A program made the position numbers and the translations under genes. Below are positions 1-64,000 of a stretch of 64,000 nucleotides of DNA, piece after piece. Source of the stretch: Manduca sexta. Its lineage: Eukaryota > Arthropoda > Insecta > Lepidoptera > Sphingidae. Below the pieces are notes generated by a model that worked only from the letters and a program-made list of their open reading frames with translations, was not told the origin of the DNA and did no database searches. Numbering within the stretch: position 1 is the first letter of the stretch; the number at the start of each line of letters is the position of its first letter. Location of the stretch: the NCBI RefSeq assembly GCF_014839805.1, contig NC_051119.1:7123245-7187244 (forward strand). The letters are read 5' to 3'.

Positions 1-1136
1 TAAAGCTGCCAGGAATTTTAAGTCTTAATTTTTAGTAGCTACAACGTATTTTACATGTGTAATTTATTGTGACTCATCAAAATCGGTCAACCCTGAACTT
101 GAAGCGGCGCGGCGTCAACATTCAACGTCATTTTGAACCGACTTTAAAAAGGAGGAGGTTCTCAATTCTATTGTAGTTTTTATGTTTGTTACCTCAGAAC
201 TTTTGACTGGGTGAACCGATTTTGACGATTATTTTTTATTTGAAAGCTGGTGCTCGTGTGGTCCCATATAAATTTCATTATTGTTGGGTGCTTGTTTTCG
301 GCGATACATCAGAAAACTCCTAAAATTATGGCGTCAACTATGATGTCGACGTATACTTACTGATTTTACTAAAACGAAAGAGCAAAAATAAAACATTTAA
401 CAAAAATTGTACCGTCTTCAAAACCACTAACAACCATAAAATAATTTTAACATTACCTTTATACCGGTTACTAATTTTGGAATCAATGACTAACAAAAAT
501 AAAACATTACTTAAAATTGCTAGTTAAGCTAAAATAAATACAGAAACAAACGTACGAAAACAATATATTTAATAATTAGTTATTGACCAATAAATCAATG
601 AGATTAACTTCAGTGATGGCTACAAAACGCAAATTAATAATAACAACCCAAAGATTTAAAAACATTAATTAACATATACTTAAATATTATATTAAACAAT
701 CTTCTCACTCAGTAGTAGAGGAGGACCGTGGCTAGCTGTGGGACAGTATATTATAATACAGGGCTGATATGTGAATTCTCTTTATTTAAAGTTTTTTATT
801 TACATATATATTTTAAAAAACATGAATATAAAAATATAAAAAAATGAATGACCCTCCGATGGCGAAGCTCAAGGATACAGGGCTGATATTGTTATTATTA
901 TAAATCTTCTTACACACCTCCGCCTACATGCCTGCTGAGTGTATGCAAGGCTTTAATTAGGAGCATATTAAGAAAAGTCGCCATGCTGAGCTCGCACCAC
1001 GCACCCTTGTTAACTGGTGAAACAGGAACAGGCGGGCTAAAAATAAATTGTGTTATTAATAAAGACACTAACACTTTTTCGTCCTGTAGGTCTGAATTAT
1101 GGCGCCACACATAGCAAATTGAACACTTGTTTGAAC
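1..1136. repeat. Contig A: copy of the sequence at 10979-12153
   Basis: All of contig A visible here is nearly identical, in the same orientation, to 10979-12153 in contig B, with differences mostly in homopolymer length. A shorter version lies inverted at about 46582-47660 in contig C. The segment contains a dispersed lepidopteran repeat tail (around 130-300), the fossil 3' end of a SINE (around 700-775) and the left end of a TIR element from about 1099. It stops at a 500-N gap. It may be a third allelic or paralogous copy, or a repeat fragment placed by the scaffolder. No gene is seen. Confidence 0.8.
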
Positions 1137-1636
1137 NNNNNNNNNNNNNNNNNNNNNNNNNNNNNNNNNNNNNNNNNNNNNNNNNNNNNNNNNNNNNNNN
1201 NNNNNNNNNNNNNNNNNNNNNNNNNNNNNNNNNNNNNNNNNNNNNNNNNNNNNNNNNNNNNNNNNNNNNNNNNNNNNNNNNNNNNNNNNNNNNNNNNNNN
1301 NNNNNNNNNNNNNNNNNNNNNNNNNNNNNNNNNNNNNNNNNNNNNNNNNNNNNNNNNNNNNNNNNNNNNNNNNNNNNNNNNNNNNNNNNNNNNNNNNNNN
1401 NNNNNNNNNNNNNNNNNNNNNNNNNNNNNNNNNNNNNNNNNNNNNNNNNNNNNNNNNNNNNNNNNNNNNNNNNNNNNNNNNNNNNNNNNNNNNNNNNNNN
1501 NNNNNNNNNNNNNNNNNNNNNNNNNNNNNNNNNNNNNNNNNNNNNNNNNNNNNNNNNNNNNNNNNNNNNNNNNNNNNNNNNNNNNNNNNNNNNNNNNNNN
1601 NNNNNNNNNNNNNNNNNNNNNNNNNNNNNNNNNNNN
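1137..1636. other. Assembly gap, exactly 500 N
   Basis: A run of exactly 500 N, the same length as the other two gaps in the window, so it is a conventional scaffold spacer rather than a measured distance. Order and orientation of contigs A and B rest on scaffolding only. Confidence 0.98.
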
Positions 1637-2154
1637 GCAATCGAAGTTAATAGAATGGTTTCGACTAAGCAAATTTTTGTATGGAAATTTAACAGCGCCC
1701 CGGTGAGCGTATTTGGGACTAAATACAGTAGCGTGAAAATTCCGCACGTAAACTTCTAAATGTAACGGTTAACTTAATATGTATAGGAATCGATGGTAGT
1801 AATTATTTTTTTATATATATATTATTGATAAACAACTATCGAGAATTATATAAACGTTAATTTACTCAATACAAACTCCATAAATTCTTGCTATGGGTAC
1901 CGATTAAGTATTTAAATTTGTATGTGTTGATAATGTTAAGCTCTCGATTCCTATTCAGCATTCATTGTATTTACTTGCTACACCCAGTTAAAGTTATGTA
2001 ATTTTGATAAATAAATTACCGTAAAAGATTTTGTTTTGATGTCTTATACTATTTTATTTTTTAAAACTCGGATGGTACAATGCGATGTTGTTACAAAACT
2101 AAACGGATTATAGATAGGTTTACAGGTGGGTCTATGCCTCAAGTAAAATCTAGG

Positions 2155-2300
2155 GCCTTATTCTCTATGACAGTGTAAACTAGTAACACGGCTGTGTTAT
2201 CTTCGCGAAATAAGCGTGGAATGGTATTCCGTCCAATTTCTGTTGTCTTGAACGTGACGCAGTGCGTTACGTACTTGCTAGTCACTATCCAAATATGTGT
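2155..2300 (+). repeat. Dispersed repeat, copy 1 of 2 in window
   Basis: Shares an extended degenerate match with 60745-60920: a start like GGGCCTTATTCT, then a GTGTAA core, then TGGAATGGTATTC, then a GTGCGTTACGT-like segment. Same orientation in both places. Class unknown; no coding potential seen. Confidence 0.6.
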
Positions 2301-2339
2301 GGCATAGTGAATAGTATAGATCGCTTCGAATAGGTCGAT

Positions 2340-2405
2340 TTAGAAATGTTTGGGAGAGGCCCATGTTCAGCAGTGGACATCCTGCGGCTGATGACGATGA
2401 TGATA
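2340..2405 (+). mobile_element. LINE (RTE-type) 3' end fragment
   Basis: Short piece ending in a run of GATGATG-like units. It contains the GGCCCATGTTCAGCAGTGG segment that, in related copies at 37315-37492 and 25753-25930, encodes the end of a reverse transcriptase ORF ending QQWTSGG. 5'-truncated, as is usual for LINE insertions. Confidence 0.6.
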
Positions 2406-2478
2406 TAGAATAAAGCCTCAGGTTAGTAAATGCAGGAATATTTATTAATTACACAGTTTTTTATATTTACTTTTTCAG

Positions 2479-2963
2479 ATGTGGAGCGTTTGCTTGAAAA
2501 ACAAAGGCCTATAAAGCTTCAATGTGGTACTGACAAAAGATACCTATATGATGCTACAATAGGTTAGTATAAATTATATTAAATAAACTATTTACGGTAG
2601 GTATAGTCAATTATTATTCCTAAGAGGGTCATACCGCCATTTCAATTCTCGATCACAATCCTTTTTTTTTATCTATCTCAAATATGGACCAATTATAAGA
2701 ATATATAAGAATTATTTTGATTTTTTTTATTCTCGGAACCGGATTGGAGATTGCGATTCAGATTGTTTATGAAAATGGCTGTAAGTGGCAAACTGCAAAG
2801 ACTAAGAGTAGGTTTTATGTAGAATCCTCCATTGTTAATGACGTTTTTGCTTCTGTCACAGGCTCAAATTTAGTGTTTTTTTTTTGCAGGTGATACAACA
2901 ACTTTCTTACAAACCCTGAAGGAAGCTACGAAAAGCTATAAGGAACATTGTATTGTATATTAA
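2479..2963 (+). CDS. Last two exons of an unrecognised protein gene
   Basis: Two exons with consistent splice signals and phase: 2479-2562 (acceptor TTTTTCAG, donor GTTAGT, enters needing two bases, leaves phase 1) and 2890-2963 (acceptor TTTTTTGCAG), ending in TAA. Together they encode about 52 residues from DVERLLEKQRPIK, through LYDATIGDTTTFLQ, to a C-terminus EHCIVY. A polyadenylation signal AATAAA follows 112 bases later. Upstream exons are not visible; they would be in 1637-2478, in the gap, or outside the window. I do not recognise the family. The gene converges on the HD-like gene on the - strand. It has no second copy in the window because contig C stops before reaching it. Confidence 0.6.
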
Positions 2964-3074
2964 AATAACACTATAAGCGAACATTTGAATTGCTATACCG
3001 AGGAGTATTTGGATTATCCAGGTAGATCAGGCTGTCAAAAATTGCTTAGCAAAAATAGACTTTGTTTAATGCAT

Positions 3075-3080
3075 AATAAA
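3075..3080 (+). terminator. Poly(A) signal AATAAA
   Basis: Canonical AATAAA about 112 bases after the TAA of the + strand gene ending at 2963. It is the first AATAAA after that stop. Confidence 0.5.
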
Positions 3081-3237
3081 GTTACCCTGAAAGGGTTGCC
3101 TGCAGCCGCTTATCTGTTGACAGTCAAGTGACGTATGAACGACGTAAGGCTATTTTTTTTAAAGTATATCGGTAATGGCGTCTAATAAAATTAGGTATGA
3201 ACATTAGCTCGAAATTAATGTATATCGATAAAGACTA

Positions 3238-3473
3238 ACCCCTATAATCATAAACTTTCTTATCTAAGGACGGAGTATTGTTGTGATAACAAGTTTGTTT
3301 CTCAGACAGCTTGCTGTTTGTTCAGCTTTATTTATCTGACAGCCAACTAGATTAAATCACAATCACAACCGCTTTACGTCTACGTACTGCGAAGGCTGGC
3401 ATGCCGTCAGCACTGAGAAACAGACTTATCACAGCAATGCTCCTTAGATAAATAATGTCTATGAATTAGGGGG
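3238..3473. mobile_element. Foldback MITE (family M1), copy 1 of 5
   Basis: Element of about 240 bp whose two ends are long inverted repeats: CCCC...TTATCTAAGGACGG at one end and its reverse complement ...TTAGATAAATAATGTCTATG at the other. Related copies are at 21214-21456, 41768-42009, 54109-54380 and 55242-55479. No coding capacity, so it must have moved with a transposase made elsewhere. Confidence 0.75.
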
Positions 3474-4731
3474 TAAATGTATGAGTTACAAAGTAGGTAA
3501 TGTATTTCGAGTGTCTTCATGTATATTCATTTAGGGGTTGACTGCACCAAGGACAGTGTTCAAGACTAAGTATGGTCTTATCAAAAAAAGTATTATTATT
3601 AGAGAACTTTAATCAGTGATTAAATGAATCAAAATTTTGTATTTTCCGCTTCATTGGCTTAATGGAATGAAAGTACTGATTGTTATTGATGAGTGTGAAA
3701 ATGAACAGGGTAATAAAATCAGTATATTCGCTAATATTGTAATAGAACAATGTTTGTAAGAAAAGTCAAATGATTATGGTGCTAATAAATTGATTTTTAT
3801 TTTTTTATGTACTTATAAATATTTATTTATCTTAGCAACGGTATATTTTTCGTTCCCAATCTCTTACAAAAGAATTGAGAATAAACCCCATACATAACAA
3901 AAAAAATACTTAAGCTTGCTATTGAATGATGTCTACCCGTATCGTCTAAAAATAAATGAGGGGAATACAAATAAAACAGGAAACATTTTAATAAAAAACG
4001 AAAAAATAAGCTCTATTTAAAATTGTAAATATATTGGGGCTTCGATCCGTTCAGCGCTTCAAGCTATCGACAAAAAGCAAAATTTGCTTCATTACATTTA
4101 TTTGAACCCAGCACGTTCGCCGCGCGTGGTGTTTTTGACATTTCACAGCTCAATAACGTTTGACAAGCTAGTTTGACAGCTGTCAAAAACACCGTCTGTC
4201 ATTTGTCAAGTCGGACAGTGGCTAGTCTTTCCGGCCGGTGAGTAAGTGCTCTCTGAGTGTGCATATTTCTCGCTCGATGTTCTCTCTCGCCGCTACTTCA
4301 AAGCATTCGAACTCAGGCGTGTGGTATAGTTTTGGTATTTGGGTGAATTGGTTTAAAACCTGAAAAAAGAAAAAAATATTGTTTGAACTTATTATCTATT
4401 ATCTCGCGGAAAAACGTTTGAAGTCGATTGCTTGACGTCAATTCTAAAAGGCAACAAAAATACTTTGGTGTCTGTTGTTACTGCAAGTAGACTACTGTCT
4501 ACCATTAGGTAATATTATTCCCAGTGCCGTAACTAAAGCAGTGCTAGCAATGCCCAAGCGCAGGTTGCAAACCCTGGGGGGCACAGAATGACCAGACCAG
4601 AACTGAGTTTTAGGTCAACCATGGAGCAGTTATAGGAGGCTAATTATGCCACAGCTTATTAGGGAATGGAGGGGTTAAGGAGGGCCTAATACGACAGCCT
4701 ATATCAAGTATGGAATACTTTGACATCTCAC

Positions 4732-4968
4732 CTTAATCCTTAGCTCTACGTAATTATCGTTTGTGAGCTTCGAGTACTCAGCTCTCACGAGTTTGGCATG
4801 TGCGTCATACTCCTCGCGCGAGGCGGCCATGACTGCCAGTTCCAGGTCCCCGAAGAGTTGCAGGTCGCGGAGTGGCGCCGGTGAGCCCAAAACAGCGTTG
4901 CATCCACACGACCCGCACCAGGCCTCGTCGTCGGTGAGGAGTGCCAGTACGTAGGAGATTAGGTCTTG
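4732..4968 (-). CDS. Exon 5 of HD-like gene (most conserved part)
   Basis: A 237-nt, phase 0-0 exon with acceptor TTATTTCAG and donor GTGAGA. It is the strongest evidence for family membership: LFGDLELAV followed by REEYDAHAKLVRAEYSKL corresponds to the C-terminal DLAILG...YxAYAxxVRAEY block of COG4339 proteins. It also carries a CGSCGC cysteine cluster not expected in that family. Present only in contig B, because contig C ends before this exon. Confidence 0.7.
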
Positions 4969-7900
4969 CTGAAATAACATGAATCATTTATTTTTGACCC
5001 GATCCAATTCGAATCGAAGAATCAGCGCGGTTGTTGTACTTGTATCATGTATGCATTATAACAACGGCACTGAGGCAGACAATCAATATATACAGGGTCA
5101 TTTTGATATTGCGTTACTAAATGAAACCACATACTAGTCTTCACCTTTGCTGACATTGTGCCAAAAATTATCAATTTTTACGAAAAATCCTGGTTTTAGT
5201 TTTCTGATTATTTGGTCGATATATCGCGTGTGCGTGGGTGTATTTCTTACAGAAAGTATGATGTTGCCACTGCAATGAATTCTCTTAGAGTAGTAGTAGT
5301 GGCTTTAGGGCGCGTAAAATTAACATTACTCTTTATTAATATTTATTTAACGTTGAGTTGTAGCTGTTCTGATTCAAAGCTTAAAATTATTAGTATTTCT
5401 TACAGATTGCGGATGTAAGCTGAGCAGCTCTGCTAATAACTTCGCAGCGAGTTCAGAGGGCGTATGACGTAATACTATGGCTAGTTTGAAAGCGGCCGGC
5501 TGAATGACGTCATCTATGCCTTTCATCAACAGGTTCTGCCATACCCCCGCCTGGAAATTGTGAAAAGTAGGGTTTTTTGTGAGTGCTACAAACTATAGAA
5601 TCCATAGGAAAACGTACTAAATCTATCGGCATATTTAGAAATTACAATTGAATAGTTTATTTCGATGTTTAACATTCGCGTTAACATAGGAAATCATGAA
5701 AAATAAATACACCAAAAACTATGTCATAACCTTTCTATAACATCCTTGAAAAAATGTATTCTATCGACTCCACTTTAAAATGGAATTAGGGTAGGTGAAA
5801 AGATTGAAGCTCAGGAAATAAGCAAATTACTGACGGCTTACATCTAACTAAAAAACATTTTATTACACGTTAAAATTTACATCGGCTTAACAATATTCAT
5901 TTAGGTTACGACCTTGTAAAAGAACAAGCTATTTTTAAGACAAAAATTTGCATGATCGTTAGACTGATCATGCGTGCTTGTCAAGCGTGATGTACCGTGT
6001 GTAATCACCTTAGATAATCGCATTATGAGCCGCAGAGATGAGCACTCGGGCGGAACAAAGGTGAAATCTAAAATAGATTATGGGAAAGTGTTTTTTCTAG
6101 TTTAGAGAAATTTCTTGGTATATTGTGTGAATGGTTTAATTATCTGTTACTGTAATTGTAAGTATGTAAACTCTCTCCATGACAAAAAAATAAGGTATAT
6201 CAACCTTTGATCAGGGATCCAACTCTGATAGCATAAACATAAACCTAATTGATTTTGCGATGTTATCTACTAACAAATACCATTGTAACTCTTAAAATAT
6301 TTTAAAATAAAAAAAATAAACTAACGGACTGTGGGCCAAATCCGGACACCCAATAGAGCTTTTGAGGACTTCTTAGAGAAATTTCTAAGAATATTAATAA
6401 ATTTTGATTCAGAGGGTTACATTACGGTGAGATCAATATTAAATGTTTGTTAAATAATATTTTGCAGTAATTTAATTTTAAATCCAAGGAATGATTTTTG
6501 CGTGATACAGAGCAACAAACGATCACTATCCCTTATTTCGAGCCATCGTGAAAATAGACCAATCAGAACAAAGTTGTTTATATGTACAGATGACTTGAGA
6601 TTAGTTATTATAGCCATCGTGAAAATAAACAAATGAGGAGAAAGTTTTTTTTAATGTACAAATGACTTTGGATTAGTTAATTCGAATTCGGATCGAAAAT
6701 TGGGATCGCTTGTAAATGCCTGGATTACCTGGTAAGCGACACAGTTCCTGAGCGAGTGCCACATGCTGTCAGGCGGCGAGGCGTCGACTATCTGCTTCCA
6801 GGCGTCGTCGGCAGCGGGCGCGACGAGCGTGTTACACGCCGCTCGCCACACCCGCGCCGCCGAGCAGCCTTGCCGCTCCCCGGCAGGCACTATACAATAC
6901 GTTATATGCGAATGAATCCCTCCAAGCCGAAACTTTGGCGGCCAATCTCAACGGTTATCAGCCAGGTAAGATTATAGTGCATAAGCGTGTGCGCCAGTTG
7001 GTGAACTCAGGTCATATAGGTCAGGCGTAGTTGTATTATTTAAGTGTACGAGTACTATCGCCATGAGTTTCTGGCTTCGAATTCCGGGTCGAGCCAAAAT
7101 TTAATTTGACTGCGTTTTTTCATTCTGAGAAATTAGTCAGTCGCAGCTCGGAGTCAGGTATATGGCGGTGTAATGCCTTAGAAAGCACATAAATCCGTTG
7201 GCAGAACCAACTGATTTCTCTTTGGTCATGTCGATTTGCCGTCTCATCGGACTATGAGAGTGAAGGAACAGAGAGTGCACCTGTGTATTGCGCACACACT
7301 TGTGCACTATAATATATCCTGCGTACCTGGCTGATCTCCATTGACATTGGCAACCGTGGCCGAAATTCAGCCATTTTATTCATTTATTCAAGGCTATGGA
7401 AATGAAACTATCGACCCAAGCTCTCCCGTGGGAATGTTTATGAAATTAGCGCGTAAGCAGTCAAGGTTATTAAGTAATTCATTTATTTCGTAGCGTAGCA
7501 TTACGTGCGTACGTACGCCTATACGGTAACAAACTTTTAGGTAAATTCATACTCCATTCTAGTTGAATTTAGTTAGATTTTAATTAAATGTAAATAATTT
7601 TAGATCTCCAGTGTCCATACCAGCCTTCGATTTATAGAAGTAGGTAAGTCAAATACTGATAAAACAGCTCGAATTACGACCTTCTTTATACAACTTATAA
7701 ATTATAATAAAAAAATGAACAGCACGATTAATTTCTGCTTTTATGGCGCCAGGTTGAGTAAAGGTCACGAAGACGTCTACATTTACAAGACATTTTGTAA
7801 ATCGGAATTTGTTCTGGTAAGTAAAATTTAAATAATATTTAAATTATTGATTGTCTGCAATCACTCACATAAAGCTTACCTCCCATGTCGGGCTCCTTCC

Positions 7901-10292
7901 ACCAGTTTATCGCCAGCTTGCTGGTTTATGGGCCCCCTTCTGAAATACCAGTCTAATTTCAGATTTGCTAATATCACTCAGTCAAAAAACCAAGGCCAAT
8001 AAAAAAAACACTCTTTCAAGAAAACTGTTACTAATTCTAAAACCAATTTATTACTTAGTGGCTATGCTAGCGGCTTCGCCCGCGTGTTAAGTATTTTCGG
8101 GATAAAAATTAGCCTATAGCACTCAGAAATACTTTACTGGTGGTAGGCCTTTCATATGTGAGAGTCCGCCTGGGTAGGTACCACCGCAATGTCTATTTCT
8201 GCCGCTAAGCAACAGTGTGTTGTCATTGTTGTGTTCCGCTTTGAAGGACATTGTAGCCAGTGTAACTACTGGATATAATGAGATTGAACATCTCACGTCT
8301 CAGAATGGCGAGCGCAGTGGAATACCAAACAATATTTTATATTTCAAAGTGTTGGATGGTGGTTCTACTGTTTATGGGCGGTCGTATCGCTAACCATCAG
8401 GCGAACGGCAAGCTCGTCTCATCATTGAAAGCAATAAAAAAAGTAATATAGCTTTCCTATGAGCGATAGACCAATTTAACCGATGAACATAGTCCCGAGC
8501 AGTGGCCAAAGGTCCGTATAATCCGATTCCTGTCGGCTTCCCTTCATTAAAATCTAATAATTATCATTAGAACGATTTGGAGATCGCATACCAATGTTGC
8601 GGCGGGTTGCCTTTCGGCAAATTTTACCTTTCGCCCCTGATCCTGAGTATACAGCAATTTTTTTTGCCGTTGAATGACGAGACGAGCCTGCCACTTGCCT
8701 GATGGTAAGTGATACGACCGCCATAAACAGTAGCAATTTCATACAGAGCGATTGTTATACTATCGTTCGAGTAATATGAAGTTTAGTACGCGGGTGCGAT
8801 AGGTCTCATCACGGCGGCCAAAAATAAGTTAAGTATTTTAAAAAATATATAAAGGTATGCTCTGAATGGAATTCACCCTTAAAATACAGCTTACCGAGAT
8901 TATCTATATATATTGATATATCAGGTAATAGTTTCGCCTTTCATATCTACATTTAACTAATTACCACGGTGTAATAATCCACTTACTACTACTAAGTACT
9001 CCACCACTTTCTCCAAACAAGGATAAAACCCATCATAGAGAGTAATTTAGTTTAATTTCAATTAGGGCATAGGTTTAAGGAAGACAATCTAGTGTTAGTG
9101 TAATTTAGTGTTTAAGTATTGTTAATAATGATTGTTTATTGTATAATGCCTTTTCTTAAATAAAAAAATAAGTCATCCACTGTTACGAGTTGTTATTTTT
9201 TTGCTGGATCCGCTAATTGCTAGTGTTTTGATAGCAAAAAGTTGGCAACGACCAAGAGCGCCACTTAACGACGCGTAATCATGTTTAGGCAGGAGAGTCG
9301 CATGAATATCTAATTACAAAATAAGTATAGGTACCTAGGAATTACGTATTAAGGAATGCTTTTAATATTTTAAGCCAGTTATAATCAACTTAATTGGTAG
9401 ATACCCACTCACTTACTTATTGTTAAATTTACTAGAAAAAACAACGCAAAAACAATAGGTAGGTACCTACACTCCCAGCTTTAGGAAAATGAGTTTTCGA
9501 GACTACATTTACGCAACTGCGTTTATTTTTGAGACAAGCGGTTCAAGACATAATAATCATTTATGAATACGTAAAAATATAAATTTATCGCACTATTATG
9601 CTAATGATGTGAAAATTACTTTTTTTATATGTTAATTACACTGAATTAAATACTCGAGTCAAATTTGTGTTATTAAATTATACAGTTAACGAATTTAATG
9701 TATTTGCAAAATTTCGAGTTCTTGCAGAAATTTTCTATACTTATACAATATTGATATCTACTTTATTACCTAGGCAAAGAGCATTACAATACTACGGACA
9801 TTACCTAGGTATCGATTGAATTTGGTAACTAAAGCTACGTCAGTAGGGTCTTAGTACATTGGTTAATAAATTTACTTTATTTTGGTTTAAAGCATGCATA
9901 CAACACTTTTGTCTGTGTTATTAGTTTTAAGTCCCGAGATTTTTATTTAATGAGGCCGTAACCTTGTAATTTATACTCGTTTTTAACCAAACATAGACTT
10001 ATATAAAAGTAGGCTTAACAAATTCCACCCCTATTTCTGAAATTACTGTCACCGTAACCTACAAAAAGGCATAGTATTGAGCTTATTTACCTTTTAATTT
10101 TACTATTAAACACTACTCTACGCATTGTAAACAATGAATCACCTTTTTACAACAATCTATCCATAAACAAGCACAAACTAATAATGTTGCCAAACAATAA
10201 AAAGTAAAAACTCACGATTTCAAATGTCCAATATTTTGTTCGATGGCGTCGGTTCTAAGTGGGCTCACGTGACGTGCGTTGCGTAGTGTCAT
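4732..10292 (-). CDS. Degenerate HD-superfamily phosphohydrolase-like protein (contig B copy)
   Basis: Five exons on the - strand with matching phases: 10292-10216 (ATG), 7920-7880, 6889-6729, 5550-5404 and 4968-4732. They encode about 221 residues; the 3' terminal exon was not found. The protein follows the layout of COG4339 predicted metal-dependent HD phosphohydrolases: VWRA...WKQIV, then WHSLRNC where the family has a YHTL.H-type motif, then AFKLAIVLRHT where the family has an AxWFHD motif, then LFGDLELAVMAA...YDAHAKLVRAEYS, which closely resembles the family's C-terminal VRAEY segment. The first His is kept (about residue 84) but the HD pair reads RH and the later HH region reads DD, so metal binding is probably lost. 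Exon 2 (41 nt) has a poor polypyrimidine tract but is the only choice found that keeps the frame. Family assignment is from motif memory. Confidence 0.55.
6905..6975 (+). repeat. Short fragment of dispersed repeat R3
   Basis: Matches the GCCGAAACTTTGGCGGCC...ATCAGCCAGGTA end of the R3 repeat. It sits directly beside the acceptor of HD-like exon 3; the contig C counterpart is about 51491-51560. Confidence 0.5.
7074..7390 (-). repeat. Dispersed repeat R3, contig B copy
   Basis: About 315 bp, related to 51104-51419 and 59160-59456. It runs from GAATTTCGGCCACGG through CATTGAGATCAGCCAGGTAC and a GTGTGTGCGCAATACACAGG core to a GACCCG-rich end. Lies in an intron of the HD-like gene. No coding capacity seen. 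Confidence 0.65.
8139..8437 (+). repeat. Dispersed repeat R2, contig B copy
   Basis: About 300 bp, running from CTGGTGGTAGGCCTTTCATA through GGGTAGGTACCACCGCAATG and a GGATGGTGGTTCTAC segment to GCGAACGGCAAGCTCGTC. Related copies: 20040-20305, 42920-43182, 50078-50374 and 58507-58793. It has the look of a short retroelement; class not assigned. Confidence 0.7.
8676..8742 (-). repeat. R2 repeat end fragment
   Basis: Only the GACGAGACGAGCCTGCCA...GATACGACCGCC end of R2 is present. The contig C counterpart is about 49774-49840. Confidence 0.5.
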
Positions 10293-10978
10293 GGCGATTC
10301 GGTGGGGACGGATAGTGAAGTGATCCTATCGATTATGAAATGTCAATGATCCAGTATCGATAACGTCAATATATTACGCAGTTCCCTTAAAACTTTCAAA
10401 AATACTAAATTGTATGTGATAATATTTTGATGACACTGTGGTGAATGGGATGATAAATTCTCGTTTTTGAAGTCAATTCTTTATTTTTATAGTAGTTCAT
10501 ACGCAGTATAATTATTGATTATAATATTTTTCTAATCATACATTATGTATCAGTCTAAAAAAATATCATATCATACCTATCATACTGCTTTGTTTAGACA
10601 GCAGGTACTTGACGGGCTAATAAAATGCTTGTATTTTTATTTCTTTTTTAATTTAGCATAATTGTAATGGTTCAATTTAAAAATGATGATGAACTGCTTT
10701 AATATACATAAAATACCGTAGAATAAATTTATTACAGCCCCGCATCTTTATGATATAATAAGAATATTGTTAAATTTACTAGAAATTGCAATATCGATAA
10801 GTACTATATTATTTTCATTCACATTCCTACACAGGGGTAGCACTCAGATGCTTGAGCCGAGGTAGGCGCATGCGTGAAGACTGGAGAAGGGTGAAAACAT
10901 ATTGTATGCTATATTGACATAGTTCGACCTTATTATTAATGACGTAGAATTCATTATGGATAATCTAATTCAAATGTG

Positions 10979-12100
10979 ATAAAGCTGCCAGGGAATTTTA
11001 AGTCTTAATTTTTAGTAGCTACAACGTATTTTTACATGTGTAATTTATTGTGACTCATCAAAATCGGTCAACCCTGAACTTGAAGCGGCGCGGCGCGGCG
11101 TCAACATTCAACGTCATTTTGAACCGACTTTAAAAAAGGAGGAGGTTCTCAATTCTATTGTAGTTTTTATGTTTGTTACCTCAGAACTTTTGACTGGGTG
11201 AACCGATTTTGACGATTATTTTTTTATTTGAAAGCTGGTGCTTCTCGTGTGGTCCCATATAAATTTCATTATTGTTGGGTGCTTGTTTTCGGCGATACAT
11301 CAGAAAACTCCTAAAATTATGGCGTCAACTATGATGTCGACGTATACTTACTGATTTTTACTAAAACGAAAGAGCAAAAAATAAAAACATTTAACAAAAA
11401 ATTGTACCGTCTTCAAAAACCACTAACAACCATAAAATAATTTTAACATTACCTTTATACCGGTTACTAATTTTGGAATCAATGACTAACAAAAATAAAA
11501 CATTACTTAAAATTGCTAGTTAAGCTAAAATAAATACATAAACAAATGTACGAAAACAATATATTTAATAATTAGTTATTGACCAATAAATCAATGAGAT
11601 TAACTTCAGTGATGGCTACAAAACGCAAATTAATAATAACAACCCAAAGATTTAAAAAAACATTAATTAACATATACTTAAATATTATATTAAACAATCT
11701 TCTCACTCAGTAGTAGAGGAGGACCGTGGCTAGCTGTGGGACAGTATATTATAATACAGGGCTGATATGTGAATTCTCTTTATTTAAAGTTTTTTTTTTA
11801 TTTACATATATATTTTAAAAAAACATGAATATAAAAATATAAAAAAATGAATGACCCTCCGATGGCGAAGCTCAAGGATACAGGGCTGATATTGTTATTA
11901 TTATAAATCTTCTTACACACCTCCGCCTACATGCCTGCTGAGTGTATGCAAGGCTTTAATTAGGAGCATATTAAGAAAAGTCGCCATGCTGAGCTCGCAC
12001 CACGCACCCTTGTTAACTGGTGAAACAGGAACAGGCGGGCTAAAAATAAATTGTGTTATTAATAAAGACAACTAACACTTTTTCGTCCTGTAGGTCTGAA
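10979..12100. repeat. Direct repeat of contig A (1-1095)
   Basis: Same order and orientation as contig A. It contains the common lepidopteran repeat tail with GACTTTAAAAAAGGAGGAGG and ACTTTTGACTGGGTGAACC, and a degenerate SINE 3' end (about 11700-11765) ending in AATACAGGGCTGATATG. Confidence 0.75.
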
Positions 12101-12102
12101 TT

Positions 12103-12412
12103 ATGCCGGCGCCACACATAGCAAATTGAACACTTATTTGAACACTTGTTTGAACTCATCTGTGGCACGGGTTATTTGCGTATTTGTGCAAAGTTCGTTT
12201 AAATGTTTGCGTATTTGGCATTCGGTATCGGTTTTTCGAACACACATCAAAGCGTTTAAAGTTATCGAGTTGCTTGAAGGAGAACCGATTATATGGAAAA
12301 CAAAAAGTAAAAGCCATAAAAATTGAAATTTGGTCAGTATCTGTAACTGTGTTCCAAAGTGTGGCAAAGTCTTTATTCAAATATTTGTCTGTGTGTGGCA
12401 CCGGCATTATAA
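12103..12412. mobile_element. TIR-type MITE (family M2), contig B copy
   Basis: About 310 bp, bounded by inverted ATGCCGGCGCCACACA and TGTGTGGCACCGGCAT. The inner TIR extends imperfectly through CAAATATTTG-like sequence. The contig C copy is 46339-46635, and the left end of a third copy starts contig A's boundary (about 1099-1136). The overlapping open frames of 60-112 codons on both strands look like no known transposase and are taken as chance. Confidence 0.6.
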
Positions 12413-12866
12413 ATAGTTACCTAAAGGAATACTTCAATATCATACTCTATAACCTCATCTTTGAAAGAAGAACCTTTTATTTAAAAACGAAGGTTTTGGA
12501 TTTCATTGAATTAATTAGGTAGGTATATTTACAGGTATAAAGACTTTGTTAAACCTAATTAGGCTCAGTGCAGAGCTGTCCACTTGTTATCGAAAACTGT
12601 TCAGTAGGAATATTATTTTTTATACGGACACTCTAATGTACCCACATGACACTTGATGGTAAGTAGGGCTCAGATAGTCTCAGTTGACACAATTACGCCG
12701 GCCTTTTAACCGGATATACACAGGCTGATCCCAGAACGCGACCCACTTGGACAACAATGGTTTTACACCTTTCGTGCGGTCGCTAACCGCGCGGATAAAT
12801 ATACGACTACCAGCTAATGTGGTCTAGGTAACCTCTTGAAAGGGTTTGCGCCATGCATTAGTTTCC

Positions 12867-15800
12867 TTACAATCTATATTCAATCCGAAAGAGGTCTTCC
12901 CACACTTCGAATCTGTTCTCGAAGAGTTTCTTGCCCAGCGTGAACTCCTTGCCTATGCGCAGGTAGGTTCTGTTGTTCATATTCATGGCGGGCCATGACA
13001 AAGGGCTTCGTTTCGCATACTGGTCCATGAAGACTAAATTAGGTTTCCTGAAAATAAAATCATGTAAGCATTACGAATATTGCTATATTTTTTTTATACA
13101 AAAGTAGACAGTTTCTATTACCTATTGGGGCAGGTACGGATTTAGAGGGGAGATGGCGGAAGCAAAAAAAGGTTACTCAATTCAAGGAAAGGCACCAGCG
13201 AAGCATATGTAAGCGCAAGGCTTTTTTTGGGGTGAGCAAAGGCCTTTCAAGTCTGGGTATAGCACACCTTTGTCACTCCTACCTATGGCCATGTTTATAG
13301 CGGAACGAAATAGATTACAAATTCAAATTCATATTGGAAATTACAACCTCTGGGATTACTTTGTAATTTTTTGGTTTATTTTCCTCCCAAAACTATGGTT
13401 TCGACTTTCGAGTGACAATCTCTTGGAAGCTGGGTCGCTCTCTATATTCACATTTTAAGGCAGTAGTACCTAGCCTTTTCAATATTGTTACTCTAATTCT
13501 CTACGTGGAAAATTAATTTTACCCCGCCTTCAAAATGTTATCAAAACAAACAATAGAAGCAAATGCAAACATCTCTATTAATCATAAATTGCACAACAGC
13601 CTTACAATTTGTCAGCTCTGTTATTTTTTTTTATTTTACTATCCTATAATTAGGTTATTTGTTACCCCCGTGAAATAGGTGATTTACCCCCGCGGGGGTT
13701 ATTACCCCCAGGTTAAGAACCCAGGTCCTAAGGTCTTCTAATAAAGCGCACTTACCCAGTGTTAGCAAAGTTGTACCACATTGTGGTCATTTTGTCCACC
13801 ATTTTGGAATCTTCGCTGTCTGATACTGTAATAGCAGGAAAGCTACTTAACGAGAATAAGTAGATAAGTTCGTCGTAGTGAGCCACTCCTGTAGAAAAAG
13901 TTTATTTTTAATATAGGTCAAAAAAAATTAAGCCGTTATGTTCATTATCATCATCCACATGATCCCTACTGCTTAATATATAATTCCAAGTATTTTAAAC
14001 CCACTGCTGGGCACGGGTCTCCTCTACTACTGAGATAGTTTAGAACTACCACAATGGCCAACTGCGGGTAGACTTCACAGTTCACATACCTTTGAAATTC
14101 TTATGAAGAATTCTTAGTTTTCCTTTAACGAAGCAAGCAATAATTGATAAACAATACACATAATTAAAAAGACATAGGTATGTGCCCCGGATTTTGACCA
14201 TGCGGCCCATTATTTCGGTAGCCTGTGCCATTCCTTACTAGGAATTTAGTCTATCACGTAGGTACTCCACTGAATATAAACCTTTCCCAAAGATTTCCAG
14301 AACAATCACTTGCAAGCGACGCTGCGACTTCTACCAGGTTGTCTATCCACATTGTAAAAATGCTTCAGTTTAGTAGCTTATTATTAATATAAATGGAAAT
14401 GTTTAAATGTTTGTTAGAAGTAAACGCAGAAGGTGTGAAACGAATAGATAAATTTTAATTTAGGCAATTTGTAACGGAAAAGACTATTTAATCAGGCGGA
14501 ACCGCAAATAACGTCTAGTATTAGTCTAAAAATTTTAATGAAGGTAGGTACATGGAATACGTCACTTTAGGATACTATCAGTCTCATAAAAATTTCGCAA
14601 AACTATGCTTAGTTAAAACACAAAATTATACGATCAGCTGTAAGTCAAAACCCGCCATCTTGCCTCTTAATTAGGAACCGGTGATGTTTTTGACAGCTAT
14701 ATTTAAGCAATTCTTAACCACCTTTTAACATCAAAACAAATTTATAAGTAAGACTGTAAAAGTGTAAAGACGACCAAAGCTTCATAAATACAATATGTAC
14801 TCACCCATAGGTTTCTTCGTGACAGGGTCTTCGTAATGGCTGTGGTTGCCGATGTAGTCGAATAGGTAGTAGTAGACCGGTTGTGGAGAGTGCAAGCACA
14901 TGAGTACAGCCATCCTGTATATAGTTTTATTTAATTGTGGGAGACAGCATGATTGCTAACGATGGTAGCAAGATTGCAGATTCCGTTTCGTAGCACGTCT
15001 AGTGAGCTTCGAATTTGGGAAACAACACGACAAGACTGTCGCTTTATTGGTTGAGAGACTGAGTGACGCATTGGTTTCTCTATCATACATGTAATATTAG
15101 AGCAATAAAACAAAACTTGTAATTAAAACACACAGTTTCTTTTGGACAGGGACGCTCAAGTGACAGCTTCACTTTACAGAAGTTATGCCTTGTGGTTTAT
15201 AATAAAAATGTTCACCATAGACACAACAGATGGCGTTATTAATTATTTTGGTACAGATCTAACACCCGCACTTACCAAAATAATATGGGCACACAACAAT
15301 TAATAGTTTCTCAAAAAAATATTAAACATTTTTTTACATTCTGTATACCTAACAACTGCATAAAATAATAATGCTTAGTGTTACCCAATCCCTTTGTAAA
15401 AGGTCCGCTGGCATTTCAGCAGTTTCTAAATACTTAAGTTCTACAAACTTTTTAGTAACACATTCTTTACAAAAATGGTAGCGGACATCTATATGTTTGG
15501 TTCTTTTATTGAAGCAATTATTTGAGGTCAACTTAATTGCACCCTGATTATCATTAAATAAATTAATGGTGTATGACTCAACAGTTATTTCTTTTAACAA
15601 ATTAATCAAATAAATTGCTTCCCTGCAAGCATCAGTTATGCCCATGTATTCAGCTTCTGTACTTGAGAGGGCAACTGTTTTTTGTTTCTTTGCCTCCCAT
15701 GAAACTACACTACCTGCTAACATAAAACATAAACCTGTATAAGACCTTCTGTCTATAACATTATTCCCCAATCTGCATCTACAAACCCTTCTAAATTTGA

Positions 15801-18800
15801 CTTACCATATTTAGTATATTTTAATCCAAAATGTTTAGTTTTCTTAAGATATTTCAAAATTCGTTTTGCATATGCCCAAGTTTCAAGATTATAGCAATTA
15901 TTAAATTGACTCAGAAAACTAACTGAATATGCAATGTCAGGTCTAGTCAACACTGCTAAATACATTAGCCCACCAATCAGTTGCTGATAGGGTATACACT
16001 TTTCACAATTGTTATTAAAGTTAATATTTAATTTAGTCTCTAAAGGTGTGTCAGCTACTTTACAATTTGCCATATTAAATTTATTTAATAACTGATTAAT
16101 ATAATTTTCTTGGCTTAATGTAACTGTGCCTTTAACTTTATCAATATTAACAGTCATTCCTAAACAATTTTTAACCTGACCTAAATCTTTTATTTTGAAC
16201 TTTGAAGCCAATACCTTTTTTAAATTATTACATTCACTAATATCATTTGTAAACACAAAAAAGTCATCTACATACAAGGTTACTATTGTCTTTTTATGAT
16301 TGTTATTTTTTGTGTACAAACATGGTTCTAATTTAGATCGCTTATAACCAAGGCTAACTAGATAATCATCCACTTTCCTATACCAGGCCCTTGAGGACTG
16401 CTTAAGACCATATATAGCTCGGTTCAATTTAACTACCTTTTTATTACAGTTATCTTTAGATTCTAGCAAACATTCAGGTGCTTCCATATAGATTGTTTCC
16501 TCAAGGTCCCCATTTAGGAATGCTGTAGTGACATCAAGGTGCATAACTTCTAACCCAAGTTTCACAGATAATGCAAACAATAACCTTAAGGTTGAATGCC
16601 TAACCACAGGTGAAAAAGTTTCTACATAGTCTACATTTTGCTTCTGCATATAGCCTTTGGCTACCAAACGAGCACGGTATCTAATGTTATTATCATTGTC
16701 TAGTTTTTTACGTAGCACCCACTTACACTTCACTACAGTTTCACCATTCTTTGGCTTATCCACTAGCTCCCATGCATTGCTGTCCTCAAAAGACTGAAGT
16801 TCCTCCTTGACTGCCAATAGCCAATTTTCCTTTTCTGCTCCCTGTAATGCTTCTTCTAGGGATAGTCCATTTGCATCATCAAATGCTTCCTCAGATATAC
16901 ACATATTAGTCATCCGATACCGCTCTGGCTTCCTCTTGGTTCGGATGGGTCTTACCCGCTTCTCAGGTAAGTCATAACCATCTTCATGTTCACTAGGAAC
17001 ATAAGGGTCATCTGGGTAATCTGATGGTTTACATACTGTATCACCTCCAATCACATCTTCTGAACTTGATGTGTCCTTGTCAGATATCTCCCGCACTGAA
17101 GATGAATTTTCTATATTTTCAATAATCGGTAAGCTAACATCAAGATTCTTTTCTTCTTCCATGACAATAACATCCCTGCTTATTATCACACGTTTTGTTC
17201 TAGGGTTGAATATTCGATAACCTTTGATGTCATCTGGATAGCCCACAAGTATGTGCTTTTCTGATTTTCTGTCCCATTTATGGCGCCTCTCTTTAGCAAC
17301 ATGGGCCATGACGGTGCTACCAAATATTCTGAGGTGACTTATATCAGGCTTACAGCCAGTCCAGACTTCATAAGGAGTTCTTTCATTTAACGCAGGAAGC
17401 ACAGTACGATTTTGTAAGTAAACAGCAGTATTAGTGGCTTCTGCCCAGAACTCTTTATCCATATCTGCATCGAATAGCAAACACCTGGCTTTCTCTACAA
17501 TAGTACGATTATTGCGCTCTGATAAGCCATTTTGTTCAGGGGTATATGGGGTAGTTCTTTGATGAATTATACCCTCCTCTTTGAGAAATGAATCAAATTC
17601 CTTATTACAGTACTCACATCCATTGTCACTTCTTAGAATCTTTATTTTCTTATTACTTTGTTTTTCAACTTTAGCTTTAAATTCTTTGAAACATCTTAAA
17701 GCTTCATTTCTGTGTTTAATGAAATAAACAAACAACATACGACTATAGTCATCAACAAATAGTATAAAGTATCTGGAACCAGCAAGTGATTCATGCTCCA
17801 TAGGTCCACAAATATCAGTATGGACTAAATGAAGCAATTCTTTGCTTCTTGAACCTTCATTTCCAAATGGTAAACGACACTGTTTGCCTTCACAACAGAT
17901 TGTACATGTTGCCTTACCAAAATCTACCTTTTCTTGAAGATTCATACCTTCGACAGCTATTTTCATCTTACTAAGATATTTGTCATTAAGATGGCCTAAT
18001 CTGCGATGCCATATATTACTTGACGCTGACAAATTTGCTGCTAAATTTTCAGGCACTTTTAATTTGTATACACCATTATTCAACATAGCTGTAGCGACCA
18101 GTTCGCCTTTTTTGTTGAAGACTTCACAACCATTCTTGGTAAATTTTACTGTATTACCGGTCTTTATTAACTGGCTCACTGACAGTAAGTTAGTAGTCAA
18201 ACCTGGAGCACACAATACGTTCTTGACTGTAACTTCAAATTCACATTGATCAGTCTTTGTAACAATAGTCACATCGCCGGTACACAATACTTGCAATCTC
18301 TCACTGTTAGCGATACAAATGTCCTTTATCTTATGATACTTTGCATTCTCTACCCACTCTTCATTCGCCGTCAAATGCATACTTGCTCCTGAGTCAATAT
18401 ACCAGTCATATTTATTAAACTGAGCACTTAAAAACACTGTACTGAATACGTTACTGGGTTTGCGTTGCATTTCTTTTAGATATGTTGATGTTAACATTAT
18501 TTGGACACTGATTCTTATAATGTCCTGGTTCTTTGCAACGGTAACATTTGACGTGACTCTTGGCGCCAACATTGACGTTTGGTTGCGATTGAGTTCTTTG
18601 CGCGGTGGCCATAGGTAATTTATTTTTCTTATGTTGCCATTTCTGCGTTCTACTTGCGAATGCACTGCTAACCTCGTTAGATTGGTTACTTCCACTCACT
18701 TCCGTTTCCATGTCCATGAGCTTGGTTCTAATGGCGTCCGTTGTAATTTGTATGCCGGAATGCTCGATCGCCATTATCATCGGCTTAAAATTCTCTGTCA

Positions 18801-21800
18801 ATCCAGCCAACAACAGGCAACCGATCCACTCATCACTGATATTAAAACCTGTCCCACTCAGTTTCTGCCCCGTTTCGACTATTTGCGTTACGTACGACTG
18901 CATCGAGACACAATTTTCCAAACGAATTGAGATTAAATTACGCAAAAGTGATATTCTTCGTGTAAATCCCGAGTCATCAAATAATGTCTTTAGCTTGTTC
19001 CATAGTTCCAAAGTAGTTTTAACTTCTTTTATATGGACATATAACGCAGTATCTATAGTCATCACTAACTTTGCCTTAGTTCTCGCGTCATCTGCGGCTT
19101 CTATCTTTTCCCGGTTTCTGGTTTAATGCAGTGCAGCATATCTTCCAGGACTAGAAAATTTTCCGCGGCGAACAGCCATTCGTTGTAGTTTTCCCGGCCT
19201 TTTAACTTGGGAACATTTACAATATAATTCAATGCCATTCTTGCAACTATTACTGTACAAAGTAACTAATAACATTTAACTATTATTGTATCAATGTTTC
19301 ACCACTTTTTAACTGAGAAACACAACTACTTAAAAGACAAACTAAGGATTCTGGGTCTGGGCCCATAACCTGTAATATTAGAGCAATAAAACAAAACTTG
19401 TAATTAAAACACACAGTTTCTTTTGGACAGGGACGCTCAAGTGACAGCTTCACTTTACAGAAGTTATGCCTTGTGGTTTATAATAAAAATGTTCACCATA
19501 GACACAACAGATGGCGTTATTAATTATTTTGGTACAGATCTAACAATACAAACATCAAAATTAAATGACATCCGACGTGACTTATAAGTCGCGTTGTTTA
19601 GAAAATTTTAAGGGGGCTGGTCTTACGATTATTCCCTAAACACATCAATAAACACTTTAATTTCCAGTTACAGGCGTCCAGTTGTCAGGATAAATGGGCG
19701 CTGTCCAGTATTCAAATAGAGCTACATTGTTTTGAGGGATTGTAAAAATTTTGGTGGGTTTCTGTAAGACATTACTATTTCTCTCTTTATCTTGGTAAAG
19801 TTTATCCAATTATGCTATAAACAAACTTACTAATTCAATACCGATAGTGAAGTCTATGCGTAAGAGACATGAAGACTGGTAACGTAAGTTGTTGACTACA
19901 TTTATATTTCGAATGTTCCAAAAAAAGTAGGTACTTTATAGATTTAATAAGCGAATAATTCACATGAAGCTGATCACCAACAGTCAATTTTAAGTGCATG
20001 GTGATACTTTTTGAAAGGCCCCACAAGTTTTTTTTGAATACTCTGAATGACAAGTTGAGCTTGCCGTTCGCCTCATGGTAATTGACACGACTGCCCATAT
20101 ACAATAAAAACACCATCCAACATCTTGAATAAAAGTATTTTTTGGTATTTTACTGCACTCGCCATCCTGAGATATGAGTTGTTATGTCCAGTAGTCCTTT
20201 AAACCGGAACACAAAAGTGACTGAACTGCTGTTTGGCGGTAGAAATAGAAACTGCGGTTGTACCTACCCAGGCGTACTCTCACATATGAGAGACCTACCA
20301 CCAATATAGTGTAGAGTGTACAGTTTACCTTACCTATGCACTGAAAATCCAGTGATGGAATCGGTGTAAAATCTGCCCAAAGCTTCAGCAAAGAATGTGT
20401 TGTTCATCAACTCTTTTTTCCTAAAGTACATCATGTTAAGCCTGTCCACTAACGTGGTGGTATCTGAAGCGTTCATATTTGAAAGCATGAACGTGGAAGC
20501 CATCGATTCCATATGTTGCTTCATCTTGTTGAATAGTGTAGCGTTGCGCATTACAGCTGAAAATATAGTATATATAATAATATCAGCCCTGTATTATATA
20601 CTGTCCCACTACTGGGCACGGGCCTTCTCTACTACTGAGAGGGATTAGGCCTTAGTCCACCTCGCTGGTCTAATGCGGATTGGTAGACTTCAAACACCCT
20701 CGAAATTCCTATAAAGTAATTCTCAGGTGTGCAGGTTTCCTCACGATGTTTTCCTTTAAGTAAGCGATAATTCACAAAGGATACACACATAATTTTTTGG
20801 AAAAATCAGAGGTGTGTGCCCTTGGGATTTGAACCTGCGGACATTCGTCTCGGCAGTCCATTTCACCACCAACTAAGCTATCGCCACGTTGCTCTATTCG
20901 CAGCTGATAATAAAATATTTTTTTTCACAGAATACTCGGCAGTAAATAAAGCTAGAAAAGAAAATCAGCAAGACAATATGTAACTTAATTCATATAGAAA
21001 AATAAACCATATATTGGTAAATATAAAACTAATTTCTTGTCCTGACATCGTTAACTTTAATATGAAAACTATTAGTGGCGTCCCCAGCAGGTTTACATTT
21101 CCCTGGTCATGGTATAATCTTTACGTGCCTGACGTGTACTTGGTATAAAAATATTTCAATATAAAATAGGATGTTGGTAGGTAATATTTTGAATCAGGAG
21201 CAATAAAAGACATAGCCCCTTATTCATACACGTTATTTATCTAAGGACGGTGCATTGCTGTGATAACAAGCCTGCTTTACAGTGCTGACGGCATGGCAGC
21301 CTTCGCGGTGCGTAGATATAGGGCCGTTGTAATTGGCTAATATTTAAATACAACTAGAATCTAGTTGGCTGTCAGATAAACAAAGCTGTGTAACAGACTT
21401 GTTACCACAGTAATGTTCCGTCATTAGATAAATAATGTCTATGAATAAGGAGCCTAGACTACAAGTCATAAACAAAAAGAAATGTTTGCTGCATACTGAA
21501 CGCTTTCCAAAAGAACTCGTTCCTTGTCAAGCCAATGATAAAAGGAACTGCATGCATTTTGCCTGCTCTGATAGCATCTATGGGTTCTTCAGTCAGAAAC
21601 CGCTCCTGGCCGAAGTCTGATTCCACCACCGCTGACCACAGGTCACCGGGATCATAGTCGAACTCCTGCAAAAATTCAAAATGTAAATTTCTTAGCATTT
21701 CAGTAACTGCGGTTATTGAATTGTCTAGTCCTGATTGTAGTTTGTAACTCAATCAAAATTTTCAAAATGGCAAACGCTACGCTCGGTATTTGCCTTTAGG

Positions 21801-24800
21801 AAATATCCTACCAGCTTTTGATCCCCGGTGTAAAAAAAGAGCGTCTCCTCAAAATATAATATTGAGGACTTTCAAAAGTATACTTCTACGTTCAAATGTC
21901 GCTTAGACCATACAAAAGAAGCGAATTAGAAATGGTAATATTTTAGACTGCCTTCAATTAGCTGCAATGCCCTGGCCGTACCATATTTACAAGGGATTCC
22001 TTCAAAGTCCCACCAAGTATTTCGGAAGGTTTGGTCTTCAGACAGTCGTAGAGCCTTATATCGTTGAGGGGACATCCTACCATCCTCGCTTGCTCGTCGG
22101 TCAGCTCTTTAGGATGTGATAGGCTACGTTTCTTGTCTATTGGAGATCCGCTCATTGATATTGCTTGGTGGAAGAGATCTGAGGAGAATGTCGATAAAGT
22201 GGTTAGAAAAGTAGAAAAGCTTTTTTGATAGTAAGGAATTATTTATGAATTCTCTTGGGATATTGGAAGTGATACATTGGAAGATTATTGACAACCTGAA
22301 TAAATTGATGATGATGAGATGATGGTTTGTATTCTGTAGTTTCTGACAATTGGGAATGTGACTCTGTAGGTTGTATTACTCGAAATTGTAGTAATCGTAG
22401 CACATAGTACATTATATTATATTTGTACCAAGTTAGTACATTTGACAGAAAACCAATGTGAAATAAATATATGCTGTTACTTTTCGAATGGTGTTGACGA
22501 CCTTTATCCGCCCTTACTTTTGAATTGCGACCAAATGTTGGTACTATTACGAATACAAAGAATTACCTTTAGTCATACGAGACTCTACGAAACTTTCCCG
22601 CCCTCACACCCACCACTACAACTCCTGTAAGCCAGGATCAGCAGTGTCACACATTATGACACCGAGCGGTGAAGTTCGGCGAGTCTCAGGGACAACTAAA
22701 ATGTCCTTTTCCGAAACGAAATTAATCAAATAGAAAGATAGGGAGGAGTTGAAAATATTAACTTCCTTCCATAGGAATGCGGGTGAAAAATCATGATCTA
22801 AGGAGGCGTTTTAACCTCAAGGATAAGGACGTTTACAACTAGATAAGCTAGTTATAAAGCACCACGAATAAATTAAAAGAAAGGGTCTTATCACATGAGC
22901 TGTTAGATTTCATTACAGAAGGCATGTCAAAAACGCCGGGAAAACCTTTAGACATGGGAGAGATCATGTGTAGCATGACGCTGGCTGCTCCGGCGCCGCT
23001 GCCGGTGATGGTGACGCGGTCGGGGTCTCCTCCAAACGTGGCGATGTTTCTCCTTATCCAGCGCAGCGCCGTCACCTGATCCTTGTACCCGTTGTTTCCT
23101 GGAGCGAGTTTCGTGCCCAGTGCCAGGAATCCTGTATTTGATAAGGTAATTATATCATACATGTATACCTTGACTGGAGTCGTTAACGATTGTAAAAAGG
23201 CATTTTGTCTACCGCCTTTAGAAAATAAAAACTCCGCCATGTTGCGGTAAAAAAATAACAAATTTCTTGTATGATGTTAACTTTAAAATGAAAAAGCGAG
23301 AGGCACCAATACAGGTCTTCTCTTTTGCTTGTAATAGGCTATAATAATGATAATTATCAGGTTGTCGTGGAAACAAAATTTCTTAAAATACTTATTGTAG
23401 TGTGTTTTATCGACAACATTGCAATAGAAGAAGATTGGACCAACCATTTAAATATTTTATCAATAATACACTAAGTGACAAAGCAGTTTAATTATGTCAT
23501 AATTTTTCCTGCAACCTCTAATCGTCATTTTCTTGCAGATCATTGCCCTTTTTGGATATAACTACCAATAGCATTAATATTACTTTGCAACCATAATAAA
23601 GTGTATTTAAATTAACCAACTACACATGTCAAAATAGTTAAAAGAATTCACAGAAACGTAGTCATAACAGATTGGTCTGTAAATCTTTAGTTATTATGTT
23701 CCAAAGACTAAAGTAACAGACATCAAAATCTATGATTCGTTCATAGAAAGACTTACCCAAAATTCCAAGTCTATAGTTCATGGTGACGAGCACGACATCC
23801 TGATCAAGCAGGTAGTGAGGGCCGGCGTGCTCACTTCGACCGCTCAAGGAGTGGAGACCACCGCCGTGGATGTAAACAATCACTGGTCGCAGCGTCGCAC
23901 TGAATTGGATGGTAATGTTTAATTTATACTGTTACTTGCTAGGGTTCTAAAGATACAATGAAAATACCGATTGTAAGTACAATCATTGAAGTCAATGAAC
24001 ACAACACTTTGTTTACTACGAAAACACTAACTCAAACAGCAGCACGTGAATTAACACTGCAACACTAAAGTACTCAAACACACAAACACTACGCGGTTAA
24101 ACACTATTCACGGTATTCGCTTCGATATCGCTCATAGCTATCACTGGGTGTAACAATACTAATTTCACAATAAACGTTTAACAATAAACGTTTCAACGCT
24201 CTAGTCCCAGGAATTTCTAAACTGATTTTGAACCAATTTTGTTTTTTTTTTTTTTACTGATAGGAATTTAGCTTACATTACCCTAAGTGCTATACGTTAC
24301 TTTTTATCCCCAAAAATGTTTATACTGGTCAAATATTACATATTTTATTACAACATGGCGAGGTTCTTTATTCTCCTGATAAAGCTATTAGTAATATAAT
24401 GTTTGACTCCTTGTATTTGAAGCTTATCCAACAGGCATACCTTAATGGCTAATGTGGTTACGATGTAATTAAACAAATAGAGCTTACTTCTTGCTATCTG
24501 GTGTATACACGTTGACAGTGAGGCAGTCTTCGCTCATTGGATATTCAGTCGAGGGCTGAGGGCATGCTGGTCCATCAACAACAGCGTCCACGATGCCTTC
24601 GTACGTCAGGATCGGTTTTGGAGGCTGCAATGTGATTTGTTATGTATGGGACCCCACAGTCAACATAGGGGGAAACCTGCGAACGAGATACTCAAATACC
24701 CCGGCTTAGCGTTACAGGGCCCAGGAGAAAAGTTGGGAGGGAATATCTGGGGAAAGGAAGTGTGGGGGAAGGAGAATGTTTTGAAGGCTGCAATATGATA

Positions 24801-27800
24801 AATTGGATGATAAGTTACGTCTTGGTGAAATCCAATAGTTTCTTTTCTAATAGAGCGATGGTCCCACGCATTAAATCATAAATCAAAAAGTATGAATTTA
24901 CAGCTGACCTGTGTTAGTAAATATTCTTCTTTACTATTATTCCATTCTTATGGTAATAATAAAAAAAAATATTCGGTATCTTGTTAAAAAAAATTAAAAA
25001 CAGTTACCTAATGCGTGGTAGCCGGATATTCATAAGTTCAAAGACATGAAGCCACAATAAGGTGTGTTTCATTGCCATATATAATTCTAATGCTGTACAA
25101 TAGCTTTGTCACTGAGGCCTAATCTTATTGCGACCGTATTCATCTTCTTCATTGCTGTAGAGGTGCTCTAAAGCCATTTCCCTACATACCTGCAGCAAGA
25201 ATATTGGCTTTTACAGATGATACGACCAGACCTTGTGAACTTATTGCGTTTTATTACTTCGCCTTCTATTGGCTTAATGCTAAACAGTGAACAGTTCTAA
25301 AGGTACTGATAAATCTTTTATAATAGATGTTGATGATTATTAAACATATTAAGATGTTTTTAACGGGCACGTCAAAGTGGTTCCAATGCATCTGATGGTA
25401 AGCGGAATGTAGTACAGATAGTGTCAACTGACGAGAGATGATTATAAGTCATTAAACACATTTATTCTGACACATTTGAAAGCGGATATACACAGGCTGA
25501 TCCTGGAACGCGACACAGAATATTAAAATTCCTTTCTTATAGAAGGTGACGAAACTCATTTTACCTGGAACCTCAGCTCTCCTACGGGTGGCTCGGCGTA
25601 TCTGATGCCGCGGTAGGCTTCAATCTGTCTCCCACGCCGCGTGGTCATCCAGGACCCTCGAAAAACCACTGGAGGAGAGGTCCTGATGGGTCCAGATGCA
25701 TTGCGCACTATACATATCAGCATGTTTTAGAAAAGATTTTCTAAAGGCTGGACGTTTGGTAACAATCATCATCATCAGCCGCCGGATGTCCACTGCTGAA
25801 CATGGGCCTCCCCCAAAGATTTCCAAATCGCCCTAATAGAGACGGCCCGCATTCAGCGACCCGCTGCGACTTTTATGAGGTCATCTGTCCACCTCGTGGG
25901 TGGACCAATGCCGGATTTATATTTTTTATGAGTGTAGGCCACTTTAATTCCGCCGTCCTATGTAGGTAAGTTTATGTATGTATGTATCTTTCTAAAATAC
26001 TAAATAATTTTCCATTTGTTTGTGTTATGGAAGGCACTAAAGTTAAACGAATGATTAATTAAACCGAGTGAGCGTTCTCTGAAATCTGCTGTCCCTAAGA
26101 GGCTGTCGCCCATAGGCCGCGGCCTATACGGCCTATTTACAAATCCAGGACTGGCGTGGACATCCGACGCCGCGTTTGCCAGCTTGCCACTTGATAACAA
26201 TAGCTTGTGCTAATGGTGTATAAACATTATTTGATCACTACTTTATAAGACTGTAGTACCTACTAGTAAAATAGTGGGCTAATAAAATGAAAGATCAAAT
26301 TCCTGCGTCGAGCCTTCTGCAGTTGTTTTGCTTATTGAAAGCAATAAAATACTCCGATCGATAAAATATTCCAAATAATTTCTAGAATTACTCCTTTTTG
26401 ATACCACCATATAGTCTTACTTAAATACATATTTCTTTGCTCATTGTACTTAGATTAAGGATTGAATAGGTACAGTCAGCCAGAAAGGTAGCAAAACAAT
26501 TTTGATATTTCAAAATTTTACATATTAACTTCAATCGAAATATTCTTCTTTTCTTTATTTAAAATAACACCAACCCTTTAAATTTTATTATAGTATATAA
26601 AAACGACTGTTGATAAGTATAAAAAAGGTTTACGGCAATTTGAAATTAAGAATTTGTTCAGCTACTTTTGCGGCTGACTGTACCTAATATTTCTTTATGG
26701 CAAGACGTAAACATGGGTTTTCCAGACGGAGGTAGTTTACGTACTAAGTTCATTTTCCTTAAGAATGGAAGTGAGGCCAGTGCCCTTGAGCGTTGACCTT
26801 GGGCGCTACACCAAAGCTAACTAGATGGCGGTACGTGTAGCTATACGGTATTGAACAAATTATTACATCCTTGATTGTCAAAATATTAGGTATGTCAAAG
26901 TTACGTTTGAAAATATTATGTACTAGCTTTTGCCCGCGGCTCCGCTCGCTCTATAAAGTTTTTCGGGATTAAGTTTTCCGTTATAAAAGTCACGCTGTAT
27001 ATTTTCCCGGGAACATATATTCTTCCCAGGGTCTCAAACTGTCTCCATACCAAATTAAAAATCGCATTTGTATATAAACTTATAAAAATATTTCCGCTAA
27101 GATAAACGTGTCTAAAAGTTCTTGTGCAATATAGTACTGCGAGAACTTGCTAGTCTAAAATCGGCTCTAGTGTGTACTAGACTCTCGTTTTGTGGTCCAA
27201 AACACGTCCAGGTATCGACTTTAAAACGGAGCCCAAAATAATAATATTCAAAATGGTGGCCAGCAATATCAAATCTAACATATTTTTCTGTCTAGTGACC
27301 ATTGATCCATAATATCAATATTTATAATAAAATAATTCAAACATCCACCCACACCCAAATTCCAATTATTGTAATATATCGCAACACCGAAAATTACTCT
27401 TAGTAACCGAGTGACAAAATATACATAGTTACCTAAAAATATTGTAGTTTAGGCATTTAATATAAATTAGACGAAGTTCAAATCACATGTTAATATTTTT
27501 TAATTCTTATTTGTGTTTTTTAATTTTACATAGAGTGTATACAGTATTTTAGAATATTTTATGTTACTTAGTACATAATATACACATCCTAGATGAAATG
27601 ATGTCGACATCATTTTGTGAGAGCGTTTCCCTGACAGCGCGTAACTGCAAATATTCCTGTTACTATAAGCTGTTGTTTCAGTAGGCGTTTTTAAAAATAA
27701 TTAAATATTTTGTTCTATATAACGGTATTAAAAAAAAATAAGATGTGTGTATTTAAAAATACAGTATAGTATTATTTCAGAATATAGTTAACTCAAGTAA

Positions 27801-28530
27801 ATAAGAGAGATATCGAAATGTTAACGATGTAAAATTCTTACCGTTGCGCAATGTTTGGCAGATATTAATTGTGATTTTATTCACGGTATCGTGTTTAATA
27901 AAAAAAATACGCCGCTGTGCAAAAGACCATAAGCCAAACTACTTATTTCTTGAAAAATATTTACAAAGAATGCTTACATTATTTTTTGCAGGACGCCCAA
28001 AGTGGACATAAAGTTGAGTTTTACATATCTTAACCCCTTAACATAAAAACTACTTCGGTGGATAAGATTATAAAATTGTAAATTTGGCTAGCCTACCTAC
28101 TCATTAAAAATTCTGATGTTACGGACAAGGAGAGGTCCGTACATCTCGCCAACATGTTAGAAACAATAACAATACGAAAAACAATTATGTACCTTATTGC
28201 AACCACTGACGAAGTTGTTTAGATTAGCAAATTCTTCATAAGTAATGTAGACAAAAAAAAACTTACACTAAGTTTCATACATATTTAAAAAAATCAGCAC
28301 TTTTTTATATGTTTTTTTCCCTAGTTAATGATTTTCGGTAAAAATGTCGCTTTAGTCAATAAGCCTTAACGGTCGATATAAATAACATGGAGTTAGGATA
28401 ATAACCCTAATTCTCACTGCGTTATTGTTTCCGACCCTATTCTTCTAAAATAATAAGTATTCTTACCTGCTAGAATGTCGTTTTCTTGCCCGGCCACGCA
28501 TGCGCAAACGAACAACAATATTACGATCAT
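12867..28530 (-). CDS. Carboxyl/cholinesterase-family protein lacking nucleophile serine (contig B copy)
   Basis: Eleven exons on the - strand: 28530-28467, 25668-25565, 24624-24488, 23899-23757, 23131-22946, 22178-21991, 21665-21497, 20556-20334, 14914-14805, 13888-13756 and 13047-12867. All phases join into one frame of about 545 aa, the usual length for the family. A signal peptide ([14 protein letters not shown]) starts the protein. Seen in order: [26 protein letters not shown] with its partner Cys, oxyanion-hole HGGG (about 113-116), elbow GSGAG (about 193-197) where active members have GESAG, the acid Glu in RNE (about 324) and the His in GVAHYDEL (about 445). The Ser position (about 195) is Gly, so hydrolysis by the normal mechanism is not expected. 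The long intron 8 carries a copia element. The donor of exon 5 (GTTTTC) is weak but gives the conserved MSKGLF-type junction (D for G in this copy). Confidence 0.9.
13998..14207 (-). mobile_element. Degenerate SINE S1 (intronic, contig B)
   Basis: Recognised by its 3' part CCACTGCTGGGCACGGGTC followed by TCTCCTCTACTACTGAGA in this orientation. Strongly diverged and without an intact tRNA-like head. The allelic copy is 44555-44770. Confidence 0.55.
15090..15264 (-). repeat. 3' LTR of copia element
   Basis: 175 bp, the same as the 5' LTR by eye. On the element's strand the internal sequence just before it reads GGTAAGTGCGGG, the probable polypurine tract although not very purine-rich. Confidence 0.9.
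15349..15771 (-). pseudogene. Copia RNase H, displaced by a frame offset
   Basis: Contains the copia RNase H signature [20 protein letters not shown] and downstream [11 protein letters not shown]. It continues directly from VDADWG of the pol frame but is shifted by one base near 15765, at a GGGG run. This could be a real mutation or a homopolymer error in the assembly. Confidence 0.85.
15753..18470 (-). CDS. Copia pol: protease, integrase, reverse transcriptase
   Basis: One open frame of about 900 codons. Protease motif DSGAS near 18395; integrase zinc motif HRRLGH...CTIC followed by the catalytic D (HTDICGP), D (RSDNGCEY) and E (SERNNR) residues; reverse transcriptase with AFLNGD and the active-site YVDD. 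The frame closes after VDADWG at 15753, and RNase H continues one frame over. The open frame extends artificially up to 18695 over gag sequence. Confidence 0.9.
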   Translation of the reverse strand: MQRKPSNVFSTVFLSAQFNKYDWYIDSGASMHLTANEEWVENAKYHKIKDICIANSERLQVLCTGDVTIVTKTDQCEFEVTVKNVLCAPGLTTNLLSVSQLIKTGNTVKFTKNGCEVFNKKGELVATAMLNNGVYKLKVPENLAANLSASSNIWHRRLGHLNDKYLSKMKIAVEGMNLQEKVDFGKATCTICCEGKQCRLPFGNEGSRSKELLHLVHTDICGPMEHESLAGSRYFILFVDDYSRMLFVYFIKHRNEALRCFKEFKAKVEKQSNKKIKILRSDNGCEYCNKEFDSFLKEEGIIHQRTTPYTPEQNGLSERNNRTIVEKARCLLFDADMDKEFWAEATNTAVYLQNRTVLPALNERTPYEVWTGCKPDISHLRIFGSTVMAHVAKERRHKWDRKSEKHILVGYPDDIKGYRIFNPRTKRVIISRDVIVMEEEKNLDVSLPIIENIENSSSVREISDKDTSSSEDVIGGDTVCKPSDYPDDPYVPSEHEDGYDLPEKRVRPIRTKRKPERYRMTNMCISEEAFDDANGLSLEEALQGAEKENWLLAVKEELQSFEDSNAWELVDKPKNGETVVKCKWVLRKKLDNDNNIRYRARLVAKGYMQKQNVDYVETFSPVVRHSTLRLLFALSVKLGLEVMHLDVTTAFLNGDLEETIYMEAPECLLESKDNCNKKVVKLNRAIYGLKQSSRAWYRKVDDYLVSLGYKRSKLEPCLYTKNNNHKKTIVTLYVDDFFVFTNDISECNNLKKVLASKFKIKDLGQVKNCLGMTVNIDKVKGTVTLSQENYINQLLNKFNMANCKVADTPLETKLNINFNNNCEKCIPYQQLIGGLMYLAVLTRPDIAYSVSFLSQFNNCYNLETWAYAKRILKYLKKTKHFGLKYTKYGKSNLEGFVDADWGIML
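18451..19238 (-). pseudogene. Copia gag region with frameshift
   Basis: The start ATG at 19238 opens [20 protein letters not shown]..., but this frame ends at TAG 19103-19101. Gag sequence continues in another frame ([11 protein letters not shown], the Gag_2-like region) to a CCHC zinc knuckle [14 protein letters not shown] near 18530-18490, and stops at 18451. One base offset near 19110 separates the two parts. A second offset near 18465 separates gag from pol, where copia elements normally have one continuous frame. Confidence 0.8.
19356..19370 (-). promoter_or_regulatory. Copia primer binding site (half initiator tRNA-Met)
   Basis: On the + strand this reads TCTGGGCCCATAACC, the sequence of the anticodon stem-loop of eukaryotic initiator tRNA-Met rather than its 3' end. 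Priming by a cleaved tRNA half is established for Drosophila copia; here it is inferred from the match. Confidence 0.75.
19371..19545 (-). repeat. 5' LTR of copia element
   Basis: 175 bp with TGT...ACA termini; no difference from the 3' LTR was seen. Internal sequence begins immediately after it, with the primer binding site. Confidence 0.9.
19657..19772 (-). pseudogene. Disrupted counterpart of the 43450-43563 mini-ORF
   Basis: Allelic to 43450-43563 in contig C. It has one extra T and one extra C in homopolymers near the start, so the frame that reads NPPKF...WTPVTGN in C closes early here. Lies in esterase intron 8 between exon 8 and the copia insertion. Confidence 0.5.
20040..20305 (-). 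repeat. Dispersed repeat R2, contig B copy 2
   Basis: Immediately downstream of esterase exon 8 in intron 8. Ends in GGTAGGTCTCTCATATGTGA on the - strand. Allelic to 42920-43182. Confidence 0.65.
20566..20890 (-). mobile_element. tRNA-derived SINE S1, contig B copy
   Basis: About 320 bp on the - strand in esterase intron 7. It has a tRNA-like head with box A-like TAGCTTAGTTGG and box B-like GGTTCAAATCCC, then a body, then a tail ending AATACAGGGCTGATATTATT. Allelic to 42337-42656, so the insertion predates the split of the two copies. Confidence 0.8.
21214..21456. mobile_element. Foldback MITE M1, copy 2
   Basis: Inverted ends AGCCCCTTATTCATA and TATGAATAAGGAGCCT. It lies just downstream of esterase exon 7 and is allelic to 41768-42009. 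Confidence 0.75.
22590..22703 (-). repeat. Dispersed repeat R4, contig B copy
   Basis: Contains GAGACTCGCCGAACTTCACC and CACTGCTGATCCTGGCTTAC on the - strand. Related to 40519-40641 and 62618-62735. Confidence 0.6.
22946..23131 (-). CDS. Esterase exon 5 with the changed nucleophile elbow (contig B)
   Basis: 186 nt encoding [20 protein letters not shown] and on through [19 protein letters not shown] to the MSK that precedes exon 6. In catalytic relatives this point reads GxSxG; here the central Ser is Gly (codon GGC) and the residue before it is Ser (AGC). The rest of the exon is well conserved, which argues for continuing selection on the fold. Confidence 0.9.
25565..25668 (-). CDS. Esterase exon 2, contig B copy, intact frame
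   Basis: 104 nt, acceptor CTCCTCCAG, donor GTAAAA. It reads [20 protein letters not shown] and on to LRFQ in frame with exon 1. The run GGTTTTTCGAG has five T; the contig C copy has four. An RTE LINE 3' end lies directly upstream in the intron. Confidence 0.8.
25753..25930 (-). mobile_element. RTE-type LINE 3' end, contig B copy
   Basis: The - strand encodes the end of a LINE ORF ([16 protein letters not shown]..., WKSLEE, QQWTSGG and stop) followed by GATGATGATGATTG. Allelic to 37315-37492; sits just upstream of esterase exon 2. Confidence 0.75.
26469..26684. mobile_element. Mariner-like MITE (family M3), contig B copy
   Basis: 216 bp with inverted ends GGTACAGTCAGCC...GGCTGACTGTACC flanked by TA on both sides, the target duplication of Tc1/mariner elements. 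Interior AT-rich and non-coding. Allelic to 36571-36785. Confidence 0.8.
26763..28037. other. 1275-bp segment present only in contig B
   Basis: Bounded by CCTTAA on both sides (26757-26762 and 28036-28041). Contig C has a single TTAA here (36491-36494) and none of the intervening sequence. A dispersed repeat tail (26925-27060) lies inside. The two ends are not inverted copies of each other, so a standard piggyBac element is not shown. No coding region seen. Lies in esterase intron 1. Confidence 0.7.
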
Positions 28531-29244
28531 TTTCCTTATAAAATCGACGGAGTACTAACCCGTTTTGCGCGGAACTCCATGCTTATGAATGAATTTCGTT
28601 AGTGTGTGTAAACATGCAAATATAAAGAATTGTGTTGTGGGGAAATGTGTTATGTTGAGTTTTGAATCAAGACGAATTTAGGTTTTTTGACAGAGTGCAA
28701 TGTTCCTTAGAACTTCATATTACGTCTAAGATAGATAGATAGATAGCTGGCTATATCATGCAATGGCTAGGCGTCATTCCAAATGTAACCTGTAGCAAAT
28801 ATTATGCGTATTACCCTCTATAAATAACATAATACTAGTTCTCATGTCGTACTTTTGGTGAGAAAAGGGCACAATTGGAAGCGTGCGGGGAATGCCGCAA
28901 CTGAATAATAAGATTTTGTCGCGCCAATATATTAAAAAAAAGACTAATGTGACAAAGGCAGTATGGCCCTCTGGCGAAATGAGACTGAACTTGATGGTGA
29001 CTTTGTTCCTCTAAATAAAAGAATGTTTGTAAGGCGCATTGGCATACTTAACTCATTTTAAGAATTGTTAACAATCATGGTGCCCTTGTCTCAGTGAAGG
29101 TACGATATTATATTATCTTCATTGCTTACTTGCTAAAGCGCCATCTAGTTGGACAAATGAAATCATACAGAAAATAATAATGACCACTTTATTAATTACA
29201 CATTATAAAAAATACTATTATTGAATATGACAAAATAGTTATGT
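28531..29244. other. Interval between esterase and hydrolase exon (contig B)
   Basis: About 700 bp containing the esterase 5' flank and the hydrolase 3' flank. A TAGATAGATAGATAG microsatellite lies near 28727-28746. Nothing else recognised. Confidence 0.5.
29188..29193 (-). terminator. Poly(A) signal of the hydrolase (contig B)
   Basis: TTTATT on the + strand, i.e. AATAAA on the - strand, about 52 bases after the stop codon, the same spacing as in contig C. Confidence 0.6.
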
Positions 29245-29331
29245 TTAACTCCCTCTGTACGTGGTATATCCGTATGGACTCAACAGCAAAGGTATGTGGT
29301 AGTGAGCGCCCTCTGTCGTATTGAACATGAT
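29245..29331 (-). CDS. Urah: 5-hydroxyisourate hydrolase, last exon only (contig B)
   Basis: 87 nt, acceptor TTATTTCAG, encoding [20 protein letters not shown] and GYTTYRGS then stop. The C-terminal YRGS and the HYH motif are hallmarks of this urate-pathway enzyme and separate it from transthyretin. The first exon would lie beyond the end of contig B in the 500-N gap, so this copy is cut by the contig end. It differs from the contig C exon by Thr to Met at the second residue. Confidence 0.9.
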
Positions 29332-30249
29332 CTGAAATAATACAATTTAATATGTTATTTTAAGTATAGATGGCGCTTTTATTAAATTTAGTTACAAGAA
29401 GTAATTTATGTTAATATTATAAGAGATGGCGCTTTTAAGAATTTTTTAAAGTAGACTCATATTCAGCCTATCGATATTTGCCACTGCTGACCATCGGTCT
29501 CCATTAAATATTTCCAAACTAACCTGTTAGAAATAGCCTGCATCCAGTTGGTTCTGGACCTTATGCAGGTTGTTTCTTTTTTATTTTAGTGAACTTCTAA
29601 CAACTAAAAAAAAAAAATGCCTTACACCTTATCGTAGTTCGTACATATACGGTTTGATGCCAAGCAGTCTTGAAGTTTGTAACAAAGGTTAGACGAAACG
29701 GGCATAATGAGGTAAAATAACATAAAAGACAAGCATTTCAAATTGCTTGCACTACATATTAAAAAAAATTTAAATTTAAGTACTAATCAAAAATCGTTGT
29801 ATGTTGGTCATTATACATAAAAGATTATGAATACATGGATCTGGGCCATGTTAGGAACCGGACTATCTTCGGTCACACCGCCTTATAATTCATGTTATTT
29901 ATAAGAAAAAAAAATAATATTTACATTGAATAATTCCTATATAGGAAACTATCCAAAATTAAATACTTCTTTAACCACTGGTTAAATATAACAAAGATAT
30001 TTAAATTAAATTATGTAGTCCGTAATCAAAGTAATAATGCAACATTATGAAAATACCCTACGATTTAGAATATTATGAGGACCTACTACACTGTCGTAAA
30101 CATTACGATTAGATAAACGGTCGATGTCAAAGACCAGAGAGGTTAACATGTAAATTAATAAAAATCATTATGAGATCATTTGCATGTAAATATTATAAAT
30201 ATATAAGAATACATATAACAAAAACTATTCATATTGAAAAAAAAAAACG
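29332..30249. other. Hydrolase intron, contig B, runs into gap
   Basis: AT-rich intron sequence homologous (inverted) to 34310-35209 of contig C. The match is still running when the gap starts. Confidence 0.7.
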
Positions 30250-30749
30250 NNNNNNNNNNNNNNNNNNNNNNNNNNNNNNNNNNNNNNNNNNNNNNNNNNN
30301 NNNNNNNNNNNNNNNNNNNNNNNNNNNNNNNNNNNNNNNNNNNNNNNNNNNNNNNNNNNNNNNNNNNNNNNNNNNNNNNNNNNNNNNNNNNNNNNNNNNN
30401 NNNNNNNNNNNNNNNNNNNNNNNNNNNNNNNNNNNNNNNNNNNNNNNNNNNNNNNNNNNNNNNNNNNNNNNNNNNNNNNNNNNNNNNNNNNNNNNNNNNN
30501 NNNNNNNNNNNNNNNNNNNNNNNNNNNNNNNNNNNNNNNNNNNNNNNNNNNNNNNNNNNNNNNNNNNNNNNNNNNNNNNNNNNNNNNNNNNNNNNNNNNN
30601 NNNNNNNNNNNNNNNNNNNNNNNNNNNNNNNNNNNNNNNNNNNNNNNNNNNNNNNNNNNNNNNNNNNNNNNNNNNNNNNNNNNNNNNNNNNNNNNNNNNN
30701 NNNNNNNNNNNNNNNNNNNNNNNNNNNNNNNNNNNNNNNNNNNNNNNNN
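30250..30749. other. Assembly gap, exactly 500 N
   Basis: Separates contigs B and C. The sequence left of the gap is homologous to about 34310, not to 30750, so the gap does not mark the middle of a simple hairpin. Confidence 0.98.
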
Positions 30750-32347
30750 TAAGGAGACGAAAAGTAAACATAATTTAATTTATAGTGACTATAACACGTA
30801 AATTATAAATAAAACTCAACTATAGGTTAAGGTAAAAAGGTATCAACGACGATAAAAATATGAATATTCCAGAAGGTCCACGCTACACTGTCCGTCCAAA
30901 GCGGAGCTGACCAACAAAAACAGAAAGCGCTCACTAAGCCAGTCCGGTTTTTGTGGTGTTTTTTTACAAGCGCGCCCCTCTGCCAGTGAACTTGATCGAG
31001 CACTCGGCGTCAACATTTCTGATTTTTCACGTATAGAAAATGTTTTCAACCCCTTGCCAAAGCTATTTGAAGGGGTTGTTTAGTTGTTTTCGCACAAAAA
31101 ACAGTTTGTCGCGTGCCCGTTCCTCTTTTGGCGGGCAATGCACGAAATTAAACTGCCGACAATAAAGTTTTGAAACCAATTAACTGACCTCTTTCAAGTA
31201 CGTCGGTGAGAGTTATTCACTTAATTTTCAAACGAAACTTTATGCTTTACAAAATTTAATAAGTTTAATTACAAACTAATTTCATTAATTTCACAAGATG
31301 CGTGTACAGAGCCATCTATTATTGAGTAGCAATATCAAAATCTGTTTCAGTTTAATTATCTATATGTCACTAGATGCCATTGTTTTAAATGTCTCATTAC
31401 ATTACTAGATGGCGTTTGTTTAACGAAAAATGTATTTAAAAATAAATTAAATAAATTGAAAACTTTATTAGGTTTTTTAAAAAGTAAGTATTATAGAACA
31501 ATGTTAAAGCATATGTAATCATAAAAAACTACACCTACCTCAAATCATACCGTTAAGTCACGTGCCAAAAACAAAATATTAGCAATACTACCGGACGACA
31601 TTTTTAAACAAAAAATTAGGTTTACTAACATTGCACGAGCTAAACAACTACATCCTACTGCCGATTCAGTTCGTCGTTACATTCGAGTAGTAACACTACT
31701 TTCTCATAATTATAATATAAGGTATAAGGCAAGAAATCAATTTTAAAGTAAGTTATAATAATTTCTTTACCTAATATCTGTGAACCAAATATTGTCACTT
31801 ATTGTTGATGGTGGACGTCCAACACATTTTTTATTACCGAGTGGACACCAACCGTTGTAATGCAATGAAAATTTTACCATTGTGTTACGTTCCCGGGTAA
31901 GTCAGGGTCGAATAGCTACAGACTACTCAATTTCGCTCTCATGTGCGATATCATTTGAAACCCTACCAAGTTAACTAAGCTTACAGCTTTTTATTATCGT
32001 TGTTATTTAATAAACAGGAACATTTGTATCTTAAGCGTATTTTGAGAGCTGAGTTTCGTTTATTCAACAGCACCAACTCAGCTTATAACTCAAATTTTGT
32101 TAGTTAATTATAATTCAATGTCTACTTATCTTACTTATAGATGAGATTTATTATTGTGACGCTCGGGGTACATTCACATAGTAAAACTTCACTTACACCA
32201 AAAGTTCTTCGTACCTACATAGGTAAAAAATAGAGCTAATTTAATTCATACAATTTTATAATTATAACTTCATTTGTAAAAAAATTAAGTTATGTAAAAT
32301 TTGTTTTTAAATTCGCAAAAATGTTTAAATATATTTGTTTGTTGCAG
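30750..32347. other. Contig C unique region upstream of the secreted-protein gene
   Basis: No counterpart in contig B. AT-rich, with one protein-like open frame (31525-31721). A 5' non-coding exon for the next gene may lie here, because the start codon at 32348 directly follows a good acceptor. Confidence 0.5.
31525..31721 (+). CDS. Possible orphan coding exon
   Basis: An open stretch of about 65 codons without an ATG, opening after TAA at 31522-31524 and ending at a plausible donor AG|GTATAAG. It reads like real protein: KILAILPDDIFKQKIRFTNI, then ARAKQLHPTADSVRRYIRVV, then TLLSHNYNIR. The second part could be a helical DNA-binding-like segment. No upstream acceptor with a good pyrimidine tract was found, and joining it to the exon at 32348 would give a stop. 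It may be a remnant of a transposase or of another gene. I do not recognise it. Confidence 0.3.
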
Positions 32348-33262
32348 ATGATGGCACGAATTATACTTAAACTGACATTACTCATGATGTTATATATAGC
32401 GGTTAACAACGCTAAAATGATGAGGAACAGTGCCCTGATCTCCAAGATGGTGTCTCACTTCCAGGGCAAAGACAATCTATCCATAGAGCCGGCCACAGAA
32501 AACCCAAAACCCGGGAATGTTGTTTCCATCATGCAAAACGTTCTTTGCAGAAACTTTCCTTCTATCCCTTGCAGTGTCATTGTTAGAGATGAAAAACTAA
32601 ATAGTCTAATAGAAAAATCTATACAGCAATTAAAATACAAAAAAATGTCGATGGGGAAGACAACTCCGTTACCAGGATCCCATTTAACGCTGTTCCCTGT
32701 GATCAACAGCGAAGACTTGTCAAATTTTTTACAAGTCAGCGAGACAGGGTACTATAAAGAAAGAAAGGAGACAGAATCAAATAAGCGGAAACAAAAGAAA
32801 AGCGTCAGGAATTGGTCGCGGGAGAAACCAAAGAAAAAAAAGAAGAAGGAATCAAAAGTGATGTCGGTTTACAACGGAAGAAAGAAGATACGAAGATTTT
32901 ACCCGCACAAGATAAAGTACAAAGATAAAAATGTAAGAAGAGATTTCGAGTCTGATGAGAAATTGTCTATGTCTGTCGAAGTACCTGATAACACAGGGAG
33001 GAAGATAAGCTACCAGACTCAACACGATTCTCCTGTATGGAGAATAGATTATATGAAACACGGAGAACCAAGTTTAAATATGTTTGGATATGAAAACGAG
33101 AGGCTACAAGGCAAGATAATGAAGACAGGCCCCAATGTGATAGTAGATGAGAATGTTCTAGAACAGGTCGCTAGGAAAGATGTTTTGCATCCAGACGTGT
33201 ACATCAAGAAGAATTATGTTAGGAAAAAAACCGTTGACGTTAATTCTGATGGTATAGATTGA
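32348..33262 (+). CDS. Unrecognised lysine-rich secreted protein
   Basis: Intronless coding region of 304 residues. The start ATG at 32348 is chosen because it directly follows a good splice acceptor (TTTGTTTGTTGCAG), suggesting a non-coding first exon; an in-frame ATG at 32321 would lie in the intron. The N-terminus is a signal peptide (ARIILKLTLLMMLYIAV, then NNAK). There are only two cysteines after it (about residues 67-75). The middle is very basic, with KRKQKKSVRNW and a run KPKKKKKKESK near residues 150-168. The rest is hydrophilic and probably poorly ordered, with Tyr/Lys-rich segments. No known domain is recognised. It lies 0.5 kb upstream of the hydrolase on the same strand. Single copy in the window. 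Confidence 0.65.
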   Translation: MMARIILKLTLLMMLYIAVNNAKMMRNSALISKMVSHFQGKDNLSIEPATENPKPGNVVSIMQNVLCRNFPSIPCSVIVRDEKLNSLIEKSIQQLKYKKMSMGKTTPLPGSHLTLFPVINSEDLSNFLQVSETGYYKERKETESNKRKQKKSVRNWSREKPKKKKKKESKVMSVYNGRKKIRRFYPHKIKYKDKNVRRDFESDEKLSMSVEVPDNTGRKISYQTQHDSPVWRIDYMKHGEPSLNMFGYENERLQGKIMKTGPNVIVDENVLEQVARKDVLHPDVYIKKNYVRKKTVDVNSDGID

Positions 33263-33787
33263 AATATAGTTTAATTATGAATGATGTTTTATTTAGTTCA
33301 TACGCTAGAGTCTATAATGGTATTAAGTATTATAAGAAAATCTTCACCGACGCACTGAGTCAAGTATGTCTTCCATATTGTAATAATACCCATTTCTCAC
33401 TAGACCCCCTATTTGTTTTATGACTCTAAAACGTACGTATCTAATCTTTTAATTTCGTACCTTTGAACAACGCTTGATAAAAGGATTACCGTATCATTTG
33501 TAATAACTACCGACTCGTATTTTGGACCGACGTTTCTTCGAGGTACAAAATCGTCAACGATCAAACATTCAGCTATTGCTATATACACAACACAATAACG
33601 TTAGCATGCCATAACATGCGTAATTTATTCCGCTACAAAACTTGAATATGAAACCGTTTCCCTGCACGCATACAACGGAATATCTACCTTATCTACTCAT
33701 AATAACTCATAAAATCATATAGGATATGAAGTTGTATAAGTGGGGTAAACAATTAATAATCTCATATTGAGTCAGGCGGTCGTAGAA
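33263..33787. other. Interval between secreted-protein gene and hydrolase
   Basis: About 525 bp with no gene. It must contain the 3' end of the first gene and the promoter or 5' UTR of the hydrolase. No clear AATAAA or TATA box was found. Confidence 0.5.
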
Positions 33788-35296
33788 ATGTCTCGTGCGG
33801 TATTATCGACTCATGTGCTAGATACTTCAACCGGAGCGCCTGCAGTGGGTTTGTTTGTTGAATTGTATAAGAAGAAAGATAGTTCGTGGACGCTATGGCA
33901 TAATACAGTGACTACTGGTGACGGGAGGGTTCAGTTTCCTTTCTCGCAGGATTCTATGGCACCCGGGACGTATAAACTCAAGTTTAACACCGCTGATTAC
34001 TATGAAAGTGTTGATAAGGAAACGCTGTACCCGTATGTTGAGGTTAGTTTTATTATCGATTTTTTGGAAAAGTTTGTCGGATGGCATGAAGAATATGTAG
34101 GTTATTTAATGTAAATAGAAAATTGTTTGTAATAATTCGAAATAATTAGGTCAAACTCGACATTGGAGAAAGTGTAAATTCATTAGATTTTCGCTAGTTT
34201 AGAAGTTTAAAGTAATAAATAAACTAAACACCTAGCTACATTATCTATAGAGTTGTTAGTAGATGTTTCAATAGATATCGCAATTTCCGTATTTTTTTCA
34301 ATAATAATAGTTTTTGTTATAAGTATTCTTATACATTTATATTATTTACATGCAAATTATCTGATAATGATTTTTATTAATTTTCATGTTGACCTCTCTG
34401 GTCTTTGACATCGACCGTTTATCTAATCGTAATGTTTACGACAGTGTAGTAGGTACTCATAATATTCTAAATCGTAGGGTATTTTCATAATGTCGCATTA
34501 TTGCTTTGATTACGGACTACATAATTTAGTTTCAATGTCTTTAAGTTTAACCAGTGGCTATAAAAGCATTTAATTTTGGAGAGTTTCCTATACAGGAATT
34601 ATTCAATGGAAATATTTGTTTTTTCTTATAAATAACAAGAATTATAAGGTAGTGTGACCGAAGATAGCCCGGTTCCTAATATTGCCCAGCATCCATACAT
34701 TATTTTTAATTTTTTTCTATAACGTCTAATATCAAAACATACAACGATTTTTGATCTGTAGTTTTATAATTAAATTTCTTAATATGTAGTGCAAGCAATT
34801 TGAAAGGTTTGTCTTCTATGTTATTTTACTTCATTATGCCCGTTTCGTCTAACCTTTGTTACAAACTTCAAGACTGCTTGGCATCAAACCGTTTATGTAC
34901 GAACTACGATAAGGCGTAGCGCGTATATTTTTTAGTTGTTAGAAGTTCACTAAATTAAAAAAGAAACATCCTACATAAGGTCCAGAACCAACTGGATGCA
35001 GGCTATTTCTAACAGGTTAGTTTGGAAATATTTAATGGAGACCGATGGTCAGCAGTGGCAAATATCGAAAGGCTGAATATGAGTCTACTTAATTTTTTTT
35101 TCTTAAAAGCGCCATCTCTTGTAATATTAACATAAATTATTTCTTGTAATTAAATTTAATAAAAGCGCCATCTATACTTAAAGTAACATATTAAATTATA
35201 TTATTTCAGATCACGTTCAATACGACAGAAGGCGCTCACTACCACATACCTTTGCTGTTGAGTCCATACGGATATACCACTTACAGAGGCAGTTAA
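33788..35296 (+). CDS. Urah: 5-hydroxyisourate hydrolase (complete, contig C)
   Basis: Two exons, 33788-34042 and 35210-35296, phase 0, encoding 113 residues, the normal size. The enzyme hydrolyses 5-hydroxyisourate, the product of urate oxidase, in urate breakdown. Family signatures seen: [13 protein letters not shown] near the N-terminus with His9, Arg47 in TTGDGR, YPYVE at the exon join, [19 protein letters not shown] at the C-terminus with His95 or His97 and the terminal YRGS. These are the residues that separate the hydrolase from transthyretin. The start is the ATG giving [12 protein letters not shown]; there is no upstream in-frame ATG before a stop. No peroxisomal targeting signal is apparent. 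The intron is 1167 nt. Confidence 0.95.
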
Positions 35297-35347
35297 ACAT
35301 AACTATTTTGTCATATTCATTAGTAGTATTTTTTATAATGAGTAATT

Positions 35348-35353
35348 AATAAA
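35348..35353 (+). terminator. Poly(A) signal of the hydrolase (contig C)
   Basis: AATAAA about 52 bases after TAA, conserved in position with the contig B copy. Confidence 0.65.
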
Positions 35354-36005
35354 GTGGTAATTATTATTTTTTGTATTGTTTCATTTGACCAACTAGATGG
35401 CGCTTTAGCAAGTAAGCAATGAAAATAATATCGCACCTTCCATGAGACAAGGGCACCATGATTGTTAACAATTCTTAAAATGAGTTACGTATGCCAATGC
35501 GCCTCAAAACATCTTTTTATTTGGAGGAACAAAGTCACTCATCAAGTTCAATCCCATTTCGCCAGAGGGCCATACTGCCTTTGTTACATTAGTGCATCGA
35601 CAAAATCTTACTAGTCAGTTGCAACATTCCCCGCACACATCCAATATTATAATTCTCTTTGCATCCAATTGTGCCCTTGCCTCACCAAAAGTACGATAAA
35701 GAGAACTAGTGTTATGTTACCTATAGAGCGTAATGCGCATAATATTTGCTACAAGTTACATTTGGAATGACGCCTAGCTTTTGCATGATATAGCTATCTA
35801 CCTATCTTAGACGTAATATGAAGTTCTAAGGAACATTGCACTCTGTCAAAAAATTTAAATTCGTCTTGATTCAAAACTCAACATAACACACTTCCCCACA
35901 ACACAATTCTTTATATTTGCATGTTTACACACACTGACGAAATTCATTCATAAGTATGAGATTCCGCGCAAAACGGGTTAGTCCTCCGTCGATTTTACAA
36001 GGAAA

Positions 36006-45881
<9,876 letters not shown>

Positions 45882-46338
45882 GGAAACTAATGCACGGCGC
45901 AAACCCTTTCAAGAGGTTACCTAGACCACATTAGCTGGTAGTCGTATATTTATCCGCGCGGTTAGCGAGCGCACGAAAGGTGTAAAACCATTGTTGTCCA
46001 AGTGGGTCGCGTTCTGGGATCAGCCTGTGTATACCCGGTTAAAAGGCCGGCGTAATTGTGTCAACTGAGACTATCTGAGCCCTACTTACCATCAAGTGCC
46101 ATGTGGGTACATTAGAATGTCCGTATAAAAAATAATATTCCTACTAAACAGTTTTCGATAACAAGTGGACAGCTCTGCACTGAGCCTAATTAGGTTTAAC
46201 AAAGTCTTTATACCTGTAAATATACCTACCTAATTGATTCAATGAAATCCAAAACCGCGGTTTTTAAATAAAAGGTGCTTCTTTCAAAGATGAGGTTATA
46301 GAGTGTGATATTGAAGTATTCCTTTAGGTAACTATTTA

Positions 46339-46635
46339 TAATGCCGGTGCCACACACAGACAAATATTTGAATAAAGACTTTGCCACACTTTGGAACACA
46401 GTTACTGATACTGACCAAATTTCAATTTTTATGGCTTTTACTTTTTGTTTTCCATATAATCGGTTCTCCTTCAAGCAACTCGATAACTTTAAACGCTTTG
46501 ATGTGTGTTCGAAAAACCGATACCGAATGCCCAATACGCAAACATTTAAACGAACTTTGCACAAATACGCAAATAACCCGTGCCACAGATGAGTTCAAAC
46601 AAGTGTTCAATTTGCTATGTGTGGCGCCGGCATAA
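46339..46635. mobile_element. TIR-type MITE M2, contig C copy
   Basis: Bounded by ATGCCGGTGCCACACA and its inverse TGTGTGGCGCCGGCAT. Allelic to 12103-12412. Confidence 0.6.
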
Positions 46636-46639
46636 TTCA

Positions 46640-47660
46640 GACCTACAGGACGAAAAAGTATTAGTTGTCTTTATTAATAACACAATTTATTTTTAGCCCG
46701 CCTGTTCCTGTTTCACCAGTTAACAAGGGTGCGTGGTGCGAGCTCAGCATGGCGACTTTTCTCAATATGCTCCTAATTAAAGCCTTGCATACACTCACCA
46801 GGCATGTAGGCGGATAGTGTGTAAGAAGATTTATAATAATAACAATATCAGCCCTGTATCCTTGAGCTTCGCCATCGGAGGGTCATTATTTTTTTTATAT
46901 TTTTATATTCATGTTTTTTTTAAATATATATGTAAATAAAAAAAAAACTTTAAATAAAGAGAATTTACATATCAGCCCTGTATTATAATATACTGTCCCA
47001 CAGCTAGGCACGGTTCTCCTCTACTACTGAGTGAGAAGATTGTTTAATATAATATTTATATGTTTATTAATGTTTTTTTAAATCTTTGGGTTGTTATTAT
47101 TAATTTGCGTTTTGTAGCCATCACTGAAGTTAATCACATTGATTTATTGGTCAATAACTAATTATTAAATATATTGTTTTCGTACATTTGTTTATGTATT
47201 TATTTTAGCTTAACTAGCAATTTTAAGTAATGTTTTATTTTTGTTAGTCATTGATTCCAAAATTAGTAACCGGTATACAGGTAATGTTAAAATTATTTTA
47301 TGGTTGTTAGTGGTTTTTGAAGACGGTACAATTTTTTGTTAAATGTTTTTATTTTTTGCTCTTTCGTTTTAGTAAAAATCAGTAAGTATACGTCAACATC
47401 ATAGTTGACGCCATAATTTTAGGAGTTTTCTGATGTATCGCCGAAAACAAGCACCCAACAATAATGAAATTTATATGGGACCACACGGGAAGCACCAGCT
47501 TTCAAATAAAAAAATAATCGTCAAATTCGGTTCACCCAGTCAAAAGTTCTGAGGTAACAAACATAAAAACTACAATAGAATTGAGAACCTCCTCCTTTTT
47601 TAAAGTCGGTTCAAAATGACGTTGAATGTTGACGCCGCGCCGCGCCGCCGCTTTAAGTTC
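46640..47660. repeat. Third copy of the contig A repeat (inverted)
   Basis: Inverted relative to 1-1095 and 10979-12100, with scattered SNPs. Ends in the CGCCGCGCCGCGCC region at about 47635-47655, where the 239-bp segment of contig B is absent. Confidence 0.7.
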
Positions 47661-48201
47661 CCCTGTGTAGGAATGTGAATGAAAATAATATAGTACTTAT
47701 CGATATTGCAATTTCTAGTAAATTTAACAATATTCTTATTACATCATAAAGATGCGGGGCTGTAATAAATTTATTCTACGGTATTTTATGTATATTAAAG
47801 CAGTTCATCATTTTTAAATTGAACCATTACAATTATGCTAAATTAAAAAAGAAATAAAAAATACAAGCATTTTATTAGCCCGTCAAGTACCTGCAGTCTA
47901 AACAAAGCAGTATGATAGGTATGATATGATATTTTTTTAGACTGATACATAATGTATGATTAGAAAAATATTATAATCAATAATTATACTGCGTATGAAC
48001 TACTATAAAAATAAAGAATTGACTTCAAAACGAGAATTTATCATCCCATTCACCACAGTGTCATCAAAATATTATCACATACAATTTAGTATTTTTGAAA
48101 GTTTTAAGGGAACTGCGTAATATATTTACGTTATCGATACTGGATCATTGACATTTCATAATCGATAGGATCACTTCACTATCCGTCCCCACCGTATCGC
48201 C

Positions 48202-51200
48202 ATGACACTACGCCACGCACGTCACGTGAGCCCACTTAGAACCGACGCCATCGAACAAAATATTGGACATTTGAAATCGTGAGTTTATACTTTTTATTGT
48301 TTGGCAACATTATTAGTTTGTGCTTGTTTATGGATAGATTGTTGTAAAAAGGTGATTCATTGTTTACAATGCGTAGAATAGTGTTTAATAGTAAAATTAA
48401 AAGGTAAATAAGCTCAATACTATGCCTTTTTGAAGGTTACGGTGACAGTAATTTCAGAAATAGGGGTGGAATTTGTTAAACCTACTTTTATATAAGTCTA
48501 TATTTGGTTAAAAACGAGTATAAATTACAAGGTTACGGCCTCATTAAATAAAAATCTCGGGACTTAAAACTAATAACACAGACAAAAGTGTTGTATGCAT
48601 GCTTTAAACCAAAATAAAGTAAATTTATTAACCAATGTACTAAGACCCTACTGACGTAGCTTTAGTTACCAAATTCAATCGATACCTAAGTCATTTCCAT
48701 AGTAAGTATTGTAATGCTCTTTGCCTAGGTAATAAAGTAAATATCAATATTGTATAAGTATACAAAATTTCTGCAAGAACCCGAAATTTTGCAAATACAT
48801 TGAATTCGTTAACTGTATAATAATTTAATAACACAAATTTGACTCGAGTATTTAATTCAATGTAATTACTTAACATATAAAAAAAGTAATTTTCACATCA
48901 TTAGCATAATAGTGCGATAAATTTATATTTTTACGTATTCATAAATGATTATTATGTCTTGAACCGCTTGTCTCAAAAATAAACGCAGTTGCGTAAATGT
49001 AGTCTCGAAAACTCATTTTCCTAAAGCTGGGAGTGTAGGTACCTACCTATTGTTTTTGCGTTGTTTTTTCTAGTAAATTTAACAATAAGTAAGTGAGTGG
49101 GTATCTACCTATTAAGTTGATTATAACTGGCTTAAAATATTAAAAGCATTCCTTAATACGTAATTCCTAGGTACCTATACTTATTTTGTAATTAGATATT
49201 CATGCGACTCTCCTGCCTAAACATGATTACGCGTCGTTAAGTGGCGCTCTTGGTCGTTGCCAACTTTTTGCTATCAAAACACTAGCAATTAGCGGATCCA
49301 GCAAAAAAATAACAACTCGTAACAGTGGATGACTTATTTTTTTATTTAAGAAAAGGCATTATACAGAAAACAATCATTATTAACAATACTTAAACACTAA
49401 ATTACACTAACACTAGATTGTCTTCCTTAAACCTATGCCCTAATTGAAATTAAACTAAATTACTCTCTATGATGGGTTTTATCCTTGTTTGGAGAAAGTG
49501 GTGGAGTACTTAGTAGTAGTAAGTGGATTATTACACCGTGGTAATTAGTTAAATGTAGATATGAAAGGCGAAACTATTACCTGATATATCAATATATATA
49601 GATAATTTCGGTAAGCTGTATTTTAAGGGTGAATTCCATTCAGAGCATACCTTTATATATTTTTTAAAATACTTAACTTATTTTTGGCCGCCGTGATGAG
49701 ACCTATCGCACCCGCGTACTAAACTTCATATTACTCGAACGATAGTATAACAATAGCTCTGTATGAAATTGCTACTGTTTATGGGCGGTCGTATCACTTA
49801 CCATCAGGCAAGTGGCAGGCTCGTCTCGTCATTCAACGGCAAAAAAAATTGCTGTATACTCAGGATCAGGGGCGAAAGGTAAAATTTGCCGAAAGGCAAC
49901 CCGCCGCAACATTGGTATGCGATCTCCAAATCGTTCTAATGATAATTATTAGATTTTAATGAAGGGAAGCCGACAGGAATCGGATTATACGGACCTTTGG
50001 CCACTGCTCGGGACTATGTTCATCGGTTAAATTGGTCTATCGCTCATAGGAAAGCTATATTACTTTTTTTATTGCTTTCAATGATGAGACGAGCTTGCCG
50101 TTCGCCTGATGGTTAGCGATACGACCGCCCATATACAGTAGAACCACCATCCAACACTTTGAAATATAAAATATTGTTTGGTATTCCACTGCGCTCGCCA
50201 TTCTGAGACGTGAGATGTTCAATCTCATTATATCCAGTAGTTACACTGGCTACAATGTCCTTCAAAGCGGAACACAACAATGACAACACACTGTTGCTTA
50301 GCGGCAGAAATAGACATTGCGGTGGTACCTACCCAGGCGGACTCTCACATATGAAAGGCCTACCACCAGTAAAGTATTTCTGAGTGCTATAGGCTAATTT
50401 TTATCCCGAAAATACTTGACACGCGGGCGAAGCCGCTAGCATAGCCACTAAGTAATAAATTGGTTTTAAAATTAGTAACAGTTTTCTTGAAAGAGTATTT
50501 CTTTTATTGGCCTCGGTTTTTTGACTGAGTGATATAAGAAAATCTGAAATTAGACTGGTATTTCAGAAGGGGGCCCATAAACCAGCAAGCTGGCGATAAA
50601 CTGGTGGAAGGAGCCCGACATGGGAGGTAAGCTTTATGTGAGTGATTGCAGAAATCAATAATTTGAATATTATTTAAATTTTACTTATCAGAATGAATCC
50701 CGATTACAAAATGTCTTGTAAATGTAGGCGTCATATCGCGCCATAAAAGCAGAAACTAAACGCTCTGTCTAATTTTTTATTATAATTATAAGTTGTATAA
50801 AGAAGGTCGTTTTTCTGATAGATTATCTATTAATTTGACTTACCTACTTCAATAGATCTTAAGCTGTTATGAACATCAAAGATCTAAAATGATTTACATT
50901 TAATTAAAATCTAACTAAATTCAACTAGAATGGAGTATAAATTTACCTAAAAGTTTGTTACCCTATAGGCGAACGTACGTAATGCTACGCTACGAAATAA
51001 ATGAATTACTTAATAACCTTGACTGCTTACGCGCTAATTTCATAAACATTCCCACGGGAGAGCTTGGGTCGATAGTTTCATTTCCATAGCCTTGAATAAA
51101 TGAATAAAATGGCTGAATTTCGGCCACGGTTGCCAATCTCAATGGAGATCAGCCAGGTACGCAAGATATATTATAGTGCACAAGTGTGTGCGCAATACAC

Positions 51201-53068
51201 AGGTGCACTCTCCGTTCCTTCACTCTCATAGTCCGATGAGACGGCAAATCGACATGACCAAAGAGAAATCAGTTGGTTCTGCCAACGGATTTATGTGCTT
51301 TCTAAGGCATTACACCGCCATATACCTGACTCCGAGCTGCGACTGACTAATTTCTCAGAATGAAATAACGCAGTCAAATTAAATTTTGGCCCGACCCGAG
51401 ATTAGAAGCCAGAAACTCGTACTCGTACACGTAAATAATACACTACGCCTGACCTATATGACCTGAGTTCACCAACTGGCGCACACGCTTATGCACTATA
51501 ATTTTACCTGGCTGATAACCGTTGAGATTGGCCGCCAAAGTTTCGGCTTGGAGGGATTCATTCGCATATAACGTATTGTATAGTGCCTGCCGGGGAGCGG
51601 TATAGTTGCTCGGCGGCGCGGGTGTGGCGAGCGGCGTGTAACACGCTCGTCGCGCCCGCTGCCGACGACGCCTGGAAGCAGATAGTCGACGCCTCGCCGC
51701 CTGACAGCATGTGGCACTCGCTCAGGAACTGTGTCGCTTACCAGGTAATCCAGGCATTTACAAGCGATCCCAATTTTCGATCCGAATTCGAATTAACTAA
51801 TCTAGTCATTTATACATTAAAAAAAACTTTCTTCTCATTTGTTTATTTTCACGATGGCTATAATAACTAATCTCAAGTCATCTAACATATAAACAACTTT
51901 GTTCTGATTGGTCTATTTTAACGATGGCTCGAAATAAGGGATAGTGATCGTTTGTTGCTCTGTATCACGCAAAAATCATTCCTTGGATTTAAAATTAAAT
52001 TACGGCAAAATATTATTTAACAAACATTTAATATTGATCTCACCGTAATGGACCCACTGAATCAAAATTTATTAATATTCTTAGAAATTTCTCTAAGAAG
52101 TCCTCAAAAGCTCTATTGGCTGTCCGGATTTGGCCCACAGTCCGTTAGTTTATTTTTTTATTTTAAAATATTTTAAGAGTTACAATGGTATTTGTTAGTA
52201 GATAACATCGCAAAAACAATTAGGTTTATGTTTATGCTATCAGAGTTGGATCTCTGATCAAAGGTTGATTGATATACCTTATTTTTTTGTCATGGAGAGA
52301 GTTTACATACTTACAATTACAGTAACAGATAATTAAACCATTCACACAATATACCCAGAAATTTCTCTAAACTAGAAAAAACACTTTCCCATAATCTATT
52401 TTAGATTTCACCTTTGTTCCGCCCGAGTGCTCATCTCTGCGGCTCATAATGCGATTATCTAAGGTGATTACACACGGTACATCACGCTTGATAAGCACGC
52501 ATGATCAGTCTAACGATCATGCAAATTTTTGTCTTAAAAATAGCTTGTTCTTTTACAAGGTCGTAACCTAAATGAATATTGTAAAGCCGATGTAAATTTT
52601 AACGTGTAATAAAATGTTTTTCAGTTAGATGTAAGCCGTCAGTAATTTGCTTATTTCCTGAGCTTCAATCTTTACACCTACCCTAATTCCATTTTAAAGT
52701 GGAGTCGATAGAATACATTTTTTCAAGAATGTTATAGAAAGGTTATGACATAGTTTTTGGTGTATTTATTTTTCATGATTTCCTATGTTAACGCGAATGT
52801 TAAACATCGAAATAAACTATTCAATTGTAATTTCTAAATATGCCGATAGATTTATTACTTTTTTCTATGGATTCTATAGTTTGTAGCACTCACAAAAAAC
52901 CATACTTTTCACAATTTCCAGGCGGGGGTATGGCAGAACCTGTTGATGAAAGGCATAGATGACGTCATTCAGCCGGCCGCTTTCAAACTAGCCATAGTAT
53001 TACGTCATACGCCCTCTGAACTCGCTGCGAAGTTATTAGCAGAGCTGCTCAGCTTACATCCGCAATCC
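48202..53068 (+). CDS. Degenerate HD-superfamily phosphohydrolase-like protein (contig C copy, 3' truncated)
   Basis: Four exons: 48202-48278 (ATG, 77 nt), 50586-50626 (41 nt), 51584-51744 (161 nt) and 52922-53068 (147 nt). Phases 2, 1, 0, 0 join without a stop. Differences from the contig B copy are few: RHARHV for RNARHV in exon 1, PAGERYSC for PAGERQGC in exon 3. The exon with the conserved VRAEYS block is missing because contig C ends at 53170. The first codons lie just downstream of a CACGTCACGTG-like motif. The HD pair is again RH (AIVLRHT). The small second exon has a poor acceptor context (CCATAAACCAG), so the join between residues 26 and 40 is the weakest part of the model. Confidence 0.5.
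49774..49840 (+). repeat. R2 repeat end fragment, contig C
   Basis: Allelic to 8676-8742; contains GGGCGGTCGTATCACTTACC and GGCAGGCTCGTCTCGTC. Confidence 0.5.
50078..50374 (-). repeat. Dispersed repeat R2, contig C copy 2
   Basis: Allelic to 8139-8437 in inverse orientation; lies in intron 1 of the HD-like gene just before exon 2. Confidence 0.65.
51104..51419 (+). repeat. Dispersed repeat R3, contig C copy
   Basis: From AAAATGGCTGAATTTCGGCC through GTGTGTGCGCAATACACAGG to GCCCGACCCGAGATT. Allelic to 7074-7390; a further copy lies at 59160-59456. Confidence 0.65.
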
Positions 53069-53170
53069 GTAAGAAATACTAATAATTTTGAGCTTTAAAT
53101 CAGGACAGCTACAACCCAACGATAAATAAATATTAATAAAGAGTAATGTTATTTTTACGCGCCCTAAAGC

Positions 53171-53670
53171 NNNNNNNNNNNNNNNNNNNNNNNNNNNNNN
53201 NNNNNNNNNNNNNNNNNNNNNNNNNNNNNNNNNNNNNNNNNNNNNNNNNNNNNNNNNNNNNNNNNNNNNNNNNNNNNNNNNNNNNNNNNNNNNNNNNNNN
53301 NNNNNNNNNNNNNNNNNNNNNNNNNNNNNNNNNNNNNNNNNNNNNNNNNNNNNNNNNNNNNNNNNNNNNNNNNNNNNNNNNNNNNNNNNNNNNNNNNNNN
53401 NNNNNNNNNNNNNNNNNNNNNNNNNNNNNNNNNNNNNNNNNNNNNNNNNNNNNNNNNNNNNNNNNNNNNNNNNNNNNNNNNNNNNNNNNNNNNNNNNNNN
53501 NNNNNNNNNNNNNNNNNNNNNNNNNNNNNNNNNNNNNNNNNNNNNNNNNNNNNNNNNNNNNNNNNNNNNNNNNNNNNNNNNNNNNNNNNNNNNNNNNNNN
53601 NNNNNNNNNNNNNNNNNNNNNNNNNNNNNNNNNNNNNNNNNNNNNNNNNNNNNNNNNNNNNNNNNNNNNN
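53171..53670. other. Assembly gap, exactly 500 N
   Basis: Ends contig C inside an intron of the HD-like gene; its left edge corresponds to position 5303 in contig B. Sequence right of the gap does not continue the homology, so contig D is not the natural next piece. Confidence 0.98.
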
Positions 53671-54108
53671 TTTTGTGCATGACTGTACCAAAATCACACT
53701 GTTAAGGTCGGTTAATTGCATACAAGAGAATTAAACAAACTGTATATAGTTGCGTCACTGTACTATTGTATGAGTGTGTGTTTGGACAACGTGCTAATGT
53801 ATTTTCCAGTTTTAAGTTAGATTAATATTTTTATTTCGATTTGGTACCGAGTGCAAAAAAGAACAATATTTTTATGATCTATCTAATATTAATAGTGGTT
53901 GTTCAGTGGCCGGAATTCGACTAGTGAATTTAAAAAACTTGTAACACATAAGTATTATATATAAATTTTATTTTTCTGTTCTCTGTATGAATTTGAATGA
54001 TGCCAAATCTCATACTCCCTCTTGCACGTAATGTGCATAAAAAGGATTACAACGTTTTCTCTTCATGTTAATATCTTCCCAATCATATCACTTGGAAAGG
54101 AAGTCTTA

Positions 54109-54380
54109 CCCCCTTATTCATAGACGTTATTTATCTAAGGACGGAGCATTGCTGTGATAACAAGTCTGTTTCTCAGTGCTGATGGCATGACAGCCTTCGC
54201 AGCGCGTAGACATAGGGCCGTTGTGATTGGCTTATATTGAGATACAGCTTTAATCTAGTTGGCTGTTAGATAAACAAAGGTGAACAAGGAGCAAGCTGTT
54301 AGATAAATAAAGCTGAGAAACATACTTGTTATCTCAACAATGCTCCGTCCTTAGATAAATAACGTTTATGAATACGGGGG
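54109..54380. mobile_element. Foldback MITE M1, copy 4
   Basis: CCCCCTTATTCATAGACG at the left end and CGTTTATGAATACGGGGG at the right. It contains an extra internal duplication of about 30 bp (two copies of CTGTTAGATAAA), making it longer than the others. Confidence 0.75.
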
Positions 54381-54647
54381 TAAACATATAATTATCCAGG
54401 CCAAAAAGTACCTTATGCTTTATACAATCATTCATTATCTGGTCTATTCATATAGCACCTATCTTCCGTATAGCGCTCTCCGCGTTCACTTCTAACAAAC
54501 ATCTAAAAACATAGACCATGCCCCATATATACATTTAATATAGACTCCTTTTCACTGGAAAACCATAAAGATGGATTTTAATACCGGTAAAGATCCTTCA
54601 CGCGAGCAGGTCTGCTAAGAGTATGAAGTATAATTAATATTATTAAC

Positions 54648-54775
54648 TCGATATGGCGATAGGCTCGCCTATCACATAGGATGGAACACAACGATAAGTG
54701 GGTGTTTAGTTTCATCTTTGCCTACCCCTTAGTTGATGAAAGCGTGATATGCATTTGTTTTGTTTTTGTGGTAAA
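54648..54775 (+). mobile_element. SINE family S2 3' fragment
   Basis: Carries ATATGGCGATAGGCTCGCC, a GTGGGTGTTTAGTTTCATCT-type middle and GCCTACCCCTTAG...GCGTGATATGCA, a 3' end common in lepidopteran SINEs. Related to 62390-62615. Confidence 0.5.
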
Positions 54776-54782
54776 TATACGA

Positions 54783-54957
54783 ATATTGCTTCAACGGTGA
54801 AGGAAGACATCCTGAGATGTTCTCTATAGGAAATTTGAGGGTTTGTGAAGTCTACCAATCCGCACCATTCCAGCGTGGTCGACTGAGGCCTAATCTCTGT
54901 CAGTTTAGAGGAGGCCCGTGCAGTAGTGTGACAGTATATAATACAGGGCTGATATAC
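54783..54957 (+). mobile_element. SINE S1, 5'-truncated
   Basis: Matches the S1 body and 3' end (GAAGTCTACCAATCCGCACC, AGGAGGCCCGTGCAGTAGTG, ATACAGGGCTGATATACTTA) without the tRNA-like head. It follows directly after the S2 fragment. Confidence 0.7.
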
Positions 54958-55241
54958 TTATTATACGACTAGTCCCACTGTTTTGCAGTTAGTACATTTA
55001 ATTAAGCAAAGAGTGCGATAAAGTAAACTACAGTATTTCACATCGACCTCACGACTGTTGGACGATTTCTAATCTATTAATTGAGAAAACAACACGTATG
55101 TTAGAGGACAGATACTGTGTGCGCAGTAGAGGTCTCTTTACGGGGTTTATTATATTAAGTAAAGTTTAAATAGTAAAGATTTACTTTTAAACAGCGTGAA
55201 GAAACTGAACTGAGTTTCTCTATAAGAATTTTAAAGATGTA

Positions 55242-55479
55242 CCTCTTTATTCATAGACGTTATTTATCTAAGACGGAGCATTGCTGTGATAACAAGTCTG
55301 TTTCTCAGCTTTGTTTATCCGACAGCCAACAAGATTAAAGTTGTATCTCAATATTAGCCAATCACTACGGCCCTATGTCTACGCACTGCGAAGGCTGCCA
55401 TATCGTCAGCACTGAGAAACAGACTTGTTATCAAAGCAATGCTACATCCTTAGGTAAATACCGTTTATGAATAAGAGGG
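55242..55479. mobile_element. Foldback MITE M1, copy 5
   Basis: Ends CCTCTTTATTCATAGACG and CGTTTATGAATAAGAGG. About 0.86 kb from copy 4. Confidence 0.75.
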
Positions 55480-55922
55480 TTAGTTTGTAACCTAAAAAAC
55501 TAAATTATGTTTTTTAAAATCAAGAAATTTACATCTTTTGATCTTTCGATGCTATATGTAGGTATTGTTAGTAGGTTGGCAAGCCAGCAAATGTGTTTTT
55601 TTATGGCCAAATCTTTAATGCTTATGATGACTATTATTGCTCAACTGGTTAGGCAGAAAGTTATCGAATTGTATATTTCTGCTACTTGAAATAAAACGCT
55701 TTCGTTTCTTTATTTAATTCTAATAAAATAAAGAAGTGATTACTAAAAGGCTGAGGGTGGCTCACAATAACTGGAAGAGTTAATTATCACCAAAGATAAA
55801 ATAACATTTTTGTACTCTACAATGCAGTTGTAGTAAGGTAATGATTTCTTACGTGTAAGCGAATGTTAGAGTTTGAAATAAAAATATTTTACAAATTTTA
55901 TTGCGGCTTTTTATATTATTAC

Positions 55923-56200
55923 CAGCTGTGCCCGCGGCTTTGCCCGCGTGGTAATCGGTGTGTCACAAAGCTTTGCCCGGGTAAATTTCGACCCACGAGA
56001 TTTTTTACAACCACGTGACTTCTTCAACAGTAATCATTATATTCCAGTCAATTTACATAAAACTGTAATGTACTATTTACCCAAAACATTTTCAAGCATC
56101 GCACTATCTTTAAAAAAAAAATCGTTCAGTAGATTTTGAGAAAATCGATCACATATACACAAGACAGATTTTGGGGACTGTTTTATAATATGTATAGATT
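55923..56200 (+). repeat. Dispersed lepidopteran repeat tail
   Basis: Starts GCTGTGCCCGCGGCTTTGCC and ends in the TTTTATAATATGTATAGAT type of tail, with the CGTTCAGTAGATTTTGAG segment between. A related but diverged copy is at 57365-57560 and part of one at 26925-27060. Confidence 0.5.
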
Positions 56201-57364
56201 TTCTCCCCGAGAGATACGATAGAATCCGTAAAATAGTTATATTTCAATTGCAGTAAGAGTTTAAAAGAGTTTAAACATAACTGCGCAGCAAAACCCACAA
56301 AAAAGGAAAATAGGAACGTAAAAAGCAAAGCAATGTCAAAAGTCAATGTTTTTTTTAAGTCCACAGGTATGTATTGTAGCCAATAAGTGTCTAAATATTG
56401 TCACACTGGCCCGCACTCAGTGTCCCGTGACGGGGGCGACGTCTCACTCGCACGCGCCGCGTCGGAGCAGGACGGGGGCCGCGTGGAGGCGCGCGCGGCA
56501 CAAAGCTGCCGACTAACACAATACTACCATGGTGGCAATCCAGAGACGGACTTGGGTAGGACAAAAATTTATCAGTTATGGGAAATGTATTATTATGATA
56601 GAGTTAGAGTTCCAAAAATTATGGATTTTCACCAGTGGAATTTATATAATATAACCTTATTCCGTATGTTATTATGTTGTAAACAGGCTTTTAAAATAGT
56701 ATAGGTTAGTACAGTAGTTCTCAAACTTTTTAAATGACGGAACCCTTTTGGGAAGCAAAATACTTGATGGAACCCTACAATAAAACAATTGTTTTTATAA
56801 GTGTATTTTTTATTAATCAGCATAATAAAAGTACAATGTAACTGTTACTAATTATTATTGAGAGAGGTGTTTTGATTTTATTTCTAAATTCTTGCGGAAC
56901 CCCGACAGAGGTATCACGGAACCCTAGGGTTCCGCGGAACACACTTAGAGTATAGCTGGGTTAGTATCTTTAATTGCATTTCCTTTTATTTTTTCCATGG
57001 CCATCAAACCGATAATTGGCCAAATTAAAATTTAAATGAAAATACAATTGTAATAACTTTCTCTAATTAAAAATTTAATTATTTCTTTTTATTTCAGCCG
57101 ACTTCAAAAGAAAGACGTTACCTAATTCTTAGTAAAAAGAAATATTATTCAGCGATTTTTTTTAACAATAAAAGAATGTAAATATGTGTAATATTTTTTT
57201 TAAACGTCCAATTTCGGACCTCGTGTCGGTGTATGCACGTAGCCCTACACTGTAGTCCACTCGCGCGCACTTCACTCTGTCTTGTGTGTCCGCCGCCTGA
57301 CACATAGCCGGCCGGCTCACGTCACGTGTCGAAAAAATTAAAAGCGAACTGTTCTTTATTCAAA

Positions 57365-57570
57365 ACTAGCTTTTGCTTGCGAGTTGGCTTGTATGTGTGA
57401 GTTTTCCGGGATAAATGTCCCGCTATATGTTTTCCCGGGGTAGAAAGCAGCCTTTGTTCTTCCCAGGGTCTCAAACTATCTTTATACCACATTTCATCAA
57501 AATCCGTTTGGTAGTTTTTGAGTTTATCGCGTTCAGACAGGTAGACAGAGGAGTTTGTTTTATAATATAG
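57365..57570 (+). repeat. Dispersed lepidopteran repeat tail, copy 2
   Basis: Contains CTTCCCAGGGTCTCAAACTA, CATCAAAATCCGTTTGGTAG and GTTCAGACAGGTAGACAG followed by TTTTATAATATAG. Shares TTCCCAGGGTCTCAAACTGT with 27027-27046 in contig B. Confidence 0.5.
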
Positions 57571-58506
57571 TTTTTAGAACTTTTTAAGAATAAGACACAT
57601 GATTCATTGATCGCTCCTATTGGTCATAGCGTGATGTTATGTAACCCACAGCCTTCCTTAATAAGTAGGCTATCTAACACTTAAATAATTTTCATTTCGA
57701 ACCAGTACTTCCAGCAAACAAACTCTTCAGCTTTATATAATAAATAGTATAGACTTATGATTTTTAAATATTATGCCAATAATACGGGGTAAATAGGTCT
57801 AAAGAGGTGGAAAATAAGTTTTAAATATCCAAAATTATACCCAGACAATGCAACGTTTTACTGCACTTAACGCAAAATATGTTTCAGTGCCCATTCAATG
57901 GAGATTACAGCCTAAATAAGCTATACCTACAAATAATAGAAATATGAAGTTTTAAGTAATATTAGGTGTTCATTTAAAAATTTTCGCACTGAAAAGATTA
58001 TAAATTTAGTTCTTCGTAGTCGTACACTCTTGACATGGTCGTGGTTATATTTGGGTCTATAGAAAAACTGTGGTTTTCCTGATGCGTTGCCATATGGCTT
58101 GATGTTTGGCGGAGTGGAGGCATTCGTTTATAAAAGAGGTATTTTTAGTATTAAATTTAGTTAAAAATGCATATTTCAAATTGTTACTAAACGTCGTTTC
58201 TAAAATGATTTACAAAATATACGTCAACACGGGCGAGAATTGCCTAAGCATTGCGTACAGACGGGGTAACTTTTTAAGCAATAATTGCGTACGATTATCG
58301 CTAGCAATAATTGATCCGTCTAACAGCTGGTCTCAATAAATGATCCAAATCTCAATCTCCAATCTAATTTTGAGAATGAACCAATCAAAATATGATATGT
58401 ATGTATGTCAAACAAACTCTGTTTTGATTGGTCCAATTTTGAGATAGATCGAAGAAAGTCATTGGGATCGTTCATTAAAAATGGCTTTAAATGAGGCTGA
58501 ATTTTT

Positions 58507-58793
58507 AGACGAGCTTACCGTTTGCCTAATGGTTAGCGATACGACCGCCCATAAACCGTGGAAACACCATCCAACACCTTGAATTACAAAGTATTGTTTG
58601 GTATTCCACTGCGCTCGCCATCCTGAGACATGAGATGTTAAGTCTTATTATGTCCAGTAGTTATACTGTTTACAATGTCATTAAAACCGGAATACAACAG
58701 TGAGTACACATTCCTGCTTGGCGGCAGAAATAGATATTACGGAGGTACCTACCCAGGCGGACTCTCACATAATATGAAAGATCAACCACCAGT
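58507..58793 (-). repeat. Dispersed repeat R2, contig D copy
   Basis: From GACGAGCTTACCGTTTGCC to AATATGAAAGATCAACCACC. More diverged than the copies in B and C. Ends 75 bp before the tRNA gene. Confidence 0.65.
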
Positions 58794-58867
58794 AACGTCT
58801 GCATGTTTTACGATCAAGAATTAGTTTATAAAAGATTATTACCAAGACTTTAGTAAAAGCTCTCATA

Positions 58868-58940
58868 GGGGGCGTAGCTCAGATGGTAGAGCGCTCGCTT
58901 AGCATGCGAGAGGTACCGGGATCGATACCCGGCGCCTCCA
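58868..58940 (+). tRNA. tRNA-Ala (anticodon AGC)
   Basis: 73 nt that fold as a full cloverleaf. The 7-bp acceptor stem includes the G3-U70 pair that marks tRNA-Ala for alanyl-tRNA synthetase. D arm GCTC/GAGC; anticodon stem CTCGC/GCGAG with loop TTAGCAT, anticodon AGC; T stem CCGGG/CCCGG with loop ATCGATA; discriminator base A. No intron. The T loop has A at position 54 instead of T, which fits my memory of silkworm tRNA-Ala. Internal promoter boxes are intact and a T5 terminator follows, so the gene looks functional. Confidence 0.97.
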
Positions 58941-58954
58941 TTTAGATCAATCCG

Positions 58955-58959
58955 TTTTT
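58955..58959 (+). terminator. Pol III terminator of tRNA-Ala
   Basis: Run of five T starting 15 bases after the tRNA 3' end, the normal RNA polymerase III stop. Confidence 0.8.
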
Positions 58960-59159
58960 GATATATTTTTTGTAAATCAAAAGATTTCTTATGTTTACGC
59001 GAATGTTAGACATTGAATATTTTACGAATTATATTGTGGGTTTTTTATTATATAATTATTTTGTCCTAACCTTTTGAAGACTTTCCAGCCTTCAAGGCCA
59101 CGATGGGCATAGTGTTGGTTGTCCAAGAAATTAATGTAACATTGGGTTGTAATATGAAT

Positions 59160-59456
59160 GAATGAATCCTTCCTAGCCGAATTTCGGCCACGGCGGCCAA
59201 TCTCAATGGAGATCAGCCAGGTACGCAGGAGATATTATAGTGCACTAGTGTGTGCGCAGTACACAGGTGCACTCTGTTTTTTCACTCTCATAGTTCGGTG
59301 AGACGGCAATCCAACATGACCGGAGAGAGATCAGGCGCAGGGCCAACAGCTTTACGTGCTTTCCGAGGCACAGGGATATCACACCGCCAACTTCCTGTTT
59401 TTTAAGATGGAAAAACCCAGTCACAATTATTATGGCCCGACCCGGGATTGGTGGCA
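59160..59456 (+). repeat. Dispersed repeat R3, contig D copy
   Basis: From CCGAATTTCGGCCACGGCGG through GTGCACTAGTGTGTGCGCAG to GGCCCGACCCGGGATTGG. The best preserved of the three R3 copies. Confidence 0.65.
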
Positions 59457-60001
59457 CCTCTGCCTACCCTATCGGAAATAAAGGATTTGTTTTTGCTCTA
59501 TCATGGGTCAGAACACAGAATGCGAATAGTGGGTGCCCTGGCTGCAAATTTGCCAACCCTAACGGAAGTAAAGAAATTGTGTTTGCGTTCCGTTTTGAAA
59601 TTCGCAAAAAAAAATACGAAAATAAATGTAGCCATTTTCACGAACCAAAGAAAATGCAAATGGCAATTTTCCTCAAAAGAATATCGTCTTAAAGTGACAT
59701 GTAGTGGTACAAATTAGGGTTCCGCGGAACCCTTCCGTGGTTTTTATTGTGCATTGCGTTTTATTACTTTTTTATATCTTTTTAACAGCTTTGGGGAGGT
59801 CAGTTATTGATATTATTATCTGGTTAGGGTTGGCACTCATTTTACAGTATTTTTTTGATATATGATATTTGAAACGATGCGTACATTTAGTTTAGTCTAA
59901 AAATAAAATACGTAATTAAAATCCAGCATACATATTAAATATACCTAGATAATAATTGAAGAATTGGTTGTTTCTTACTACAAGGTAAAGTACAAACAAC
60001 A

Positions 60002-60052
60002 ACAGTACTCAGAACAAACTGGGTTACCTACCCAGTTTGTTCTGGGTACTGT
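60002..60052. repeat. Short hairpin, 23-bp arms
   Basis: Arms 60002-60024 and 60030-60052 are inverted copies with one mismatch, separated by the 5-base loop TACCT. Centre reads AACTGGGT-TACCT-ACCCAGTT. No neighbouring TIR element explains it. Confidence 0.8.
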
Positions 60053-60106
60053 AAGTTAAACTTCTTCTAAACTATTTCGTTACATACATTTGTTTTCAGA
60101 TTAAAG

Positions 60107-60425
60107 CGGCGATAGCCTAGTTGGGTGTGGAACGGACTGCCAAGACGAATGTCCGCAGGTTCAAATCCCAAGGGCACACACCTCTGACTTTTCTAAAATC
60201 ATGTGTGTATTCTTTGTGAATTTATCGTTCGCTTCAACGGTGAAGGAAAACATCGTGAGGAACCCTGCACATCTGAGAAGTTCTCTATAGGAATTTCGAA
60301 GGTGTGTGAAATCTACCAATCCGCACTAGGCCAGCGTGGTGGACTAAGCCCTAATCCCTCTCAGTAGTAAAGGAGGCCCGTGCTCAGCAGTGGGCAAGTA
60401 TATAATACAGGGCTGATATTATTAT
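60107..60425 (+). mobile_element. tRNA-derived SINE S1, contig D copy
   Basis: Full-length copy: GCGGCGATAGCCTAGTTGGG head with box A, GCAGGTTCAAATCCCAAGGG with box B, and the CCCGTGCTCAGCAGTGGG...ATACAGGGCTGATATTATTA 3' end followed by a short TTTATT-rich tail. Confidence 0.8.
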
Positions 60426-60744
60426 TTATTTTTATTATTTGTTTTCAAATACTCATATAATATACTGTTATCAAGGCGATTTTTCCACTGTCCAGTAGCA
60501 ATTGTCTGACTCGTTTTAAATGCCAGGTACGTGGCGGACTTTCTAATTTAAATTTACCCTCTAAAAATAATATCCACTGTCAGTTATTGTCAACCCTATC
60601 ATAGCAAGCCAGGGGTCGTCCATCACGCACAGGGAAAAGGGGACAATAATATCTTAAATATTTTGATCGCTTACTGTAAATGTCACGGAATTCTTGAGCC
60701 GTTTCGTTAATGGTGTCGTTTGTAAAGGTTTTTTCCCCTGGGCC

Positions 60745-60920
60745 CTTATTCTGTATGATAGTGTAAACGCGTAACGCGGCCGTGTCATGTTATCTTCGAG
60801 AAAAGTGCGTGGAATGGTATTCTGTAAGCCAAATTTCTATAGTCCTAAACATGATACGTTGTGTTACGTGCTTGTTACGCACTGTTAAAATAACGTGCGG
60901 GATAAAGAACAAGGCCCCTG
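60745..60920 (+). repeat. Dispersed repeat, copy 2 of 2
   Basis: Partner of 2155-2300; contains GGAATGGTATTCTGTAAGCC and a GTGTTACGTGCTTGTTACGC segment. Confidence 0.55.
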
Positions 60921-61261
60921 GTCTGTAGTGAGTAGGGTTTGGATGTTAGGTAATGTGGATTCTAGATGTTAATTAATGAATGTAATTTGCAAGTTTGTAT
61001 ATTTAGACGAGTTATATGTATGGCTTTGTACTTAATTATTGTTTTTAGTTATAAAATAAATTGTATAACTGAGGTTGATACTTCACAATTCGGTCATTTA
61101 TGAAGAAATTTGTTTTTTTTTTCAAAAGAATATACCACGAGATTGGTCTCAATGATTTTTTTCAAAATCGCTTTAGTAGTTTGGTTTTAAATCTTGTGAC
61201 GTTTTTAGTTAGATATGATGTTTTTGCATCTACTTTTTACTTACTTATATATACAGTGTAT

Positions 61262-61304
61262 GAAAAGGTGTTATGGTGTATATTATACACCATAACACCT
61301 TTTC
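61262..61304. repeat. Perfect palindrome, 21-bp arms with 1-base loop
   Basis: GAAAAGGTGTTATGGTGTAT is followed by an exact inverted copy ending ACACCTTTTC, with one T unpaired at the centre (61283). Lies in otherwise unremarkable AT-rich sequence. Confidence 0.9.
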
Positions 61305-62389
61305 CCTTTTCAGGGGTAGGCAGAGGTGTAATACATCAGCTCGATAATCGTATTGTGAGCGAAACACAACTACGCCATTGAGACTATTTTTAAGTAACAC
61401 AATAAAAAAACAAAAAAAAAATTACAAAAAATTAAACCGCCTTCAAAAACCACTAAAAACCAAAAAAGTTATTTAACATAACTGGTATATACTGGTTACC
61501 AATTTTGCAGTCGGTGCCTAATTAAAATGCTGGGAAAGCTAGTTAATTAAATTAACAAATGTATGAAAATAAATTTTAATTTGTCACCGAACGCCTTGAA
61601 GTAGGTAATTATAACAAAGCATGTAATAATAAACTTTGTACGTAAGTACATATACAATAATTGAACCCATATTGTAACTTATTTGATCATTTAGCGTTTC
61701 CATACGAAATTTCGTATGCAAACTTACGTCAAACATTCTTACAAAGCATCCACCGATATTTGACCCCTACATATAAAATGATCATATGACTCCACAGGTC
61801 ACCACAAACTGGACGAAAATAATACTTTGACAGAATCTTGTTTAACGCGCGACGTGCCTTCAGTCTGTTTAAAATACGACAAATTTAATTGTTACATTGC
61901 AAAATAAATTTCGTGCGAATATAAACTGAATTGCGAGGAAATAAAATACTATTCAGTTTAGTCGGCTGCAAAACAAAGTTTGTTCGAACATCCTTAAGGC
62001 AAAACACTCACAGATAGAAATCTTGTTAAGGGGCATGTCTTTTCCAGTCTCTTTTGTCTACAATTACTCCCTTTGTGGTCTCGAGAGTATATTTATCTCT
62101 TTCTAACGTGTGAAAAATTATACATGCATCCCTCTCGTTGCTCTTTGGCAATCCAATTTGAGATTTCCGCTTGCGTTTGTTATGTTTTTTCTTTTTTATC
62201 TTTCGCTTAAAGATATAGTAAAGGTGAGGTTTTAGATCATTCAGTAAGGTACAAGAAATGAAATGCTTAAGATTTTAAAAACATTTATCGATTTCAACAT
62301 AGCCTGAGAATAATCCTTATTTATATTAAAATAGGTATCAATTTAGCTGGACACATTGCAAATATCTACCTATGACATGGTGACCAAGC

Positions 62390-62615
62390 ACTATTAAATA
62401 GGCCATCAGTTTTACATGGTGTAGGAGGCGTTAAGTTCGAATCGCGGTTAGGGAAAAGTGATATTATGTTTTTCTATCCCTTATCAGCACGGAGTATGGA
62501 ATTTGGTTCTAGAGAATTATAATATGGCAATAGTCTCATACCCTGTCGTAGTTGTGCCTCTAACTACCCCTTCGGATAAATAAGGACGCGATAATGTGTG
62601 TGCTAATAATGACAA
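62390..62615 (+). mobile_element. SINE family S2, diverged copy
   Basis: Contains a box B-like AAGTTCGAATCGCGG near 62432, then ATGGCAATAGTCTCATACCC and ACTACCCCTTCGGATAAATA, the S2 3' region. The head is too diverged to show a clear box A. Confidence 0.45.
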
Positions 62616-62617
62616 AT

Positions 62618-62735
62618 TAGTTTTCCCCGAGACTCGCCGAGCTTCACTGCTCGGTGTCATAATAAGTGCCACTGCTAATCCTGGCTTACAGGAGCTGTAC
62701 TGGTGGGTGTGAGGGCGGGAAAGTCTCTGGCGCTA
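62618..62735 (+). repeat. Dispersed repeat R4, contig D copy
   Basis: GAGACTCGCCGAGCTTCACT and CTGGCTTACAGGAGCTGTAC. Same orientation as 40519-40641. Confidence 0.6.
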
Positions 62736-64000
62736 ATAACATTTAATACTATATCAATCAAATGAAATTTACTTGAAACTCGCGAACCAGGCTTTCTATT
62801 TTTCACATATTTGGCAGAAAGCATCGCAGGTCCTTTGTTTTTCATCTAGTGTCTCTTCTATAACTATAATTTTATTAGTTTATGTTAAAAATACATTCAA
62901 TATCAATAACACATTTTTCAAAGCGCCATTTGTCACGTCAATTGCGTATTTTTTAACGAATCAAATATTGAATTCGGAACTTAAACGCAATCGAACACTG
63001 TTGAAAGTATTTCAAATATGAAAAAAAATACTTTTTAATTTTTTGTGACGCGGTTGCTATTCAGCCAGTTTCAACTAAAGAGTTGGAAATATAAACAATC
63101 ATGTGGAATGTATTTTTTAGAACTTATGGTTGAATTGAATGATCAGAATATTTGAACGGATGAGTATTTTTTTTTGGCAGAAATCGTCGCGAGCACAATT
63201 ATAGTAATCTAGATTATAATACTAGTAACTCTAGTTTTCGATTGCGGTTCCATTCGCGAATGAATATATCAAAAATGTGTTTTTTGGGTAAAACATATTC
63301 GTTGGAATTCTGGCTTATAAAAATTAATACCTATCAAGTATCAAGTGAAAAATCTTATACGAAACTTCAACAAAGTATCGTGCACCAATCCTTCAACCCG
63401 TTTTCCGCAAAATAAAACTAGCCACGCAAACCAACCCTCCGTAATAAAAGGGGTGAAAAATATCATCTAAACGTCAAAACCAAATAATTTAAAAACGATA
63501 TCCACCCCACATGGGAAATTGTTACGGCGCGTGTCACGGATTAGCGCCATCTTGCGGTGCGGTAATTAAATTTCGCGCCAAAAAGAATTCGAATCAAATT
63601 GCGTGGTTAATTCTTTTGTAGTTTTAATTGGTCATATTGGATTAAATGTCAGTTTGAGGAATGTGTATATGTTAGATAAATAGACTGGACGGGTTAAGTG
63701 ACCTCTTCTGTTTCTATTACGCTGTCTAAGACGCTTTTCCCCGTATTCATAAACATCACTATGAGGACGCATAGCAGTGGCGAAAGGTGAAGTTTTCCAA
63801 AAGGGAATTCGACACAATATATTTAAACCATTTATTTTTCTACACACACATAATAACAAAAAAGTATAAAAACACACACACACACACAGTTAACAATATT
63901 AGGCATATAACGGATATATTCCATGAAGTCTGATAGAAGGGTTGTCAGCGCAGTATACGCTGTTAAACAGCATTGATTTTCAGCTGTACCCCAGATTTTT
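62736..64000. other. End of contig D, no gene seen
   Basis: AT-rich with only short open frames lacking protein character. A CA microsatellite lies at about 63869-63888. Confidence 0.5.
63869..63888. repeat. (CA)n microsatellite
   Basis: About nine to ten CA units in a row. Confidence 0.8.

Follow-up and report, generated by a model that had tools for sequence, protein, structure and literature searches.

A head-to-head inverted repeat at a carboxylesterase locus of Manduca sexta is most probably a false duplication from assembly

In the 64,000-nucleotide stretch of Manduca sexta DNA analysed here (the window), a segment of about 25 kb carrying a carboxylesterase-like gene is found twice, in opposite orientations, on a single scaffold. 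This arrangement raises the question of whether the genome carries an inverted duplication or whether, as an earlier note proposed, two alleles of one locus have been placed head to head. By every sign, the source assembly is JHU_Msex_v1.0, for which one male was sequenced and contigs were built with Canu before Hi-C scaffolding with 3D-DNA. The number of contigs rose from 5,381 after Canu to 6,517 in the final assembly, and a published table reports 5% duplicated BUSCO. The single male, the rise in contig number and the duplicated BUSCO all support a false duplication. Our literature search found nothing about duplications in JHU_Msex_v1.0.

Contig layout and the inverted match

The contigs and gaps are arranged as follows:

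1..1136, forward strand: right end of contig A, a third copy; A begins at -85959, outside the window
1137..1636, no strand: sequence gap of 500 N between A and B
1637..30249, forward strand: contig B, probably one haplotype; its stretch 1637-12143 duplicates the end of A, and 5302-30243 corresponds to C
30250..30749, no strand: gap of 500 N between B and C, a false junction, the end of B instead continuing seamlessly in the reversed unplaced contig C497
30750..53170, reverse strand: contig C, probably the other haplotype, turned round with respect to A and B; its stretch 34292-53170 corresponds to B 30243-5302

A further 500-N gap lies at 53171-53670. B 5302-30243 matches C 53170-34292 in reverse and far above chance. 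The match is divided into four long pieces, with 5555, 4029, 7245 and 2251 aligned columns (96.8, 96.9, 96.0 and 89.2% identity, respectively). Once realigned, the four pieces contain 545 mismatches in 18,773 ungapped columns, that is 2.9% substitutions, and the inverted match first described from the sequence alone is real. Divergence is highest in the piece 28036-30243, where it reaches 7.5%. The match was also said to run up to the 500-N gaps, which we could confirm: it stops at 30243 in B, which ends at 30249, and at the very last base of C, 53170. Each end of the match thus reaches a contig end next to such a gap, which favours a false duplication. Three insertions are restricted to B with respect to C: one of about 240 bp (10838-11076) that is also present in A, an LTR retrotransposon, and one of about 1.27 kb (26762-28036). 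The description of many homopolymer-length changes fits B and C poorly; by our own definition (a change of 1-3 bp in a run of at least 4), only 12 of their 76 indels are of this type, against 21 of 53 between A and B.

A real inverted segmental duplication, or palindrome, at least about 25 kb long and interrupted by gaps where the assembler could not cross, would also place two adjacent copies in opposite orientation on one scaffold, with arms differing by a few per cent overall and more in one piece. However, the arms are not joined by any continuous sequence, since only the 500 N at 30250-30749 separate them. A decision between the two readings comes from the sequences that flank the arms.

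Flanks of the two arms and the third contig

Sequence extending beyond the end of the other contig had been considered unique. This is not the case: 1637-5301 is present in A, and 30750-34287 is present in C497. There, 15177-11639 (in the direction of B) matches this end of C with 95% identity, up to the last base of C497, which falls where B stops. When B followed by reversed C497 is aligned to reversed C, nothing is gained or lost at the joint, and one gene, encoding HIUase (5-hydroxyisourate hydrolase), crosses the cut. On its right, B is therefore continued by what also comes after reversed C. The two are staggered, collinear contigs with common flanks, the left one found in A and the right one in C497; no differing single-copy flanks were found on the two copies, the outer flanks being alike.

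Because B runs into C497, which is collinear with reversed C, we reject a real inverted duplication. A palindrome is likewise at odds with the third contig, which overlaps B in direct orientation, and with an esterase from another assembly whose residues are in part B-like and in part C-like (see below). It would survive only if C497 had been duplicated as well and if the edges coincided with contig ends by chance; we judge it very improbable. We regard as just as improbable a recent inverted duplication of the esterase and HIUase genes that would segregate in Manduca sexta with its edges at the contig ends and C497 included. Were the duplication real, a model insect would carry an inverted duplication of genes that is still young.

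No fewer than three placed contigs (A, B and C), together with the unplaced C497, cover the locus. In the same orientation, -9356..1136 of A overlaps 1637..12143 of B with 98.4% identity over 10,545 columns (BLASTN), and this overlap spans exactly from the last base of A to the first base of B. The part of A that lies in the window (1-1136) is 97.3% identical to B 10980-12143, and the contig preceding A overlaps A likewise. In the 264 kb that we compared, around this locus alone, neighbours overlap at three of the five gaps; the two others show no overlap of at least 700 bp, which counts against a false duplication. Towards either end of their overlap, A and B are almost the same, but at about 3600-8600 their divergence reaches allele-like levels, so their difference is not purely sequencing error. 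In the three-way alignment of A, B and C, private sites number 47, 25 and 110, respectively, among 6,523 gap-free columns. The number of copies follows the contig ends, with one long copy in the middle of A, three of 47660-53170 and two of 12144-15086.

With a single diploid moth as source, the third copy has to come from the same pair of haplotypes, as a redundant or mosaic contig. It could be argued that A is a true separate copy, such as a tandem duplicate, with B and C as the alleles, since the three contigs that cover 5302-12143 each have private differences and since A and B show allele-like differences mid-overlap. We do not favour this reading, which we judge extremely unlikely, because copy number tracks the contig ends, with three copies becoming two at the end of A, and because one male was sequenced. 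Moreover, the near-agreement of A and B at both overlap ends, the exact limits of their overlap and the 240-bp insertion that they have in common and that C lacks all argue against it, and the homopolymer indels in which A is rich are as expected of raw nanopore contig ends. Finally, that the homologous chromosomes differ by a true inversion, C being drawn in its true orientation, takes the scaffold at face value and is also extremely doubtful; we reject it because B and C are collinear up to the contig ends without any breakpoint, and moreover both have a common flank past the right end and the orientation of a 22-kb contig across gaps depends on the Hi-C signal alone.

Genes and a retrotransposon as probable allelic markers

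The following genes and mobile element were identified:

11922..28530, reverse strand: carboxylesterase-like gene, B copy, from tblastn of P0157 (O3G_MSEX012036), with stretches in order from 28530 to 11922
36006..46814, forward strand: carboxylesterase-like gene, C copy, from tblastn of P0157, with stretches in order and COesterase matches
33788..35293, forward strand: HIUase gene on C, with its first part at 33788-34042 and its last exon at about 35195-35293
29248..29346, reverse strand: last exon of the HIUase gene on B, the first part being on C497 (14682-14936), beyond the cut
15090..19545, reverse strand: Ty1/copia-type LTR retrotransposon in B, missing from C, in an esterase intron and on the strand of that gene

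Gene counts had been expected to double for three genes. This holds for the esterase, which has copies on B and C, but not for the hydrolase (HIUase), which is not present whole twice in the window, B carrying its last exon only. As for the gene called HD-like, six-frame Pfam scans that covered 34292-53170 and 1637-5301 detected no HD-type domain (threshold E <= 0.01). COesterase and Transthyretin were the only families in 34292-53170. In 30750-34291 the scan covered a 313-aa frame, which matched no family, and in the private inserts of B it covered the retrotransposon frame (see below).

P0157 is an esterase from another Manduca assembly, probably Msex_1.0. At the ten residues where B and C differ, it is B-like at three, C-like at six and like neither at one, a mixture that would be expected of alleles and that favours this reading. 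P0157 and the HIUase P0001 are each listed on one contig of that assembly (241,661 and 763,062 bases, respectively), in a protein listing clustered at 90% identity.

The retrotransposon is flanked by two esterase exons, one at B 20551-20333 and the other at about 14925. Its two LTRs (15090-15264 and 19371-19545) are identical, 175 bp long and of the TG...CA type, and it is flanked by a 5-bp target duplication, ATACA, of which the empty site in C has a single copy. Its 980-aa frame carries rve and RVT_2, with the integrase upstream of the RVT_2 reverse transcriptase, a domain order which we take to be that of Ty1/copia. That B carries the element and that C has its site cleanly empty supports alleles. 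Both this element and the other insertions would also fit two diverging paralogues, and in this respect they count against alleles.

Origin of the repeat and its consequences

Altogether, the inverted repeat is almost certainly a false duplication made in assembly, in which the two haplotypes of one heterozygous male stand as separate contigs B and C. The proposal of two alleles head to head is supported by the continuation into C497, collinear with reversed C, and by the mixed residues of P0157, and needs to be extended to A and C497. Two parental versions of a single locus, on the two homologous chromosomes, would have been divergent enough to yield the staggered contigs B and C, with A, probably redundant or haplotype-switching, overlapping the start of B. 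The scaffolder would then have lined these contigs up unmerged, separated by 500-N gaps, turning C round, and the right-hand continuation of B would have been cut away to become the unplaced C497; 3D-DNA probably made both the cut and the wrong orientation. Two further points count against this scenario: without error or haplotype switching, two alleles do not predict three contigs with private sites over 5302-12143, and the divergence at 28036-30243 is high.

In false heterotype duplication (uncollapsed haplotigs), as described in PMC9516828, a scaffold from the assembly of one heterozygous individual likewise carries a locus in two divergent versions separated by gaps. Our case differs in that one copy is also reversed, a third contig overlaps and the continuation of one copy is among the unplaced contigs. 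The near-identity of A and B at their overlap ends and their many homopolymer indels resemble false homotype duplication, or an unmerged contig-end overlap, as outlined in the same source, whereas the allele-like differences in mid-overlap do not.

Apart from one practical check, the artefact is ordinary and well described. In similar cases, when neighbours overlap across scaffold gaps, the cut-off continuation should be sought among the unplaced contigs. For Manduca sexta, two adjacent alleles, of which one is reversed, most likely inflate gene counts here: esterase counts, inversion or palindrome calls and copy-number measures at this locus would be misleading, as one locus is displayed two to three times.

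The inverted match and the continuation of contig B

An earlier note had claimed an inverted match between contig B (1637-30249) and contig C (30750-53170), and self-alignment of the window confirmed it. B 5302-30243 aligns in inverted orientation with C 53170-34292; the alignment falls into four long pieces, 89-97% identical. On realignment, 545 mismatches were counted over 18,773 ungapped columns; of the 76 indels, 12 are homopolymer changes (1-3 bp, in runs of at least 4). One carboxylesterase-like gene lies within the shared region, whose right end falls inside a gene for 5-hydroxyisourate hydrolase (HIUase). Insertions found only in B break the match at three places (~240 bp, ~1.27 kb and 4,456 bp), the longest being the following element:

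15090-19545, contig B only: Ty1/copia-type LTR retrotransposon, 4,456 bp, flanked by a 5-bp target duplication; its two 175-bp LTRs are identical

This element sits inside an intron of the esterase gene and, with its identical LTRs, is a very young insertion. Its empty site was found in C; since it is present in B and missing from C, the insertion is probably polymorphic. The ~1.27-kb stretch of B lies at 26762-28036 and is without counterpart in C. At 50064-50373, a ~310-bp repeat has dozens of copies among the matches listed, on many scaffolds and mostly 90-92% identical; it is probably a short interspersed element.

The genome searched comprises 470,002,661 bases in 4,056 contigs, the window lying at 7,123,245-7,187,244 of scaffold C5 (10,691,349 bp). 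Past the end of B, C 30750-34291 has one other long genomic match, positions 11639-15177 of the unplaced contig C497 (95%), and this match reaches the last of the 15,177 bases of C497. When reversed C497 is set directly after B and the two are compared with reversed C, the joint shows neither loss nor gain of a base; the sole nearby gap, of two bases, falls in a run of A in B. The joint splits the HIUase gene, with the last exon on B (29346-29248) and the first part on C497 (14682-14936). Most simply, B and C497 are one contig cut in two. JHU_Msex_v1.0, taken to be the assembly from which the window comes, is reported to have gone from 5,381 contigs after Canu to 6,517 in its final form, meaning that contigs were split (PMC8022704), and we infer that the cut between B and C497 is one of those splits. 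Because B continues seamlessly into reversed C497, which matches the end of C, B and reversed C are followed by the same sequence on the right, and B and C are collinear alleles and not the arms of a palindrome. Positions 1-8000 of C497 are matched in pieces by two further unplaced contigs, C349 and C1031 (98-100%). The sequence truly flanking the locus on the right thus seems to be missing from C5 and present in more than one unplaced copy.

One observation does not fit neatly with alleles: B and C diverge by 7.5% at 28036-30243, which is high for alleles; the other three pieces differ by 1.8-2.7%, and C497 differs from C by 3.3%.

Overlapping contigs and the assembly

Gaps of 500 Ns and mis-oriented small contigs are usual in 3D-DNA scaffolding. 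We compared with itself a region of 264 kb, the window plus 100 kb on either side, where contig A spans -85959 to 1136 (negative positions lie left of the window). A and B overlap in the same orientation from the last base of A to the first of B (-9356 to 1136 with 1637-12143, 98.4%). The start of A is itself overlapped by the preceding contig, again in direct orientation, the two matching pieces being 97.5 and 97.7% identical (-98491 to -73142, across a 500-N gap). Overlapping contigs therefore flank three of the five gaps in the 264 kb, B/C included; at the gap between C and contig D and at the next one, no match of at least 700 bp was found between neighbours. The start of D (53671-58375) has a second copy elsewhere on this scaffold, at a distance of 3.1 Mb (C5:10300277-10304995, reversed, 95% identical), probably another haplotig.

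Genome-wide, copy number tracks contig ends: an 8-kb stretch from mid-A is present in one long copy (remaining matches at most ~410 bp), 12144-15086 has two and 47660-53170 three, in searches that score the best candidates only and so under-count short repeats. Less easily explained, three contigs cover positions 5302-12143, yet a diploid has two alleles. Among 6,523 gap-free columns, private differences number 110 in C, 47 in A and 25 in B, and at one column all three differ. A and B differ little at either end of their overlap but show an allele-like difference at ~3600-8600. We read A as a redundant contig, either error-rich or haplotype-switching.

The source of JHU_Msex_v1.0 is described as one male moth, sequenced with nanopore reads (N50 9,156 bp); Canu served for assembly and 3D-DNA, in diploid mode, for scaffolding. 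In the main text of that article, words starting with "haplot", "heterozyg" or "purge" are absent (PMC8022704). Duplicated BUSCOs are tabulated at 5% for JHU_Msex_v1.0, in a row drawn from another source that may use a different BUSCO set, at 0.6% for curated Hyles lineata (3% before purging), 0.3% for H. euphorbiae and 2.9% for H. vespertilio (PMC10234378), and reported at 0.15% for Clanis (PMC11443141). Signs of false duplication are stated to include gaps that separate a duplicated pair on a single scaffold (PMC9516828).

The esterase and HIUase proteins

P0157 (O3G_MSEX012036), a Manduca sexta esterase of 600 aa, has one listed contig, of 241,661 bases; that of the Manduca sexta HIUase protein has 763,062 bases. 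Because these contigs match none of the places found in this genome, both proteins derive from a different assembly, presumably Msex_1.0. The HIUase fragment of contig C is 98% identical to the HIUase protein, which over its 85 residues equals the allele on C497 and has the C497 state at both differing residues.

P0157 aligns to the exons of B and C in order, and 22 of the 598 P0157 residues covered in both differ between them. Twelve were left out, being at exon edges with intron run-on or a split codon (20, 21, 65-68, 225, 422-424, 426 and 427). At the remaining 10, P0157 is B-like at three (17, 207, 534), C-like at six (262, 265, 289, 515, 541, 595) and like neither at one (188). Recombining alleles would produce such a mixture, whereas fixed paralogues would be expected to yield two proteins, one B-like and the other C-like. 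Because the protein database is clustered at 90% identity, a second copy would be compatible with P0157 being listed once.

The nucleophile motif G-x-S-x-G is present in all nine aligned relatives, and the serine is also conserved in the Manduca relatives P0158, P0182 and P0186. At this position we found GSGAG on B (22947-23129), GCGAG on C (40087-40269) and GSGAG in P0157, glycine replacing the catalytic serine. With this substitution, the Manduca esterase is probably inactive.

Altogether, the continuation of B in C497, collinear with reversed C, and the mixture of B and C residues in P0157 make the proposal of the earlier note, that two alleles were placed head to head, very likely. The carboxylesterase-like gene and HIUase should each be counted once, and the inverted duplication is not to be treated as biology.
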